NCBI RefSeq assembly: GCF_900166585.1
Contig: NZ_FVZC01000009.1
Span: forward strand, 806,001-870,000
DNA length: 64,000 nt
Direction of reading: 5' to 3'
From: Mesobacillus jeotgali
GTDB taxonomy: Bacteria; Bacillota; Bacilli; Bacillales; Cytobacillaceae
Within the stretch, counting starts at the first letter, position 1. Each line of letters starts with the position of its first letter. The translations under genes and the position numbers were made by a program. The notes under the pieces are model-generated. The model ran no database searches and was not told the origin of the DNA. It was given only the letters and a program-made list of their open reading frames with translations. Positions 1 to 64,000 of this stretch are shown here, one piece after another.

Positions 1-315
1 ACTAGTACGGTACTTTGCTCGTACAGTTTATGGGAGGGTCTTGATGTTCCAGGAGAATCTCTTATCCAGGTCATTATTGCGTCATTGCCATTCCCTCCAC
101 ATGACCCGGTCTTCCAGGCAAAACGAAAGCATGCGGTTAATCCTGCAGCAGAAGTAGATGTTCCATACATGCTGCTTCGATTAAGACAGGGATTTGGCCG
201 TTTGATCAGGAGCAGCCAGGATTATGGCACGGTGCATTTGTGGCTTACCAGTGCGCAAGAAGCAGAATTTATGGAAGAGATAAGAGGAGTGCTTCCTGTT
301 ACCAATATTCAATGA
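1..315 (+). CDS. DinG/YoaA-type ATP-dependent helicase, C-terminal end (partial)
   Basis: The reading frame is open from base 1 to TGA at 313-315, so the gene starts left of the window; about 104 codons are visible. They carry a C-terminal superfamily 2 (XPD/Rad3-like) helicase signature: WEGLDVPGE near the start (motif V region) and QGFGRLIRS (motif VI, arginine finger) about 70 residues in. DinG-family proteins are DNA helicases linked to repair of damaged or R-loop DNA. The N-terminal Walker and Fe-S regions cannot be seen, so assignment to DinG, YpvA or YoaA is not possible. A strong terminator follows directly. Confidence 0.8.
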   Translation, partial: TSTVLCSYSLWEGLDVPGESLIQVIIASLPFPPHDPVFQAKRKHAVNPAAEVDVPYMLLRLRQGFGRLIRSSQDYGTVHLWLTSAQEAEFMEEIRGVLPVTNIQ

Positions 316-323
316 TGAGGAAA

Positions 324-357
324 AATCCCGAAAGGCCAAAGCCTTCGGGATTTTTTT
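324..357 (+). terminator. Rho-independent terminator of the helicase gene
   Basis: Inverted repeat of about 12 bp (AATCCCGAA.GGC against GCCTTCGGGATT) with a four-base loop, followed by seven T residues, 10 bases after the helicase stop. It also lies just past the end of the minus-strand gene 365-565. Confidence 0.9.
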
Positions 358-364
358 GATGAAA

Positions 365-565
365 TTAGTCTCTGCATCCGCACTTTCTATGACGGCGATC
401 ACGATCATCATTCGCATCTTCTGCACCAGCAACCAAATCATTGATAAGGCAACGGCGGACTGCATCGCAAAGGTCTTCAAAATCAATAGTTGCTCTTACC
501 TGATTCTTGTTACGGTTAGGATAAAAAACCCCTGCAACATCATTGCCATTTCGATTGTATCCCAT
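365..565 (-). CDS. Small charged protein of unknown function
   Basis: A 66-codon frame with ATG at 565 and a good ribosome site (GGAAAGGAG) 11 bases upstream. I do not recognise the family. The protein begins MGYNRNG, has a central segment with DFEDLCDAVRRCL, and ends in an acidic/basic stretch closing with RKCGCRD, so it holds four cysteines in 66 residues. Cys-rich, charge-segregated small proteins are common among spore coat components of Bacillaceae, but no motif here proves that. Its neighbours (helicase and lexA) give no functional hint. The ribosome site is the main evidence that it is real. Confidence 0.55.
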   Translation of the reverse strand: MGYNRNGNDVAGVFYPNRNKNQVRATIDFEDLCDAVRRCLINDLVAGAEDANDDRDRRHRKCGCRD

Positions 566-712
566 ACGAGACTCAACTCCTTTCCTTTCTTAAAATACTT
601 ACACGGTATCTTATTCAGAAAGGGACAAGTTGTCAGTGTTTCTTCCTGTCCGGACGTAATTATGCGTTTCTCATAGAGCCGGTTCGCATAATGGAAGTTT
701 AATAGAACGAAA

Positions 713-740
713 AAAAAGCAAGCGGTGTCCGCTTGCTTTT
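713..740 (-). terminator. lexA terminator, overlapping the stop codon
   Basis: Twelve-base perfect stem (AAAAGCAAGCGG against CCGCTTGCTTTT) with a TGT loop. On the minus strand it ends in a run of T; the lexA TAA (739-741) lies inside the hairpin. Confidence 0.9.
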
Positions 741-1362
741 AGTGCATATGACGATATACGCCGATAACTTTACCAAGGATGGACACATTGCGAAGGATAA
801 TTGGATCCATTGATGAGTTTTCCGGCTGGAGCCTGAAATAGTCTTTCTCTTTAAAAAAGCGTTTTACCGTTGCTTCGTCATCCTCTGTCATTGCTACAAC
901 AATGTCTCCATTATTAGCAGTCTTTTGCTGCTTGACTATGACATAGTCTCCGTCAAGGATTCCAGCTTCTATCATACTGTCACCCATGATTTCCAGCATG
1001 AATACCTGTTCATCATGAGGGACCAGTCGGTCTGGGAGAGGGAAGTATTCTTCTACATTTTCAATTGCTGTTATAGGCATACCGGCAGTAACTTTACCAA
1101 CCACAGGGACATTAACGACATTATATTTAGGGATACGCGTTTCCTCTTCAATCTCGAGAATTTCTATGGCACGCGGTTTCGTAGGGTCGCGTCTGATCAG
1201 CCCTTTGCTTTCAAGCCTTGCAAGGTGGCCGTGTACTGTCGAACTTGAGGCAAGTCCAACTGCTTCGCCAATTTCGCGTACGGATGGTGGATACCCTTTT
1301 TTCTTGACTTCACCTTTTATGAATTCAAATATATCTTGTTGCCTCTTAGATAACTTTGTCAT
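739..1362 (-). CDS. lexA: LexA, SOS-response repressor/autoprotease
   Basis: 207 residues, the normal LexA length. N-terminal winged helix-turn-helix about residues 25-60 ([20 protein letters not shown]), self-cleavage bond Ala93-Gly94 (VTAGM), catalytic Ser129 (GDSM) and Lys167. LexA binds SOS boxes and is cleaved when RecA is activated by DNA damage. The start was placed at ATG 1362, preceded by GAGGTG; an upstream in-frame ATG at 1422 would sit inside the LexA-box region and adds a non-homologous extension. Divergent from yneA, as in B. subtilis. It is probably autoregulated: a LexA box lies over its own -35. Confidence 0.97.
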
Positions 1363-1393
1363 ATTCACGCACCTCGTATATTTTCTTGTCCTA

Positions 1394-1433
1394 ATTATAC
1401 CATGTCTATTCATTGGATACAAACATAAGTTCG
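1394..1433 (-). promoter_or_regulatory. lexA promoter with LexA box
   Basis: On the minus strand TTGTAT (1417-1422) and TATAAT (1394-1399) are spaced 17 bp. The LexA box CAAACATAAGTTCG (1420-1433; Bacillus consensus CGAACRNRYGTTCG) overlaps the -35, consistent with autorepression. Confidence 0.8.
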
Positions 1434-1442
1434 AATTTTAAG

Positions 1443-1499
1443 TTGACACAAAACAAATGTTCGTATTATAATGAATTCAAATGAGCGAACATATATTCG
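1443..1499 (+). promoter_or_regulatory. yneA promoter with two LexA boxes
   Basis: TTGACA (1443-1448) and TATAAT (1467-1472) are 18 bp apart. One LexA box (1450-1463, AAAACAAATGTTCG) lies between them and a near-perfect one (1486-1499, CGAACATATATTCG) lies downstream of the -10. Occupancy of either would block yneA transcription. Confidence 0.88.
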
Positions 1500-1515
1500 T
1501 TAGGGAGTGTCAAAT

Positions 1516-1830
1516 ATGAAAAAAATATGGGAAAACTATTCTTACGCATTAATCCTGCTTGCTGTCAGCATCATTTTTTCACTTGTTGCAAAAGCGCATT
1601 TAAATAACGAAGATGAATACATAACTGTTACTATAGAAGAAGGGCAATCATTATGGGAGATTGCTGAAAATTATGCAACTGAACATAATTTATCGGAAAA
1701 TGAATTCGTGAGCTGGGTGGAAAAAGAAAATGGAATCATCGGCGAGAAGGTCTTTCCAGGAGACGAGCTCGTCATCCCTGTGACAGCTGAGTATGCAGAA
1801 CCCACTCAAATAGCGGGCGCGGAAAGATAA
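1516..1830 (+). CDS. yneA: YneA, SOS-induced cell-division inhibitor
   Basis: 104 residues: a transmembrane segment at about residues 8-26 and a LysM-type peptidoglycan-binding domain from about residue 37 (EGQSLWEIAENYA ... FPGDELVIP). YneA is exported and delays septum completion during the SOS response. Start chosen at ATG 1516 because AGGGAG lies 8 bases upstream; the upstream GTG 1507 overlaps that ribosome site. First gene of the yneA-yneB-ynzC unit divergent from lexA, and under LexA boxes. Confidence 0.93.
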   Translation: MKKIWENYSYALILLAVSIIFSLVAKAHLNNEDEYITVTIEEGQSLWEIAENYATEHNLSENEFVSWVEKENGIIGEKVFPGDELVIPVTAEYAEPTQIAGAER

Positions 1831-1846
1831 TTTGTACATAGAATAA

Positions 1847-2506
<660 letters not shown>

Positions 2507-2581
2507 GGCTCCTTTCTTGTAAAACTATAAATTTTTTAGTAAGATGACAGTTGACGTAATTTTTTACAAAGGAGCTTTACA

Positions 2582-2815
2582 ATGCTATCAAGTGATAAGA
2601 TTGCCAGGATCAATGAACTGGCAAGGAAAGCAAAATCATCCAATCTGACTGAAGAAGAAGCAAAGGAGCAAACAAAGCTACGTGCTGAATACCTCCAGTC
2701 ATTCCGTTCTTCTATGCTTAATACACTAAAGGGAGTTACCATTGTTGATCCAGAGGGCAATGATGTTACACCTGAAAAATTAAAAGAAGAAAAAATGAAG
2801 AATAAGTTACATTAA
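2582..2815 (+). CDS. ynzC: YnzC/DUF896 small protein
   Basis: 77 residues beginning [18 protein letters not shown], the typical DUF896 opening: an acidic/basic two-helix bundle (about residues 1-45) and a variable tail. The family has a known helical structure but no established biochemical role; in B. subtilis it is the third gene of the yneA operon. A strong AAAGGAG precedes the ATG, and a terminator follows the stop. Confidence 0.9.
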
Positions 2816-2826
2816 TATATTCACTT

Positions 2827-2858
2827 GGAATACATGACCCATGTATTCCATTTTTATT
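2827..2858 (+). terminator. Terminator of the yneA-yneB-ynzC unit
   Basis: GGAATACATG pairs with CATGTATTCC around a three-base loop, followed by a T-rich tract. Confidence 0.88.
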
Positions 2859-3095
2859 TTTTAATCTATCAGGAAGCTATCCTTGAAAGTGGTTGAAAAA
2901 TAAAAGAACATTTTACAAGGCTTTAATTAGTGGAAAGTTAGAAGTGGGATAGACATTTGTTAGATTTTCACTCGTAATAGCAATGCCTTAACCGTTCTCC
3001 AGTTTACTCCTTAGCTGTTAGCTTTTACATAAGTACAGAGGGTTTGTGTCAAAATAAATAACAATACGGCCTTTTCTGTCACCTTCAGGCATAAT

Positions 3096-3125
3096 TTGTT
3101 GTATAATAATTTCTCTCGCTATAAT
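3096..3125 (+). promoter_or_regulatory. Probable sigma-A promoter of tkt
   Basis: TTGTTG (3096-3101) and TATAAT (3120-3125) spaced 18 bp, ending about 40 bases before the tkt start. Confidence 0.5.
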
Positions 3126-3165
3126 ATTAAGGATGTAGCTAGTACCTATAGAAAGGATGTATTTA

Positions 3166-5175
3166 ATGTTTAAAGAAATTGATATGCTTTCAATTGATTC
3201 CATTCGTACTTTATCAATTGACGCAATTGAAAAGGCAAATTCCGGTCACCCAGGCATGCCGATGGGGGCAGCTCCAATGGCTTACACATTGTGGACTCGT
3301 TACATGAACATCAACCCTAAAAATCCTGAATGGTTTAACCGCGACCGTTTCGTCCTGTCTGCTGGACACGGATCAATGTTGTTATACAGCTTGCTGCACC
3401 TTGCAGGTTACGATTTATCAATGGAAGATATTAAGCAATTCCGCCAGTGGGGAAGTAAGACACCGGGACACCCAGAATTTGGGCACACTGCTGGTGTAGA
3501 TGCAACAACTGGGCCGCTTGGTCAGGGAATTGCCATGGCAGTTGGTATGGCAATGGCTGAGCGTCACTTAGCTGCAGTCTACAATAAGGATAACTATAAT
3601 ATCGTTGATCACTATACATATAGCATCTGCGGTGATGGCGATCTAATGGAAGGCGTTTCTGCTGAAGCGGCTTCACTTGCAGCTCACCTCAAATTGGGCA
3701 AAATGATTGTTCTTTATGATTCAAACGATATTTCACTGGATGGAGATCTTAATAAGTCTTTCTCGGAGAGTGTCGAAGGCCGTTTCAAGTCATATGGATG
3801 GCAATATATCCGAGTTGAAGATGGCAATAACCTGGAAGAAATCGCAAGAGCCATCGAAGAAGCAAAAACAGATTCAGAGCGTCCGACAATGATTGAAGTT
3901 AAGACAATTATCGGTTTTGGATCACCTAACCTCTCAGGTAAATCCGATGTTCACGGTGCTCCACTTGGCGCTGATGAATTGAAGCTTACGAAAGAAGCTT
4001 ACAAATGGACCTTTGAAGAAGATTTCCATGTGCCAAATGAAGTTTATGAGCATTTCAAACAGGAAATTGCTGAAAAAGGTGAACAGACTGAAAAAGCTTG
4101 GAATGAATTGTTCTCAAACTATAAGAGTGAATATCCAGAGCTAGGTGCCCAGCTTGATAAAGCAATGAAGGGCGAGCTAATTGAAGGATGGGATAAGGAT
4201 ATCCCTGTATACGAGGAAGGAAAGAGTCTTGCGAGCCGAGCTTCTTCAGGTGAAGCACTCAATGGAATCGCTAAAAACCTTCCTTATTTAATCGGTGGCT
4301 CAGCTGACCTTGCTGGTTCAAACAAAACGATGATCAAGGGAACAGGTGACTTCTTCCCAGGTTCATTCGAAGGACGCAACATCTGGTTCGGTGTGCGTGA
4401 ATTCGCAATGGGTGCAGCTATGAACGGTATGGCACTTCATGGCGGTCTAAGAGTATTTGGCGGAACATTCTTTGTGTTCTCTGATTATCTTAAGCCTGCT
4501 ATCAGACTTGCTGCTTTAATGGGCTTGCCTGTAACCTATGTATTTACGCATGACAGCATCGCAGTTGGTGAAGATGGTCCAACACACGAACCAGTTGAAC
4601 AGCTCGCTGGCCTTCGCGCAATGCCGAACCTGTCCGTAATCCGTCCTGCTGATGGCAACGAAACTGCAGCAGCATGGAAGCTGGCCGTGGAATCAACTAA
4701 GACACCTACTGCTCTAGTTCTAACTCGCCAAAACCTGCCGACAATTAAGGATACAGACAAGAATGCCTACGAAGGAGTATCGAAAGGTGCCTATGTTATT
4801 TCTCCAGCAGGCAAGGAAACGGCAGATGCATTACTGCTTGCTGCAGGTTCAGAAGTGGGACTTGCCGTCAAAGCACAAGAAGCTTTAGCTGGCGAAGGTA
4901 TTAATGTCTCTGTTATCAGCATGCCTTCATGGGACCGCTTTGAACAGCAATCAAAAGAATACAAAGAAAGTGTCATTCCGAAGTCTGTCAAGAAGCGCCT
5001 CGGAATCGAGATGGGCTCTTCACTGGGCTGGCATCGTTATGTAGGTGATGAAGGAGAAGTACTTGCCATCGATACATTTGGTGCCTCAGCTCCAGGAGAG
5101 AAAATTCTGGAAGAGTATGGATTCTCAGTAAACAATGTCGTAGCACGCGTAAAAGCATTACTTGAGCAAAACTAA
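3166..5175 (+). CDS. tkt: Transketolase
   Basis: 669 residues, usual length. Transketolase is the thiamine-diphosphate enzyme that moves two-carbon units in the pentose phosphate pathway. Visible signatures: N-terminal [20 protein letters not shown], the diphosphate-binding stretch GDGDLMEG followed by DSNDISLDG, and the middle-domain segment [19 protein letters not shown] with conserved acid and histidine residues. ATG 3166 lies nine bases after GAAAGG; ATG 3157 is in frame but abuts the ribosome site. Stands alone with its own terminator. rpiA, another pentose phosphate gene, lies at 61.1 kb in this window. Confidence 0.97.
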
Positions 5176-5186
5176 GTAAATTGATT

Positions 5187-5217
5187 AAAGAGTGTGGTGT
5201 TTCCACACTCTTTTTTT
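5187..5217 (+). terminator. tkt terminator
   Basis: AAAGAGTGTGG and CCACACTCTTT pair around a TGTTT loop, followed by a run of T, just after the tkt stop. Confidence 0.93.
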
Positions 5218-5366
5218 ATTTAAGCATTAGGATAGCAATGAACGTTTTTCAGAAACTGATTTGGCTTTTATCTAATTCGTTTAAAGGCTTGATTGTGTTA
5301 TGATGAAAAATATGGTAAAGTGGTGATAAGAACACACGTTCCATAAAAATAAAAAGAGGTGCTGAC

Positions 5367-5792
5367 ATGATTATAGGAATTGTTCCTTATCTAGTGACCA
5401 ACGGAAATGGCCAGGAAGCTGTGAAATTTTATCAGGAGGCATTGGGAGCAGAAGTGATCAGCCTGCAAACATTTGGTGATATGCCTGCGAATCCTGAATA
5501 CCCACTGCCGGAAGACGCCAAGGATCGAGTATTGAACGCACAGATGAAAATCGGTAATGCTAGCTTGATGTTATCTGATACATTTCCTGGACACCCATAT
5601 CAGCTTGGATCCCAGGTAACGATTGCACTTTTGGTAAATGATGCTGCAGAAGCAGCAGAGATTTTCGAGAAACTGCAAGTGGACGGGAAGGTTACCATGC
5701 CTATTCAGGAAACCTTCTGGAGTTCGGCTTATGGACAGGTGACAGACAAATTTGGAATTGAGTGGCAGGTATCAACAGAAGATAAAAAGTAA
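5367..5792 (+). CDS. VOC superfamily protein, PhnB/YjdN-like
   Basis: 141 residues with the PhnB-like glyoxalase/bleomycin-resistance fold: N-terminal PYLVTNGNGQEAVKFYQEAL, central GNASLMLSD, and C-terminal SSAYGQVTDKFGIEWQV. These small metal-binding proteins are mostly of unknown substrate. ATG 5367 follows AGAGGTG. Single gene; no sequence reason to link it to neighbours. Confidence 0.8.
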   Translation: MIIGIVPYLVTNGNGQEAVKFYQEALGAEVISLQTFGDMPANPEYPLPEDAKDRVLNAQMKIGNASLMLSDTFPGHPYQLGSQVTIALLVNDAAEAAEIFEKLQVDGKVTMPIQETFWSSAYGQVTDKFGIEWQVSTEDKK

Positions 5793-5904
5793 TTAGGAGC
5801 CGGACTGTCATTGCAGTCTGGCTTATTTAATACATAAGGTTAAAATGATGGTTAAAGTGGAATCAATAATAAAATCAATATTGTTTTAAAAGGAGGATTT
5901 AACT

Positions 5905-6651
5905 ATGCCAGGTAAGTTTGATGGCAAGACCGTCATCATAACCGGTGGATCTAATGGAATTGGAGAAGGAATTGCTGAAGTATTTGCGAAAGAGCATGCG
6001 AATGTATGTATTGCTGACATAGATGAAGCAAAGGGATTGAAATTGATTGGCAGGCTAAAAGAGTTTGGAGGACGAGCGGCGTTTTATAGAACAGATGTGA
6101 GGAAAGAAAAAGATCTTGTCAGCCTTATAGAAAATATAATGAATGATTACGGGCAAATTGATGTATTGATCAATAATGCCGGGGTGTCCCGGTTCAAACC
6201 TTTGTTTGAATTAACGACAGAGGAATGGGAGGATGTCATTTTCACAAACCTAAGGAGTGTATTCATTGGATCCCGTGAAGCTGCGAAAAAAATGACAGAA
6301 GGCGGACGGATTATCAATATGGCATCGACAAGGGCAATAATGTCAGAACCAAATTCAGAAGCTTATGCATCTTCTAAAGGTGGAATTGTTGCCCTGACCC
6401 ATGCATTGGCCGCTTCTCTTCAAGAAAAAGGAATCACAGTGAATTCCATTAGCCCGGGCTGGATCCAGACAGCAGATTATGATGAATTGCGTGAGAAGGA
6501 CCATCATCAGCACTGGTCAAACCGTGTTGGGAAACCGGAAGATATAGCAAGGGCATGCCTTTATTTGGCGGATCCTGAAAATGATTTTATTAATGGTCAA
6601 GACATAATCATTGATGGCGGCATGACTCGTAAAATGATTTACGAAGAATAA
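5905..6651 (+). CDS. Short-chain dehydrogenase/reductase (SDR)
   Basis: 248 residues, classical SDR. NAD(P)-binding TGGSNGIGEG at residues 13-22, NNAG near residue 90, catalytic Ser in the MASTRA segment and the YxxxK pair in YASSKGG, then the SPGWIQT loop. The acidic residue in VCIADID after beta-2 suggests NAD(H) preference. Substrate unknown. Preceded by AAGGAGG; followed by a strong terminator. Confidence 0.88.
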   Translation: MPGKFDGKTVIITGGSNGIGEGIAEVFAKEHANVCIADIDEAKGLKLIGRLKEFGGRAAFYRTDVRKEKDLVSLIENIMNDYGQIDVLINNAGVSRFKPLFELTTEEWEDVIFTNLRSVFIGSREAAKKMTEGGRIINMASTRAIMSEPNSEAYASSKGGIVALTHALAASLQEKGITVNSISPGWIQTADYDELREKDHHQHWSNRVGKPEDIARACLYLADPENDFINGQDIIIDGGMTRKMIYEE

Positions 6652-6654
6652 GGC

Positions 6655-6690
6655 AAAGGGAGCTGCAAAATAATTGCAGCTCCCTTTTAA
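6655..6690 (+). terminator. Terminator after the SDR gene
   Basis: AAAGGGAGCTGCAA pairs perfectly with TTGCAGCTCCCTTT around a five-base loop, then T residues. Confidence 0.92.
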
Positions 6691-6747
6691 CTTTAGATGA
6701 TTTCTAATAAAATAGAGTAAGAAGATTATTTGGGAGAGAAGTCATGA

Positions 6748-7440
6748 ATGAAATACACGAAAAAGAAACCTAAAAAGAAGCAAGTCCAAAGAAATTTCAA
6801 TCTGGTAATGTTGCTGTTTTTTGCCTTTGTAGGCTTCTTTCTTTTTGATAGATTCCTTGATATATATAATCAAAGCTTAATGAAAATCAATGTAGGTGTA
6901 AACAGTTCAATTGGAGAGGTAGCAAAGTATACTCCAATGATAGAAAAGGAATTGCAAAAGGTAGGCCTTGAGGAGCATACTGTTACAGTTGCTGCTTTAA
7001 TGATGCAGGAAAGCAAAGGGAAGGGCGGTGATCCGATGCAGGCTTCTGAATCATTAGGATTGGCCCCCAATACCATCCAGGATCCTCAAAAAAGCATACA
7101 GCAGGGTGTTAAGTATTTTAACCGGGTTGTGAGCCACGGAGAAAAGATGCAAGTCGATTTTCCGACCGTTATTCAGTCATATAATATGGGCATCGGCTAT
7201 ATCGACTATGTAGCCCAAAACGGTAAAAAACATAGTGAGGAGCTCGCAAAGAAGTTTTCGAAAATTCAGGTGGAAAAAAATCCGCAAACTTATAATTGCG
7301 GAGGCAATAAGAACAATTTCCGCTATCCTTATTGTTATGGAGATTTTACTTATAGCACAAAGGTTGCAAAGCATATGGAAACTATATCAGTTAGTAACCA
7401 GGGTAATCTGAGCGAGGAGTCGACTAAACGTTCATTTTAG
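6748..7440 (+). CDS. Membrane-anchored lysozyme-like (CwlT-type) protein
   Basis: 230 residues: lysine-rich cytoplasmic start (KYTKKKPKKK), one transmembrane segment about residues 20-36, then a lysozyme-like domain with catalytic-glutamate motif MMQESKGKGGD, followed by GLAPNTIQDPQKSIQQG and VIQSYNMGIGYIDYV. This pattern matches the Lysozyme_like family (as in Tn916 Orf14/CwlT muramidase domains), expected to cut glycan strands outside the membrane. No NlpC/P60 domain is fused. Monocistronic with its own terminator. Confidence 0.8.
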   Translation: MKYTKKKPKKKQVQRNFNLVMLLFFAFVGFFLFDRFLDIYNQSLMKINVGVNSSIGEVAKYTPMIEKELQKVGLEEHTVTVAALMMQESKGKGGDPMQASESLGLAPNTIQDPQKSIQQGVKYFNRVVSHGEKMQVDFPTVIQSYNMGIGYIDYVAQNGKKHSEELAKKFSKIQVEKNPQTYNCGGNKNNFRYPYCYGDFTYSTKVAKHMETISVSNQGNLSEESTKRSF

Positions 7441-7497
7441 TTTTATAAGAATTTTCACTAACCCAATCTAAATTTATTCAGAATTGTCTTCATTGTT

Positions 7498-7525
7498 AAC
7501 ACCCATATCAATGGGTGTTTTTTTT
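7498..7525 (+). terminator. Terminator after the lysozyme-like gene
   Basis: AACACCCA and TGGGTGTT with a six-base loop followed by eight T residues. Confidence 0.9.
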
Positions 7526-7621
7526 ATAAAAAAATTTGTCGTAAGTTTGCAGGAAAAAAGAAACAGAAAGGTAAATATATTAGTTATAAATACCCATAAT
7601 AATATTCAGGAGGTGGATACA

Positions 7622-7771
7622 ATGTTTGAGTATGGAAAGGATATTCCTTTGGAAGGTGCTATGGCGAATCAGGCTGCCCAACAGGGAAATGCAGAGGAAC
7701 AGCAAATCAATGAAGAAATAGGTTTTAGCTTTGACCACCGCAAGGAAATTCCTTTGGACGGAGTAAAATAA
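7622..7771 (+). CDS. Small acidic protein with an internal repeat
   Basis: 49 residues starting at ATG 7622 after a near-perfect AGGAGGTGG. The protein has two copies of one motif: YGKDIPLEGA near the start and HRKEIPLDGV at the end, separated by a glutamine/glutamate-rich linker. No known domain recognised. The strong ribosome site and the tight terminator directly after it argue that it is translated. The frame extends upstream to a GTG at 7484, but that stretch includes the previous terminator and is not credible. Confidence 0.65.
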   Translation: MFEYGKDIPLEGAMANQAAQQGNAEEQQINEEIGFSFDHRKEIPLDGVK

Positions 7772-7776
7772 TAAAG

Positions 7777-7803
7777 AAAAAAAGCCTGAACAGGCTTTTT
7801 TTG
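7777..7803. terminator. Bidirectional terminator
   Basis: AAAAAGCCTG / CAGGCTTTTT with a two-base loop, T-rich on both strands, between the converging gene 7622-7771 and azoR. Confidence 0.9.
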
Positions 7804-7808
7804 TTGGA

Positions 7809-8444
7809 CTAAAACTGTTTTGCGAGTTCGTTAGCGCGCTGGATGGCCTGCTGCTTAATTTCTTGGGCTTTGTCAGGAGTAGCTGCCATACCTTCTACCG
7901 CCAGCGTTTCAACATCAGTCACTCCCATGAAGGCAAGTACTGCACGAAGATAACGGTCACCGAACTCCAAATCTTTAGCAGGTCCTTCTGAATACACCCC
8001 GCCGCGAGCCTGTATATGAAGGGCTTTCTTATCACCTAGCAAACCAACTGGTCCTTCAGCAGTATACTTAAAGGTTTTTCCGGCAATTGCAATGTTATCA
8101 ATGTAGGCTTTCATTTTTGGCGGGAAACTGAAATTCCACAAAGGAGTAGCAAAGATGTACTTATCTCCCGCAATAAATTGGTCTGTAAGTTGATTGATTG
8201 AGCTCACTTTTTGCTTTTCATCATCACTAAGTTGTTCGAAGGCAGTTCCCTGCTGTAACTTGCCCCAGCCGCTGAAAACGTCTGTATCAATAAACGGAAT
8301 GTCCATTTTATAAAGGTCAAGTCTTACAACCTCATCGTTAGGATTGTTTTCGCGGTAAGCTTTGATAAATTCTTCCCCAACCGATAGACTGAATGATTCC
8401 TCAACCGGTTTTGGATTCGCTGTAATATAAAGTACTGTAGCCAT
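7809..8444 (-). CDS. azoR: FMN-dependent NADH-azoreductase
   Basis: 211 residues of the AzoR flavodoxin-like family: [16 protein letters not shown] (FMN phosphate loop), [18 protein letters not shown] (the conserved P-x-W-N-F motif around residue 105), and [14 protein letters not shown]. These enzymes reduce quinones and azo compounds with NADH and are usually part of thiol or quinone stress responses. ATG 8444 follows GAAAGGATG. Single gene ending at a bidirectional terminator. Confidence 0.92.
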
Positions 8445-8595
8445 GTATAGTCATCCTTTCTCTTTCAAAGTAACATTGATATATTCCCCTCAATACCAAG
8501 GAGTATGCCTTTTTTTTTGAAAAATTTGCTCTGTCATCGAAATTCGTGACAACTGAAAAGCTAGTATTTATAATAAAAAGTAAGAAAGTTTTGAA

Positions 8596-8661
8596 TTCGA
8601 CAGGATTAGTGGATTTTTTCGGCATCTTTAGACAAACGCAGACTTATCGTTTTTCTATAAT
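8596..8661 (+). promoter_or_regulatory. Spo0A box and promoter region of sirA
   Basis: TTCGACA at 8596-8602 is the complement of the Spo0A box TGTCGAA, about 60 bp upstream of a TATAAT (8656-8661). No good -35 exists at 17 bp, as expected for an activator-dependent promoter. sirA is known to be induced by phosphorylated Spo0A in B. subtilis. Confidence 0.6.
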
Positions 8662-8696
8662 ATAGACAAAAGCTTGTCTGCAGAGGAGGGGATCAA

Positions 8697-9137
8697 TTGA
8701 GGTCCTACCAGCTATATCTAATAGAAGATGAATTTGCCTCTCATTATTTTGGAAGAGAACGGATGTTTTACCAACTATTTTTGGAATATAGTCAAGCAAG
8801 AGGTGATCTGAAATCCATCATATCCAAACAGGTAGATTTCGTGACCAGGCCTATTCCTGCCTTACGCATCCACCAGCTTCTGCATCAGCAGCTTTCAAAG
8901 GCACAAGGGTTTTATGTTGATAACGGAACATATGTATACGACAACAAATCAAATAAAGGTTCAGCAACACTTAGAGTTCACGAAAGATGGCTGGAACTGG
9001 ATTCCCTTGGTAAGGTCGATACTGAAACAATATTTTTTGAAATTCTGCGAAAATGTGAATCATCATTCCTTGCCATTGATCTGGCTTCAAGTAAATACGG
9101 CTGGCTTAAACCGATAAAAGAGCAGAAATATGTTTAA
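8697..9137 (+). CDS. sirA: SirA, sporulation inhibitor of replication
   Basis: 146 residues matching SirA (YneE): opening with YLIEDEFASHYFGRE, middle RPIPALRIHQLL, and the end ETIFFEILRKCESSFLAIDL with KYGWLKPIKE. SirA binds domain I of DnaA and blocks new rounds of replication once sporulation starts. It uses a TTG start (8697) nine bases after GAGGGG. Position between tkt and yneF agrees with B. subtilis, although about 3.5 kb of extra genes sit between tkt and sirA here. A Spo0A box lies upstream. Confidence 0.92.
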   Translation: MRSYQLYLIEDEFASHYFGRERMFYQLFLEYSQARGDLKSIISKQVDFVTRPIPALRIHQLLHQQLSKAQGFYVDNGTYVYDNKSNKGSATLRVHERWLELDSLGKVDTETIFFEILRKCESSFLAIDLASSKYGWLKPIKEQKYV

Positions 9138-9140
9138 TAA

Positions 9141-9182
9141 AAAAGATGCACCAGGTTGATGTACTATTTGGTGCATTTTATT
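9141..9182 (+). terminator. sirA terminator
   Basis: ATGCACC and GGTGCAT stem followed by TTTTATTT, with a long 17-base loop. Confidence 0.7.
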
Positions 9183-9303
9183 TGTGAAATAGCGAAAAGT
9201 TTATTAAATGAGTGTTTTTAATAGAGAAAAAAACCAACAGATATTGTATAATAACTGTTGGTTTAGTACACTGTATGTTAGACAACATGAAGGAGGAAGT
9301 TTT

Positions 9304-9519
9304 ATGTGGACAATAATTCTAGTTGGTATACTGGCATTGGTTGTCGGTGTAGCGCTAGGATTTTTCATTGCTCGTAAATACATGGAGAGCTACTTGAAGA
9401 AAAATCCGCCAATCAACGAACAAATGCTTAAAATGATGATGATGCAAATGGGTATGAAACCATCCCAGAAGAAAATCAATCAAATGATGTCAGCAATGAA
9501 CAAGCAGACAGGAAAATAA
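9304..9519 (+). CDS. yneF: YneF, UPF0154 membrane protein
   Basis: 71 residues: one transmembrane helix at about residues 3-23 followed by the family signature [17 protein letters not shown] and a methionine-rich tail ([10 protein letters not shown]). The function of the UPF0154 family is unknown. ATG 9304 was chosen because AAGGAGGAAG lies just upstream; the open frame further upstream has no ribosome site. Lies directly after sirA, as in B. subtilis. Confidence 0.92.
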
Positions 9520-9527
9520 TAAAGGAC

Positions 9528-9560
9528 AAGCACTCAATCTTTAGGTTGGGTGCTTTTCTT
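9528..9560 (+). terminator. yneF terminator
   Basis: AAGCACTCAATC pairs with GGTTGGGTGCTT (two mismatches) followed by T residues. Confidence 0.8.
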
Positions 9561-9577
9561 AATATTTGAAACCAGTT

Positions 9578-9735
9578 TTAATGGACATTTCGAAGTGGGT
9601 CAGACGATGAAATGTCTAAGAACCTTGATTTAATGAACATTTTAAAGTGGAGCAGACCGATGAAATATCTAAAAGAACCTGTTTAAAAGACATCTCGATG
9701 TGCAGAAGAAGCTAAAATATGTAAATGCTCCTTTT
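9578..9735 (+). repeat. Decayed tandem repeat, about 3 units of 52-53 bp (array 0)
   Basis: Three degenerate units begin at about 9578, 9630 and 9683 (spacing 52 and 53 bp). Each reads roughly TTAATGGACATTT ... GATGAAATGTCTAAGAACC. The segment GTGGAGCAGACCGATGA of unit 2 aligns with the spacer GCTGGAGCAGGAAGAAGA of the 43.5-kb array, and the period is the same, so this looks like an old member of the same family. Confidence 0.65.
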
Positions 9736-9787
9736 ATTGGACCTTAAAAGAAGTCGTATTTAAGAGGTCCTGAGCAACTGCTCTTAC

Positions 9788-9820
9788 AAAAATAACGCCA
9801 GGAAAAGGCGTTATTTTTGT
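9788..9820 (-). terminator. Terminator of the small minus-strand gene
   Basis: AAAAATAACGCC pairs with GGCGTTATTTTT around a seven-base loop; it overlaps the stop codon of 9811-9960 and would work on both strands. Confidence 0.85.
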
Positions 9821-9960
9821 TTGTCCGCATTCTCCTTTTCAATTCCTTGTTGGAAAATTGACTCGAAAAATTCGTCGGCGGTTTCTAGTGTTCCGCCATG
9901 CAATTGTCCATCAGTGCCTCGCTTATTTTTATCTCCATCAACGGGCTTATGCCTAACCAT
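9811..9960 (-). CDS. Small hydrophilic protein of unknown function
   Basis: 49 codons from ATG 9960, preceded by an AGGGGGTG ribosome site at good spacing and ended inside a strong terminator. The peptide starts MVRHKPVDGDKNKRG, is polar throughout, and has an amphipathic helix candidate (ADEFFESIFQQGIEKE). Size, charge and genome position recall small acid-soluble spore proteins, but no SASP signature is seen. It shares its intergenic block with decayed repeat array 0. Confidence 0.6.
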   Translation of the reverse strand: MVRHKPVDGDKNKRGTDGQLHGGTLETADEFFESIFQQGIEKENADKQK

Positions 9961-10096
9961 GCAGTAAACACCCCCTGAAATTAGACTTTCTCAAATAAGA
10001 CAAAATTAACCGTCCGAGGTCCTTGTGAAACACTGGCAGGACATCGTGAGTCTAATAAAGAATATATATCCATAACAAAGATAAAGGGGATTATGC

Positions 10097-10552
10097 ATGT
10101 ATCAATATTTTAACGGCCTAGTCATTCGAGAAGGCACAGAAGGCGTCCCTGCTGCCCAGGTTGAGAAATTATTTCAAGATGCCGGTTGGGCCAGGAATAC
10201 TCCTGAATGGCAAAAGGAAAAGTATTCGCTAATATTTAAGAATTCAATCTGGGCCTTTACAGTATGGGATAAAACTAAGATGGTCGGCATGGTCAGAGTT
10301 ATATCCGATCAAATTATGGCTGCGAACATTATGGATTTGGCAGTCCGCTCAGAATATAGGGGAAGAGGCATCGGCCAAAAGCTTGTGCAATTATGTGTTC
10401 AGAAACTTCCTCATGGAGACTGGTTTGCCCATACTTCAGCCAACAACTTCAGCTTCTATGATAAATGCGGTTTTGAGGTAAAGGACCTTAGACAAAATGG
10501 GACGTGTGTATATTATGGATATATTCAGGCAAGAAAAGACGGGCATAGATAG
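10097..10552 (+). CDS. GNAT-family N-acetyltransferase
   Basis: 151 residues. Acetyl-CoA-binding motif A is RSEYRGRGIGQKLVQ at about residues 90-104 (R/Q-x-x-G-x-G/A), followed by AHTSANNFSFYDKCGFE. Substrate unknown. RBS AAAGGGGA precedes ATG 10097. The remnant of a DUF2750 gene begins 14 bases after its stop, suggesting the two were once co-transcribed. Confidence 0.85.
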   Translation: MYQYFNGLVIREGTEGVPAAQVEKLFQDAGWARNTPEWQKEKYSLIFKNSIWAFTVWDKTKMVGMVRVISDQIMAANIMDLAVRSEYRGRGIGQKLVQLCVQKLPHGDWFAHTSANNFSFYDKCGFEVKDLRQNGTCVYYGYIQARKDGHR

Positions 10553-10566
10553 GAGAATTAACGGTT

Positions 10567-10927
10567 ATGAATTCAAAAGAATTTGAAGCTGTTATCAGGC
10601 AGCCTGCAGAGGTTAGATATGAATACTTCATAAAAAAAGCAGCAGATTATGAGGAAGTTTGGGGTTTATATCTGGAAGGCTGGGCAACCGCGAAGGATGA
10701 TATGGAGAGGATTTTACTGCCATTGTTCCCTAATGAAAAAATTCGCAGGAGCCTTCGCTAAGAACGAATGGATAGCTTGCATTCCCAAAAGAATTGAGCT
10801 GGAGGATTTCCTTCAAAAATGGTTACCTGGAATGTAGTCTGAAGGAATCATGCCTTCGGTTTTTCCTGTGGACATAGATTCTGCATTGGTTGAAGTCGAT
10901 GATTTACATAAGGATTTACTGGCTTAA
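10567..10927 (+). pseudogene. DUF2750 protein gene, broken by a frameshift and a TAG stop
   Basis: The first 60 codons read as a DUF2750 protein (NSKEFEAVIRQPAEVRYEYF ... WGLYLEGWATAKDD). At 10736-10743 a run of six A replaces an expected five; the family sequence then continues in another frame (FAGAFAKNEWIACIPKRIE ... FLQKWLPGM), meets TAG, and resumes in that same frame (SEGIMPSVFPVDIDSALVE) to TAA at 10925-10927. Two independent lesions make sequencing error unlikely. DUF2750 has no known function. Confidence 0.8.
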
Positions 10928-10959
10928 CTTGAAAATTATTGATTCAATTGATATGTTAA

Positions 10960-10981
10960 ATTATACCCTTTATGGTATAAT
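10960..10981. promoter_or_regulatory. Perfect palindrome upstream of the MFS gene
   Basis: ATTATACC, six-base centre, GGTATAAT. The right arm contains TATAAT (10976-10981), about 37 bp before the MFS start codon, so the palindrome would cover its -10. It could be an operator for a regulator encoded elsewhere. Confidence 0.45.
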
Positions 10982-11017
10982 GAGTTTACCTATAAATAGA
11001 AAGAGAGAGCAAAAAGA

Positions 11018-12310
11018 ATGGCACAACAAAATGATGGAGCAGCGCTTGATAGTCAATCAGAATGGCTGCAAGATTATGTACAGTCACCTGAAAAGCAAAA
11101 GGCATTATATAAGAGAACCTTAATAATTGTTGTCTTATCGCAAATATTCGGGGGTGCGGGTCTTGCAGCGGGGATCACAGTAGGAGCTTTGTTGGCCAAA
11201 GAAATGCTTGGCACTGAAAGTGTGGCCGGACTTCCAACTGCCCTTTTTACTCTAGGGTCAGCAGGAGCGGCCCTTGTCGTCGGGAGGCTTTCCCAACGTT
11301 ATGGCAGGAGAGCTGGTCTGGCATCTGGATTTTTGACGGGTGGAGTTGGCGCCATTGGGGTCATAATTGCCGCAGTTACAAATAATATTTACCTCCTCTT
11401 TACAGCACTATTAATATATGGTGCTGGGAGTGCAACGAATTTGCAGGCTCGATACGCAGGTACTGATCTTGCCAGTTCAAAGCAACGGGCCACAGCAGTC
11501 AGCATCGCCATGGTTTCCACTACATTTGGTGCTGTCGCAGGACCGAATCTTGTAGACGCAATGGGAAGATTTGCACTTTCTGTAGGTGTACCTGCTTTAT
11601 CGGGACCTTTCATATTAGCCGCAGCAGCCTATATTGTAGCCGGCTTGATTCTGTTATTTTTCCTTCGTCCAGATCCGTTTGTTGTTGCAAGGGCAATTGC
11701 CGTGGCGGAACGGAACGCCAAAGTCACCAGCGCTGATTACATCGAAGCACCAGAAGCAACGAATAAACGGGGAATAGCTGTGTCAGCTTTGATCATGGTG
11801 TTGACCCAGATTGTGATGGTAGCGATCATGACTATGACGCCTGTGCATATGGGCAGTCACGGACATGGCTTGAGTGCAGTCGGGATGGTCATCGGCTTCC
11901 ATATCGGTGCCATGTACCTTCCGTCTTTATTAACAGGGGTGCTAGTGGATAAAATCGGCAGAGCGGCAATGGCTGTTGCTTCGGGAGTAACACTGCTGGC
12001 TTCCGGCGTATTGGCTGCTGTTGCACCGGGCGAATCAATGTTTTGGATTACATTAGCTCTCATACTCCTGGGGTTGGGCTGGAATTTTGGGCTGATCAGT
12101 GGAACAGCACTGCTTGTCGATGCAACCAATCCATCAAACCGTGCGAAAATGCAAGGCACCATCGATGTACTGGTTGCGTTGTCCGGTGCGGCAGGCGGGA
12201 TGTTATCAGGCTTGGTTGTCGCTAATTCAAGCTATGCCTTCTTGTCTTTAGGGGGCGGAGCATTATCCCTGTTATTAATCCCATTTGTGATATGGGCGAA
12301 CAGGAAATGA
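11018..12310 (+). CDS. MFS transporter
   Basis: 430 residues with twelve predicted hydrophobic segments and the MFS loop 2-3 motif (RLSQRYGRRAGLASG) plus its echo in the C-terminal half (GVLVDKIGRAAM). The central loop between helices 6 and 7 (PDPFVVARAIAVAERNAK) is hydrophilic. Substrate cannot be read from the sequence; efflux is plausible. RBS AAAGAGAGAG before ATG 11018. Preceded by a perfect palindrome and followed by a terminator, so it is a single-gene unit. Confidence 0.88.
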   Translation: MAQQNDGAALDSQSEWLQDYVQSPEKQKALYKRTLIIVVLSQIFGGAGLAAGITVGALLAKEMLGTESVAGLPTALFTLGSAGAALVVGRLSQRYGRRAGLASGFLTGGVGAIGVIIAAVTNNIYLLFTALLIYGAGSATNLQARYAGTDLASSKQRATAVSIAMVSTTFGAVAGPNLVDAMGRFALSVGVPALSGPFILAAAAYIVAGLILLFFLRPDPFVVARAIAVAERNAKVTSADYIEAPEATNKRGIAVSALIMVLTQIVMVAIMTMTPVHMGSHGHGLSAVGMVIGFHIGAMYLPSLLTGVLVDKIGRAAMAVASGVTLLASGVLAAVAPGESMFWITLALILLGLGWNFGLISGTALLVDATNPSNRAKMQGTIDVLVALSGAAGGMLSGLVVANSSYAFLSLGGGALSLLLIPFVIWANRK

Positions 12311-12311
12311 G

Positions 12312-12338
12312 GAGTCTGGGGTTCCAGGCTCTTTTTTT
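12312..12338 (+). terminator. Terminator after the MFS gene
   Basis: GAGTCTGG and CCAGGCTC around GGTT, then seven T residues. Confidence 0.9.
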
Positions 12339-12605
12339 ATGGCTTTTGTATAAAAGGAATTTATGAAATCTATGTTGAATTATTGTGGGATATAGTTATT
12401 TACAGCCAGGCGCTTGGAATCTCGGATATGAGCTTCGGTCTAGTTGGAAATCTCTACAAAATTTTACTTATTCTCTACGTAAGAACTATATTCTCAACAA
12501 ATTGATGCACAATCTCTACGTTTACCATATATCCGGAAAAACTTTACGGGAAAATCCTGCACATATTCGCATAGTAAATAAAAATTAATTGAAAGAGTGA
12601 TTGAG

Positions 12606-13247
12606 TTGAGGAAATTAATCCTGCTGAGTGATGTAAGCAATAACAATCCCGCTTTGGTTCAAAAAATCAGGAAAGTATTAACTCCCAAACCTTTTAAGCT
12701 TGCTTATGTTCCATCGAGAACAGATAAGCAAAGAAAGTACTTTGAAAAAGGTAAGGATGAGTTAGAAAGGCTTGGTGTAACGGATTTTTTATATTTTGAT
12801 GTAGATCAGGAATTTGATCAATTAAAGTTGGGGGATTTTAAAAAATGTGATGGTATTTTTCTTTCTGGCGGAAATACATACCTGTTTTTGAAGAACCTGC
12901 AGGAACGTAATATATTTAGTCTCATAAGGGAAATGGTTCGGGAAGGGAAACCATTAATTGGTGTAAGTGCTGGAAGCATTATTATGTCCAGCTCTATCAA
13001 AATCGCTGCCTTTCATGATGAAAATGAGGCAGGGCTGGAAAGTCTAGATGGCCTGGAGCTGGTGGATTTTGAATTCATGCCGCATTGGAACAGTTTGGAG
13101 AAGGAACAGGATAAGTTATTGCAATATTCTACGCTCCAGAACGAAAGCATTTATACCTGTAATGATGGGGATGGCATCGTCTTGATTGATGATGACATTG
13201 AATTTTATGGTGATATTCACGAGATACGAAAAGGAAAATTTCTATAA
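12606..13247 (+). CDS. Peptidase S51 (dipeptidase E / cyanophycinase-like)
   Basis: 213 residues in the S51 fold: GIFLSGGNTYLFLKNLQE and the nucleophile elbow GVSAGSIIMS (Ser-nucleophile), then FMPHWNS. Dipeptidase E cleaves Asp-X dipeptides; here the exact substrate is inferred only at family level. No ATG start is available: TTG 12606 is nine bases after GAAAGAG and begins with RKLILLSD, the usual first strand; GTG 12597 is the alternative. Ends in a terminator shared with the receiver gene. Confidence 0.8.
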   Translation: MRKLILLSDVSNNNPALVQKIRKVLTPKPFKLAYVPSRTDKQRKYFEKGKDELERLGVTDFLYFDVDQEFDQLKLGDFKKCDGIFLSGGNTYLFLKNLQERNIFSLIREMVREGKPLIGVSAGSIIMSSSIKIAAFHDENEAGLESLDGLELVDFEFMPHWNSLEKEQDKLLQYSTLQNESIYTCNDGDGIVLIDDDIEFYGDIHEIRKGKFL

Positions 13248-13281
13248 AAAAAGGCATTGTGTTCGGAACAATGCCTTTTCT
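13246..13281. terminator. Bidirectional terminator
   Basis: AAAAGGCATTGT pairs with ACAATGCCTTTT; T-rich on both sides, between converging genes. Confidence 0.9.
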
Positions 13282-13634
13282 TATATCAGTTCTTTTATTT
13301 TTGCAATGACATCCTTTGGGCTGAAAGGCTTTAAAATATACTCGCTGGCTCCTAATTCTTCCCCACGTTTAAGGTCCTGGGCCTCACCTTTAGCCGAAAG
13401 CATAATTACGGGTGTGGTTTTGATTTTCCTGATTTCCTCCAACACTGTAAAGCCGTCTTTTCCAGGCATTAAAATATCAAGAATGATGACATCGAAGGGT
13501 TCCTGTATTGCTTTCTCCAATGCTTCTACGCCATTGTTTGCTACCTCAACCTCAAAAGATTCTCTTTCTAAGTACATCTTTAACAACTGGCTTATTCTTT
13601 GTTCATCTTCTGCAACCAGTACACGCTTTCCCAT
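13281..13634 (-). CDS. Stand-alone response-regulator receiver domain
   Basis: 117 residues, CheY-like only, with no output domain. Acidic pocket Glu9-Asp10, phosphorylation site Asp53 (VIILDILMPGKDG), Ser in MLSAKG and Lys in YILKPFSP are all present, so phosphorylation is expected. Start set at ATG 13634 after CAGGGGG rather than the upstream ATG at 13664. No histidine kinase is nearby. Confidence 0.85.
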   Translation of the reverse strand: MGKRVLVAEDEQRISQLLKMYLERESFEVEVANNGVEALEKAIQEPFDVIILDILMPGKDGFTVLEEIRKIKTTPVIMLSAKGEAQDLKRGEELGASEYILKPFSPKDVIAKIKELI

Positions 13635-13783
13635 GTTTTCCCCCTGAAAAATGTTTCTTAACATAAGTATACACTATTGAGATGGTGTTTTCTAAAGTAG
13701 AAAAGAATTAAATTTCGATTAATTAAAATTGATTTCAAAAAATGAGTGTGCTAATATGTGTCCTATAATATTTTAATTCATAG

Positions 13784-13799
13784 TATACTTATAGGAATT
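13784..13799 (+). promoter_or_regulatory. Possible promoter/CymR site of the yrrT operon
   Basis: TATACT (13784-13789) followed by GGAATT (13794-13799) in an A/T-rich context. In B. subtilis the yrrT operon is repressed by CymR, whose sites include a GGAATT core; that is the only basis for this call. Confidence 0.35.
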
Positions 13800-13824
13800 A
13801 TAATAATTAAAAGCGGGTGAGAAA

Positions 13825-14472
13825 ATGGGAAGAGAATTTATCCCGTTGTTTGATGATTGGGCAGAATTTTATGATGAAACAGTTTCAGGTCATGATGTTG
13901 AGTATAAAGAAGTGTTCGAGGATTATGATAAAATATTACATGCAGTAGCATCTAAGTCAACAGGGACAGTACTGGAGTTTGGAGTCGGAACAGGAAATCT
14001 GACTGAAAAGCTGATTTCTTTAGGAAGAGTGGTCTACGGTGTAGAACCTTCCAAAGTGATGAGGGAGAAAACCAGAGCCAGATTTTTGGATATGCACTTG
14101 TATGATGGGGATTTTATTCATTTCCCTGAATTGCCCCAAAAAGTGGATACGATCGTAAGTACCTATGCTTTTCACCATTTAACAGATGATGAAAAAGATT
14201 CCGCCATCAAGTTATATAGTGAGATATTAGGGAATGATGGAAAGATTGTATTTGCTGATACCGCCTTTTTGGATGAAAAGGATCGTGAGGGGCGACACCG
14301 AATCGTAAAAGAGCAAGGCTTCCTAAATCTCCTTGAAGACCTTCAAAGAGAGTACTATACCACTCTTGAAGTACTGGAACATCTTTTTCGGAAAAACGGT
14401 TTTGAGGTTCGTTTCGAAAAGATGAACCCCTATGTTTGGCTGATGGAGGCTGTTAAAGTAACCAAAAATTAA
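13825..14472 (+). CDS. yrrT: YrrT, class I SAM-dependent methyltransferase
   Basis: 215 residues. SAM-binding motif I is VLEFGVGTGNLT at about residues 48-59, motif II region is YGVEPSKVM, and VSTYAFHHLTDDEK is the post-motif typical of YrrT. Substrate unknown; the gene leads the methionine-to-cysteine operon in Bacillus, so a role in SAM/SAH turnover is inferred. AAAGCGGGTGAG precedes ATG. Next gene 24 bases downstream. Confidence 0.88.
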   Translation: MGREFIPLFDDWAEFYDETVSGHDVEYKEVFEDYDKILHAVASKSTGTVLEFGVGTGNLTEKLISLGRVVYGVEPSKVMREKTRARFLDMHLYDGDFIHFPELPQKVDTIVSTYAFHHLTDDEKDSAIKLYSEILGNDGKIVFADTAFLDEKDREGRHRIVKEQGFLNLLEDLQREYYTTLEVLEHLFRKNGFEVRFEKMNPYVWLMEAVKVTKN

Positions 14473-14496
14473 TCAAAGTATTGGAGAGTTGCAGTA

Positions 14497-15195
14497 ATGA
14501 GAGTTGGAATTATCGGTGCAATGGATGAAGAAGTAGATTTGCTTCGCAGTAAAATGGCAGACAGGGAAGATATCACTCTTGCAGGAAGTGAATTTTACAA
14601 TGGCAAGGTTGATGGCCTGGAAGTAGTATTGCTTAAGTCTGGAATCGGTAAAGTGAATGCCGCTATGGGGACAGCGCTGTTGATTGAAAAGTTCAAGCCT
14701 GATGTCATCATCAATACAGGTTCTGCAGGCGGTTTCCATGAAGAACTGAATGTGGGTGATGTAGTTATTTCGACAGAGGTAAGGCATCATGATGTTGATG
14801 TTACAATCTTTGGCTATGAATATGGGCAGGTTCCTAGAATGCCTGCATATTTTTCACCTGATGCCAACCTTGTAAATGTAGCAGAAAAGAGTGCTGGAAA
14901 AATTAACGACATTCAAGTCGTAAAGGGTCTGATTGCTTCTGGGGACTCCTTCATGAACGACCCAGAGAGAGTAGAATTTATCAGAAGCAAACTGCCTGAT
15001 TTGTATGCTGCTGAAATGGAAGCAGCTGCAATAGCCCAGGTTGCTTATCAATTTGAAGTGCCATTCGTGATTATCAGGTCATTATCAGACATTGCCGGGA
15101 AGGATTCGAATATTTCATTTGACCAATTCCTAGAAACTGCTGCTAAAAATTCCGCAGAACTAATTTTACTAATGTTAGAGGAGCTGAAAAAATAA
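14497..15195 (+). CDS. mtnN: 5'-methylthioadenosine/S-adenosylhomocysteine nucleosidase
   Basis: 232 residues of the purine nucleoside phosphorylase fold: [15 protein letters not shown] with the catalytic acid, [33 protein letters not shown] and SLSDIAGKD with the conserved Asp. It removes adenine from SAH and MTA; from SAH it yields S-ribosylhomocysteine, the LuxS substrate. Its stop overlaps the luxS ATG by one base, so the two are translationally coupled. Confidence 0.95.
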
Positions 15196-15662
15196 TGGTA
15201 AAGAAAATGAATGTCGAGAGTTTCAATCTTGATCATACAAAAGTTGCAGCACCATATGTAAGGCTTGCTGGTACGACCCAGGGAGCCAGTGGAGATGTTA
15301 TCCATAAGTATGATATACGCTTCTGCCAGCCAAACAAGGAGCATATGGAAATGCCCGGTCTCCACTCACTTGAGCATTTAATGGCTGAAAATATCCGCAA
15401 CCACCATGACACGGTTGTGGATATAAGCCCAATGGGATGTCAAACAGGATTTTATCTTTCAGTCATCAATCATGATGATTATGACAATATCCTGGATGTG
15501 CTGGAAAAAACATTGAAAGATGTACTTGAAGCCGATGAGGTGCCAGCTTGCAATGAAATCCAGTGCGGCTGGGCAGCCAGCCACAGTTTAGAGGGAGCAA
15601 AGGAAATTGCAGCAAAAATGCTGGAAAAGAAAGATGAGTGGCGCCAGGTTTTTGCTGAATAA
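15195..15662 (+). CDS. luxS: S-ribosylhomocysteine lyase (AI-2 synthase)
   Basis: 155 residues. Metal ligands His57 and His61 in HSLEH, Cys124 in EIQCGW; catalytic Glu60 and Cys82 (PMGCQTG). LuxS splits S-ribosylhomocysteine into homocysteine and DPD, the precursor of autoinducer 2. In B. subtilis luxS lies apart from yrrT-mtnN-mccA-mccB; here it is inside the operon, directly after the enzyme that makes its substrate and before the enzymes that use its product. Confidence 0.97.
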
Positions 15663-15677
15663 GGAGAGTAATAGGCA

Positions 15678-16601
15678 ATGACGGTTTACCGCAGTATCCA
15701 TGAACTTATTGGAAATACACCGATGATTGAACTAACCAGATTCCATCTTCCACAAGATGTCCGGCTGTTCGCAAAGTTAGAATACTTAAATCCAGGCGGC
15801 AGTATAAAGGACCGGCTTGGCTTAGAATTACTGGATGAAGCATTCCGCTCAGGCAAATTAGCTGAAAACGGCACATTGATTGAACCGACTGCTGGAAATA
15901 CTGGCATAGGAGTTGCACTTGCCGCGATTAATAAAGGCATTGATGTAATCTTTGTTGTACCAGAAAAATTCAGCCTTGAAAAGCAGTCAATCATGAAGGC
16001 GCTGGGAGCAAAAATCATCCATACTCCGACTTCGGAAGGAATGGAGGGAGCCATCCGTAAGACAGAACAATTGCTTATGGATATCCCAAATTCCTATTCC
16101 CCGTCACAATTCTCAAATCCAGCCAACCCTGATACCTACTATAAAACACTAGGGCCAGAGATTTGGGATGACCTGGATGGAGAGATTGATATTTTTGTAG
16201 CTGGTGCTGGTACTGGCGGAACTTTTATGGGTACTGCAAGGTTTTTAAAAGAAAAAAATCCAATGGTAAAGACCGTCATTGTTGAACCAGAAGGATCGAT
16301 TCTTAATGGCGGCGAATCCGGCCCCCATAAAACAGAAGGAATTGGAATGGAATTCCTTCCGCATTACATGGACACTTCTTACTTTGATGGAATCCATACC
16401 GTTTCAGACCAAAATGCATTTGACCGCGTGAAAGAGCTCGCGGCTAAAGAGGGAATACTTGCTGCGAGTTCTTCTGGCGCAGCTCTTCATTCAGCTTTGC
16501 AGGAAGCACAAAAAGCCCCTCCAGGCACAAAAATCGTAACGATCTTCCCTGATGGAAGCGAGCGTTATTTAAGCAAAAAAATATACGAGGGGGGAATTTA
16601 A
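15678..16601 (+). CDS. mccA: MccA, O-acetylserine-dependent cystathionine beta-synthase
   Basis: 307 residues, fold type II PLP enzyme. PLP lysine Lys44 in NPGGSIKDRLG; phosphate-binding loop GTGGTFMGTA; substrate loop EPTAGNTGIG (asparagine loop). In B. subtilis MccA (YrhA) condenses homocysteine with O-acetylserine to cystathionine. Distinguished from CysK by its operon position between luxS and mccB. RBS AAGGAGAG; starts 15 bases after luxS. Confidence 0.92.
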   Translation: MTVYRSIHELIGNTPMIELTRFHLPQDVRLFAKLEYLNPGGSIKDRLGLELLDEAFRSGKLAENGTLIEPTAGNTGIGVALAAINKGIDVIFVVPEKFSLEKQSIMKALGAKIIHTPTSEGMEGAIRKTEQLLMDIPNSYSPSQFSNPANPDTYYKTLGPEIWDDLDGEIDIFVAGAGTGGTFMGTARFLKEKNPMVKTVIVEPEGSILNGGESGPHKTEGIGMEFLPHYMDTSYFDGIHTVSDQNAFDRVKELAAKEGILAASSSGAALHSALQEAQKAPPGTKIVTIFPDGSERYLSKKIYEGGI

Positions 16602-17732
<1,131 letters not shown>

Positions 17733-17854
17733 CTGAAGTAAAGCTTGTCCTAAGAATAGGGGAGAATTCCTTAAAACATTGACGGACTAAAATGTCCGGG
17801 AACAATGAAATAGTGTCCTTCATAAGGGTATGGTGGATAAAGTTACAAAACAGA

Positions 17855-17882
17855 AGCAGGCACCGGGTAACCGGTGCCTGCT
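17855..17882. terminator. Strong hairpin between mccB and pbuX
   Basis: AGCAGGCACCGG pairs perfectly with CCGGTGCCTGCT around GTAA. U-tracts are weak on either side, but its position between converging operons fits a bidirectional terminator. Confidence 0.7.
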
Positions 17883-17904
17883 ATTGATTGCAATAAAATC
17901 ATTC

Positions 17905-20024
<2,120 letters not shown>

Positions 20025-20076
20025 AATATATTATTTAATAGTCATTATAACACCAATTTATTATTCTTCAATAGAA

Positions 20077-20122
20077 AAAACACGAAAGTTATCATTGTTT
20101 GCATAATTAAAGTTCGTGTTTT
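20077..20122 (+). other. Inverted repeat in the leader of the ABC exporter genes
   Basis: AAAACACGAA and TTCGTGTTTT, 10-bp perfect arms 26 bases apart, between the riboswitch and the first exporter gene. There is no T run after the right arm. In B. subtilis bmrCD is controlled by ribosome-mediated attenuation through a leader; this repeat may be part of a comparable control. Confidence 0.4.
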
Positions 20123-20240
20123 GGGTGAAAATGTTGTTGTTTGTTCCATTTTAACCAAATTGCCAATAGAAAAAATCTTCCCCATTTTACAAATATTTGT
20201 TAAACTATTTAAGCATTTAAGGTGTATGGGGGATATATTT

Positions 20241-21989
20241 ATGAGCGTATTTAAAGATTTATTATGGTACTTCAAAGCTGAGAAAAAAGCTTACTTAATT
20301 GGGGTTTTTTTGCTGCTGTTTGTGGCACTGCTCCAGCTTGTACCGCCTCGCGTCATTGGGATTATTGTAGATGAGATTACCAATGGAACCCTTACTTCAG
20401 GGAAGCTTGGCATCTGGATATTCGTACTTGTTGTATCAGGACTGGCGATGTATTCGCTTCGTTACTACTGGCGAATTATGATTTTTGGTTCAGCTGTGAA
20501 GCTGTCCCGGTTATTAAGGAATCGACTTTATGCTCATTTTACCAGCATGTCTCAATCCTTTTACCAAAAAAGAAGGACAGGGGATTTGATGGCCCATGCC
20601 ACCAATGACCTGTCGGCAATTCAGCAGACTGCAGGTGCGGGGGTCCTGACATTTGTAGACTCCGTTTCAACCGGCGGGTTTGTAATTATTGCAATGGCTG
20701 CCACGATCAGCTGGAAGCTTACTTTGATTGCTTTGATTCCAATGCCGTTTATGGCCTTGCTGACAAGCTGGTACGGGACCATGCTTCATAAAAGATTCCA
20801 TAAGGCCCAGGAAGCATTTTCAGATTTGAATGACAAGACACAGGAGAGCATTACTGGCATAAAAGTAATTAAAACCTTTGGCCAGGAAAATGAAGACATT
20901 GAGGATTTCCGCAAGCAGTCCGAAGATGTCGTAAAAAAGAACATCTCGGTTGCAAAGATTGACGCGCTATTTGACCCGACAATCTCCATAATCGTCGGTA
21001 TATCTTTTTTCCTTTCCATTGCATTCGGCTCGAGATATGTTTTGGATGGGGAGCTGACGATTGGTCAGCTAGTATCCTTTACATCCTATCTCGGCTTACT
21101 GGTTTGGCCGATGCTGGCGTTTGGCTGGTTTTTCAATATTGTCGAGCGGGGAAGGGCTTCCTATGACCGTGTTTCAGCCCTGCTGGATGAAAAAATTGAC
21201 ATTCAGGACAAGGCAGACGCACTTAATATCGTTCCTGAAGGTGACATTCATTATAATATCGAATCATTTACCTATCCAGGGGACCAGGAACCGATATTGA
21301 AAAATATCAGATTTGAGCTTGGCAAAGGGCAGACTCTGGGGGTCGTTGGGAAAACAGGAGCTGGAAAAACAACGCTGCTGAAACTCCTTATACGTGAATT
21401 CGACCTTTCCAATGGGTGCATCTCTGTTGGAGGCAGGAACATCGAGGATTATAAGATAGATCGGCTAAGGCAGGCAATCGGATATGTTCCTCAGGACCAC
21501 TTCCTTTTTTCAGCCACAGTCAAGGAAAACATAGCATTTGCCAACCCTTCTGTTGATAAGGAAGTCATTTATGGTTCAGCAAGAGTGGCGAATATCCATG
21601 AAGATATACTGGAATTCACGCATGGTTACCAGACCGTTGTCGGAGAGCGCGGGGTATCTTTGTCGGGAGGGCAAAAGCAAAGGATTTCTATCGCGCGAGC
21701 ACTTGTGATGAACCCTGAAATACTGGTGCTGGATGATTCGCTTTCAGCGGTGGATGCAAAGACCGAGGAGCAGATTCTCTCCGCATTGAAAGAAAATCGA
21801 AAAGATAAAACAACGATTATCACTGCGCACCGCCTAAGCGCCATTCATCACGCCGATTTAATCATTGTTCTTGAAAATGGCCGGATTGCTGAACGAGGGA
21901 CGCATGATCAGCTAATGGAGCAGGATGGCTGGTACAGGGACATGTATTTGAGACAGCAGCTCGAAGAACTCGTTGAGCAGGGAGGTTAA
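20241..21989 (+). CDS. bmrC: ABC exporter half-transporter, BmrC (YheI)-like
   Basis: 582 residues: six-helix exporter membrane domain (about 1-310) fused to a nucleotide-binding domain with Walker A GKTGAGKT, signature SLSGGQKQR, and Walker B ILVLDDSLSAVD. The residue after Walker B is Asp, not Glu, so its own ATP site is degenerate, while its signature motif is canonical. The partner has the opposite pattern, as in the BmrC/BmrD multidrug exporter. Start at ATG 20241 eight bases after TGGGGGAT; the frame upstream lacks coding character. Confidence 0.88.
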   Translation: MSVFKDLLWYFKAEKKAYLIGVFLLLFVALLQLVPPRVIGIIVDEITNGTLTSGKLGIWIFVLVVSGLAMYSLRYYWRIMIFGSAVKLSRLLRNRLYAHFTSMSQSFYQKRRTGDLMAHATNDLSAIQQTAGAGVLTFVDSVSTGGFVIIAMAATISWKLTLIALIPMPFMALLTSWYGTMLHKRFHKAQEAFSDLNDKTQESITGIKVIKTFGQENEDIEDFRKQSEDVVKKNISVAKIDALFDPTISIIVGISFFLSIAFGSRYVLDGELTIGQLVSFTSYLGLLVWPMLAFGWFFNIVERGRASYDRVSALLDEKIDIQDKADALNIVPEGDIHYNIESFTYPGDQEPILKNIRFELGKGQTLGVVGKTGAGKTTLLKLLIREFDLSNGCISVGGRNIEDYKIDRLRQAIGYVPQDHFLFSATVKENIAFANPSVDKEVIYGSARVANIHEDILEFTHGYQTVVGERGVSLSGGQKQRISIARALVMNPEILVLDDSLSAVDAKTEEQILSALKENRKDKTTIITAHRLSAIHHADLIIVLENGRIAERGTHDQLMEQDGWYRDMYLRQQLEELVEQGG

Positions 21990-21991
21990 CC

Positions 21992-23785
21992 ATGGAAAAA
22001 ACGCCAGTATTAAACGCAAAAGAACAGCGGTCCGTGCTGTTCAGGCTTCTTGCTTATGCGAAGCCGCACTTGAAGATGATTTTTGTTGCTTTTGGATTCC
22101 TGCTTCTCGCTACGATTGGGGATGTGCTGGGGCCAATTTTAGTGAAGATTTTCATCGATGATTACTTGAGGGAAGGGTATTTGCCTTTTCAGCCGCTGCT
22201 GATGCTCGGTTCTGCATATATTGGCATCCAGGTACTCAATGTGCTTGTTTCTTATTTTCAGTTGTTGAAATTCCAGGAAATCGCTCTCAAAATCATCCAG
22301 CAAATGAGGATTGATGTATTCACCAAGGTTCAGCAGCTCGGTTTAAAATATTTCGATAAAACACCTGCAGGATCCCTTGTATCCAGGGTTACGAATGATA
22401 CCGAGGCAATCAAGGATATGTTTGTCAGTGTTATTGCGACCTTTATCCAGAGTGGCTTTTTGTTATTCGGAATCTTTGTCGCGATGTTCATTCTGAATGT
22501 CAAACTGGCATTATTCACGATGCTGATTTTACCGTTCATTGTGTTTATCATGAGCTTGTACAGAAAATTAAGCTCAAGGTTTTATCAGGATATGCGTGAG
22601 AGGCTGAGCCAGTTGAATGCAAAGCTAAGTGAATCGCTTCAGGGTATGTCAATTATCCAGATGTTTCGCCAGGAAGAAAGACTGAAAAGGGAGTTCGGCG
22701 ACATCAATGACAAGCATTTCGAGGCGGGTATGAGAAACATCAAGGCTGACGGACTGCTATTGCGCCCTGCGGTGGACCTTGTGTATATTTTGGCGTTAAT
22801 CATCGTGCTAAGCTTTTTCGGGATCACTTCCTTTGACAGCCCTATTGAAATTGGAGTGCTTTATGCCTTCATCAATTATTTGGATCGATTTTTTGAACCG
22901 GTTAACAATATGATGATGCGCCTTTCCATGTACCAGCAGGCTATTGTTGCGGCTTCAAGAGTATTCAAGCTGCTGGATGAAGATCAGCTTGCTCCGGCAC
23001 AGACTGGGACAGAGGCAGATAAAATCAATGATGGCAAAATTGAATTCAGGGATGTTAGTTTTTCCTATGACGGCAAACGGGACGTACTGAAAAACATCAG
23101 TTTTACCGTAAATCCAGGTGAAACACTGGCTTTTGTCGGTCACACCGGCAGCGGAAAAAGCTCAATCATCAACCTGCTGATGCGCTTTTATGAATTTGAG
23201 AGAGGCGATATTTTAATCGATGATCATCCCATAAAGAATTATCCGGTGAAAGAGCTGCGTGATAAAATGGGGCTGGTTCTTCAGGATCCTTTCTTGTTCT
23301 TCGGAACAATCGGTGATAATATCCGGCTTCACAACAGTGAGCTGACGCAAGAGGACATCAAGAGGGCGGCTGAATTTGTCCAGGCAGATTCTTTCATCGG
23401 TAAACTTGAAGATGGGTATGAACATAAGGTGACGGAGAGGGGATCGACTTTTTCGAGCGGGCAAAGGCAGCTGATCGCCTTCGCGAGGACGATTGCCTCC
23501 AATCCGAAGATTCTTGTTCTGGATGAAGCAACGGCAAATATCGATACAGAAACAGAAGAGGCTATACAGACGGCATTGTCCAAAATGCGCAAAGGCAGGA
23601 CAACGATTGCCATTGCCCACAGGCTGTCTACCATTCAGGATGCAGACCAGATTATCGTTCTCCATCATGGGGAAATTGTTGAGCGTGGAACACATCAGGA
23701 ACTGTTATCACAACAGGGGCTTTACCACAAGATGTATCTTCTGCAGAATGGCTCAGTGGAACGTTTGGAGGATGTTGTGGGATAA
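21992..23785 (+). CDS. bmrD: ABC exporter half-transporter, BmrD (YheH)-like
   Basis: 597 residues: exporter membrane domain (about 1-330) and nucleotide-binding domain with Walker A GHTGSGKS, non-canonical signature TFSSGQRQL and Walker B ILVLDEATANID with the catalytic Glu. Together with the preceding protein it makes one canonical and one degenerate ATP site. ATG lies two bases after the bmrC-like stop, behind GGGAGG, so the two are coupled. Likely an efflux pump for amphiphilic drugs; the substrate is inferred from the family. Confidence 0.88.
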   Translation: MEKTPVLNAKEQRSVLFRLLAYAKPHLKMIFVAFGFLLLATIGDVLGPILVKIFIDDYLREGYLPFQPLLMLGSAYIGIQVLNVLVSYFQLLKFQEIALKIIQQMRIDVFTKVQQLGLKYFDKTPAGSLVSRVTNDTEAIKDMFVSVIATFIQSGFLLFGIFVAMFILNVKLALFTMLILPFIVFIMSLYRKLSSRFYQDMRERLSQLNAKLSESLQGMSIIQMFRQEERLKREFGDINDKHFEAGMRNIKADGLLLRPAVDLVYILALIIVLSFFGITSFDSPIEIGVLYAFINYLDRFFEPVNNMMMRLSMYQQAIVAASRVFKLLDEDQLAPAQTGTEADKINDGKIEFRDVSFSYDGKRDVLKNISFTVNPGETLAFVGHTGSGKSSIINLLMRFYEFERGDILIDDHPIKNYPVKELRDKMGLVLQDPFLFFGTIGDNIRLHNSELTQEDIKRAAEFVQADSFIGKLEDGYEHKVTERGSTFSSGQRQLIAFARTIASNPKILVLDEATANIDTETEEAIQTALSKMRKGRTTIAIAHRLSTIQDADQIIVLHHGEIVERGTHQELLSQQGLYHKMYLLQNGSVERLEDVVG

Positions 23786-23788
23786 AAA

Positions 23789-23828
23789 TAAAACAGCTAC
23801 AACGCTGATGGCGTTTAGCTGTTTTTTA
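23789..23828. terminator. Bidirectional terminator
   Basis: AAAACAGCTACAACGC pairs with GCGTTTAGCTGTTTT (one bulge), T-rich on both strands, between the exporter operon and the Spo0E-like gene. Confidence 0.9.
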
Positions 23829-23996
23829 GTGTGCTGCAATCTTTTTAATATAAACGCGGTTATATTCATTTAATAGTTCATCAAGTTCCTGGCTATAGTG
23901 GATGGCAATAGTAGAGTTCAAGCCGTTCTTCGATGCGATTTCAATCAGCTCTTCACGTTTCTTCTCTATAAGGGTGATCAGTTGCTCTTTAGACAA
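23826..23996 (-). CDS. Spo0E-family aspartyl-phosphate phosphatase (YnzD-like)
   Basis: 56 residues from TTG 23996, nine bases after AGAGAGG; there is no ATG start. It has the two-helix hairpin of Spo0E-like proteins with the family signature SQELDELLNEY near residue 38. Family members remove the phosphate from Spo0A and delay sporulation. I recall ynzD, a Spo0E-like gene, lying near ccdA in B. subtilis, which fits. Ends inside a bidirectional terminator. Confidence 0.8.
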   Translation of the reverse strand: MSKEQLITLIEKKREELIEIASKNGLNSTIAIHYSQELDELLNEYNRVYIKKIAAH

Positions 23997-24287
23997 TGTG
24001 AAAATCCTCTCTGTTTATGTGTTTCAACAGCCTATTATGTAAAATCGTTATAAATATAGAAATTATTACAAGTGCTATATTAGTATATAGCATAAACTCC
24101 CAAATTTCAAAAGAAACATTTGTAAAATATTTTCCTGTAAAAAATATACACCATCCATTTGTACCCTATCTTTTCAAAGTTAAACATCATTTTTATAGAA
24201 TTAATAAATTGTTCACAGTTAAACTATAATAATAGTGAATATTATTTGTTAGAATGGGACTATCGAATATGGACTGGAGTTGAAAAA

Positions 24288-24995
24288 ATGTCAGATATAA
24301 ATATATTTATCGCCATGGGAGCGGGATTCCTCAGCTTCATTTCACCATGCTGCTTGCCTCTTTATCCTGCGTTTTTATCGTATATAACAGGAATGTCGGT
24401 CGGTGAACTGAAAAGCGAAAATGCTATGCTGCAAAAACGAAGTTTGCTTCATACATTATTTTTCCTGCTAGGCTTCTCGGTGATTTTCATTGCGATTGGT
24501 TTTGGAACGTCATTCGTTGGCCAATTCTTCATTCAATATCAGGACCTGATCCGCCAGCTTGGCGCCATTTTTATTGTTGCCTTTGGATTAATGGTAATTG
24601 GCTTCTTTAAACCAGAGTTCCTGATGAAAGACAGGAAGATTGAGTTCAAGAATCGTCCATCCGGTTATTTTGGATCCTCGTTGATTGGCATGGCATTTGC
24701 TGCGGGCTGGACCCCCTGTACAGGACCGATTCTTGCTTCCGTCATATTGCTTGCAAGCTCAAATCCGGGATCTGGCATGCTTTACATGATTGCCTATACC
24801 CTTGGATTTGCGATTCCATTCTTCATTCTTTCATTCTTTATTGGAAAAATGCAGTGGATTCGTAAGCATAACGTCAGAATAGTGAAAATCGGCGGTTATA
24901 TCATGATACTGGTTGGAATTATGTTATTCTTCGACTGGATGACAAAATTGATTTCAATCCTTTCCATGCTGTTTGGCGATTTTACAGGGTTTTAA
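24288..24995 (+). CDS. ccdA: CcdA, thiol-disulfide transporter for cytochrome c maturation
   Basis: 235 residues with six predicted membrane helices of the DsbD/CcdA family. Redox cysteines are in [14 protein letters not shown] and [12 protein letters not shown]. CcdA carries electrons across the membrane for cytochrome c assembly and spore-cortex formation. ATG 24288 was chosen after GGACTGGAG; the open frame extends upstream without a ribosome site. First of the ccdA-yneI-ccdC group. Confidence 0.95.
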
Positions 24996-25151
24996 ACAGA
25001 AACTTTTTCTATAAAAAATAGGTATTTTCTCATATGAGAATTTTGTCGGTGTCTTTACATTGAAAATATTCACTGTTTATAGTTATATAGTAATTAAGGG
25101 GAATTTTAACAGATAAATATACTTGTTGTGATTGTCGGGGAGGATACAGCA

Positions 25152-25511
25152 ATGGCCAGAATTTTGATAGTTGACGACGCAAAATTTATGAGGATCACCT
25201 TAACCAATATTCTGAAGAAAGCGAATCACGAAATTATAGGGGAAGCAGAAAACGGACGTGAAGCAGTCATGCTGTATCGCGAGCTCAAACCCGATCTTGT
25301 AACAATGGATATTACAATGCCTGAAATGAGCGGCCTGGATGCCGTAAAGGAAATAAAAAAGGATTTCAAGGATGCAAAAATCATAATGTGTTCAGCAATG
25401 GGACAGCAGAAGATGGTAGTGGATGCCATTGAGGCGGGAGCGAAGGATTTTATCGTTAAGCCATTTGATGATTCACAGGTAGTGGATTCTGTATCAAGAG
25501 TTTTGAGATAA
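25152..25511 (+). CDS. yneI: YneI, CheY-like single-domain response regulator
   Basis: 119 residues, receiver domain only: Asp pair in LIVDDAKFMR, phosphorylation site Asp in LVTMDITMPEMSG, Ser/Ala in MCSAMG, Lys in FIVKPFD. It lies between ccdA and ccdC, as yneI does in B. subtilis; its partner kinase and target are unknown. Start ATG 25152 follows GGGGAGGAT. Confidence 0.9.
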   Translation: MARILIVDDAKFMRITLTNILKKANHEIIGEAENGREAVMLYRELKPDLVTMDITMPEMSGLDAVKEIKKDFKDAKIIMCSAMGQQKMVVDAIEAGAKDFIVKPFDDSQVVDSVSRVLR

Positions 25512-25516
25512 ATAAC

Positions 25517-25550
25517 AGCCATTTAAGTGTATCTTAAATGGCTTATTTTC
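25517..25550 (+). terminator. Terminator after yneI
   Basis: AGCCATTTAAG pairs perfectly with CTTAAATGGCT, followed by TATTTTC. Confidence 0.8.
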
Positions 25551-25591
25551 ATTATAATAATAGTGTAATCTATATATAAGGGATGAAATAG

Positions 25592-26083
25592 ATGAACTAC
25601 GTATTGGCGTCAACAGTTGGGGCAATTGGCATGGCAATCTTCGTGACAATCATGAGGATGAAGGCAGCTAAAAAGCCAGCATCAGTCAAGAAAATCATTT
25701 TACCGCCAATTTTCATGAGTACAGGGGCGCTCATGTTTATCTTCCCGATATTTCGGGTGCATTTTTTACAAATCGTCGAGGCGCTGACAGTCGGAATGCT
25801 TTTCTCCATCTTACTGATCAAGACCTCAAAATTCGAGGTGCGCGGTGCTGAAATTTACCTTAAAAGATCAAAGGCTTTCGTTTTTATTTTAATCGGTCTT
25901 CTGGCAGTCAGGGTTATAGCCAAGCTCGTACTCAGCAGTACAATTGATGTCGGTGAGTTGAGCGGCATGTTCTGGATCCTAGCATTTGGAATGATTGTAC
26001 CTTGGCGAGTGGCAATGTATCTGCAGTTCAGGAAGCTGCATAATGAACTTCACGCTGGCCCGGCAAAACCAAATATGAACTAA
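25592..26083 (+). CDS. ccdC: CcdC (YneJ) membrane protein
   Basis: 163 residues with five hydrophobic segments and the family stretch PPIFMSTGALMFIFP. ccdC lies next to ccdA in Bacillus but was reported dispensable for cytochrome c synthesis. RBS GGGATGAAATAG is weak. Its right-hand neighbour is a HAD phosphatase here, not the YneK (DUF2621) gene, which is 21 kb further on. Confidence 0.88.
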   Translation: MNYVLASTVGAIGMAIFVTIMRMKAAKKPASVKKIILPPIFMSTGALMFIFPIFRVHFLQIVEALTVGMLFSILLIKTSKFEVRGAEIYLKRSKAFVFILIGLLAVRVIAKLVLSSTIDVGELSGMFWILAFGMIVPWRVAMYLQFRKLHNELHAGPAKPNMN

Positions 26084-26087
26084 TCTA

Positions 26088-26119
26088 AATCCTCTCACCT
26101 AATGGTGAGAGGATTTTTC
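26088..26119 (+). terminator. ccdC terminator
   Basis: AAATCCTCTCACC pairs with GGTGAGAGGATTT around TAAT, then T residues. Confidence 0.93.
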
Positions 26120-26202
26120 TGTAAAAAATGGATATTCATCTAAAATTTGGAATGTTATCATTAAGTAAGGTGTTTTTTCTATTTAAAAAGGTGAGGTTTT
26201 AC

Positions 26203-26748
26203 ATGGGAAAGAAAATCTTGCAAGCAGTTTTCATTGATCGGGATGGTACTCTTGGAGGAAGCGACCAGGTTATATACCCAGGAGAGTTCACATTGTTCCC
26301 GGGAGTCGAAGAATCAATCAAACTATTAAAAAATCGTGATGTTTTAGTCTGTTCGTTCACGAACCAGCCAGGAGTGAGCTGCGGGGTAGCAACAGTTCAA
26401 AGCTTTGAAAGTGAATTGAAGTCCTTTGGATTTGATAAAGTATATCTTTGCCCCCATCGCCATGAGGAGGGCTGCGTGTGCAGGAAACCCTCTATTGTCA
26501 TGATTAAAGGAGCAGCAGAAGAAAATAACCTGGATTTAAGGAATTGTGTGGTTATCGGAGATCGATGGACGGATCTTCTGGCAGCGGATGAAGCGGGCTG
26601 CATAAAAATTCTGGTAAAGACAGGGAGCGGCCAGCAAGCTTATGAGAAATATCTGAATAAGGAGTATTATGGCCGCTGGGCAGAAGTTCACCCAGATTAT
26701 ATTGCCGAGGACCTGAATGAGGCCGTTAGATGGCTTACTGAGGAGTGA
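26203..26748 (+). CDS. HAD-IIIA hydrolase, GmhB/HisB-N-like
   Basis: 181 residues. Nucleophile motif FIDRDGTLGG at residues about 10-19, motif II SFTNQPG, the zinc-binding loop CPHRHEEGCVCRKP, motif III Lys in RKP, and VIGDRWTDLLAA as motif IV. This is the architecture of the heptose/histidinol-phosphate phosphatase group. Substrate unknown. ATG 26203 follows AAAAGGTGAGG. The next small gene starts four bases after the stop. Confidence 0.85.
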   Translation: MGKKILQAVFIDRDGTLGGSDQVIYPGEFTLFPGVEESIKLLKNRDVLVCSFTNQPGVSCGVATVQSFESELKSFGFDKVYLCPHRHEEGCVCRKPSIVMIKGAAEENNLDLRNCVVIGDRWTDLLAADEAGCIKILVKTGSGQQAYEKYLNKEYYGRWAEVHPDYIAEDLNEAVRWLTEE

Positions 26749-26752
26749 GGAA

Positions 26753-26893
26753 ATGTCGATTATTATAACCATTATCTTACTGGCTTTCATGTTTGATTTT
26801 ACAAAACTTCGGCAGCAAAATGAGAAAATGATTGAACAGAATGACAGGATGATCTCTTTGCTTGAAGAGCAGGTGAGAAGAGACGGCGAATGA
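26753..26893 (+). CDS. Small membrane-anchored coiled-coil protein
   Basis: 46 residues: an N-terminal membrane segment (SIIITIILLAFMFDF) and a charged helical tail with heptad-like spacing (QNEKMIEQNDRMISLLEEQ). ATG 26753 has GAGGAGTGAGG just upstream. It is the middle gene of a tight HAD - small protein - metalloprotease group and overlaps the next start by four bases (ATGA), which strongly supports translation. Function unknown. Confidence 0.7.
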   Translation: MSIIITIILLAFMFDFTKLRQQNEKMIEQNDRMISLLEEQVRRDGE

Positions 26894-27801
26894 GGTATCC
26901 AAAATTAAAATACTGGCTGATTATCATTGGATTAATAATTGGTATTTTTACAGGAAGGATTATAACTTTGGTCAAATCCCTTCAGGAAGAGTTAAATGAG
27001 CGCACAGGTGAGAATGCAAACTTTTTAGTTACCGTTCAAACACTAATCACACAGAATTTTGAAAGTGAATTGGAAAAAAAGCTTAAAGCAGCTAGCATGA
27101 AGAAAGAATATAAAAACATTTCCATTTACTATCAGGAAGAAAATAAAGAACTCATTCCGTTGACGATTGAAACGCTGAAATGGGCAGAGAATAAATCATC
27201 CGAAGTACTTGGCAGTAACAAAAATGTTCCGATAGATTTGATTTTTATGAGCAGTGGCGACATTAAACAGTTATCTAATATAGAGAGTGTTGCTGGGTAT
27301 TATTCTCACTTTCATAAAATTATCGGCGTTAGTGTTGATTCTGAAAGGGTCGAGGGTATTATACAGGAGCTTGAAACACCTCTCTATTTTTTTCAAAAAA
27401 CCATTTTGCATGAATACGCTCATTACGCAACTTATATGGCAGCAGAGGAAGCGGAGGTTCTGGGAGATGACTTTCCAACCTGGTTTATTGAAGGCGTTGC
27501 TGAGTATGTTGGGGAGGATGGGACAGTAGTAGATTATGACTCAAATTTCCATGAAGCACTGCCTCTTAAAAAAATCAGCTGGGACAATGATTTCCAGGAA
27601 GCCCGGCATGTTGGTTTCGCAGAACCCTATTTACAAAGTTATTTTACTATGAATTACCTGATACAAGAGTATGGGTTAAAAGTTGTAGATGATTTAATCA
27701 ATAGAACAAGAGAAACAGGGGATTTCTATGAAGCACTGGAGCAGCTGACAGAAAGGCCAGTCGCCGCATTCGAACAGGAAGTAATAGATTATTATCAATA
27801 A
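26890..27801 (+). CDS. Membrane-anchored gluzincin-type metalloprotease
   Basis: 303 residues. One N-terminal membrane helix (about residues 8-24), a coiled-coil-like stretch, then zinc site HEYAHYATYM with the third ligand probably in WFIEGVAEYVGE about 35 residues downstream, the gluzincin (peptidase MA-like) spacing. Extracellular or membrane-surface catalytic domain is inferred from topology. Coupled to the preceding small membrane protein by ATGA. Confidence 0.8.
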   Translation: MRYPKLKYWLIIIGLIIGIFTGRIITLVKSLQEELNERTGENANFLVTVQTLITQNFESELEKKLKAASMKKEYKNISIYYQEENKELIPLTIETLKWAENKSSEVLGSNKNVPIDLIFMSSGDIKQLSNIESVAGYYSHFHKIIGVSVDSERVEGIIQELETPLYFFQKTILHEYAHYATYMAAEEAEVLGDDFPTWFIEGVAEYVGEDGTVVDYDSNFHEALPLKKISWDNDFQEARHVGFAEPYLQSYFTMNYLIQEYGLKVVDDLINRTRETGDFYEALEQLTERPVAAFEQEVIDYYQ

Positions 27802-27824
27802 TTCATATAATTGGAGGATGATCC

Positions 27825-28454
27825 ATGTTAGACAAACAAGGGTTTGATTTGTGGGCAGATGGCTATGACAAAACAGTTCAGGTAAGTGAGGAAAATGGGG
27901 TCTATCCATTCGCCGGGTATAAAGCTATCTTAAGTACAATTTTTAATGAAGTGATGGGTAAAGAAAATGCGAGAGTTTTAGATATCGGTTTTGGTACGGG
28001 GTTTATGACTTCCAGGCTGTATGAACATGGACATAAGATAGACGGAATAGACTTCTCATCAAAAATGATTGCCATGGCTCAGGCTAAGATGCCGAATGCT
28101 AACTTGATCGAGTGGGATATTACCGGCGGGCTCCCCTCAGAAATCAATACCAAAAAGTATGATTTCATTGTAAGTACATATGCATTGCACCATTTAACCG
28201 ATGTTGAAAAGGTAAAGTTTATCCAGGCGCTGTTACCCATGTTAGAAGAGGAAGGGAAAATCCTGATTGGGGACATTGCATTTTGTACAAGTCAGGAGTT
28301 GGAAGCCTGTAAAGAAGATTGCAGAGAATCTTGGGATGAAGATGAATTTTACTTTGTTTTTGATGAGTTAAGTCCATCACTAAAAGACTATTGCAGACTC
28401 AAATTTAAGGCTATATCACACTGTGGCGGGATCATCGAGATTACAAGAAAATAA
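27825..28454 (+). CDS. Class I SAM-dependent methyltransferase
   Basis: 209 residues. SAM motif I VLDIGFGTGFMTS, motif II IDGIDFSSKMI, and VSTYALHHLTDVEK, which resembles YrrT at 13.8 kb. It starts FDLWADGYDKTVQ. Substrate unknown. TTGGAGGATG ribosome site; repeat array 1 begins about 30 bp after the stop. Confidence 0.87.
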   Translation: MLDKQGFDLWADGYDKTVQVSEENGVYPFAGYKAILSTIFNEVMGKENARVLDIGFGTGFMTSRLYEHGHKIDGIDFSSKMIAMAQAKMPNANLIEWDITGGLPSEINTKKYDFIVSTYALHHLTDVEKVKFIQALLPMLEEEGKILIGDIAFCTSQELEACKEDCRESWDEDEFYFVFDELSPSLKDYCRLKFKAISHCGGIIEITRK

Positions 28455-28486
28455 CATAACCTTATTAGCAGGTCAGTTGGGTAGTG

Positions 28487-28770
28487 CTGCTTTATTTGGT
28501 TTAGATGACGAACAGAAAAGAGCGCGAATAAGGGAAAAGTGCCCGTCATAGCCTTGATGACGGACAGGAAGGACGAGAATAAGAGAAAAAGTGTCCGTCA
28601 TAGACTTGATGACGGACAGAAAGGACGAGAATAAGAGAAAAAGTGTCCGTCATAGTCTTGATGACGGACAGGAAGGACGAGAATAAGAGGAAAAGTGTCC
28701 GTCATAGCCTTGATGACGGACAGGAAGGACGAAAATAAGAGAAAAAGTGTCCATCTAAGGTTGAAGCTGG
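28487..28770 (+). repeat. Tandem hairpin repeat array 1, 52-bp units
   Basis: Units begin at 28539, 28591, 28643, 28695 and 28747 (partial), exact 52-bp spacing, with a decayed unit before them at about 28487. Each unit has GTGTCCGTCATAG..., closing with GATGACGGAC, a 9-bp stem (GTCCGTCAT/ATGACGGAC) with a seven-base loop, then about 27 bp of purine-rich spacer ending in AAAAA. Internal units are almost identical, edge units are decayed. Confidence 0.95.
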
Positions 28771-28902
28771 TCATAAAGACCAAGGTACTTCTTAACTCGA
28801 AAAAGATCCATATTGTTAAACGTTTTTTGGGAAAAAGAAGGAAAAATCTTGCTTCTGGCGAATTTTGTTTACCTAGTTAATTTATGCTTTTTGGAGGTCA
28901 AA

Positions 28903-29349
28903 ATGGGTTATATAGAGGATTTACGGAAGGATATCGGTCACCAGCCAGTTATATTAGTGGGAGTAGCAGTTGCGGTAATAAATGAAGCAGGAGAGGTTTT
29001 ATTGCAGAAACGTCATGATGGCCAATGGGGTGGACCTGGAGGATTTATGGAATTAGGAGAATCGACGGAGGAGGCAGGCAGAAGGGAAGTGTTAGAAGAG
29101 ATTGGACTTCAAATTGGAAAACTGGAACTGGTAGGAGTTTTTTCTGGCAAGGAGCATTTTGTTAAACTGCCAAACGGCGATGAGTTTTATTCCGTTACAG
29201 TGGCGTATTTATCAAAAGACATTATTGGTTGGACTTTAAAAGCAGATGGTATAGAAACCGCAGAAGCCCGGTTTTTCCACGTGAATGATTTGCCTGAAAA
29301 GCTTAATCCGATGATAAAAAACCTGATCACGCAATTTACGGTCTCATAG
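28903..29349 (+). CDS. NUDIX hydrolase
   Basis: 148 residues. Nudix box GGFMELGESTEEAGRREVLEE (residues about 46-66, G-x5-E-x7-REVxEE) is intact. N-terminal YIEDLRKDIGHQPVI and the downstream KLPNGDEFYSVTVAYLS place it with the MutT/YjhB type. Substrate unknown. ATG 28903 follows TTGGAGG; the frame upstream enters repeat array 1. The broken gene downstream begins five bases after the stop. Confidence 0.9.
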   Translation: MGYIEDLRKDIGHQPVILVGVAVAVINEAGEVLLQKRHDGQWGGPGGFMELGESTEEAGRREVLEEIGLQIGKLELVGVFSGKEHFVKLPNGDEFYSVTVAYLSKDIIGWTLKADGIETAEARFFHVNDLPEKLNPMIKNLITQFTVS

Positions 29350-29353
29350 GGTT

Positions 29354-29871
29354 ATGCAGCAAAAAGTGGAACAAAAATTATCAGCTTATATACTGGTGAG
29401 CTGATCGCAGTAATCACCTTTGCTTTGCTGTGGATCCTGTATATTAAGCTTTTTGAATGGTCAACTCCCTATTTATCATCTTCTTCCTTATACGTTTTTG
29501 GTCTGCTGGAGTTTATTTTACTTCAGGGAAGTTATTACTGGGTATTTGAAATTACAGCAGCTGAAAAAGGGAGAATTGAAAAAGCTTCCAGATAAACAAC
29601 TTAGGTTTTTTTCAATATTTAAAAAGATAAATGCACTGTTTATATTGATAGGATTTTTTATTTTGGTCTATCTGATAATTAGTAATGAAGTTGAACTGCA
29701 ATGGTTTCTATTTCTATATCTGTTTCGGTAATCGAACACATTAATTACTATCATGTCCGCCTTTCCTATCAAACGATAGGGGAATTAAAAGAATTGAAGC
29801 GGCAAAAAGGATTTCGGAAATCCAGGCTGGCTAAAGAACTGGACAGTTTTTACATAGGGGATGAACTATAA
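29354..29871 (+). pseudogene. Membrane protein gene broken by several frameshifts
   Basis: Three frames together give one coherent protein: a start MQQKVEQKLSAYILVS, then in another frame ITFALLWILYIKLFEW ... FGLLEFILLQGSYYW, then QQLKKGELKKLPDKQLRFFS with IGFFILVYLIISNEVELQWF, then VIEHINYYHVRLSYQTIGEL ... ELDSFYIGDEL. At least three frame changes are needed, near 29400, 29545 and 29725. It looks like an uncharacterised four-helix membrane protein. The stop TAA overlaps the next ATG, a relic of operon structure. Confidence 0.8.
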
Positions 29872-30359
29872 TGGATGCAACATTTTACTTAGAAAATACC
29901 GTATTTAATTATCGTGTCGCGGCTGTTATGGTCGTTAACAACCACGTACTAATTCACCGGCAGTCCATGGAAGATCATTGGGCGTTGCCTGGCGGCAGAG
30001 TCACAGTGATGGAGGATTCACAAACCAGCATTATCAGGGAAATAAAAGAAGAATTGGGGATTGACGTAAAAGTCGACCGCCTGCTGTGGTTCACCGAAAA
30101 CTTTTTTGAATACAAGCGTAGAGACTTCCATGAAATAGGATTGTACTTTCAAGTATCACCATTAGAAGGAAACCTTCAGTTCCATACAGAAGAGTTCTTT
30201 GGAGAAGAAGGTGAAAAGTTGGTCTATCAATGGGTGCCTATTGGCGAGCTAGAAACTATTAAGCTATTTCCAGAGTTTATCAAGACTTCTGTGAAGGACT
30301 TGCCTGAGGCACCGCAACATTTGATTGTTAAGCAGTATAGTATAAAGGCTGGAGAGTAA
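29871..30359 (+). CDS. NUDIX hydrolase
   Basis: 162 residues; Nudix box starts GGRVTVMEDSQTSIIREIKE and continues ELG, at about residues 42-64. The RRDFHEIGLYF segment is typical of YjhB-like/ADP-ribose-type Nudix proteins. Its start overlaps the stop of the broken membrane-protein gene. The nucleotidyltransferase-like gene starts two bases after its stop. Confidence 0.9.
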   Translation: MDATFYLENTVFNYRVAAVMVVNNHVLIHRQSMEDHWALPGGRVTVMEDSQTSIIREIKEELGIDVKVDRLLWFTENFFEYKRRDFHEIGLYFQVSPLEGNLQFHTEEFFGEEGEKLVYQWVPIGELETIKLFPEFIKTSVKDLPEAPQHLIVKQYSIKAGE

Positions 30360-30360
30360 C

Positions 30361-30933
30361 TTGGTGCCTTTTGAAGAATGTAGAAAGATCAATTCATTAA
30401 TGTCGAATTTCAAGCAACCTTGGTACATTGCAGGGGGTTGGGCAATAGATCTTTATCTCGGAAAAATAACCCGGCAACATGGCGATATAGAAATTGCACT
30501 GTTCAGAGATGATCAGTTTTCTTTAAAAGACTACTTAAAAAGCTGGGATATACGAAAAGTTGAAGACCAGGAATTAAAATCATGGGAAACTGAATTCTTA
30601 GCACAACCTATACATGAATTGCATGCTTCTAATTGGAAAACCGGTGACAAGTTTGAAATTTTATTAAATGAAACTGACGGATGTAATTGGAGGTACAGAA
30701 GGGATAATAGAGTGGAAATGACGCTAAAAAACGTGGGAAGTTTTAATGAAAGTGGCATTCCTTATTTAAAACCAGAAATTGTCCTCCTGTATAAATCAAA
30801 GAACATTCGAACCAAAGACCAGCTTGATTTCTTAGGTGTATTAGATAAGTTAACACCAAAGCAAAAGAAATGGCTTAGAGTTGCTTTATCTTTGCAGGAT
30901 TCATATCATCCGTGGTTGGAAAAATTAATTTGA
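30361..30933 (+). CDS. Nucleotidyltransferase-fold protein (aminoglycoside adenylyltransferase-like)
   Basis: 190 residues. WYIAGGWAIDLYLGKITRQH followed by GDIEIALFRDD is the GG(W/S)-x9-DxD/E pattern of the nucleotidyltransferase fold seen in ANT(2'')/LinB-like proteins (PF10706 type). Whether it modifies any drug is unknown, and many chromosomal homologues do not. Start TTG 30361 or GTG 30364, after GGAGAG. In a run of closely packed genes with the Nudix and cupin genes. Confidence 0.7.
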   Translation: MVPFEECRKINSLMSNFKQPWYIAGGWAIDLYLGKITRQHGDIEIALFRDDQFSLKDYLKSWDIRKVEDQELKSWETEFLAQPIHELHASNWKTGDKFEILLNETDGCNWRYRRDNRVEMTLKNVGSFNESGIPYLKPEIVLLYKSKNIRTKDQLDFLGVLDKLTPKQKKWLRVALSLQDSYHPWLEKLI

Positions 30934-30942
30934 GGTGGATAC

Positions 30943-31317
30943 GTGGAATTCTATAACTTTAAAAAGGATACAGGAACTGAGATAACCAAGTTTGATTCGA
31001 ACTTTGTCATGTCACGGATTGTTAGGACGGTTAATCCAACGCATATTGGTTTTATGTACCTCGAACATGATGGACTCATCGGTTTTCATCAGGCAACGAT
31101 GCCGCAGCTTTTGTTGATTGTGAGCGGCACCGGCTTTGTCAGAGGGGAGTCGACTGAGTACTTAAAAGTCGAGCCGGGCACTGCAGTGTTCTGGACAAAA
31201 GGGGAATGGCATGAAACAAAAACTGACAGCGGGTTAACTGCGATAGTCATAGAATGTGAAGATTTGAATCCTTCATCTTATATGTCAAACCTGGAAAACT
31301 ATGAAAAGCTTGTTTAA
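30943..31317 (+). CDS. Cupin-domain protein
   Basis: 124 residues. Small beta-barrel pattern with GFHQATMPQLLLIVSGTGFV, a core VEPGTAVFWTKGEWHET, and a hydrophobic end ... typical single-domain cupin. Metal-ligand residues are only partly conserved (H in FHQ, E/H in GEWHE). GTG start after GAGGTGG. Function unknown. Confidence 0.7.
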   Translation: MEFYNFKKDTGTEITKFDSNFVMSRIVRTVNPTHIGFMYLEHDGLIGFHQATMPQLLLIVSGTGFVRGESTEYLKVEPGTAVFWTKGEWHETKTDSGLTAIVIECEDLNPSSYMSNLENYEKLV

Positions 31318-31586
31318 TAGGTTAGGTAAACCACGAAAGTCTCACAGCGAACAGGATGTAACTGACCACACAGTATTGGCTATAAGCGGTGAAAAATACA
31401 TGAGATCCCGTTAAATGATTTTAAAAAAGGAGAGTTAAGCCTTGTGCCAGATGGTTTGGCTGATTTCTTATGATATGTACAAAAAGAAATGATCAATAAG
31501 TATAAGAATTTGAAACTGACGTTAACAGCATTTCTTTGATAGATTTCTAGCCAAGTATTAATAGCAGCAGATGGGAGGGTAAAAGA
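31318..31586. other. Gene-free stretch, probably with gene remnants
   Basis: No intact gene. Short frames such as TDHTVLAISGEKYMRS and HEIPLNDFKKGELSLVPDGL look protein-like but are broken by stops and frame changes; they may be the remains of one gene. Confidence 0.35.
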
Positions 31587-32393
31587 ATGAATACCGTAAA
31601 GCACTTTACACCTCAGGATCTTTACCTTCATAGAAGCAATTTAAACTCTTTCCTTACTGAAAAATTGAGTCCCCTGGTAACTGACAAGACATGGATGACA
31701 GAATGGAGACAGCTTGCTGAACGGTTCCAGATATTTAAATTTAAGGATTTTTCATTTGAGGAAGCAAATGAGTATACATGGGATACTGTAAGGGTGGGTG
31801 AATTAATAGAGCATACATGTAACAGGGCACGGGAGTTCCTTCCATTTGATGAAATTACAATAACCGTCTTTCCTGCTGTACCGTTCCCTTGGCATAAAAA
31901 CCTTCCCCGACCGATTTGGACAAATGGATTCACGAACGGGCCAAATAATATCCAGATTGCGATACCGCCGCATCCGGACGAAGACTTCCTTTGTTATATG
32001 ATTGCCCATGAACTTCATCATGCAACTGCCAAAAATCCTATCTATAAACTAACACCAGACACATTTACCCTTGCAGAGTGGTTTAAGATGGAAGGTGGTG
32101 CTGAATACTTCAGTTTGAGTCTTTACCCGGATAAAAGGTGGTGGAAAAATGACTTTTCCCCCGAGACAGAGCTGTTGTACTGGAATATGGTTAAAAATAA
32201 TTGCGATTCTGCTGATGGAAAAATCAAGAATCTTTTTGCTTTTGGTGACCCGAAAAAAGGGATACCTTTTATGGCTGGATATGCTTTTGCATACAACCTT
32301 TTTCTCGCATACACGAAGTATTACCCGGAGAAGTACTATATGGATTTATTGACTGTAAAACCTGCTGAATTCCTTGGTATATATCAAAAATAA
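31587..32393 (+). CDS. DUF2268-type putative Zn-dependent protease
   Basis: 268 residues. Zinc motif IAHELHHATAKN around residue 140 and a downstream acidic segment WFKMEGGAEYFSLSL supply the HExxH plus Glu pattern of DUF2268 proteins. No signal peptide or membrane segment, so cytoplasmic. Substrate unknown. ATG 31587 follows GGGAGGG. Confidence 0.82.
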   Translation: MNTVKHFTPQDLYLHRSNLNSFLTEKLSPLVTDKTWMTEWRQLAERFQIFKFKDFSFEEANEYTWDTVRVGELIEHTCNRAREFLPFDEITITVFPAVPFPWHKNLPRPIWTNGFTNGPNNIQIAIPPHPDEDFLCYMIAHELHHATAKNPIYKLTPDTFTLAEWFKMEGGAEYFSLSLYPDKRWWKNDFSPETELLYWNMVKNNCDSADGKIKNLFAFGDPKKGIPFMAGYAFAYNLFLAYTKYYPEKYYMDLLTVKPAEFLGIYQK

Positions 32394-32397
32394 GAAG

Positions 32398-32461
32398 TTA
32401 AAGGCAGGAAATCGTAGCTCAACTAATTATGAAAATTTCAAGCCTAGCTAAATCCTGCCTT
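32398..32461. terminator. Inverted repeat between converging genes
   Basis: AAGGCAGGA at the left and TCCTGCCTT at the right, with an inner TAGCT/AGCTA pair and a long loop. It lies between the DUF2268 gene and a converging Nudix gene and may end both transcripts. Confidence 0.5.
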
Positions 32462-32471
32462 AATCTATCTA

Positions 32472-32861
32472 TCAAACTACTATCTTTAAAGCTTCAATTA
32501 CTCTGGAAACATGCAGGTCGTCCTTCATGGAGTCTAAAGAATGCCATCTTACCTCTTTTAAGGTTTGTTCATCACCATATTCTGGGTCACATCCAAGGAG
32601 GGGTTCCTTATCATCCAGTTGACGGACTAAAAAACATCTTTCTTCACCACCGCTGTATTCTCCAGTGAAAAGATATTCCACCACTTCGACATCCAAGTTT
32701 ACTTCTTCTTTTACTTCCCGTACGACCCCATCCTCGAATGATTCGAATCCCTCTAACCCGCCGCCTGGAAGTGTCCAAAAGGTTCCGTCAGGGTAAACGT
32801 GTTTTGTCATAAGTATATAATTGTTTTTAATGATTGCCGCAAACGCTCGTGGTCTAGTCAA
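32472..32861 (-). CDS. NUDIX hydrolase
   Basis: 129 residues; Nudix box GGGLEGFESFEDGVVREVKE with following EVN at about residues 33-55, and TRPRAFAAIIKNNYILMTKH at the start. MutT-type size. TTG start 32861 lies eight bases after CGAGGTG. Its 5' end faces repeat array 2. Confidence 0.87.
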   Translation of the reverse strand: MTRPRAFAAIIKNNYILMTKHVYPDGTFWTLPGGGLEGFESFEDGVVREVKEEVNLDVEVVEYLFTGEYSGGEERCFLVRQLDDKEPLLGCDPEYGDEQTLKEVRWHSLDSMKDDLHVSRVIEALKIVV

Positions 32862-32956
32862 AAAGCAAACACCTCGTTAAAAGATTATTTTCATAATTTT
32901 AACATATATGGAATAAGAATGTGGATTATTACAATGCTTTGATAGTTTTTGAAATC

Positions 32957-33470
32957 AGGTTCGGATAGAAAGGCTATAACAGTCATGCATAAGTCTGTAG
33001 CCAGAAAAGAGTCCGATATAATGGCCATTTCGGACAAACCGAAGGATGGAACAGTATAAAAGTGACCGAAAGAAAGGCTCTATCGGACAATCAGAAGGAG
33101 AGAACAGTCGAAAAGTGTCCGAAAGAAAGGCTCTATCGGACAATCAGAAGGAGAGAACAGTATAAAAGTGACCGAAAGAAAGGCTCTATCGGACAATCAG
33201 AAGGAGAGAACAGTATAAAAGTGACCGAAAGAAAGGCTCTATCGGACAATCAGAAGGAGAGAACAGCCGAAAAGTGTCCGATAGAAAGGCTCTATCGGAC
33301 AATCAGAAGGAGAGAACAGTCGATAAGTGTCCGAAAGAAAGGCTCTATCGGACAATCAGAAGGAGAGAACAGTCGAAAAGTGTCCGAAAGAAAGGCTCTA
33401 TTGGACAAACAGAAGGTTGGACATACAGAAGGATAGAACACGGAAAACCGTCTGATAAAAAGTGGGCCAC
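32957..33470 (+). repeat. Tandem hairpin repeat array 2, 53-bp units
   Basis: Clean units start at 33062, 33115, 33168, 33221, 33274, 33327 and 33380, exactly 53 bp apart; degenerate units precede them at about 32957 and 33009. Unit: GTGTCCGAAAGAAAGGCTCT, then ATCGGACAATCAGAAGGAGA, then GAACAGTCGAAAA. The stem GTCCGATAGA/TCTATCGGAC is perfect only in the unit at 33274; others carry A/T or GACC changes. A terminator lies 120 bp beyond. Confidence 0.95.
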
Positions 33471-33589
33471 CCTTCCATAAGGCAGAAACGGATTCCGAAT
33501 CCAAAACCAACTTTTAAGAATGGCGCCTAAGAACTTTTAATCAAAAGGCTCGACTGGGTACTTGGATATGAAGCATAAATAAAATGGGA

Positions 33590-33614
33590 AAGCTGCTGGT
33601 TAGCAGTTTTTTTT
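33590..33614 (+). terminator. Terminator downstream of array 2
   Basis: CTGCT, GGTT loop, AGCAG, then eight T residues. No + strand gene lies upstream of it before the DUF2268 gene at 32393, so it suggests that array 2 itself is transcribed on the + strand. Confidence 0.7.
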
Positions 33615-33744
33615 GCATTAAATAATAATTATTTTAATTAAAATAAGCTGTAAACTTTTATTTATCGCTAATATAAATGATTTTGTTTATCAATTAAAAT
33701 ATTTTTTCTCAATTAACTTGATTTTGTAAAAAGAGTGCTATAAA

Positions 33745-33766
33745 ATTAGATTATAATAATTCTAAT
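33745..33766. promoter_or_regulatory. Inverted repeat over a -10 element upstream of the CDF gene
   Basis: ATTAGA ... TCTAAT arms with TATAAT (33752-33757) between them, ending 16 bp before the CDF start codon. May be an operator for a metal-sensing repressor; no convincing -35 was found. Confidence 0.35.
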
Positions 33767-33782
33767 CTAGAGGGTGAAGTTT

Positions 33783-34643
33783 ATGAGCGCTGCAAATGTG
33801 CAGAACCATCATAATAATAAAAATAAGAAATTATTCATATGGGCCGCTGGGTTAACTCTTACGTTCGCACTCATTGAAATCATCTATGGCTTTCTGTCTG
33901 GTTCATTGATGATAATAGGCGACGGTGTCCATATGAGCTCGGATGCTATATCGCTTATTCTTTCCCTGGTTGCAGCCATCATGGCCACTAAAGCAGCTAC
34001 CAAGAAACGAACATTTGGTTACAAGCGTTTTGAGCCAATTGCTGCTTTTATAAATGGCCTTACACTGATCTTGATTCCTTTGTACATTATCTATGAAGCA
34101 ATCAATCGTATGATCAAGCCGGTGGACATTGTCCCTGAACAAATGATTGCTGTGGGTGTCATAGGACTGCTGATTAATGCACTTGTTGGATACATCTTAT
34201 CCAAGGGCGATTCAAATCTGAATATGAGAAGCGCAATTCTCCACGTTTTTGCGGATATGATCACCAGTCTAAGTGCCGTTATTGTTGCATTGGCTATTAT
34301 TTTATTTGACTTTACCTGGCTGGATCCCGTGGGAAGTATTATAACTTCTATCATTATCATTCGTGGTGGAATTTCAATTACAAAAGAGTCGTTCAATATC
34401 CTTATGGAGGGAACACCTGAAGGCTATTCGGTGGACAAAATTAAACAATCTCTCCAAAGTATTAGCGAAGAAATGGAAGTGCAGGACGTGAAAGTATGGT
34501 GTGTCAATGAAGCCGAGGTTTACACCATGATTCGTGTGAAATCGTCCGAAGGTATTGTCAAAAACCTGCAAAAATCAATCAAAGACCTTGTCACCAAGTC
34601 AACGAAAATCCCAACTGAAAATATATTTGTTGATTTGTATTAA
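33783..34643 (+). CDS. Cation diffusion facilitator (CzcD/ZitB-like)
   Basis: 286 residues, six membrane helices and a C-terminal cytoplasmic domain. Metal-binding pairs HxxxD: GDGVHMSSDA in helix 2 and LHVFADMITS in helix 5. CDF proteins export Zn, Co or Mn against protons. A histidine-rich N-terminus (QNHHNNKNK) fits Zn-type members. ATG 33783 follows GAGGGTG; terminator follows. Confidence 0.9.
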   Translation: MSAANVQNHHNNKNKKLFIWAAGLTLTFALIEIIYGFLSGSLMIIGDGVHMSSDAISLILSLVAAIMATKAATKKRTFGYKRFEPIAAFINGLTLILIPLYIIYEAINRMIKPVDIVPEQMIAVGVIGLLINALVGYILSKGDSNLNMRSAILHVFADMITSLSAVIVALAIILFDFTWLDPVGSIITSIIIIRGGISITKESFNILMEGTPEGYSVDKIKQSLQSISEEMEVQDVKVWCVNEAEVYTMIRVKSSEGIVKNLQKSIKDLVTKSTKIPTENIFVDLY

Positions 34644-34652
34644 CATGAAATT

Positions 34653-34688
34653 GAGTCGTACTTCGCCAAAGAAGTACGATTCTTTTTT
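34653..34688 (+). terminator. Terminator of the CDF gene
   Basis: CGTACTTC / GAAGTACG stem, six-base loop, then TTCTTTTTT. Confidence 0.88.
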
Positions 34689-34748
34689 AAAAAGAAGGAA
34701 AATCCAGGGTTGATAAAGAATCCATTTATAAAAAATCGGAGGATTAAT

Positions 34749-35354
34749 ATGGATACAAATCATGTCAGGACATCCGGTGCTTACATTTTATACAATGGAT
34801 TATTCCCCTTCCAGGTCGGTCCAACCCGAAAAGGTGATAAACTGGGCGTGGTTAGGCTTGGTGGCCATCGTGAAGGAAATGAAACCGCACTTGAGACAGC
34901 AATCCGAGAAGTTTTTGAAGAATCATCAATGAAAATCCGCACCATCAATTCTCCCATTACTTTTTTCAAGAAGGGCTGGGACGATGAAACAAAAAAAGTA
35001 AAGACAGAAGAGACAATTGCTCCAATTTTGATTAAAGGTACAGATCCAGCGGGTTCAACAGCGATGTATCTTGGTTATTCCGATAGCGAACCTCGGCCTT
35101 CTTCAGAAACAAACGGTCTCCTCCTGCTTACTTCTGATGACATCCAACGAATTTGTAAAGGTGGATTCACACTGAGGAATTATTTAGCGCAAGGCGGTTC
35201 GGCAGTGTTGAAAACAGACATAAATACAGATTTGCCCCTTCAGCCTTTCCCGCAGTTGTTATTTTTGCACGAACTGTTAGAAAAAGAAAAAAGATTAATG
35301 GGCAAGTTCCTCCTGGGAGAATTAAATGGATCAAATGGTCATCACAAAAAGTAA
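34749..35354 (+). CDS. NUDIX-domain protein
   Basis: 201 residues. Nudix box GGHREGNETALETAIREVFEE at about residues 36-56. A longer C-terminal part (SSETNGLLLLTSDDIQRICK ... LLFLHELLEKEK) follows, larger than in housekeeping MutT proteins. Substrate unknown. Start at ATG 34749 after CGGAGGA; the frame upstream to 34710 has no ribosome site. Confidence 0.85.
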   Translation: MDTNHVRTSGAYILYNGLFPFQVGPTRKGDKLGVVRLGGHREGNETALETAIREVFEESSMKIRTINSPITFFKKGWDDETKKVKTEETIAPILIKGTDPAGSTAMYLGYSDSEPRPSSETNGLLLLTSDDIQRICKGGFTLRNYLAQGGSAVLKTDINTDLPLQPFPQLLFLHELLEKEKRLMGKFLLGELNGSNGHHKK

Positions 35355-35371
35355 ACAAGGAAGTGAAGAAA

Positions 35372-35767
35372 GTGATTTATGAAATGACGTATCAAATCCG
35401 TGTAACAGATTTTGAAAAAGGGTTGCACTGGTATAAAACCTTATTAAACAAAGAACCGGATTTTACACCTCATGAAGGATTTGCGGAATGGGAGATCATA
35501 CCGGGGGCCTGGCTTCAGGTATCAGAGGGAAGCCCTTCGGAAGGGAGCGGTCCAATGCGTTTAGGTGTCAGGTCAATAGAGGACGAGCGGGTCCGGTTGA
35601 TGAGTGAACTGGATGTTGAATTCTTTGAGATTTTTGCCAGAGAGGAAGTACCTGTTAAGTGGGCAACATTTTCCGACCCATGGGGAAACCAATTTGGTTT
35701 TTTTGAATATGTTAAAGAGGCGGAAATGCATGATCGAGTAGCTTCTATTTTAGGAAAAAAGAAGTAA
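35372..35767 (+). CDS. VOC superfamily protein
   Basis: About 131 residues: YQIRVTDFEKGLHWYKTLL at the N-terminus and FSDPWGNQFGFFEYV at the end, the single-module VOC (glyoxalase-like) layout. Metal ligands are not obvious. No ATG with a good site: GTG 35372 sits eight bases after GGAAG; GTG 35363 and ATG 35384 are alternatives. Immediately follows the Nudix gene. Confidence 0.75.
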   Translation: MIYEMTYQIRVTDFEKGLHWYKTLLNKEPDFTPHEGFAEWEIIPGAWLQVSEGSPSEGSGPMRLGVRSIEDERVRLMSELDVEFFEIFAREEVPVKWATFSDPWGNQFGFFEYVKEAEMHDRVASILGKKK

Positions 35768-35784
35768 AGGAGCTGCAATAGCTG

Positions 35785-36021
35785 TTGAAATTTATTGAAG
35801 CAGGTTTCGGAAACAGATGGGTGCTCCGAACGGAAATTGAAATAGAGGACGGAAATGAATATGAAGTGCGAGGAGTACAAGGTCCGATTCATTTTCATTC
35901 AGCATATTTAAGATTATGGCTCTGGAAAACAGTGATCATATTGGATTCCAGAGAAGGTTTTAAAAAAGTACATAAGAATGATAAAAATTTAAAATTTCTA
36001 ATAGGAATTGTCAGCAGGTAA
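35785..36021 (+). CDS. DUF3977 family protein
   Basis: 78 residues, with the family features FIEAGFGNRWVLRTEIEIED at the start, GPIHFHSAYLRLWLWKTVII in the middle, and LKFLIGIVSR at the end. Unknown function. TTG start at 35785 after AAAGGAG, with an unusually long spacing of about 12 bases. A long perfect hairpin follows. Confidence 0.75.
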   Translation: MKFIEAGFGNRWVLRTEIEIEDGNEYEVRGVQGPIHFHSAYLRLWLWKTVIILDSREGFKKVHKNDKNLKFLIGIVSR

Positions 36022-36041
36022 TACGCTTGTTTTATAAGAGA

Positions 36042-36084
36042 GAGGTTAAAGTCTTCTGCCCGTGGTGGTGAAGACTTTAACCTC
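36042..36084. terminator. 15-bp perfect hairpin between converging genes
   Basis: GAGGTTAAAGTCTTC pairs with GAAGACTTTAACCTC with a 13-base loop. No T run follows on either strand. It lies between the DUF3977 gene and the converging gene 36087-36542, so it may act in transcript ending or stability. Confidence 0.6.
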
Positions 36085-36086
36085 GA

Positions 36087-36542
36087 TCACCTTCCCGCAC
36101 TATATAGAATGTTGGAAGTTAGAAAAACACCTACAGGTGGTAATGCTCCGTTGCTGATCGGCGCACCTTTCAAGGCGGTGTCAGCTGTCGCAATCCAATC
36201 GCCGAATTCTCCAGCTTGCAAGGATGGAGGCTTCATGAGGAATTGTCCGCTTAAAACTGAATGTCGAATTTTAATCCCTGGGTCATCAAAGATAGCTAAT
36301 TGTCCTGTAAACGAAGCATAGGGTGAATCAAAACGAATTACTTTATCCGTTTCCTCCCAAGTACCCTGGATCATAATGGGTTGCCCCCGGAAATTAGCAG
36401 TACCGGTAAATGTGTTTCCCGACAAGGAGTTAATTGTGATAGTTCCTCGGACGATCGGCTTCCCGGCAATTTGCGCATCAATCCCCCACCGAGAAGGAAC
36501 GGGTAAACTGGTCATCTCGTTCTGTCTTGTGTACAACCTCAT
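36087..36542 (-). CDS. Uncharacterised beta-rich protein
   Basis: 151 residues from ATG 36542 (AAAGGAG is very close, spacing two to three bases; ATG 36512 is the alternative). I do not recognise the family. The sequence alternates hydrophobic and polar residues in a beta-barrel fashion with three similar strands (GTITINSLSGNTFTGTANF, IMIQGTWEETDKVIRFDS, YASFTGQLAIFDDPGIKIRH). No signal peptide. Stands alone on the minus strand in the accessory block. Confidence 0.6.
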   Translation of the reverse strand: MRLYTRQNEMTSLPVPSRWGIDAQIAGKPIVRGTITINSLSGNTFTGTANFRGQPIMIQGTWEETDKVIRFDSPYASFTGQLAIFDDPGIKIRHSVLSGQFLMKPPSLQAGEFGDWIATADTALKGAPISNGALPPVGVFLTSNILYSAGR

Positions 36543-36708
36543 CTCTCCTTTAGATTTAGGTTCATAGCCTATAAAAAGTATATGCAGCAATTGACAAAGT
36601 TGGGAATGCGAACTGGGTGCACCACTTACAGAGGAGGAAATTCTATATAAGAGGCAGTGTCTTGTTTAAAAACAAATAAAATCTAGAAATTAATTAGGAG
36701 AGATCCAA

Positions 36709-37203
36709 ATGATAATAGCCAAAAAAGGAACAGTTTCCCTGCAGTTTTATAAATCTGAATTTAGAAGTTCGCTTTTATCAGACTACGTCTTGCTAGATCA
36801 ACAAAGGAGATTCACTGCCCTACCGGGAGACGCTCTGGAAAAATGTGATGAAGATCCGGACAGGCATCCTGTTGTCATTTTTTATGAAAATGTCCCTGCG
36901 GGTTTTTTTGTACTTCATGGCTGGGAGGGTGTGAAGGACTACACAGAAAACCAGACCGCATTGCTGTTAAGAGCCTATTCGATTAATCTTCCCTATCAAG
37001 GGAAAGGAATTGCTACAGCGTCAATCAAATTATTGAAGCCATTTGTAAAGGGAAATTTCCCTTCTGTAAATGAAATAATATTGACTGTAAATCAATCAAA
37101 TATCACTGCGCAAACTGTTTACAAAAGAGGCGGCTTTGTGGACCGGGGTGAAAGGGTGATGGGAAGAGAAGGAGAAATGTTCATTTACCATTTGAATTTA
37201 TAG
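36709..37203 (+). CDS. GNAT-family N-acetyltransferase
   Basis: 164 residues. Motif A is INLPYQGKGIATASIKLLK at about residues 93-111 (Q-x-x-G-x-A), then LTVNQSNITAQTVYKRGGF. N-terminal half has a substrate region not shared with the other GNAT genes of the window. AGGAGAG before ATG. Confidence 0.85.
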   Translation: MIIAKKGTVSLQFYKSEFRSSLLSDYVLLDQQRRFTALPGDALEKCDEDPDRHPVVIFYENVPAGFFVLHGWEGVKDYTENQTALLLRAYSINLPYQGKGIATASIKLLKPFVKGNFPSVNEIILTVNQSNITAQTVYKRGGFVDRGERVMGREGEMFIYHLNL

Positions 37204-37376
37204 AAATTTTAATAACAAATTCTAATTTAGTCGTAATGCAATCATTTCATGCCCGATCATAACCCAAAAACTCTTACTTATCATACAGTAGCTTAATTGG
37301 AAAAAAATGAATCCTTTTCTCTTGCTAAAGCGTAATGTTATAAAGGATTTTGGCAACTGTTGGAGGAGGATGACTT

Positions 37377-37739
37377 ATGGTAGAAGTACCAGCAGATTTT
37401 ATGTTTAATTTTGTCCCTGTTTTTATTGGGGCAATCTTTATTTTGGTATTTGGCATGATTATTTTTACAATCATTAAAAGCATCGGCACCTGGAGCAAGA
37501 ACAACCAGTCCCCACGTGTAAATTCAAACGCCAAAGTAGTCACAAAAAGAACAAGCGTTCGTGGCGGCGGTGAAACGAACGCTCGAAATCTTTATTATGT
37601 AACATTTGAGTTTGATAGTGGTGATAGATTGGAGCTGCACGTAAACGGGCAGGAATTTGGTCAACTGGTGGAAGGAGATTATGGAGAACTTACCTTTCAG
37701 GGGACGCGTTATTTAGGTTTCACGAGACAACGTAAATAA
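37377..37739 (+). CDS. DUF2500 family membrane protein
   Basis: 120 residues: an N-terminal transmembrane helix (about 13-34) and a beta-rich domain with AKVVTKRTSVRGGGETNARN and YYVTFEFDSGDRLELHVNG, then GELTFQGTRYLGFTRQ. This is the DUF2500 pattern; function unknown. ATG 37377 follows TGGAGGAGGA. Confidence 0.85.
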   Translation: MVEVPADFMFNFVPVFIGAIFILVFGMIIFTIIKSIGTWSKNNQSPRVNSNAKVVTKRTSVRGGGETNARNLYYVTFEFDSGDRLELHVNGQEFGQLVEGDYGELTFQGTRYLGFTRQRK

Positions 37740-37747
37740 ATTTAATG

Positions 37748-37781
37748 AAAAGACCAAATCACTTGTTGGATTTGGTCTTTT
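37748..37781. terminator. Bidirectional terminator
   Basis: AAAAGACCAAATC pairs with GATTTGGTCTTTT; lies between converging genes. Confidence 0.92.
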
Positions 37782-37790
37782 CCATTTGTT

Positions 37791-38288
37791 TTAATCAATT
37801 GAAAGACCTTTATTATTAATCATACGGATGGTAGATATGATTCCTCGGCATAGCAATAATTTAATGGCCAAGCTTATAAATGAGTGTTGCCAGCTCCATC
37901 CCTTTTTCCAGCTGATTAAGTCCGTCTTCTTGGCAGCAAATGTCTCCATCAATACCTGAGGGATGATGAAGGGAAATAGTTTGAGGATGATCCCGGACGG
38001 TTTACTGTTAAGTGTCCACTGATTGTAATAAAGGAGCATTAAAGGGTAGTGTACATAGTCAAAGGGCAGGTGGATCTTGAGACTTTTCTTGAAAGGTCTG
38101 ATTTCATATTTCAAATACCCTCTTGAAACAAGATATCGATCTGCCCATGAGTTCCCGATAATACTGACAAGATACACGATGATCCAATCCTTGAATGGAC
38201 GTTTAACAATGGCGAAGGGCAATAATATTATACCTATGATTGTAAAAATATAGAGAACTCCTGTTGAGTATTTATGTTTTTTACGCAA
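37791..38288 (-). CDS. CBO0543-family multi-pass membrane protein
   Basis: 165 residues from TTG 38288, which is six bases after GAGGTGG; an upstream ATG at 38351 has no ribosome site. Four to five hydrophobic segments and the family stretch NSWADRYLVSRGYLKYEIRP. These proteins are frequent in Bacillaceae genomes in several copies; function unknown. Confidence 0.72.
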   Translation of the reverse strand: MRKKHKYSTGVLYIFTIIGIILLPFAIVKRPFKDWIIVYLVSIIGNSWADRYLVSRGYLKYEIRPFKKSLKIHLPFDYVHYPLMLLYYNQWTLNSKPSGIILKLFPFIIPQVLMETFAAKKTDLISWKKGWSWQHSFISLAIKLLLCRGIISTIRMINNKGLSID

Positions 38289-38407
38289 AAAAACCACCTC
38301 ATCATTAAAATATAACAACTGGCCAAATTTATGTATTCCAATACTTTTCATTAAAAAAGCCGCGGAAGGGAATAATGTTTATAAAAAGGTAAAAAGAAGG
38401 TGAGACC

Positions 38408-38734
38408 TTGCCTCGAAAAGCTGCAGATAACCCGGATGTCAAAGGAAATGAGGAACAGGAAAATTTAACACAGCCAGACAATGGAAAAGAAGAAATTGAG
38501 GCGTTAAATCATATGTTGGCGGCGGTGCTTAACTATATATCTGATGATGAAGTAGAAGTAATTGACATCGAATACTTGCTTAACAACACAGAGGGTCTAC
38601 GGGACTGGTGGGACCAATACCGTGAAAGAAACAGGAAAAAGATTGAAGAAGAAATATCAAAGGCACTTGGCGGTCTTTCCATTGAAGAGTTAGAGGATCT
38701 TCGGGAGAAAATCAAGGGGAAAGACAGAGAGTGA
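38408..38734 (+). CDS. Acidic hypothetical protein
   Basis: 108 residues, TTG start after AAGGTGAG. Strongly acidic; it contains EALNHMLAAVLNYISDDEVE, then IEYLLNNTEGLRDWWDQYRE, and ends in a charged helix (SIEELEDLREKIKGKDRE). No known domain recognised. The helical, leucine-patterned ends might serve protein-protein contacts. Confidence 0.6.
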   Translation: MPRKAADNPDVKGNEEQENLTQPDNGKEEIEALNHMLAAVLNYISDDEVEVIDIEYLLNNTEGLRDWWDQYRERNRKKIEEEISKALGGLSIEELEDLREKIKGKDRE

Positions 38735-39079
38735 AGGGATTAATTGCTTTCCATTTGTTCTGGACTTATTGGAAGTGTCAAGTTCAACTTGTAGTGTAAA
38801 AGGGTCTTGAATGCTTTTTGTCTGATTGCATGGAAGGTAACAACTTTTAGATTTATGCTCTTAAATATAGGTGGTATTTTCACTATAACTGGTGTGAGAT
38901 CTGGTATTCTGCGACATCTGATTAAACCCTCTTTGTTTTTATGAAATTCAGGGTTAGATAAAAACGCATGGGAGCGCTCTTGATAACAGAGAGTGCTTTT
39001 TAAAATTGTTCTGGAATATTTAAACAAATTAGAAGGTGATATTCATTATATAGAGAATGTTAATACAGAGGTGAGGGTA
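38735..39079. other. Gene-poor stretch
   Basis: No gene with a ribosome site. Near the right end, AGCGCTCT ... AGAGAGTGCT followed by T residues (38972-39002) resembles a terminator on the + strand. Confidence 0.5.
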
Positions 39080-39499
39080 GTGACAAATCGTTTGATCAGG
39101 GTAGGAACAATTTATCTGCCAGTAAAGGACCCACTGAGTTCTTCAGAATGGTATATAGAGTCACTTGGAGCCAGATTGAATTATTTGGATCAAGACAAGG
39201 CCATTCTTGATTTGGCTGACATCAGCCTGTTTTTGGTGAAATCCTCAGGTCAGAGTGCAAATTTTAAGGACATAAACGGGGCGGAAAGGTTCACGGTCAC
39301 ATATGAAGTTGATGGTTTAGAGGCTCTCCAATTGATGCATGCTGATTTTATAGAACAGGGCATGAAAGTCGGTGAGATTGAAAACCGGGGCCACGCCGGA
39401 CGTAATTTTGTATTTTATGATCCTGATGGGAATAAATTCGACGTATGGAGTGAACTGAGCAGCAAGTACAAACAGAGGATGGGGATGGAGGAACAATGA
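39080..39499 (+). CDS. VOC superfamily protein
   Basis: 139 residues from GTG 39080, preceded by AGAGGTG. Signature ends: VGTIYLPVKDPLSSSEWYIE and FVFYDPDGNKFDVWSEL, which matches single-module VOC proteins with the DPDGN loop and the terminal metal-ligand Glu. Substrate unknown. Its stop overlaps the next start by four bases (ATGA). Confidence 0.82.
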   Translation: MTNRLIRVGTIYLPVKDPLSSSEWYIESLGARLNYLDQDKAILDLADISLFLVKSSGQSANFKDINGAERFTVTYEVDGLEALQLMHADFIEQGMKVGEIENRGHAGRNFVFYDPDGNKFDVWSELSSKYKQRMGMEEQ

Positions 39500-40056
39500 A
39501 ATTTGTTTTAATATTTGGTCCGCAGGCTGTAGGGAAAATGACGGTAGGGCATGAACTTGAAAAAATAACTGGTCTAAAACTTTTTCATAACCATATGACA
39601 ATAGACCTTGTGAACCCTTTCTTTGATTACGGTACGAAGGAAGGGAAGAGTCTGGTTGGCCTATTTAGAGAAGAATTATTTAAGGCAATGGCTAAAAGTG
39701 ATCAATACGGAATGATTTTTACTTATGTCTGGGCATTCGATCTGCAGGAAGACTGGGATTACGTTGAAAAAGTTTGCGACTTGTTCGAATCAGAAGGTGG
39801 CACGGTGTACTTTGTTGAACTCGAAGCTAACTTAGATGAGCGGCTGGTAAGAAATAGAAGTGCAAATCGGCTTAAGCACAAGCCTTCTAAGCGAAACTTG
39901 GAGTGGTCAGATAAGGATTTGGTGGAGACCATGGACAAGTATCGACTAAATTCTTATGAAGGTGAAATTCAAAGAGCCAACTATATCAGGATTAATAACA
40001 CTGATTTAACTGCAGCAGAGGTTGCTAACCATGTAAGAGACCATTTTGATTTGTGA
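39496..40056 (+). CDS. P-loop kinase-like protein
   Basis: 186 residues. Walker A-like GPQAVGKMT at the very N-terminus (residues 8-16), hydrophobic beta-strand start KFVLIFG, then HNHMTIDLVNPFF, and a lid-like arginine cluster (DERLVRNRSANR). This is a shikimate-/uridine-kinase-like AAA_33 fold protein. Acceptor unknown. Translationally coupled to the VOC gene. Confidence 0.78.
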   Translation: MKFVLIFGPQAVGKMTVGHELEKITGLKLFHNHMTIDLVNPFFDYGTKEGKSLVGLFREELFKAMAKSDQYGMIFTYVWAFDLQEDWDYVEKVCDLFESEGGTVYFVELEANLDERLVRNRSANRLKHKPSKRNLEWSDKDLVETMDKYRLNSYEGEIQRANYIRINNTDLTAAEVANHVRDHFDL

Positions 40057-40069
40057 AAGGGGGGCAATA

Positions 40070-40656
40070 ATGATGGGATCTATGAAACTACTAGAACAGG
40101 AGATACAAGAAAAGGAGAAAGAAAACTTTTCCGAGTAAAACAGGAGCTTGCACAATTGCGTAAGCGGCACCCCTCTTTTATAGTGACCAATTACGAACTG
40201 ACCGACACAGAAGGAAGCCAGGTTCTTTTAAGGGAGCTATTTGGCGATAAAAATGAACTGATTGTTATACATAATATGGGGAAATCCTGTTTCTACTGTG
40301 CACTATGGGCTGACGGGTTTAGTGGATTTAAAGCCCACCTTGAGAACAGGGCGGCATTTGTTTTGACAAGTCCTGATGATTACAAAACATTATCGGATTT
40401 TTCCAGGGAACGAGGATGGGCTTTTAAAAGCGCTTCGTCAATGGGAACAACGTTTAAAGAAGATCTCGGTTTTAAAAACAATACGAGTTTCAGGCCTGGG
40501 GTTTCAATACTCTTGAAAGAAGAGGATGGAACCATTAAGCATTACACGAAAGCATCTTTTGGACCTGGTGATCAATACTGCAGTATTTGGTCTCTTTTTG
40601 AATTATTGCCGGATGGAAACGGAAACTGGGGGCTTAAACATGATTATGAACAGTAA
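40070..40656 (+). pseudogene. DUF899 (thioredoxin-like) gene with an N-terminal frameshift
   Basis: A good ribosome site (AAAGGGGGG) precedes ATG 40070, but that frame (MMGSMKLLEQEIQEKEKE) stops at TAA 40136. The rest continues in a second frame from about 40130: VKQELAQLRKRHPSF, then HNMGKSCFYCALWADGFSG and DQYCSIWSLFELLPDG, the DUF899 pattern with the thiol pair Cys-x-x-Cys. A one-base change near the A-rich stretch at 40110-40130 joins them. A shorter product from TTG 40156 is possible but has no ribosome site. Confidence 0.65.
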
Positions 40657-41407
40657 AAAGGTGTTATTTTGCGATATTCTTGGTCAGAAAAGTGAGATTG
40701 TTAAACTTCCGGAACAAGGCTGTACATCTGAAGTGTGCAAGATAGTCTCAGAAAATGGACAATTCATCCTGAAAAGTGCCACTAAGGAAAAATATCGAGA
40801 ATGGCTGCGGACTGAGGCCGAGGTGTTAAAGGCTTTATCTCTTCACCATACCATTCCTGTCCCCAAATTTTATGGTTTCTTAGAAAATGAGGATGCAAGC
40901 CATTTGTTGATGTCCTATGAGGATGGAATTACATTGACTGCTGCGTTAAAAGCCGCGGAAACAATGGAGGAAAAACAAACGCTAGTCCAGAGTTTTGGAC
41001 AGTTCCTTAGCACTCTTCACGCACAAGAACCTGTCTTCAAAACAGAAGCCGACTGGCTCGAAACTCAGTTGATTCGGGCACGGCTATATGCTGAGACAGG
41101 TCAGGCGGATGGCAGTTTAGCATTATTGGAACAGTTGGAAGAAGATAAACCTCAGAAGGTGAAACAAACAATGATTCATGGAGATTGTACAACCGACAAC
41201 GTGCTGGCAGTCAATGGACAGGTAAGATTGTTTATTGATGTAGCAGGAATGACTGTGGGTGACCCTCGTTATGATGAAGCACTGGCCATTCGGAAGTTCA
41301 GGGATACCCCTGAATTGCTTGCTTCTTTTTACGATGGCTATACTCGTTATCGAGTATCTGATCAAGAATACTGTTACTTTGAAGAAGGTTTATATGAATT
41401 TTTTTAG
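40640..41407 (+). CDS. Aminoglycoside phosphotransferase (APH)-family kinase
   Basis: 255 residues of the protein-kinase-like APH fold: lysine-bearing FILKSATKEKYREWLRTE, catalytic loop MIHGDCTTDNVL (HGDxxxxN) and metal-binding IDVAGMTVGDPRYDEAL. Related proteins phosphorylate aminoglycosides, macrolides or small metabolites; substrate cannot be told. ATG 40640 lies seven bases after GGGGG and overlaps the DUF899 gene by 17 bases. Confidence 0.82.
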   Translation: MIMNSKKVLFCDILGQKSEIVKLPEQGCTSEVCKIVSENGQFILKSATKEKYREWLRTEAEVLKALSLHHTIPVPKFYGFLENEDASHLLMSYEDGITLTAALKAAETMEEKQTLVQSFGQFLSTLHAQEPVFKTEADWLETQLIRARLYAETGQADGSLALLEQLEEDKPQKVKQTMIHGDCTTDNVLAVNGQVRLFIDVAGMTVGDPRYDEALAIRKFRDTPELLASFYDGYTRYRVSDQEYCYFEEGLYEFF

Positions 41408-41418
41408 GAGTGAAGAAA

Positions 41419-41847
41419 ATGTGCGAGGTTGTAAGCAGGGAATTTAAAGTGATTGTAATGAAACATAAAGGAAGATTTGAAGATTATCCGCAGCTGGTAC
41501 CACAGAGAGCGCAGCAATTTGCAAAGCGGATGCCTGACTTTTCCGGGACTGAAGTGACAGTTTACGAACCTAAAGAGAATATGAGCCATACGGAAGGAAC
41601 ATTCTATGTCGGAATACTAGTGAAGGATAACCCAGAGTCCTTGCCGGAAGAAATGGAATTTCTAGACATTCAGCATTCCTATGGAGTAATCAGAGGGAAA
41701 GTGCACGAGATGGGTGCATTATATTCGAAACTTGATAAATGGATTGATGAAAAAGGTTACTCCAGGGAAAATTACATAATTGAAACCTATCATCCTGTTG
41801 AAAATGATATTGAAGAGGTAGAAATATATATACCTATCAGTAGTTAA
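41419..41847 (+). CDS. GyrI-like small-molecule-binding domain protein
   Basis: 142 residues, stand-alone GyrI/AraC effector-binding fold (SHS2-like module pair): VVSREFKVIVMKHKGRFED at the start, YVGILVKDNPESLPEEMEF in the middle, and ENYIIETYHPVENDIEEVEI ending with IYIPI. No DNA-binding part. ATG 41419 after AGGAG; the GTG at 41410 overlaps the ribosome site. Confidence 0.75.
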   Translation: MCEVVSREFKVIVMKHKGRFEDYPQLVPQRAQQFAKRMPDFSGTEVTVYEPKENMSHTEGTFYVGILVKDNPESLPEEMEFLDIQHSYGVIRGKVHEMGALYSKLDKWIDEKGYSRENYIIETYHPVENDIEEVEIYIPISS

Positions 41848-41897
41848 TATGATAGAATATTGAAGATTTAACCTTATCTAGGTAATGGAGGGTTTTT

Positions 41898-42635
41898 ATG
41901 GAGTTTAGAGGTGCCTCGGCTTATGAGGAACGGGAGTTTTTTGAGAATTATATGAAGCGCAGAGCACGGCCTGAAAGTCCAAACAATGTCATCGAAAAGC
42001 CGATATTACTGGAGTTAATCGGGGATGTGAATGGCAAACAGATACTCGATCTTGGATGTGGAGGTGCAGAAATTGGCGCTGAGCTTCTACGGCAAGGGGC
42101 AGCTGGATATCTCGGTTTGGAAGGGTCGGAAAAAATGGCCAGAGTTGCAGCAGAAAATCTGAAAGGTACTGCTGGGCAGGTTTTGCACTCTTCAATGGAG
42201 GAGTGGGAACCGCATCCAAATCAATATAGTTTAGTTCTTTCTCGTTTTGCCCTGCATTATCTAGCAGATTTGGGAAGTGTTTTTGCAAAGGTTATGAACT
42301 CGCTGCTGCCAGGCGGGAGGTTTGTTTTCAGCGTGCAGCATCCAGTGCTCACCTCTTCCGCGAAAAGTGCAGAACAAAGCGGCAGGAGAACCGATTGGAT
42401 CGTGGATGATTATTTTAATCAGGGAGAACGAGTCGAACCGTGGATCGGGAAAAAAGTGATTAAATATCACCGGACTGTCGAAGAGTACTTCAAACTCCTG
42501 TTAGAAGCAGGTTTCGTGGTTGAGGACCTGAGAGAGGGGAAACCTAGAGCCGAGAAATTTTCCAGCGAGGAAGAGTATGAGCGGAGGACAAGAATCCCGC
42601 TGGTTTTGATGTTCTCTTGCAGGAAGCTGGGGTGA
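41898..42635 (+). CDS. Class I SAM-dependent methyltransferase
   Basis: 245 residues. SAM motif I ILDLGCGGAEIGAE, motif II YLGLEGSEKM, and LVLSRFALHYLAD. C-terminal region with YHRTVEEYFKLLLEAGF is typical of YrrT/UbiE-like enzymes. RBS ATGGAGGG. Stop TGA overlaps the ATG of the broken GNAT gene (TGATG). Confidence 0.87.
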   Translation: MEFRGASAYEEREFFENYMKRRARPESPNNVIEKPILLELIGDVNGKQILDLGCGGAEIGAELLRQGAAGYLGLEGSEKMARVAAENLKGTAGQVLHSSMEEWEPHPNQYSLVLSRFALHYLADLGSVFAKVMNSLLPGGRFVFSVQHPVLTSSAKSAEQSGRRTDWIVDDYFNQGERVEPWIGKKVIKYHRTVEEYFKLLLEAGFVVEDLREGKPRAEKFSSEEEYERRTRIPLVLMFSCRKLG

Positions 42636-43126
42636 TGGACCTGGAAATTCGTTTAGCAAAGAAAGAGGAGATCAAGAATATACTGTCCGTTCTTAATGCA
42701 GCTTCACTTGCTTTACTAGAAAAAGGGATTAATTAATGGCAGTATCCTTGGGATGAAGAACAGCTTGTGGACCAGGTGGGATTATTGTATGCCTCATTAA
42801 TTGATGGGAAGATAATTGGGAGTTTTGGAATCAAAAAGGTGGCAGAATTACATGTTGCGGAGTCTGGGAACTATCTCTATCAAATAGCCATACAACCTGA
42901 GTATCAGGGCAGAGGTTACGGTGCGCTGCTTACATCCTGGGCATGTAAATACTCCCGGGGAATGGGAGAGGATTTGTATCTAAATTGCTGGGCAGGAAAT
43001 GAAAAATTAAAGAACTTTTACAGCGAAAATGGCTTTGAATATGTTGGCGACTTTCCCGAAGAGGACTATTACATAAGCATTTTTAAATGTTCCGCGTCAG
43101 GTGTTTATTCTGGCCGGGACGTATAA
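42635..43126 (+). pseudogene. GNAT acetyltransferase gene with an internal TAA
   Basis: The frame from ATG 42635 reads MDLEIRLAKKEEIKNIL ... LLEKGIN, then TAA (42734-42736, codon 34), and goes on in the same frame with WQYPWDEEQLVDQVG through motif A (IQPEYQGRGYGALLTSWA) to 43126. In related proteins this position reads N-Q-W, so a CAA to TAA change explains the stop. The rest of the gene is intact; loss looks recent. Suppression cannot be excluded. Confidence 0.82.
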
Positions 43127-43271
43127 TTTGGTACACTCTAACTAAGCTGCATTATTATAGAAAATACGGTAAAAAGTTTACAAAATAGCCGATTTTGCTT
43201 GATTTCATCTTTACAATACTGTGTTAAAGTATAGATGTAAGGGAACTCATGATGAATAAGGAGTGTTGGCG

Positions 43272-43331
43272 ATGGTTTACAAAGTCATGATCAATTTCTT
43301 ATTAGTATGTGCCCACTTCTATCTGCTTTAA
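43272..43331 (+). CDS. Possible 19-residue hydrophobic peptide
   Basis: ATG 43272 is preceded by AAGGAG at 9-base spacing and encodes a mostly hydrophobic peptide (MVYKVMINFLLVCAHFYLL). A shorter frame (43250-43291) with its own TAAGGGA site overlaps its start. Comparable small hydrophobic peptides include leader peptides and type I toxins; no evidence separates these options. Confidence 0.3.
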   Translation: MVYKVMINFLLVCAHFYLL

Positions 43332-43334
43332 CAA

Positions 43335-43460
43335 AAGTTAAGAAAGTCTTAACAAATCACCGCATTGAACTTTATTTTTCTCTTTTAAAATAAATACTAG
43401 GCAGGATAGCAAGTGTGGCTATCAAGGCAATCAGCGAAGGTGGGGCTGGTTGCTTTTTTT
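43335..43460 (+). ncRNA. Candidate structured RNA ending in a terminator
   Basis: Three hairpins in a row: GTTAAGA/TCTTAAC (43336-43352, three-base loop), GATAGC/GGCTATC (43405-43423), and GCAATCAGC/GCTGGTTGC (43427-43453) followed by eight T residues. No adjacent gene needs this terminator except the broken GNAT gene 300 bp upstream. The promoter could not be located with confidence. Confidence 0.4.
43425..43460 (+). terminator. Rho-independent terminator
   Basis: GCAATCAGC pairs with GCTGGTTGC (one wobble) around a nine-base loop and is followed by TTTTTTTT. Confidence 0.88.
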
Positions 43461-43492
43461 TGTTGATTTCCGATTGATATTAATGTGTAAGG

Positions 43493-44540
43493 ATTTCCTC
43501 TAAGAATCTCGTTTAGGACAAACAAAAATAGAAACCTATTAAAAGTGTCCGATAGAAGGCTCTAACGGACAAACAGACGTGGGAGTTGGAGAAAAGTGTC
43601 CGATAGAAGGGCTGTATCGGACAAACAGAAGCTGTAGCAAGAAGAAAAGTGTCCGATAGAAATGCTCTATCGGACAAACAGTCGAGGGAGCGGGAGAAAA
43701 GTGTCCGATAGAAGGGCTGTATCGGACGAACAGTCGAGGGAGCGGGAGAAAAGTGTCCGATAGAAGGGCTCTATCGGACAAACAGACGTGGGAGCAGGAG
43801 GAAAAGTGTCTGATAGAAGGGCTGTATTGGACAAACAGAAGCTGTAGCAAGAAGAAAAGTGTCCGATAGAAATGCTCTATCGGACAAACAGGCGTGGGAT
43901 CAGGAGAAAAGTGTCCGATAGAAATGCTCTATCGGACAAACAGTCGAGGGAGTTGGAGAAAAGTGTCCGATAGAAATGCTCTATCGGACAAACAGTCGAG
44001 GGAGTTGGAGAAAAGTGTCCGATAGAAGGGCCCTATCGGACAATCAGTCGAGGGAGCGGGAGAAAAGTGTCCGATAGAAGGGCTCTATCGGACAAACAGA
44101 CGCTGGAGCAGAAAGAAGATGTCCGATAGAAAGGCTCTATCGGACAAAACAGACGCTGGAGCAGGAGAAAAATGTCCGATAGAAGGGCCCTATCGGACAA
44201 TCAGTCGAGGGAGTTGGAGAAAAGTGTCCGATAGAAGGGCTCTATTGGACGAACAGAAGCTGTAGCAAGAAGAAAAGTGTCCGATAGAAGGGCTGTATCG
44301 GACAAACAGACGCTGGAGCAGAAAGAAGATGTCCGATAGAAGGGCTCTATCGGACAAACAGACGCTGGAGCAGGAAGAAGATGTCCGATAGAAAGGCTCT
44401 ATCGGACAAAACAGAAGCTGGAGCAGGAGAAAAATGTCCGATAGATAGGCTTTATCGGACAAAACAGAAGCTGTTGCAAGAAGAAAAGTGTCCAATAGAA
44501 AGTTACAGAGGACAAACGTAACTTGGAAACTAGAAAAAGG
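43493..44540 (+). repeat. Tandem hairpin repeat array 3, 19 clear units of 51-54 bp
   Basis: Unit starts are 43545, 43596, 43649, 43701, 43753, 43806, 43859, 43911, 43963, 44015, 44067, 44119, 44172, 44224, 44277, 44329, 44381, 44434 and 44488, with decayed units at both ends (about 43493 and after 44488). Unit core: GTGTCCGATAGAAGGGCTCT followed by ATCGGACAAACAG, giving a 10-bp stem GTCCGATAGA/TCTATCGGAC and a five-base loop. At least four spacer types recur in mixed order (GTGGGAGTTGGAG, AAGCTGTAGCAAGAAG, TCGAGGGAGCGGGAG, ACGCTGGAGCAGAAAGAAG). Confidence 0.97.
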
Positions 44541-44595
44541 GTCTATTTGTATGGGACCCGTAATTAAAGTGTAAATTGAGATGAAATTATAATAT

Positions 44596-45507
44596 TTATT
44601 TATAACTAGTCCATTTTCTTGAGCCATCAATTATGAGGTTTTTTGAAAGTATTCTTCTGATTCTTTTACTATTCTGAATCACCATACACCATTGCTGAAT
44701 GGAAGATGTAGTAATTGCTCGATCTGGAAACAGTAGTTTATACTCCTCTACTGTCCTTAACACTGCTGACTCTATCAACTCTTTCCCCCTACAGTCTTCA
44801 CACTCAAGAAATTTATGAGTCGCTGTCACCGAAAAAGAATCGCATTCACAACAAGTAATGCCTTTCTTGAGTTCATCATATTGGAAGGGAGGCAGTTTAT
44901 TGTATTTTGAGTCAATCTGATGGAGAGAGACTAGTTTGGTTGCTAGTTTGTGATGGTTGGTGGATACTTTTCCTGGCTGGTTGTTGAGATTGTCAAGGAG
45001 GCGTTTGATCTGCGTAGGGAAAATGAACGGGAGGTCTGGATGTGCGTGATACAAAGTGAACTCGGGATTTACAAAAACAACTGAGGCTTTTATGGTGAAG
45101 TTGTATCCTAGCTGATGAAGTAGCTTCTTAAACAGGAGCTTGGATCGGTTGATTTGATCGAGGGGGTTTTTAATTGATACTCCGGTGGTTGAAGTTAGGC
45201 TGTCTGGTTTATATAAGTAATCTCCCTTGTTATTTTTAATTTCAAAAAGGTAAATTGTGCCGTCAAAAATAATTAAAGTATCAATTTGAAAGGTTGTTCT
45301 TTCTACTTCAAGAAGCAATTCGTTCAAGATTAAACAGCTGCTTGTCAGTGTTTCGGTCATCACATCGAATCGTAATTCTCCTTGATACCCGTTTTCCAGA
45401 AATAATAAATACCTTTTATCTTCTTCTGAAAGCTCAAGCCTTCTGTTCAAGACTCTCAACTTTGATAGAATAATTGGTTCCTTGCGTTCTTTAAATGCCA
45501 CAATCAT
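44596..45507 (-). CDS. NERD-domain (nuclease-related) protein
   Basis: 303 residues. NERD core about residues 35-150: FDVMTETLTSSCLILNELLLE, then FQIDTLIIFDGTIYLFEIKN with the D ... ExK nuclease-like pattern. Near residue 225 a zinc-ribbon (CCECDSFSV ... KFLECEDC). NERD proteins are predicted nucleases of unknown role. Start ATG 45507 after AAAGGAGG; upstream ATG codons lack a site. Its 3' end faces array 3. Confidence 0.85.
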   Translation of the reverse strand: MIVAFKERKEPIILSKLRVLNRRLELSEEDKRYLLFLENGYQGELRFDVMTETLTSSCLILNELLLEVERTTFQIDTLIIFDGTIYLFEIKNNKGDYLYKPDSLTSTTGVSIKNPLDQINRSKLLFKKLLHQLGYNFTIKASVVFVNPEFTLYHAHPDLPFIFPTQIKRLLDNLNNQPGKVSTNHHKLATKLVSLHQIDSKYNKLPPFQYDELKKGITCCECDSFSVTATHKFLECEDCRGKELIESAVLRTVEEYKLLFPDRAITTSSIQQWCMVIQNSKRIRRILSKNLIIDGSRKWTSYK

Positions 45508-45630
45508 CTTCCTCCTTTTTCTTCTAATCATACTATTTTTTTTAATCGTTAATATTGAATTTTTTGCGAACCATGCCAAGCCTGATTGAATACAATGGAA
45601 AACCACTTGATTCAGTCAGGAGGAGTCGGA

Positions 45631-45852
45631 ATGTCGTTAAAGGTTTATGCCATTTTGCTGAAAGCCCTGGGTCTTGCCATTTTCCTTGTGCCTTTGTTTA
45701 TGAAGGGGATGGGCTATATTGCAACCATTTCTCCTTTGGTTATGTTTGTTTTAATCGCAATTGGAGTCGTTTTGCTGATTGTCGGGAACGTGTGTGAAGC
45801 GAAGGCGATGGGGGCCGGAGCCTATAGATGGAGGAGAAGAGGAAGGAAATAG
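45631..45852 (+). CDS. Small two-helix membrane protein
   Basis: 73 residues with two hydrophobic helices (about 7-26 and 32-55) and a basic end (YRWRRRGRK). Function unknown. ATG 45631 after CAGGAGGAG. It is followed by a bidirectional terminator. Confidence 0.75.
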   Translation: MSLKVYAILLKALGLAIFLVPLFMKGMGYIATISPLVMFVLIAIGVVLLIVGNVCEAKAMGAGAYRWRRRGRK

Positions 45853-45854
45853 AA

Positions 45855-45890
45855 AACGAGTTTCAGTTTCTGAAACTCGTTATTTTTTTA
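45855..45890. terminator. Bidirectional terminator
   Basis: AACGAGTTTCAG / CTGAAACTCGTT with a three-base loop, T run on the + strand. Confidence 0.9.
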
Positions 45891-46170
45891 GCGAGAGAAA
45901 GAACCAAACCAGCAGGTAGGCATATCCTGCAATGGTGAAAATAGCCCATAGTGCACCTTGTTTGAACTCCAGGGCTAAAAACTGGAATTCATTCATTTCC
46001 AACGGCCGGCCGATACTATTCATCAGGCTGACCATCGGAACTGATATAATCAATAAAATTGCGATCATCGCCATCGCAACTTGCCTCTTCTTGATTACAC
46101 GATAAATGGCACGGACGAATATTGTCATTAACAACAAATAATAAATGATCCAGAACGAAATTTCTGACAT
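45880..46170 (-). CDS. Small multi-pass membrane protein
   Basis: 96 residues, three hydrophobic segments (about 5-22, 34-52, 72-92). No recognised family. ATG 46170 follows AAGGGGGG; in-frame ATG 46200 has no site. Converges with the 45631 gene. Confidence 0.7.
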   Translation of the reverse strand: MSEISFWIIYYLLLMTIFVRAIYRVIKKRQVAMAMIAILLIISVPMVSLMNSIGRPLEMNEFQFLALEFKQGALWAIFTIAGYAYLLVWFFLSLKK

Positions 46171-46255
46171 GAAAAATACCCCCCTTAAGGATTCTACCAT
46201 TTTTTTAAGACGATTACCTGTTAGATTGTGGTAAAATTAGCTTGAGGTGAGCATT

Positions 46256-46432
46256 TTGGCTGTTATTAATTTTTGGCTCATTGTTATTATAGCAGTTGCG
46301 TTTCTTGCAGCCATTGGAGCCTGGCTGAATACAAGAATCATTTTGAAAGAGTTGGCTGAAATAAAAGCACATATTGGAATAAAAGCGGAAAGAAGACCGT
46401 CAGTTTTTGATAATGATTTAGACAAAGAATAA
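46256..46432 (+). CDS. Small membrane protein with cytoplasmic helix
   Basis: 58 residues; one N-terminal membrane helix (about 3-25) followed by a charged helix (LKELAEIKAHIGIKAERR). TTG 46256 lies after GAGGTGAG; GTG 46247 overlaps that site. Function unknown. The next gene begins 13 bases after the stop, so probably co-transcribed. Confidence 0.65.
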   Translation: MAVINFWLIVIIAVAFLAAIGAWLNTRIILKELAEIKAHIGIKAERRPSVFDNDLDKE

Positions 46433-46445
46433 ATTGGCAGGGTGA

Positions 46446-46985
46446 ATGACAGTGACGAAAATACATATCATCGGCGGGCCTGGGAGCGGGAAATCATATA
46501 TAGCATCAAAGCTTTCTAAGATGCTTGGGGTGCCGAGTCACGATTTGGACAGCTTATTTTGGGATCAGGATTCCGAATATTTTGGTTCACAGACTCCACC
46601 TGTAAAAAGGACCGAAATGCTGAATGAAGTTATCATGGAGGAGAAGTGGATTATTGAAGGAGTTTATTATAGCTGGCTTGAAGAAAGTTTCCGCGAGGCA
46701 GACTATATTTTTATACTTAAGACAAGTGTGTTTGTACGCGACTGGCGTATTATAAAAAGATTTGTACTCAGGAAAGTAAAGCTGGCATCTTCTCCGCGAA
46801 AAGAGAACCTAAAAACGCTGAGCGATTTGATAAAGTGGAACCACCAGTACGACAGCAACAACCTGGTAGAAGCGATCAAACTGATGAAGCCATACAAAGA
46901 CAAAGTCATTATACTGACTAAGAAAGACGATGTGTTCAAGCTTTTTGTTAAGCGGAAAAAGAAGTCATCCGGAGGAGCCGCGTGA
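46446..46985 (+). CDS. P-loop (adenylate-kinase-like) protein
   Basis: 179 residues. Walker A GGPGSGKSYIA at residues 10-20, then HDLDSLFWDQDS and IIEGVYYSWL, the pattern of topology-modulation/FlaR-like kinases. Substrate unknown. ATG after CAGGGTGA. Ends at a bidirectional terminator. Confidence 0.8.
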   Translation: MTVTKIHIIGGPGSGKSYIASKLSKMLGVPSHDLDSLFWDQDSEYFGSQTPPVKRTEMLNEVIMEEKWIIEGVYYSWLEESFREADYIFILKTSVFVRDWRIIKRFVLRKVKLASSPRKENLKTLSDLIKWNHQYDSNNLVEAIKLMKPYKDKVIILTKKDDVFKLFVKRKKKSSGGAA

Positions 46986-46992
46986 TTTAAGC

Positions 46993-47027
46993 AGAAAAAA
47001 AACTGCCTTAAAAAAAGGCAGTTTTAG
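46993..47027. terminator. Bidirectional terminator
   Basis: AAAACTGCCTT / AAGGCAGTTTT with an A-rich loop, between converging genes. Confidence 0.9.
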
Positions 47028-47455
47028 AATAAGCTTTCATATGGCGCTGTGCTGATTTGCTTTTCAGCAAGCCGCTTTCGTAAAAATTTATGGTCACGTT
47101 TTGGTGTCGCCAGGATATAGCCGCGAATGACAAGCTCCTGAGTGATCTTGTCCGCTTTTTCTTTTACGGCAAGTTCACCAATTTTACCGGCAATCTTATG
47201 CCTCGCCACGTCCCTGAACAACTCAGGCACAGGACTGACCAGGTCCTCCAGCAATGCTTTCTGTTCATCAGGCCACAGGTGACGCGTCTGATTCACATAA
47301 TATTCTTCCCAATCCATATCCGATCTTCCATCGTCCTTCGGAAGCTTTTTCAAAAACTTACGAAACATGAAATAGCCGCCGATCGCAAATAAACCAACCA
47401 ATACAACGACCCAAAATAAAATAAACCACAAAAACCAACCTTCAAGCTGATACAT
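47024..47455 (-). CDS. DUF2621 (YneK-like) membrane protein
   Basis: 143 residues. Hydrophobic N-terminal helix (about 7-30), then a soluble part with SDMDWEEYYVNQTRHLWPDE and VPELFRDVARHKIAGKIGEL. This matches DUF2621. I recall B. subtilis yneK, next to ccdC, as the family reference; here it is 21 kb from ccdC, on the other strand. Function unknown. Confidence 0.78.
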   Translation of the reverse strand: MYQLEGWFLWFILFWVVVLVGLFAIGGYFMFRKFLKKLPKDDGRSDMDWEEYYVNQTRHLWPDEQKALLEDLVSPVPELFRDVARHKIAGKIGELAVKEKADKITQELVIRGYILATPKRDHKFLRKRLAEKQISTAPYESLF

Positions 47456-47546
47456 AACCCTTCACCCACGCAATTCTAATATCTCTTCCTATTATAGTAT
47501 TTGCGGTCAAGGGAAGACAAGTCTTGTGACAATTTGAGTAACTCTC

Positions 47547-47575
47547 TTGTAAAAACGACAGCTTCTCAGTATAAT
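47547..47575 (+). promoter_or_regulatory. Sigma-A promoter of the selenocysteine tRNA
   Basis: TTGTAA (47547-47552), 17 bp, TATAAT (47570-47575); 18 bases before the tRNA 5' end. Confidence 0.85.
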
Positions 47576-47593
47576 AGACCTTGTTCTTCAAAA

Positions 47594-47691
47594 CGGGGCT
47601 GAATGGGGTACTGGTGTCCTCCACGGTCTTCAAAACCGCTTGTGACCTGCGTGCCAGGTTAGCTGGGTTCGATTCCCAGGCGGTCCCGCCA
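47594..47691 (+). tRNA. selC: tRNA-Sec (anticodon TCA)
   Basis: 98 bases including encoded CCA (47689-47691). Eight-base acceptor stem CGGGGCTG pairs with CGGTCCCG; anticodon loop CTTCAAA with TCA; long extra arm with stem ACCTG/CAGGT; T arm CTGGG-TTCGATTC-CCAG. Extended acceptor, long extra arm and UCA anticodon together are diagnostic. It reads UGA as selenocysteine with SelA, SelB and SelD, none of which are encoded in this window. Own promoter and terminator. The fdh gene at the right edge is a possible client. Confidence 0.93.
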
Positions 47692-47715
47692 ATATACATA
47701 TTATCAGATGTCTGT

Positions 47716-47758
47716 ACCGTACGGTGAATTTCACTCGTGCGGTTTTTTGGTTTTTTTG
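47716..47758 (+). terminator. selC terminator
   Basis: ACCGTACGGTGA pairs with TCACTCGTGCGGT (one mismatch and one bulge), followed by two T runs. Confidence 0.82.
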
Positions 47759-48068
47759 TAGAAAGCGGGACGCTGATTTGCAAAACTATTGAAACTGTAA
47801 TTAAAAAATTCATTTCTGTTCATAGGATATATTCTTTCTGATATTCATTTTCATTACATGTTATACATGTTGCAAAAAGAGTGGAAGCAATCCAACTATG
47901 AACTGATTGGTCCGAAATCGTATATCTTTTTAGCTGCCCTAATCGGGCTAGGAGCGAATACTGAGGGAAAGGGGAATCATACCGATATGTCTTATTACGA
48001 AGACACGGAATCGTTTAGGAAATTTCCTGCAAGAGTCGAAGGATGAAATAGAAAAGCATTCAAAATAG
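47759..48068. other. Gene-free stretch after selC
   Basis: One 62-codon frame (47858-48046) is open but has no ribosome site and no family resemblance. Nothing else was seen. Confidence 0.5.
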
Positions 48069-48099
48069 AAAAAGGACGCGGTTTTTGCGTCCTTTTTCC
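48069..48099 (-). terminator. Terminator of the X-Pro peptidase gene
   Basis: AAAAAGGACGC / GCGTCCTTTTT with a seven-base loop, T-rich on both strands. Confidence 0.9.
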
Positions 48100-48132
48100 T
48101 GTGAATTACTAGGTTTTCGAGTCTTATCTATC

Positions 48133-50016
48133 TTAGAAACCTGCAGCTTTTTTCCCGCTTACTATCGGGAGGCTGATATAGCTTTGTCCAAGCTCGACTT
48201 CAAAGGTTGCTTTTGTGCTTGATGGGATGGAGCGCCGTCTGTCACTTCCGGCAATGATTACGCCGATCCGGTGGCCAGCTTTAAACACATAGTCCTCAGG
48301 GAGAGCATTCCATTCAAATTTGTAGCTTTTTCCTGCTTTTAATGGGTCGTCCAGTTCAATAGTTTTCCAGTTTTGCGCATCAAACCAGCCTCTTGTAACT
48401 ACTTCATAAGGTGCGGTATGGGTAGTTTTTACAGTTTCTTTGTAACAGGCATCGTCTGTTTCTGTGCTTTCACCCCAGCAGCTTTCTGTTGCGAGTGTTT
48501 GTATTCCTTCGCCTCTGCTTTCGTGATTAATTCGAGTGTCTGTTCCATAATCAACAATATATACAGATAAATTAGAGTCTTCTTTGTCAACTTTCGCACG
48601 AAGAGAGATTAACGGAACACCGCTAAACCGGACGTCCTCTGTCAAAGGCTCGGTTAAGAAAGCCAGTCGGTCGCCTTTAACCATTGTCTCATTCGTAACC
48701 ATTTCTTTTTCTGTCTGCTGTGGATTATCCGTAAAGGTTTGTTTAAAATTGCCTGTCACAGGTCCTGTTGTCAATTTGCCATTTGTCTGTTCATTTACGC
48801 CTGGAGCGAAACGGATTTTTACATCATGTGCTTCTTTGTCTGGCCAGGAAGATTGGGTTTCCCAATTGTCTGCTCCTCTTTCAATGTCAACGGCAGGCTC
48901 GTCCATTATGCCATTCTCTTTATTTAGCAGCCAGTAGTCAAACCAGCGGTGCAGCGTATCGACCCACTCTGCTCTGCGGAAATCGAACGGGTCCACATGG
49001 CCGGTCTGGGTGAGCCACAGCTTTCGCGGAACATCTTCCTTGGCAAGAGCTGTCCACCAGTCTGCCAGGTGATTCATTTTCACATTATAGTCGTTTAAGC
49101 CATGTACAGCAAAGACACTGGCTTTCACATTTTTAACATCTTTTACATAGTTTCGTTCGTCCCAAAACTCATTATAGTCGCCTGAACCGTCATCAGCTTC
49201 GGTGTTAAGGCGGTTAAAAACGGGCTGGCATGCTTCTTTGCGTGAGCTGCTGGCGACTCGGCTTGCCAAGCCACCAGGACCGTTATTATAATATGTAAGT
49301 CCTTCGTAGCGGTAGTAATTATACCAGCTGCTGATAGCACCAATAGGAACGATCGTTTTTAATCCTTCGACTCCAGTAGCGGCTACTCCGTTAGCAAGAG
49401 TGCCGTCATAGGATTTCCCAATCATGCCGACATTGCCGGTTGTCCAATCAGCCTTGACTTCTTGATTATTTTTATTCCAGGCTTTTGCTCTGCCATTCAT
49501 CCAGTCGATAACCACTTTGATGCTTTCAATTTCTTCATATCCTCCTGTTGTCGGGCATCCATCTGACTGATTCGTCCCAACCATTTCCGGAAGGGCAACT
49601 GCATATCCTCTTGGAACAAAATAATTATCATAATAAAGTGGGAATTTCTCATTGAGTCCATCTTTATCCCTGTCCTTTACTTCGCTCTCATTTCCTCTCC
49701 CAAGGCTTTCATAATAAGGGCTGGCATCCATAATAACAGGAACTTTCATTCCATCCTCGGTTTCCTTCGGGCGAATAATGTCTACAGCAATGCGATCAGG
49801 TGCTCCGTTTTCGTCCGAATCCAGTTTTGATTCTACAAATACAGTTTCTCTGATTGCATCTGCGTAGGAATAAACAGGCTGAGATTTTAAATTTACTATC
49901 GATGCTTCTTGAATTGGCTTTGTTTCGGCCGACGCTTTTGAGTAGTTAAATGATGATAGAGTGATAGAGACAATCGTGATCATTGAAGCCGCCTTAAGCA
50001 GCCTTTTCTTTTTCAT
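48133..50016 (-). CDS. Secreted Xaa-Pro dipeptidyl-peptidase (S15 family)
   Basis: 627 residues. N-terminal signal peptide (KKKRLLKAASMITIVSITLS ... ASAETK). Alpha/beta-hydrolase core with nucleophile Ser in MIGKSYDGTLANG, Asp in VHGLNDYNVK and His in TQTGHVDPF; C-terminal jelly-roll domain (PLISLRAKVDKEDSNLSVYI). It releases X-Pro dipeptides outside the cell. RBS GGAGGGA. Monocistronic. Confidence 0.9.
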   Translation of the reverse strand: MKKKRLLKAASMITIVSITLSSFNYSKASAETKPIQEASIVNLKSQPVYSYADAIRETVFVESKLDSDENGAPDRIAVDIIRPKETEDGMKVPVIMDASPYYESLGRGNESEVKDRDKDGLNEKFPLYYDNYFVPRGYAVALPEMVGTNQSDGCPTTGGYEEIESIKVVIDWMNGRAKAWNKNNQEVKADWTTGNVGMIGKSYDGTLANGVAATGVEGLKTIVPIGAISSWYNYYRYEGLTYYNNGPGGLASRVASSSRKEACQPVFNRLNTEADDGSGDYNEFWDERNYVKDVKNVKASVFAVHGLNDYNVKMNHLADWWTALAKEDVPRKLWLTQTGHVDPFDFRRAEWVDTLHRWFDYWLLNKENGIMDEPAVDIERGADNWETQSSWPDKEAHDVKIRFAPGVNEQTNGKLTTGPVTGNFKQTFTDNPQQTEKEMVTNETMVKGDRLAFLTEPLTEDVRFSGVPLISLRAKVDKEDSNLSVYIVDYGTDTRINHESRGEGIQTLATESCWGESTETDDACYKETVKTTHTAPYEVVTRGWFDAQNWKTIELDDPLKAGKSYKFEWNALPEDYVFKAGHRIGVIIAGSDRRRSIPSSTKATFEVELGQSYISLPIVSGKKAAGF

Positions 50017-50338
50017 AAAATCCCTCCTCTGTAATTTAAATACATTATATTTCGAGAAGGGAAATATTAATAGATTAAAAATTCCTAATTTTCTATATTT
50101 TTCTAGTTTAAAAAATGAGTAAATTTAGGAGAAAAGTCTTCTTTAATTCGATCATTTTACTAATAAGGGATGTAGAAAGGGAGTATCATTAAATAGCTAC
50201 ATTGTTATATAGCTTTAATTAACATAACAAAGGCATTCCCATAAACAGGAATGCCTCTCTTAAATGCGTTGTCTATAATTATGCAGGAGGAAGGTAACTT
50301 TCGGTTTTTTTTAACACGCAAAGAATGATCTTAATTAA
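50017..50338. other. Intergenic region between the X-Pro peptidase and LCP genes
   Basis: About 320 bp, A/T-rich, with the LCP-gene terminator (50229-50262) but no gene seen. Confidence 0.6.
50229..50262 (-). terminator. Terminator downstream of the LCP gene
   Basis: AGGCATTCC / GGAATGCCT, eight-base loop, followed on the minus strand by TTTGTTATG. Confidence 0.75.
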
Positions 50339-51262
50339 CTAGTTTTCCAAAAACTCCTTCAACGCCTCTTTATTCTGTTCTAAATCCACTTCCAATACTT
50401 CACCGATTCCTTCATAATCCTCATTCTCAAAGCTTCCATCCTCAGGAACGCGGAGGGTTTGTATTTCACCGGTTTCATTCGTCAGGATGTCTTTTCCGAT
50501 GGTCAGGAGTGTGGACGTGTCGATATCTGTGTCGACATATGACCCTAGAAGGTCTATCAGTTCGGGGAGCTTGGCCACGCTGTTCAGGGATATGGCTTCA
50601 TCTTTTAGTTTTGTGACGACTTCTTGCTGCCTTTGTACTCGCCCGAAGTCACTCAATCTGTCCTGGCGGAAGCGGACATAGCCTAATAGTTCTTCACCAT
50701 GCAGCTTTTGGGTTCCTTCTTCCAATGTCATTCCGATTCCATCGGACATTTCATATGGTATGTCTACTTCAATGCCGTTTGGCACTAAAAGGTCGACTGC
50801 TTTTACGAAGCCTTTAAAATCGACAATAGCATAATGGGAAATGTCGAGACCGAAATTCAATTTAATTGTTTCCCTGAGTAATTCGGGGCCTCCGAAGGAA
50901 TAGGCAGCATTTAATTTTTGCTGTCCGTGTTCAGGGATGGTTACATACATATCACGCATAAGAGAAATCAGTTTTACCTTTTGCGTTTTTGGGTTGTAGT
51001 GGGCAACCATGATGGAATCAGTCCGTGCTCCTTCTTCTCCGCGTGAGTCACTGCCCAGTAAAAGCACATTTACTTCTTCTTTGTTATTCTCCACTCCCTG
51101 AAACGAATCTGCTTCAGCTTTTTTAAATGGTTGATTAATTGCTTTATATGTTCCTTCTATGTACTGAAATATGGTAAAAAGACCAACAATAAATATCCCG
51201 ACTATAAGCAAGGCGCCAACCAATCTTCCCCATCTTACTTTTCTGCCTCTCTTTTTTGTCAT
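50339..51262 (-). CDS. LytR-CpsA-Psr (LCP) family cell-wall polymer ligase
   Basis: 307 residues. Basic cytoplasmic tail (TKKRGRKVRWGR), one membrane helix (about 13-34), then the LCP domain with LLLGSDSRGEEGARTDSIMV, SLMRDMYVTIPEHG, KLNAAYSFGG and YVRFRQDRLSDFGRVQRQQ. LCP enzymes attach teichoic acids or other polymers to peptidoglycan; the conserved Arg and Asp residues that bind the lipid diphosphate are present. Specific paralogue (TagT, U or V) not resolved. Confidence 0.92.
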   Translation of the reverse strand: MTKKRGRKVRWGRLVGALLIVGIFIVGLFTIFQYIEGTYKAINQPFKKAEADSFQGVENNKEEVNVLLLGSDSRGEEGARTDSIMVAHYNPKTQKVKLISLMRDMYVTIPEHGQQKLNAAYSFGGPELLRETIKLNFGLDISHYAIVDFKGFVKAVDLLVPNGIEVDIPYEMSDGIGMTLEEGTQKLHGEELLGYVRFRQDRLSDFGRVQRQQEVVTKLKDEAISLNSVAKLPELIDLLGSYVDTDIDTSTLLTIGKDILTNETGEIQTLRVPEDGSFENEDYEGIGEVLEVDLEQNKEALKEFLEN

Positions 51263-51468
51263 TTCTACACCACCCAGGTTAAACTTTCACTTTTTACCAA
51301 GTAGTCATTATCCCATACTTTCATTTCAGCTTTTGGAAGATTAGGTTACAGTTCGTTAAAATTCTCTTAACAAATGTCTGAACGGGATTGGGTTATCAAC
51401 TTCTTGCAGTAAGATGTATTGGAAATCCAAAAATTAATAAGCGTCCTAAAAATGATGTTCATAATGTT

Positions 51469-52224
51469 TTAAACAAAAGTAACCTCCCTGAGTAAAAGGG
51501 GACTTTCATTGTAGGCGGCAGACAATCCTGTTCTTTTTATCTGTTCCTTTTTAACTGCCTTATACGGCAATTGGACTTTTAGTTCCTTTTTAAAAGGAGA
51601 GATCGAAAGGGAGACGGTTTGCTGGTTTAGCCATTTGGCATCGATTAATGTTTCATCGGCAAAAAAGAATTTCTGCTGTGAGCCTTTCCGGTAAAAATAG
51701 TGTTCTTGTCCTTTTGGGGTTCCAGGTTCATTTAGGCAAATATACAATGAAAGGTTATCGCAAAATTTTAGCAGAGTTAAATGGAAAGAAAGAGACCTAT
51801 CATAACCAATCCTTAATTGCTTGATCAATTCCTGCTGTCTTTGTTTCTCCTCGTTGAAAAAGTTCTTTCCAATTGTACTGGTTGCATTCTCAAGGAATGA
51901 GGCATAATGGAGGCTGCACAAAAGGCCGGCGTAGGGATCCATCTGTACAACGTCATCGATTCCTTGTTTATAAAAAGCAAGTTTTGAGCCGCCTGGATAA
52001 TCCATAAATGAGTAGGGCTGCTGAGTTAGTTCATTCCATAAAGGTTCTTTGTCCGGCTCAATCCAGCATCTATCATGTTCACGGACTGCGAGTAACACGG
52101 ACTCTTTCTTATCCATTCCAAGAAAATAATCTTCTTGCCAGTTTTCTGCAGCTTCCTCTGATACTCTAGCATGGTCATGTTGCGCAATCATAACAAAATC
52201 TTTTTCCCGTTCATGAATGATCAT
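51469..52224 (-). CDS. DUF3891 family protein
   Basis: 251 residues matching DUF3891: MIAQHDHARVSEEAAENWQ near the start, AVREHDRCWIEPD, and DPYAGLLCSLHYASFLENAT with conserved His residues in an HD-like arrangement. Function unknown, possibly a metal-dependent hydrolase judging by the histidines. GGAGGTCG before ATG. Confidence 0.82.
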   Translation of the reverse strand: MIIHEREKDFVMIAQHDHARVSEEAAENWQEDYFLGMDKKESVLLAVREHDRCWIEPDKEPLWNELTQQPYSFMDYPGGSKLAFYKQGIDDVVQMDPYAGLLCSLHYASFLENATSTIGKNFFNEEKQRQQELIKQLRIGYDRSLSFHLTLLKFCDNLSLYICLNEPGTPKGQEHYFYRKGSQQKFFFADETLIDAKWLNQQTVSLSISPFKKELKVQLPYKAVKKEQIKRTGLSAAYNESPLLLREVTFV

Positions 52225-52385
52225 GGTTCGACCTCCCGTATGAATAAAAGATTATTTTCGTTTGAGGCTGTATCAAACTCGGTAAATATGGATTCCCTTC
52301 GCCAGTACATTAGAAAACAATTTTAAAAGTTTAGCTTGTGAATGAATAATGTTATAATTTTTAAGGTTAGAAAGCAGGTGTGAAT

Positions 52386-52679
52386 ATGAATGAAACAGTT
52401 ATTAACCGGTTTCGTTTGATGGGTTTGATTGAGGGCGGATCTTTATTGGTGCTCGTCTTTATCGCGATGCCGCTAAAATATTGGGCTGGTTTTCCTGAGG
52501 CTGTGCGCTTTGTCGGTTCGCTGCATGGATTGCTTTTTATTTTATATGTATTTATGATCGTTTACACTACTTTTAAGGTGAGATGGTCGTTTCTTTGGAT
52601 AGTGAGTGCTTTTGCTGCCGCATTTATTCCTTTCGGCAATATCATTTTGGATCGCTTTTTACAAAAGACTTTCAAGTAA
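52386..52679 (+). CDS. DUF3817 membrane protein
   Basis: 97 residues. Three hydrophobic helices and the family features FRLMGLIEGGSLLVLVFIAM with PLKYWAG, and VGSLHGLLFILYVF. Function unknown. ATG 52386 after GCAGGTG. The DUF1450 gene starts 15 bases after the stop. Confidence 0.85.
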   Translation: MNETVINRFRLMGLIEGGSLLVLVFIAMPLKYWAGFPEAVRFVGSLHGLLFILYVFMIVYTTFKVRWSFLWIVSAFAAAFIPFGNIILDRFLQKTFK

Positions 52680-52693
52680 AGGGAGTATCATAA

Positions 52694-52960
52694 ATGAATG
52701 TACTCAAGAAGCTTTTTCCCAAGCAAAAGAAAGTGAAAATAGAATTCTGCCAGCGGAATTTGGAGCAGTTTTTGAAGGAAGAGAATCATGCGGCATACAA
52801 TGAATTTTTAAGCCGTAAAAATATAATATATAAGGAATTTGAATGCCAGAGCAGGTGCAAGGAATGCAGGCTGTCTCCGTATGCTGTCATGAACGGCGAA
52901 TTTGTCCAGGCGGAGGATTCTGCTGAGTTGTTGAAGAAAATGGCTGAGTATATAGAGTAA
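52694..52960 (+). CDS. DUF1450 (YuzB-like) protein
   Basis: 88 residues. VKIEFCQRNLEQF and ECQSRCKECRLSPYAVMNGE carry the conserved cysteines (FCQ; C-x3-C-x2-C) typical of DUF1450, probably a metal or Fe-S site. Function unknown. RBS AAAGGGAG; ends at a terminator shared with the M28 gene. Confidence 0.85.
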   Translation: MNVLKKLFPKQKKVKIEFCQRNLEQFLKEENHAAYNEFLSRKNIIYKEFECQSRCKECRLSPYAVMNGEFVQAEDSAELLKKMAEYIE

Positions 52961-52993
52961 AACCGCTCCAGTGAATGCCGGAGCGGTTTTCTT
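52961..52993. terminator. Bidirectional terminator
   Basis: AAACCGCTCC / GGAGCGGTTTT around a ten-base loop. Confidence 0.9.
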
Positions 52994-52994
52994 T

Positions 52995-53960
52995 TTACTT
53001 GGATGTGCTTGTTTTTTCGAAGAACTTAAGTACTTCTGTCAGTACTTGACTATAAGTGCTCAATCGCTCCTGAATACGGCCAGGATAAGCGGTCTCAATG
53101 AAATTCAGTGTGTCGTTTTTAGTATGCCATACACCGCCATATTCTTCTGTTTGTTCATATCCGTCCAATTCGCCAATTTCCCAGTTGGTTGATTCGAAGT
53201 AAGCGAATGGGATACCCAGAGCATTAAATGGTGCATGGTCGCTCCAATCTCCTGTTGTTCCAGCAGGATAATCTGCGTTCAATCCAGGATTAATGCCGAT
53301 ATCTAGCTTCTTTTTTTCAGCGATATTCAGAGCCTGTTCACGGATGAAGCCTGCGTCATCGGCACTTCCATGGACATACATTTTGTCGCCAACAGCCAGG
53401 CTGTCCAGGTTGATCATTCCAACTGTATTGCTGATTTCTTCAGCAGTCATTTGCTTTGCATAAAAATTGGATCCGTTCAAACCGCCTTCTTCAGCACCAA
53501 ATGCGATGAAAACAATGGAGTAAGGAGTCGAAACATTTTTCAGAACCTCAGCGACCTCCAGCATCACACCAACACCTGAAGCGTTATCATCCGTGCCGTT
53601 TCCGGCAGCTACGGAGTCATAATGGGCACCGACAATGATTTGTTTATCTGATTTACCTTTTTTGTATGCAATCACGTTAGCAGAATTGTATGTTTTTCCT
53701 CTTCTTGTAAATGAAAATTCTTGTTCATCAGAAGAGTAGCCCATGCGTTCAAATTGATCCGCGATATATTCTTTAGCTTTTATTTCTCCCTCTGTACCAT
53801 AAACACGGCTGCCAATCTTTTCAGATAAAAATTTTGTATGCTCATAAGCCAAAGCACCATCCTTATGTACCAATGATGGAGAATAGGCAGATGCGCTCCC
53901 CGCTGTCGAGATCAGTAAAATAAATACAAGCAGGATTGACATCCAAAAAGGTTTTTTCAT
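52995..53960 (-). CDS. Secreted M28-family aminopeptidase
   Basis: 321 residues with a clear signal peptide (residues 1-25, ending SASA-YS). Zinc ligands and catalytic acids: VGAHYDSV, GTDDNASG, FGAEEGGLNGS, MINLDS and the final His in GGVWHTKNDT. Cuts N-terminal residues from peptides outside the cell. ATG 53960 follows AGGAGGG; the in-frame ATG 53993 lacks a site. With the X-Pro peptidase it suggests peptide feeding. Confidence 0.92.
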   Translation of the reverse strand: MKKPFWMSILLVFILLISTAGSASAYSPSLVHKDGALAYEHTKFLSEKIGSRVYGTEGEIKAKEYIADQFERMGYSSDEQEFSFTRRGKTYNSANVIAYKKGKSDKQIIVGAHYDSVAAGNGTDDNASGVGVMLEVAEVLKNVSTPYSIVFIAFGAEEGGLNGSNFYAKQMTAEEISNTVGMINLDSLAVGDKMYVHGSADDAGFIREQALNIAEKKKLDIGINPGLNADYPAGTTGDWSDHAPFNALGIPFAYFESTNWEIGELDGYEQTEEYGGVWHTKNDTLNFIETAYPGRIQERLSTYSQVLTEVLKFFEKTSTSK

Positions 53961-54106
53961 GAAATTCCCTCCTATTATATAAAAATACAACAACTTGTAT
54001 AATTATAATAATATTTCTAGAGTTTTAAAACAGACTATAGTCCTAGAATTGTATTAAATAATTACGCAAAGACATATTTTATTCTAAGTGGGAGGGAGGC
54101 GGGCTT

Positions 54107-54451
54107 TTGAACATCGATATGCAAAAAGCAAACTTGCTGGCAGAGAATATCAAGGGTTTTACGAATTTTGTACAGAAGTGTTATGACGATAAACCTGGAT
54201 TGATTTTAGATTTTGATAAGCTCTACCAGGTTAAGCTATGGGTGGAGGAATACAAATTTCAATCGCTGGCTGAAGAACTGCAGAGGATCAATATGTTTGA
54301 GTGGGATGGAAAATATACCTTATTGCTGGTAAACCGGTTTTGGAAGGGTTTCCAAATTATTGACGATTATGTTGAACATCATCACTCGGACTTGTTTATT
54401 CTGACCGCAAGACTTCATACACTAAGGAATTTGAGTGGATTATTTCTCTAA
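54107..54451 (+). CDS. Hypothetical protein
   Basis: 114 residues from TTG 54107 after GGGAGGCGG. Helical, with LLAENIKGFTNFVQKCYDDK and a C-terminal DDYVEHHHSDLFILTARLHT. No family recognised. Precedes the spore-type hydrolase. Confidence 0.6.
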   Translation: MNIDMQKANLLAENIKGFTNFVQKCYDDKPGLILDFDKLYQVKLWVEEYKFQSLAEELQRINMFEWDGKYTLLLVNRFWKGFQIIDDYVEHHHSDLFILTARLHTLRNLSGLFL

Positions 54452-54664
54452 CGTAAATGTGACGTTTTGATTCACAGTTGTTTTTTTATCGCTTATGTAA
54501 CAAAATTTACGAAAAATCCTTATCACGTAATAATCATTACATTTTTTCCCCTTCTTGGGATAACTTTAAGATTCGCCCAATGATTCACTAGTGTATTATC
54601 ATTGTTAACCTGTTAGCCTAATATAGGGCCTGTTCAGTCTTAGAAACCAAACAGGAGGTTTACA

Positions 54665-55174
54665 ATGAAAAAAATCCTTATTTTAGTTTCGCTTCTAACA
54701 TTAGTAATTGGATCATATACAGTTTATGCGGAATCCACGAAAACCAATCAGGCTGATACTGTCAAAACGAAAAAAGTGGATGTTGATACAAAAGAGTCTT
54801 CAGTTACCGATAAACGATTTATTAAGGAAGAAGAAGTAAAGCTTCTTGCTCGTCTCGTCCATGCAGAAGCCAAAGGTGAACCTTATGAAGGCAAGGTTGC
54901 TGTAGCAGAAGTTGTACTAAACCGAGTGGAGAATGAACAGTTTCCAGATACGGTTAAAGAAGTGATTTACCAAAGAAACGCCTTCCAGCCGGTCCAAAAT
55001 GGCGCGATCAATAAACCGGCAAATGAGGAAGCGGTCAAAGCAGTCGAAGATGCACTTGAAAATGACAATAATATGGATTATCTCTACTTCTATAATCCGG
55101 AGACAGCGACAAGTCAGTGGATCTTCACTCGTGATGTCGTTAAAACTATTGGAAAACATGCCTTTGCCATCTAA
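54665..55174 (+). CDS. SleB/CwlJ-type cell wall hydrolase
   Basis: 169 residues: signal peptide (about 1-22), linker, then Hydrolase_2 domain with catalytic Glu in LARLVHAEAKGEPYEGKVAV, then VLNRVENEQFPDTVKEVIYQ and FYNPETATSQWIF. Family members degrade spore cortex peptidoglycan (SleB, CwlJ) or vegetative wall (YkvT). No N-terminal PG-binding repeat as in SleB, so it resembles CwlJ/YkvT. RBS AGGAGGT. Terminator follows. Confidence 0.88.
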   Translation: MKKILILVSLLTLVIGSYTVYAESTKTNQADTVKTKKVDVDTKESSVTDKRFIKEEEVKLLARLVHAEAKGEPYEGKVAVAEVVLNRVENEQFPDTVKEVIYQRNAFQPVQNGAINKPANEEAVKAVEDALENDNNMDYLYFYNPETATSQWIFTRDVVKTIGKHAFAI

Positions 55175-55212
55175 AAGCGCGTACAGCATAAAAAGCTGCG
55201 CGCTTTTTTGCT
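55174..55212 (+). terminator. Terminator after the hydrolase gene
   Basis: AAAAGCGCG.AGC and GCT.CGCGCTTTT pair with an A-rich loop and a T run. Confidence 0.9.
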
Positions 55213-55315
55213 TTTTACAAAACCAGCACATCAGACACAGTATTATCATTTTTATTAACAAAAGAATTATTATACAATAAAGCTTACCAATTAGTGGAAC
55301 GAGGTGTAATCAGAA

Positions 55316-56095
55316 TTGAAAAAGAAATCGGTTGGATTAACACTGATTTTTTCAGTGGTATCCTTAATATTGATGCTATTTGGTCTCGGATGGACCATCC
55401 AAAATCAATTTTTCAGCGAAGGAGCAACGGGGGCTATTGAAAAGGCAAAGCCCGTTGAGGATAAATCCTCGAAAAAGGACGGCAAGGTAGTAGTTGCGCT
55501 TGGTGATTCTTTGACCCGTGGTACGGGGGATGATACGGGGAAAGGGTATATTGGCTATTTAATTGATGAGCTTGAGGATAAATCAGATGAAAAAATCTAT
55601 GTACATAATTATGGAGTCAAAGGTTACCGTTCAAATCAACTATTGGAACAGCTGAAACAGGGCGAAGTCAGGAGGAAAATTCAAAATGCAGATTATATCC
55701 TGATTACGATTGGCGGCAATGATCTGTTCCAGAGCGGCCAAACATTGGATTTGGATGAGAAGAAGATCTCCCAGGCAAAGGAAGGGTATTTAAAGAATCT
55801 TGAATCTCTCATAAAAGAATTGAGGACATTGAATGACTCGGCGGCGATTTTTCATATTGGCCTATATAATCCATTCATTGATTTAAATGACTCCGCGCTT
55901 ACAACCAAAATCGTCCGCGATTGGAATTACGATACGAATGCCCTGCTCGACCAGAAGGAAAGAGCGGTTTATGTGCCGACGTTTGATTTGTTCCAGTTGA
56001 GTGTGAACGACTATCTATACACAGATAAATTCCATCCGAATGCAGAGGGTTACAGGCTTATTGCAGAACGGGTTGCTTCTTTGATTACATGGTAA
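55316..56095 (+). CDS. SGNH/GDSL-type lipase-esterase (membrane-anchored)
   Basis: 259 residues. N-terminal membrane anchor (about 8-28); block I VVALGDSLTRGTGDD with nucleophile Ser, block III TIGGNDLF, block V DKFHPNAEGY with the Asp-x-x-His pair. Similar to YpmR. TTG start 55316 after GAGGTG. The ABC transporter genes follow within 12 bases, suggesting one operon. Confidence 0.85.
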   Translation: MKKKSVGLTLIFSVVSLILMLFGLGWTIQNQFFSEGATGAIEKAKPVEDKSSKKDGKVVVALGDSLTRGTGDDTGKGYIGYLIDELEDKSDEKIYVHNYGVKGYRSNQLLEQLKQGEVRRKIQNADYILITIGGNDLFQSGQTLDLDEKKISQAKEGYLKNLESLIKELRTLNDSAAIFHIGLYNPFIDLNDSALTTKIVRDWNYDTNALLDQKERAVYVPTFDLFQLSVNDYLYTDKFHPNAEGYRLIAERVASLITW

Positions 56096-56107
56096 GGGGG
56101 GAGAAGA

Positions 56108-57019
56108 ATGAGTGAAGTCACGCTCTCTGTAAAAGGGTTGAGGAAGACAATTGGAAAAAAAGAAATCATCAAAGGAATCGACTTTGATTTGAAAAAAGGA
56201 GAAGTGTTCGGATTTCTAGGGCCCAATGGTGCTGGCAAAACGACGACAATCCGTATGCTCGTTGGATTGATAAAGCCAAGTTCGGGATCAATTGAAATTG
56301 GCGGCTATAATGTGAGGAAGGATTTTACGAAAGCGATGGCACAGATGGGCTGTATCGTGGAAAATCCAGAACTGTACTCCTATTTGACAGGATGGGAGAA
56401 TCTTGAGCATTTTGCGAGGATGATCCCTGAGGTGGACCGTTCCCATATGGATTACGTCGTTGAACTTGTACGTCTTGAGGGGCGGATTCATGATCCTGTC
56501 AAAACATATTCACTCGGGATGAGGCAGCGTTTGGGAATAGCACAGGCCTTGCTCGGAAAGCCAAAGGTGCTCATTCTGGATGAGCCAACGAACGGGCTCG
56601 ATCCAATGGGGATCCGGGAGATGCGGAATTTTATCCGTTATCTCGCGGAAGAAGAAGGACTTACTGTTCTTGTATCAAGCCATTTATTAAGCGAAATCCA
56701 GCTGATGTGTGACCGTGTTGCGATTATCTCAAAAGGTTCTGTTATTAAAGTCGATTATGTAGAAAACCTTTTGGCTTTGCAGGAAAAAGTCATCTGGCAG
56801 GTTCAACCGCGTAATACGGCGAAAGAGGTATTGAGTGGAGTAACCACGGTCATGGATGGACCTGAGAATACGCTCATAACACCTTATATTGAAAACGAAA
56901 CAGCTGAATGGAACCAAATGCTGGTGGGAAAAGGAGTTCAGGTGAACGCTATGAATAGGAAACTGCCAGCTCTTGAGGACCTTTTCCTTGAGTTGACTGG
57001 AGGTGAATCGATTGATTAA
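56108..57019 (+). CDS. ABC transporter ATP-binding protein (ABC-2 type)
   Basis: 303 residues. Walker A GPNGAGKTT, signature YSLGMRQRLG, Walker B VLILDEPTNGLDP; C-terminal regulatory part of the bacitracin/Nod-type exporters. Works with the permease that overlaps its 3' end. Substrate unknown. GGGGAG ribosome site. Confidence 0.92.
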   Translation: MSEVTLSVKGLRKTIGKKEIIKGIDFDLKKGEVFGFLGPNGAGKTTTIRMLVGLIKPSSGSIEIGGYNVRKDFTKAMAQMGCIVENPELYSYLTGWENLEHFARMIPEVDRSHMDYVVELVRLEGRIHDPVKTYSLGMRQRLGIAQALLGKPKVLILDEPTNGLDPMGIREMRNFIRYLAEEEGLTVLVSSHLLSEIQLMCDRVAIISKGSVIKVDYVENLLALQEKVIWQVQPRNTAKEVLSGVTTVMDGPENTLITPYIENETAEWNQMLVGKGVQVNAMNRKLPALEDLFLELTGGESID

Positions 57020-57992
57020 CCTTGTCAGGAATGAAATGCTGAAAATCATCCGCAAAAAAAGAATCCTTATTGTGGCAGGAATCATCGCCGTGCTTGTCGC
57101 GCTTTTTACGTATTCCCAATACAGGGAAATTGAAAGAAGGCTTGAGCGGTTTGGGGATGTGGATTGGCGGACGACCCTGCAGCAGCAAATCATCGACACG
57201 CAAAACAGGATTACAAGCAGCGGGATATCTGATGAGTGGAAAAGCGAGCTGCAGCTGAGAATCCAGCAGCAACAATATTACCTCGATAACAATGTCAATC
57301 CGATGGAGCCTGGTGCGCCTAGCTTTGCACGGGTGTTTGCCGAGCATTCGATCAACCTTCTCCTGCCATTGATGATCATGGTCGTGGCAGCTGATATTGT
57401 GTCTGCTGAACGAACTGCAGGGACCGTAAAGCTCTTGCTGACAAGGCCGGTAAAGCGCTGGAAGATCCTGATGAGCAAATACATCGCTCTGATTTTGTCG
57501 GTTTCGATCATCGTCGTTCTGTTTGGACTGCTCTCCTATTTAATATCGGGGCTGATTTTTGGATTCAAAGGGTGGTCGGCTCCTGTGATTACCGGGTTCA
57601 GTGTCGAAGGGAATGAACTGAACACGAATGCAGTCCAAATGATACCACAGTGGCAATATCTGTTGATGGAATTCAGTCTAGTATGGTTTGTTGCGCTGAT
57701 TGTCGGGACGATCACTTTCATGCTTTCCGTACTGATCCGGAACACGCCAGCAGGAATGGGCGTCATGCTCGCCGCATTGATTTCCGGAGCCATTCTCAGC
57801 AGTATGGTTTCTTCCTGGGAATCAGCAAAATACTTGTTCATGATTAACTTGAATCTGACAGGATACCTGTCCGGCCAGGCACCCCCTATAGAAGGAATGA
57901 CCCTTGGTTTTTCACTCGTCGTGCTGGCGGTTTGGGGTTTGGCAGCTTTATTTGTTTCGTTTGCTGTCTTTATTAGACAGGATATATATTAA
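57012..57992 (+). CDS. ABC-2 type transporter permease
   Basis: 326 residues from TTG 57012, which overlaps the ATPase stop and lies eight bases after GGAGGTG (GTG 57003 is the alternative). Starts with LVRNEMLKIIRKKRILIV, a large extracytoplasmic loop follows the first helix, then ERTAGTVKLLLTRPVKRWKI, typical of ABC-2 permeases. With the preceding ATPase it forms an exporter. Confidence 0.9.
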   Translation: MINLVRNEMLKIIRKKRILIVAGIIAVLVALFTYSQYREIERRLERFGDVDWRTTLQQQIIDTQNRITSSGISDEWKSELQLRIQQQQYYLDNNVNPMEPGAPSFARVFAEHSINLLLPLMIMVVAADIVSAERTAGTVKLLLTRPVKRWKILMSKYIALILSVSIIVVLFGLLSYLISGLIFGFKGWSAPVITGFSVEGNELNTNAVQMIPQWQYLLMEFSLVWFVALIVGTITFMLSVLIRNTPAGMGVMLAALISGAILSSMVSSWESAKYLFMINLNLTGYLSGQAPPIEGMTLGFSLVVLAVWGLAALFVSFAVFIRQDIY

Positions 57993-58000
57993 AACGATGA

Positions 58001-58030
58001 AACCCTGTCCAATTTGGTCAGGGTTTTAAT
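58001..58030 (+). terminator. Terminator after the ABC-2 operon
   Basis: AAACCCTG / CAGGGTTT, 11-base loop, then TTAATAATTCTT. Confidence 0.82.
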
Positions 58031-58201
58031 AATTCTTCTGTATATCAGGATTTTATAGGCTGTTAAACAAATATATTAACGTTTGTAATGTTTTATTAAC
58101 GGCTGTGGCATATTTTTAACGGTTGAACAAAATGATCTGGCTTGGATGGAACGGTGAAACTTTTTTGCTGATAAACCGTATTTATTACGGAGGTGAATGC
58201 C

Positions 58202-58366
58202 ATGTTCAAAATCACGCCATACTGCTCGGTTTGCAAGAAAGAAATTCAACCGAATGAAGAGATTTTCGTTAAAATGAGGTATCCTGAAACGAAAGGCATG
58301 ACAGAAATCAAGGCCTTTATACAGTATCAAGGTAAAATAATTTGCGAAAAATGCAATGAAAAATAG
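58202..58366 (+). CDS. Small zinc-ribbon-like protein
   Basis: 54 residues. Two CxxC pairs: ITPYCSVCKKEIQPNEE at the start and KIICEKCNEK at the end, which would form one zinc ribbon. Central MRYPETKGMTEIKAF is conserved in look. ATG 58202 follows GGAGGTG. Function unknown. Confidence 0.72.
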   Translation: MFKITPYCSVCKKEIQPNEEIFVKMRYPETKGMTEIKAFIQYQGKIICEKCNEK

Positions 58367-58385
58367 TTTTACAGGAGGAACCTGA

Positions 58386-58562
58386 ATGTTCATTGAAAAG
58401 CGGGCCGATAGGAGAAGGAAAAAGGAGCGGGAGGGAAGTTATACCTTTTGGGACTTTGTTTTTGATGTTCTTTTGTATATTCCAGAATTGATTTTTCTTC
58501 CATTCCGGCTGGTTTTCTATTTGCTCAGGCTCCTCGCTAGATCAATATTTGATGGCATATAA
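58386..58562 (+). CDS. Small basic membrane protein
   Basis: 58 residues: a very basic N-terminus (EKRADRRRKKERE), then a hydrophobic stretch (about 20-52) with YIPELIFLPFRLVFYLLR. ATG 58386 after CAGGAGG, 20 bases after the zinc-ribbon gene. Function unknown. Its stop lies in the following terminator. Confidence 0.68.
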   Translation: MFIEKRADRRRKKEREGSYTFWDFVFDVLLYIPELIFLPFRLVFYLLRLLARSIFDGI

Positions 58563-58596
58563 AGATCCTGCGACTACAGTAATCACAGGATCTTTT
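58561..58596. terminator. Bidirectional terminator
   Basis: AAAGATCCTG / CAGGATCTTT around a long loop, between converging genes. Confidence 0.85.
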
Positions 58597-58601
58597 GTAT
58601 T

Positions 58602-60014
58602 TTAAAGCTTCCGTACCCTAAAGTTATTCTGCAATACTGGCCAATTCTGCGGGAAGGATGGCCCCAGCACCCAGAAGCTTACTCCTCTCAGACCATACTT
58701 TTTCACTGTATCGTATTTGGCTTGAACACTTCTTGCATCTTCATACCAGACTTCATGCTCTTGTCCGGTTTCATCTGTATAGCGGAAGAATGGGGACTGA
58801 TAAGTTTCATTGTACTTGATATTGACGCGTTGTTGTGCGGCGAGCTCTACTGCTCCTTTGGGTGTGACTGTCCGGGCGTATGTTCCCTGGACCCATGGGA
58901 TGCGCCAGTCCCTGCCATAAAGAGGGACTCCCATCAGTATTTTTTCACGGGGAATGGCTGTTACAGCATAATCTAACACTTTCCTTACTTCACTGATCGG
59001 GGCGATCGCCCATGGTCTTCCGCCTGACCAGCCCCATTCATACGTCATGATGATCACGAAATCTGTAATTTGCCCATGCGCTTTATAATCATGGGCTTCA
59101 TACAGCAGGCCTTCCTGGTCGCCTCTTTGTTTTGGAGCTAGGGCAGTCGAAAGAGTATAGCCTTGAGAATGCATTCTGGATGCCGCTTTACGAAGGAAGT
59201 TATTGTAGTTTTCCCGGTCTTCAGGATACACATATTCAAAATCGATATTAAGTCCGGTGTAACCCTTATTCCTCATTTTAGCGAGGACATTGGTTAAAAG
59301 GGTGTCCTGGACAGCTGAATTCCGCAGAATCGCTGCTGCTCTGTCGGAGTTGAAGGAGCCATCCGCTTCGTTTGTAATGGTCAGCAGCGGGGAAGTGTTA
59401 GTCCTTTTGGCGCCCTGAAGGACAATCGTATCCTGCAATTCTAGCAGTTCACCCTCTTCGCTTACCTTATATGAAAAAGGAGCTAGATAGGTAAAAAGTG
59501 GGCCATGCTTTAAAATGGATTGACGTCCTTGTTCATTCATGCGGGTTATATAAGCATTGACTTCAATTACTGGTTTTGCCGATGCTGGGATTCTTATCAC
59601 ATTTCCTGGATATACAAGTGATGGATTAGAAATATTGTTTATCTCTGATATCCGGGAAACTGTTACGCCATATTTCCTTGCGATTTCCCATAGTGTTTCA
59701 CCAGGCTGGATGGTATAAGAAAAATAGGGTATCTGAAGCATCTGCCCAACAAAAATCAACGATGGGTCTGTGATATTATTGCGGCTTGCAAGGTCCTGCA
59801 GAGAAACTCCGTAACGGGAGGCAATCGCCCATAAGCTGTCACCCTGCTGGACCACATATTCCCGGTTATTTTCCGGTATCACAAGAGATTGGCCAACCAC
59901 TAATACATTTGGGTCATCGACTTCATTAGCCAAAATAATTTGGCTGATCGTTGTTTGATAATCCTGTGCAATTCTCCACAGAGTATCCCCCGAATTAACG
60001 ACATGTATTTTCAC
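58602..60014 (-). CDS. LysM-GH18 spore peptidoglycan hydrolase (YaaH/SleL-like)
   Basis: 470 residues. Three LysM domains (about residues 2-47, 52-95 and 99-143) and a glycosyl-hydrolase-18 domain from about 155, with the catalytic NIDFEYV (DxE), MTYEWGWSGG and ending ... GVSFWVLGPSFPQNW. YaaH/SleL/YdhD-type proteins are spore cortex fragment lytic N-acetylglucosaminidases. No signal peptide, as in the spore-associated members. Single gene. Confidence 0.9.
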   Translation of the reverse strand: MKIHVVNSGDTLWRIAQDYQTTISQIILANEVDDPNVLVVGQSLVIPENNREYVVQQGDSLWAIASRYGVSLQDLASRNNITDPSLIFVGQMLQIPYFSYTIQPGETLWEIARKYGVTVSRISEINNISNPSLVYPGNVIRIPASAKPVIEVNAYITRMNEQGRQSILKHGPLFTYLAPFSYKVSEEGELLELQDTIVLQGAKRTNTSPLLTITNEADGSFNSDRAAAILRNSAVQDTLLTNVLAKMRNKGYTGLNIDFEYVYPEDRENYNNFLRKAASRMHSQGYTLSTALAPKQRGDQEGLLYEAHDYKAHGQITDFVIIMTYEWGWSGGRPWAIAPISEVRKVLDYAVTAIPREKILMGVPLYGRDWRIPWVQGTYARTVTPKGAVELAAQQRVNIKYNETYQSPFFRYTDETGQEHEVWYEDARSVQAKYDTVKKYGLRGVSFWVLGPSFPQNWPVLQNNFRVRKL

Positions 60015-60184
60015 ACTTAATCATCCTCCAATAAAGGTTGCCTTTTATCATGGTATGCTGGCAAAAGCTGTCCTATATGAGAAGATTCATTTCCTTGATG
60101 ACAGAATATTAAGAATATGTGTATATTTTTTAAAAAATACCGATATAATAGAGAGAAAAACTATAAGATAAAAGGGGAAAAAGT

Positions 60185-60553
60185 ATGGTTACGTATGGAA
60201 CTTTTTTACGTTTAGTAGAAGAGGCGGAGAAGTTGAATTGCAAGGTGATCTATGACTCGACGAAAAAAATCAATTTTAATCCCAACATGTCCATAACGAT
60301 TCCTTTATCGACAACATTGGATAATGTATATGCATTTGCACACGAAATAGGCCATTTAATTGATTTCGTTAATGGTGAACTCGATTATGAAAAGTGGCTG
60401 AATGACTGGTCTTACAGGATTACTGCAGAAATGAGCGCCTGGGTTAACGCCTATAAAATATTGAAGAATTTGAACGTGCCATTGGAAGGGTGGAAGAATC
60501 ATGTCGATTCGAAGCTCTCAACCTATTTTAAATATCATGAAGTGATTGCATAG
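60185..60553 (+). CDS. ImmA/IrrE-family metallopeptidase-like protein
   Basis: 122 residues. Zinc motif FAHEIGHLIDF near residue 58 and downstream acidic RITAEMSAWVNAYK, the IrrE/ImmA arrangement. ImmA-type proteases cut phage or ICE repressors; here no repressor gene is next to it, so the target is unknown. RBS AAAAGGGGAA; a terminator follows. Confidence 0.8.
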   Translation: MVTYGTFLRLVEEAEKLNCKVIYDSTKKINFNPNMSITIPLSTTLDNVYAFAHEIGHLIDFVNGELDYEKWLNDWSYRITAEMSAWVNAYKILKNLNVPLEGWKNHVDSKLSTYFKYHEVIA

Positions 60554-60580
60554 ACTGGCTTTAGCCAGTTTTTTTTATGA
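60554..60580 (+). terminator. Terminator after the ImmA-like gene
   Basis: ACTGGC, TTTA loop, GCCAGT, then eight T residues. Confidence 0.9.
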
Positions 60581-60603
60581 AAAAAAGAAATTAATGTAGT
60601 TTA

Positions 60604-60626
60604 CGAACGTTTGTTCGGGATATAAT
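60604..60626 (+). promoter_or_regulatory. LexA box and -10 of the yolD gene
   Basis: CGAACGTTTGTTCG (60604-60617) fits the Bacillus SOS consensus completely and lies three bases before TATAAT (60621-60626). Binding would block the promoter, so the gene should be DNA-damage inducible. Confidence 0.85.
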
Positions 60627-60656
60627 AACTTTAAGAATCCCGAAAGGATGGTCAGC

Positions 60657-60995
60657 ATGAGAATAAGAGACAGAGGAAAACTGAAGTTTATGCCGGCACA
60701 CTTTATGCCAGAACATCGAGCATTACTGCTTGAGCTGGATCGAGAAGAATTACGGAAGCCCAGACCGCTGTTGGATGAATACGAAATCCAAGAGCTTGAA
60801 AACAGGATTTGCTACGCCATGGAATATACATATACAGTGAAGATTTCAAAGTGGGAAGATGGATTTACATATGAAGAAACAGGCCAAGTCCATTATCTGG
60901 ACCCAATCAGGAAGGAGGTCCGGATGGTGACTGCCGATGGATGTGCTGTTGTTATTCCTTTTGCTGATATTGTTGCTGTAGTGGTGAAGGAGTAA
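60657..60995 (+). CDS. YolD-like protein, SOS-controlled
   Basis: 112 residues of the YolD-like family: IRDRGKLKFMPAHFMPEHRA at the start and a small beta domain (YTVKISKWEDGFTYEETGQV, HYLDPIRKEVRM). In Bacillus yolD-type genes often precede Y-family polymerase genes (uvrX, yqjW) and are in the LexA regulon; no polymerase follows here. ATG 60657 after AAAGG; ATG 60648 abuts the site. Confidence 0.82.
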   Translation: MRIRDRGKLKFMPAHFMPEHRALLLELDREELRKPRPLLDEYEIQELENRICYAMEYTYTVKISKWEDGFTYEETGQVHYLDPIRKEVRMVTADGCAVVIPFADIVAVVVKE

Positions 60996-61063
60996 AACAT
61001 CCGGATTAAAATTTACATAAATGACCGGTGAATTTTTAGGTGGAATTGAATCTCTGATCTGTA

Positions 61064-61091
61064 CCAACTCGCATAACTGCGAGTTTTTTCT
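61064..61091 (+). terminator. yolD terminator
   Basis: ACTCGCA / TGCGAGT with a four-base loop and six T residues. Confidence 0.85.
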
Positions 61092-61140
61092 TTTATAAGG
61101 GGAAACTTAAGGAATATCTTACTTTTTAGAGGTGTAGAGG

Positions 61141-61806
61141 ATGAATGAAAAACGATTGGTTGGCGAGAAAGCAGTCGAGTATGTAAAAAATGGGATGGTG
61201 GTAGGGCTCGGAACGGGTTCAACTGTTTATTATACCATAAAAAAACTTGGTGAATTAGTCAGGGCCGGGATGAATATCAAAGGCATTCCGACTTCCGAAC
61301 AAACAGCTGCGCTGGCACGAGAAGAGGGGATCACTCTTACTGATTTCAATGAAGTGGAATCAATAGACATTGCGATTGATGGAGCAGATGAAGTGGATGC
61401 GGACTTGAATTTGATCAAAGGAGGCGGCGGAGCATTGTTAAGAGAGAAAATCATTGCCAATGCTGCATCAACTTTTATTGTTGTTGCCGACTCTTCGAAG
61501 AATTCGGTCAAGCTGGGGACATTTCCGCTACCCGTCGAGATTGTCCAGTTTGGATTTCAAATGACAACTAGAAAAATAATAGGACTAGGATGCAAACCTA
61601 AATTACGTTTAAAAGACGGGACACCAGTTATAACGGATAATGGAAATTATATTCTGGATTGTGAGTTCAAATCAATTGAGTCACCTGCTGTGTTAGAGCA
61701 AAAGCTGAATATGATTCCGGGTGTTGTGGAAAACGGGTTGTTTGTCAATTTGGCTGCCAGAGTGATATCGATAAATGATGGAATGGTAAGCGAAAGAATA
61801 AGGTAG
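61141..61806 (+). CDS. rpiA: Ribose-5-phosphate isomerase A
   Basis: 221 residues, standard RpiA length. Signatures: MVVGLGTGSTVYYTIKKL (phosphate loop), DIAIDGADEVDADLNLIKGG with catalytic residues, and GGGALLREKIIANAA. Interconverts ribose-5-P and ribulose-5-P in the pentose phosphate pathway. In B. subtilis the enzyme is called YwlF (RpiB type); the A type here is common in other Bacilli. Preceded by GAGGTGTAGAGG. Confidence 0.95.
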   Translation: MNEKRLVGEKAVEYVKNGMVVGLGTGSTVYYTIKKLGELVRAGMNIKGIPTSEQTAALAREEGITLTDFNEVESIDIAIDGADEVDADLNLIKGGGGALLREKIIANAASTFIVVADSSKNSVKLGTFPLPVEIVQFGFQMTTRKIIGLGCKPKLRLKDGTPVITDNGNYILDCEFKSIESPAVLEQKLNMIPGVVENGLFVNLAARVISINDGMVSERIR

Positions 61807-61824
61807 ATGTTAGCGATCTACCCC
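61804..61824 (+). terminator. Hairpin after rpiA
   Basis: GGTAGAT / ATCTACC stem overlapping the rpiA stop; no T run, so a weak terminator at best. Confidence 0.4.
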
Positions 61825-61920
61825 ATTCTTCCTATGTATGATAGCTCTCTAATAAGTTTTCATGTACAGGAAAAGATAGGAAGAGTAATTCTATTACCCC
61901 GATAAAAGGAATGGTTATAG

Positions 61921-62601
61921 ATGGATGGAATGCTTGGATCGGTTATCCGAACGGCTATTAGCTTTTTGCTGCTGATAGGCTTTACGTACGAATTTGGTAA
62001 GCATGTAAATTCCCATAAAAATCATTATAATTTTGCCCTAACGATTACAATGGGGTCCTTAATTGCCAATATGGGTTTTAATATGCGTTTGAAATTCAGT
62101 GAAATGCTCCTTTCCTTTATCACTTTGGTTGTCATGTATTATATCTTTCTGATACTGGCATACAGAAGCAGGAAAATACGGGGTGTGATAGCAGGACAGC
62201 CGACAATATTGATAGAGAAAGGGAGAATCATGGAAGAGAACATGAAAAAAGTCAAGTTTTCTATTGATGATTTAACACAGCGGCTGCGGGAAATTCATGT
62301 TTTCAACTTGTCAGAAGTAGATTATGCCATGCTGGAAGTAAGCGGGAATTTATCTATAATTAAAAAAAGTCCTTACCAGAATCCAACACGGAAGGATTTG
62401 AATTTTCCATTGGTAAGACAGTCACTGCCTATAGAACTAATAATAGATGGCACGATTATTGAGAAAAATGCCGAAGAGCCCTTTAATATGGACTGGATAA
62501 AGGGTGAATGCAAGAAACGAAATCTTCAAATTGAAGATGTATATTATGCTGTGATTAATAGTGAAGGCAAACTTTTTATAGACAAATACAAAGACATATA
62601 A
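61921..62601 (+). CDS. DUF421 family membrane protein (YetF-like)
   Basis: 226 residues. Three N-terminal membrane helices (about 8-27, 38-55, 60-78), then the cytoplasmic YetF-type domain with GQPTILIEKGRIMEENMKK, DDLTQRLREIHVFNLSEVDY and YAMLEVSGNLSIIKK, LPIELIIDG. Function unclear; YetF-like proteins are linked to spore germination receptors in some Bacilli. ATG follows TAAAAGGAAT. Confidence 0.85.
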   Translation: MDGMLGSVIRTAISFLLLIGFTYEFGKHVNSHKNHYNFALTITMGSLIANMGFNMRLKFSEMLLSFITLVVMYYIFLILAYRSRKIRGVIAGQPTILIEKGRIMEENMKKVKFSIDDLTQRLREIHVFNLSEVDYAMLEVSGNLSIIKKSPYQNPTRKDLNFPLVRQSLPIELIIDGTIIEKNAEEPFNMDWIKGECKKRNLQIEDVYYAVINSEGKLFIDKYKDI

Positions 62602-62639
62602 TCTCCTGCAGAACTAGACTAAGAAAGAGGTGCAAATCA

Positions 62640-62927
62640 ATGGAGGCTTTTCCAATCATACATACAAATTTTTGGGATGCTATCATTGCCATTCCAGTTG
62701 TCATACTGGCAACTCAAATTCTGAAAGTATTACTGCCGATTCCCAGGGTTTTTGTACCTGGCATTGCCAATCTTATAGGATTGATTATTTCTGTATTCAT
62801 AGCCCATCCTCATAATTTGTGGGCGGGTATCTTCATGGGTTTTTTCTATGGTAATGCGGCAGTGGGGGCGTATGCTTCTCTAAAGACACAAATTTTGGCC
62901 TATAGGGGCGGAAAAGAGAGAAATTAA
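62640..62927 (+). CDS. Small membrane protein
   Basis: 95 residues, two to three hydrophobic segments (about 15-32, 38-57, 60-75), with the ending AYRGGKERN. No family recognised. AAAGAGGTG before ATG 62640; follows the DUF421 gene closely and may be co-transcribed. Confidence 0.7.
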   Translation: MEAFPIIHTNFWDAIIAIPVVILATQILKVLLPIPRVFVPGIANLIGLIISVFIAHPHNLWAGIFMGFFYGNAAVGAYASLKTQILAYRGGKERN

Positions 62928-62939
62928 AACATTTCTCTC

Positions 62940-63335
62940 TTAGCTCCATACTTGAGATTTCTGCTGGAAGCCCGGTGTCACAATATATAGTGCAGTAAAT
63001 TTCCCATACTTCTGGACGACATAAGGGACAAGCAGAGTTAGGGTTTCCTGCAGACTTTTAACATCCAGATCATAGTTTTGTTCTGAGGTGCGTTTAAGCA
63101 TTGTGTTCATCTCCGCGACCATATCCGCATTTCTATAAATGATAGAAAGGTGTTCCCTAAGTCTTTCCACATCGTCATACGATCTTGATGCCAAATATAA
63201 TTGTTGCAACAGTTCGATAACAAGGATTTTTAATCTGACGATATACGCGTGGTAAGAGTGCGTTTTCTCATATTTATCAATCTCTTTTAACATTTTATCG
63301 GCAACTTTATAGGCAAACTCGATTAACTGGTTCAT
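62940..63335 (-). CDS. Uncharacterised helical protein linked to formate dehydrogenase
   Basis: 131 residues, all-helical, no membrane segment. Starts NQLIEFAYKVADKMLKEID and ends YGKFTALYIVTPGFQQKSQ. Its ATG overlaps the fdh stop (ATGA), so it is translationally coupled and probably serves that enzyme. In other Bacilli a DUF1641 gene occupies this place; I do not see DUF1641 features here. Confidence 0.7.
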   Translation of the reverse strand: MNQLIEFAYKVADKMLKEIDKYEKTHSYHAYIVRLKILVIELLQQLYLASRSYDDVERLREHLSIIYRNADMVAEMNTMLKRTSEQNYDLDVKSLQETLTLLVPYVVQKYGKFTALYIVTPGFQQKSQVWS

Positions 63336-64000
63336 AGGGAAGTCCCTCCCTGTAAGATCCTTTCAATTTTACAGGCACCGTTTTTAAAATGTGGCTGCTT
63401 AGAAACCTGGTCCCACGTATCGAGTGTTAGTTCGTTGGCAGCCTGTTGCTCATTAATACCGCCAAAATGAAAGGGGATAAAAACAGATCCCGGGAGGATT
63501 GTATCCGTTACCCGGGCTGGCACGAAAATCTCATTTCTCCTAGTGGAGATTTTCACTATATCACCAGGAAGTATTTCAAATTTTGCGGCATCATCAGGGT
63601 GGATTTCTACATATCCTTCTGGAGCATTCATCTGTAAAAGGGGAGCACGGCCGGTTTTCGTCCTTGTGTGCCAGTGAAAAACAAGCCGGCCAGTGTTCAA
63701 GTAAAAAGGAAATTCTTCATCTGGCAGTTCAGGCATAGGAGCCCAGTCGACACCATAAAGAATGGCTTTCCCCTCCGCGCCAATTCCTCTGAATTCCTCC
63801 CTGGTCCTGCCTCTGCCTGTCAGCATATTCCGGCCGTACGATTCAGCATAATCCAGTTGAGTATTAAAAACCCCATCTGTATAGAGTCTTTCTTTTCCAT
63901 AAGGAAACTTTTCATTGCACGGCCATTGGATTCCCCCCAGCTGTTCCATTTTTTCGTAGGTCATTCCTGACATATCGCAAGGCCGGCCTTTTGAAACAAG
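63332..64000 (-). CDS. Formate dehydrogenase alpha subunit, C-terminal part (partial)
   Basis: 223 codons open to the window edge; the gene continues beyond 64000. Molybdopterin-dinucleotide-binding domain: GGIQWPCNEKFPYGKERLYT, then FPFYLNTGRLVFHWHTRTKT, PEGYVEIHPDDAAKFEILPG and VFIPFHFGGINEQQAANELT. It is the catalytic subunit family that oxidises formate with Mo/W-bis-MGD; the active-site Cys or Sec lies in the unseen part. The neighbouring selC at 47.6 kb raises the chance of Sec. The stop overlaps the next start. Confidence 0.88.
   Translation of the reverse strand, partial: LVSKGRPCDMSGMTYEKMEQLGGIQWPCNEKFPYGKERLYTDGVFNTQLDYAESYGRNMLTGRGRTREEFRGIGAEGKAILYGVDWAPMPELPDEEFPFYLNTGRLVFHWHTRTKTGRAPLLQMNAPEGYVEIHPDDAAKFEILPGDIVKISTRRNEIFVPARVTDTILPGSVFIPFHFGGINEQQAANELTLDTWDQVSKQPHFKNGACKIERILQGGTSL

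What the first reader, a model, noticed from the sequence alone, without database searches (positions are those of the whole stretch)
9578..44540. Four arrays of one 52/53-bp tandem hairpin repeat family with pairing-preserving differences
Arrays at about 9.58, 28.5, 33.0 and 43.5 kb share period (52-53 bp), orientation (+), layout (hairpin of about 25 nt then about 27-nt purine-rich spacer ending in AAAA) and position in intergenic DNA. Stems differ between arrays, yet pairing is kept: GTCCGTCAT/ATGACGGAC in one, GTCCGATAGA/TCTATCGGAC in another. Both arms changing together argues for selection on structure, in RNA or in cruciform DNA. Units inside an array are nearly identical while edge units are decayed, as in concerted evolution by unequal exchange or slippage. 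I know of no described family with these traits. The role is unknown: transcript stability, protein binding, or a neutral expandable repeat are all possible.
Basis: partly seen in the sequence, partly recalled or inferred. Interest (0 to 1): 0.8.

Follow-up and report, generated by a model that had tools for sequence, protein, structure and literature searches.

The report
Replication-oriented 52-bp palindrome arrays in Bacillaceae
Many soil bacilli carry old tandem arrays of a 52-bp DNA unit, each unit holding an inverted-repeat site of fixed geometry, and in the one genus tested in depth the arrays nearly always point the way the chromosome is copied, which suggests docking sites for an unknown DNA-binding protein rather than an RNA element.

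Summary
Three arrays (28.5, 33.0, 43.5 kb) are one family; the 9.58 kb array is a decayed sister type. The genome holds at least 17 array loci, and a two-unit pattern occurs in 47 of 299 sampled genomes of the order (23 of 116 genera).

Some stem pairs covary, others do not; A.A mismatches are common; G.T and A.C mismatches are about equal (32 vs 41), so there is no RNA wobble signature.

What is rigid is duplex geometry: TGTCC-N17-GGACA (753 cases, against 9 and 6 one base off) and a 25-bp spacer, giving a 52-bp period, about five helical turns.

In six complete congeners the purine-rich strand is the leading strand in 88 of 92 arrays, 35 of 38 loci, including 15 of 15 convergent loci. Arrays lie 3' of genes, often past a predicted terminator, and are inherited in place.

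Best reading: phased duplex binding sites of an unidentified dimeric protein, with replication-linked orientation. Binding and function are inferred. In two genomes of other genera the polarity was mixed.

The parts
9578..9740 (+). Decayed sister-type (A-type) array, about three units, stem AAATGTCTA/TAGACATTT
   Evidence: Reading; units; DNA matches to four places in three own-genome loci
28504..28752 (+). Array of 52-bp units, stem TGTCCGTCAT/ATGACGGACA, between a methyltransferase gene and a NUDIX gene, both on +
   Evidence: TRF; units; Pfam; locus with the same stem in L063 and L094
33004..33432 (+). Array of 53-bp units between divergent NUDIX (-) and cation-efflux (+) genes; 6 of 8 units have a mid-stem A.A mismatch
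   Evidence: TRF; units; Pfam
43541..44516 (+). Longest array in the window, 18-19 units, between convergent GNAT (+) and NERD (-) genes
   Evidence: TRF; units; Pfam; array at the orthologous place in four of six congeners
43425..43462 (+). Predicted intrinsic terminator of the upstream gene, ending about 84 bp before the 43.5 kb array
   Evidence: Own terminator script; start of the hairpin read by eye

Best explanation
Each unit carries an inverted-repeat site, TGTCC-NNN-A-N9-T-NNN-GGACA (27 bp), that is read as duplex DNA by a symmetric, probably dimeric, protein not yet identified. Units are spaced 52 (51-53) bp, about five helical turns, so bound dimers would sit on one face of the DNA and could form a regular filament or loop. 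The arrays are vertically inherited chromosomal landmarks at gene 3' ends, kept homogeneous by unequal exchange or slippage. In Mesobacillus they are held in one orientation relative to the replication fork by their purine-rich spacer, most likely because the lagging-strand template matters for how they arise or work. SHOWN by sequence: layout, near-invariant distances, slower change of half-sites, inheritance in place, position 3' of genes, orientation in six Mesobacillus genomes. INFERRED: the protein, the filament or loop, and any role in chromosome organisation or in fork-transcription encounters.
For: TGTCC-N17-GGACA 753 times against 9 (N16) and 6 (N18); GGACA-N25-TGTCC 732 against 58 (N24) and 40 (N26), although the centre and the spacer vary in sequence. 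Unit step 52 in 407 of 491 and 51-53 in 484 of 491 over 100 arrays. A9 and T19 are the consensus in 100% and 99-100% of arrays in all three sets, also in the A-type arrays; part of this comes from the search patterns. Orthologous arrays: divergence 0.099 in half-sites, 0.211 in the loop, 0.253 in the spacer (90 of 141 pairs); about 0.15 when positions 1-5 and 23-27, which detection favours, are left out. Mismatches are strand-symmetric: G.T 32, A.C 41. Leading-strand orientation 88 of 92 arrays, 35 of 38 loci, convergent loci 15 of 15. Spacers 81% purine on the leading strand (median of 60 arrays) against 52% in other intergenic DNA of the same stretches.
Against: No binding protein is known or was found. 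Pair 8/20 covaries within genomes, which a single fixed half-site would not predict; base pairing or arm-to-arm template correction would. Orientation outside the genus is mixed: in G235 three arrays with the leading strand, one neutral, one against; in G261 two to three with, one near neutral, one against. Three of 38 loci in the genus are reversed. Against the local gene background (78% leading) the locus-level excess is only p 0.03, and the class of loci between two lagging-strand genes has 3 members. Units are not more curved than shuffled ones. Array-poor or array-free congeners exist: G001, G007, G009 and G011 gave no model match at 1e-5, G009 being only 66% complete, so any role is dispensable.
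Confidence: 0.42

Rival explanations
1. Non-functional satellite DNA: palindromic units expand and contract by slippage on the lagging-strand template, which works in one orientation only; template switching between the arms corrects them to each other, and homogenisation keeps the period.
For: Edge decay, very different unit numbers at orthologous loci, for example 7 and 19, 4 and 26, orientation with the fork, covariation at pair 8/20 within genomes. IS200-like copies in the same genomes, elements known to use the lagging-strand template (start of abstract of PMC6006769), are leading-oriented in 13 of 13 strong matches of G000, G008 and G010 (one search compared by eye), so such polarity needs no function.
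Against: Near-invariant N17 and N25 distances while loop and spacer sequence turn over; slower change of half-sites; spacer purine content far above background; spread over 23 of 116 sampled genera with the same geometry.
Confidence: 0.27
2. RNA element: tandem hairpins in 3' ends of transcripts that stabilise or terminate RNA.
For: Arrays lie 3' of genes with the purine strand as sense strand of the upstream gene in 68 of 81 cases; stems are mostly paired (1140 of 1344 cells Watson-Crick).
Against: G.T 32 vs A.C 41, no wobble excess on either strand; a predicted terminator lies between the upstream gene and the array in 39 of 68 cases and after the array in 10 of 68; at the 3 loci between two lagging-strand genes the arrays follow replication, not the genes; no Rfam family at gathering score at the arrays; loop length near-invariant.
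Confidence: 0.08
3. DNA hairpin or cruciform recognised by shape.
For: Palindromes of several sequences share the 52-53 bp layout; equal G.T and A.C suits extrusion of both strands; pair 8/20 covaries within genomes.
Against: Mid-stem A.A mismatches are kept uniformly through whole arrays; outer bases do not exchange for other pairs, although search bias shares in this; loop length near-invariant.
Confidence: 0.1
4. Product of REP-like or IS200/IS605-like mobilisation by a Y1 (HuH) transposase acting on the lagging-strand template.
For: Palindromes, many copies, fork orientation as for IS200-like copies in the same genomes.
Against: G005, G014 and G015 have arrays (57, 16 and 36 model matches) but no PF01797 match at 1e-8; arrays are inherited in place (109 arrays in 34 flanking-gene groups, 24 with more than one array).
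Confidence: 0.05

Closest known systems
REP sequences and BIMEs (with TnpAREP/RAYT)
   Same: Short intergenic palindromes in many copies, partly clustered, 3' of genes, claimed to bind proteins (start of abstract of PMC2817692; passages of PMC3733652; 3' position recalled)
   Different: One orientation and a fixed 52-bp step instead of alternating or loosely spaced copies; no GTAG or CGTC tag seen at the palindrome end in the consensus (read by eye); no link to a Y1 transposase
IS200/IS605 family elements
   Same: Orientation follows the replication fork (start of abstract of PMC6006769)
   Different: No transposase gene in the units, inherited in place, tandem units
MIRU/VNTR-type intergenic tandem repeats (for example 53-bp repeats of mycobacteria, PMC2453075 seen in a listing only)
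   Same: Unit size, direct orientation, copy-number change
   Different: Here a conserved inverted-repeat site of exact geometry spans many genera and follows the fork; no sequence comparison was made
Stem-loop families of PMC2267715 (Bant-1, Bhal-1) and bcr1 of the Bacillus cereus group
   Same: Intergenic stem-loop repeats of bacilli (passages)
   Different: Listed model sizes 72, 74 and 167 bp; the word 'tandem' does not occur in that paper's main text; sequences could not be compared
Operator arrays and chromosome sites such as parS or matS (recalled)
   Same: Inverted-repeat duplex sites, several per chromosome
   Different: Long tandem arrays at a fixed helical phase; binding protein unknown; sequence not compared with a motif library

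Membership tests
REP/BIME (RAYT-linked) | Genome encodes a REP-associated Y1 transposase | tested here: not met
   No PF01797 match at 1e-8 in G005, G014, G015, which hold arrays; a more diverged transposase is not excluded
REP/BIME (RAYT-linked) | GTAG or CGTC tetranucleotide at one end of the palindrome | tested here: not met
   Consensus flanks are AAAAG and AAC/AAA (read by eye; definition from passages of PMC3733652)
RNA structural element | Compensatory changes with wobble pairs tolerated on the RNA strand | tested here: not met
   G.T 32, A.C 41; covariation at some pairs only
RNA structural element | Match to a curated RNA family | tested here: not met
   Only a purine riboswitch and a tRNA-Sec in the window at gathering score
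IS200/IS605-like ssDNA element | Orientation follows the replication fork | tested here: met
   88 of 92 arrays, 35 of 38 loci in six congeners
IS200/IS605-like ssDNA element | Mobility: presence at non-orthologous sites in related genomes | tested here: not met
   24 of 34 flanking-gene groups hold more than one array, nearly always of different genomes; 10 groups hold one array
Protein-bound operator-like array | Conserved half-sites at fixed distance with free centre | tested here: met
Protein-bound operator-like array | A protein that binds the site | not testable with these tools
   No binding data; flanking NERD gene rejected as partner
Fork-polar chromosome landmark | Polarity holds across the genera that carry the element | tested here: inconclusive
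   G235 and G261 mixed, about five array places each
CRISPR array | Unique spacers between identical repeats | tested here: not met
   Spacers repeat with the units

The most novel reading that the evidence does not exclude
A previously undescribed class of bacterial chromosomal landmark: tandem duplex sites five helical turns apart, placed past terminators and between convergent genes, fork-oriented at least in Mesobacillus, and read by an unknown dimeric protein that organises the chromosome or manages fork-transcription encounters in Bacillaceae. The geometry is the conserved property, while the palindrome itself diversifies between loci and genera.
Probability: 0.25. Interest if true: 0.87.

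Novelty: new variant of a known kind. Interest (0 to 1): 0.72.

Why it matters
Intergenic palindromes of bacteria are usually treated as mobile debris or RNA hairpins. This family is present in 23 of 116 sampled genera of the order, is inherited in place, keeps its duplex distances to about one base pair and, in Mesobacillus, is aligned with the replication fork. If a protein reads it, this would add a new kind of nucleoid or replication landmark. If not, it is a clean natural record of how fork direction shapes satellite DNA in bacteria. Both readings can be tested directly.

Tried and rejected
RAYT/IS200 mobilisation: Y1 transposase matches do not track arrays; kept as a low rival. NERD gene beside the 43.5 kb array as partner: 5-13 NERD matches per genome in 13 genomes, also in G001, G007 and G011 which had no model match; in five of the seven genomes whose arrays I listed, one NERD gene lies within 2 kb of a listed array (by eye); rejected. 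Intrinsic curvature: median bend natural vs unit-shuffled 53.6 vs 46.5 (18 own arrays), 58.5 vs 50.5 (96), 48.0 vs 50.8 (78) (wedge values recalled); no clear excess, rejected. Passive leading-strand base skew as sole cause of purine spacers: background 52% vs 81%; rejected. Protein-coding repeat: a 124-aa frame crosses the 33.0 kb array on +, and two frames on - (103 and 146 aa) lie in the 43.5 kb array, but the period is not a multiple of 3 and no + frame of 80 aa crosses the 43.5 kb array; rejected. Plasmids and phages: no match for 316 bases of the 43.5 kb array. Papers: eight searches of an open-access library (0 papers; 27: 20 of 135 listed; 47: 15 of 22; 48: 12 of 342; 53: 2 of 2; 71: 10 of 10; 72: 12 of 123; 73: 10 of 29) showed no description of this family in the rows listed; passages of PMC2267715 and PMC3733652 were read, all others seen as listings or starts of abstracts. 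Unlisted rows and subscription papers were not seen.
Full report
WHAT IS THERE. TRF reports arrays at 28504-28752, 33004-33416 and 43541-44500. Units read GTGTCCGATAGAAGGGCTCTATCGGACA + AACAGACGCGGGAGCAGGAGAAAA or close variants. The 9.58 kb array has about three decayed units of another sequence. It matches four better-kept places in three loci of the same genome (L037, L041, L044) with the same 27-nt TGTC...GACA core and 52-bp step. A covariance model R1 from 20 units of three arrays gave 160 matches in the own genome at E 1, about 150 of them listed. Together these are 17 array loci (4 in the window, 13 elsewhere); divergent arrays may have been missed.

HOW WIDE. R1 matches 18 of 41 related genomes at 1e-5: the own genome, 16 of 20 congeners and one genome of another genus. 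Titles with at least one exact match include Mesobacillus, Neobacillus, Pseudoneobacillus, Cytobacillus, Caldibacillus, Virgibacillus, Lentibacillus, Ureibacillus, Sutcliffiella, Alkalihalobacillus, Peribacillus and Fictibacillus; a few rows, such as a Campbellbacteria and a Clostridia record, hold single matches that may be chance. By equal contig lengths (116,255 bases in G014 and in a Mesobacillus subterraneus record) I infer that the own genus is Mesobacillus. A two-unit pattern is present in 47 of 299 genomes of the order, 23 of 116 genera; the reversed control pattern matched once.

GEOMETRY. Over 100 distinct arrays of three or more units the step is 52 in 407 of 491 and 51-53 in 484 of 491 (48-57 allowed). 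In all loci held (overlaps not removed) TGTCC-N17-GGACA occurs 753 times against 9 and 6 for N16 and N18, and GGACA-N25-TGTCC 732 times against 58 and 40 for N24 and N26. Many loci were chosen by an N17 pattern or by R1, but one match per locus sufficed. 52.5 bp is five turns at 10.5 bp (my inference). TRF over 226 loci (1.77 Mb) gives 249 arrays of period 30-80, 226 of them at 50-53; the loci were chosen for having arrays. Some arrays at 52-53 have palindromes of other sequence (L082:2152, L097:4034, L240:10, L098:7702).

PAIRING. Of 192 array consensuses (18 own, 96 pattern loci, 78 of six congeners; some long arrays are split by the chaining, arrays under three units are dropped), pairs 5-11 give 1344 cells: 1140 Watson-Crick, 32 G.T, 41 A.C, 71 A.A, 15 T.T, 45 other. 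In pattern loci, where positions 6-7 and 21-22 were free, pair 6/22 is complementary in 68 of 96 against 28.7 +- 4.2 shuffled (0 of 5000), pair 7/21 in 56 of 96 against 51.1 +- 3.3 (463 of 5000); these shuffles ignore relatedness. In 91 distinct cores of 14 other genomes (those listed of 47 positive ones), shuffled within genomes: pair 8/20 82 vs 71.6 +- 2.4 (0 of 3000), 6/22 55 vs 52.0 (77 of 3000), 7/21 77 vs 75.8 (1119 of 3000), 10/18 73 vs 72.6 (1460 of 3000), 11/17 27 vs 33.8 (2986 of 3000). So covariation is real but uneven. Equal G.T and A.C argues against an RNA hairpin of either strand. A.A exceeds T.T (71 vs 15) on the purine-rich strand.

PLACE. Of 100 arrays, 81 had a gene called on both sides by a simple ORF caller. 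In purine-strand orientation the neighbours are ++34, +-34, -+5, --8: gene 3' ends, few divergent regions. Of the 68 with a co-directional upstream gene, 39 have a predicted intrinsic terminator between gene and array and 10 have one after the array. Orthologous arrays are counted separately here.

REPLICATION. dnaA and a single dif match were placed in six complete congeners and in the own genome. The R1 strand of 92 arrays (clusters of the listed matches; the lists are cut) is the leading strand in 88; nearby genes of 150 aa or more are 385 leading, 108 lagging. One vote per locus: 35 of 38 leading (p 7e-8 against 0.5, p 0.03 against 0.78). Convergent loci 15 of 15, divergent 2 of 2. Between co-directional leading-strand genes 15 arrays go with and 3 against the genes; between lagging-strand genes 0 with and 3 against (Fisher p 0.015). 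The last class is small; the convergent class is the best support, because gene direction is symmetric there. Spacers have a median of 81% purine on the leading strand (60 arrays) against 52% in 66,091 bases of other intergenic DNA of the same stretches; three arrays lie below 50%. The reversed loci are three, one of them with weak purine bias (0.42). The window lies before dif on its contig, so + is the leading strand there, as for all four arrays. Outside the genus: G235 has three array places with purine on the leading strand (0.6-0.72), one neutral (0.50), one against (0.32); G261 has two to three with (0.64-0.76), one at 0.44, one against (0.31). This does not support a general rule.

INHERITANCE. 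109 arrays in seven genomes fall into 34 flanking-gene groups, 24 with more than one array; a few groups merge neighbouring or paralogous loci. Unusual stems stay with their locus: GTCAT/ATGAC at 28.5 kb, in L063 and in L094. Between orthologous arrays (90 of 141 pairs usable, not independent) divergence is 0.099 in half-sites, 0.211 in the loop, 0.253 in the spacer; without positions 1-5 and 23-27, which detection favours, the printed values average about 0.15. Unit number varies widely. Array ends are decayed, the 3' end more.

READING. Free centre and spacer at near-fixed length, slower half-sites, tolerated mid-arm mismatches and strand-symmetric mismatch types point to duplex recognition by a symmetric protein, with neighbours on one face. 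The purine-rich spacer gives the array a direction, and in Mesobacillus this follows the fork. A neutral, fork-directed satellite is the main rival; IS200-like copies in the same genomes are leading-oriented in 13 of 13 strong matches, which shows that single-strand processes alone can give such polarity. The covariation at pair 8/20 fits template correction between arms or a hairpin stage better than a fixed operator.

KNOWN OR NOT. No Rfam family at gathering score at the arrays. Eight paper searches showed no description in the rows listed. Bant-1 and Bhal-1 of PMC2267715 could not be compared by sequence. I call it a new variant of the known kind 'intergenic palindromic repeat'.

Noticed in passing
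L240:10-352 (G019) and L098:7702-7996: Arrays of period 53 with a different palindrome (ACCCTTAT/ATAAGGGT) in the same layout; perhaps a third type.
   Followed up: no
L039:551-735 (own genome): Another tandem array with periods 40 and 52 and a unit holding TGACAG/CTGTCA pieces.
   Followed up: no
window 44596-45606 (-) and L144, L152, L160, L172, L177, L203, L221, L247, L269: A NERD-domain gene ends 55-109 bp from an array in ten loci, including Pseudoneobacillus and Neobacillus records; it looks like one old locus kept across genera.
   Followed up: partly
window 47595-47687 (+): tRNA-Sec gene at gathering score, a hint of selenoprotein use in this Mesobacillus.
   Followed up: no
window 19940-20041 (-): Purine riboswitch upstream of genes on the minus strand.
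   Followed up: no
G000, G008, G010: Thirteen strong Y1-transposase (IS200-like) matches all lie with the leading strand (one search compared by eye).
   Followed up: partly
L036 and L038 (own genome): The core loop is inverted relative to the purine-rich spacer, so core and spacer orientation can part.
   Followed up: partly
L077, L083, L094, L098, L103, L126, L128, L173: Records titled Chryseobacterium sp. ISL-80 carry Bacillaceae-type arrays and loci; the label looks wrong.
   Followed up: no
array ends, 116 arrays: Decay is polar: the last unit on the purine strand is more decayed than the first (3.86 vs 2.71 mismatches).
   Followed up: no
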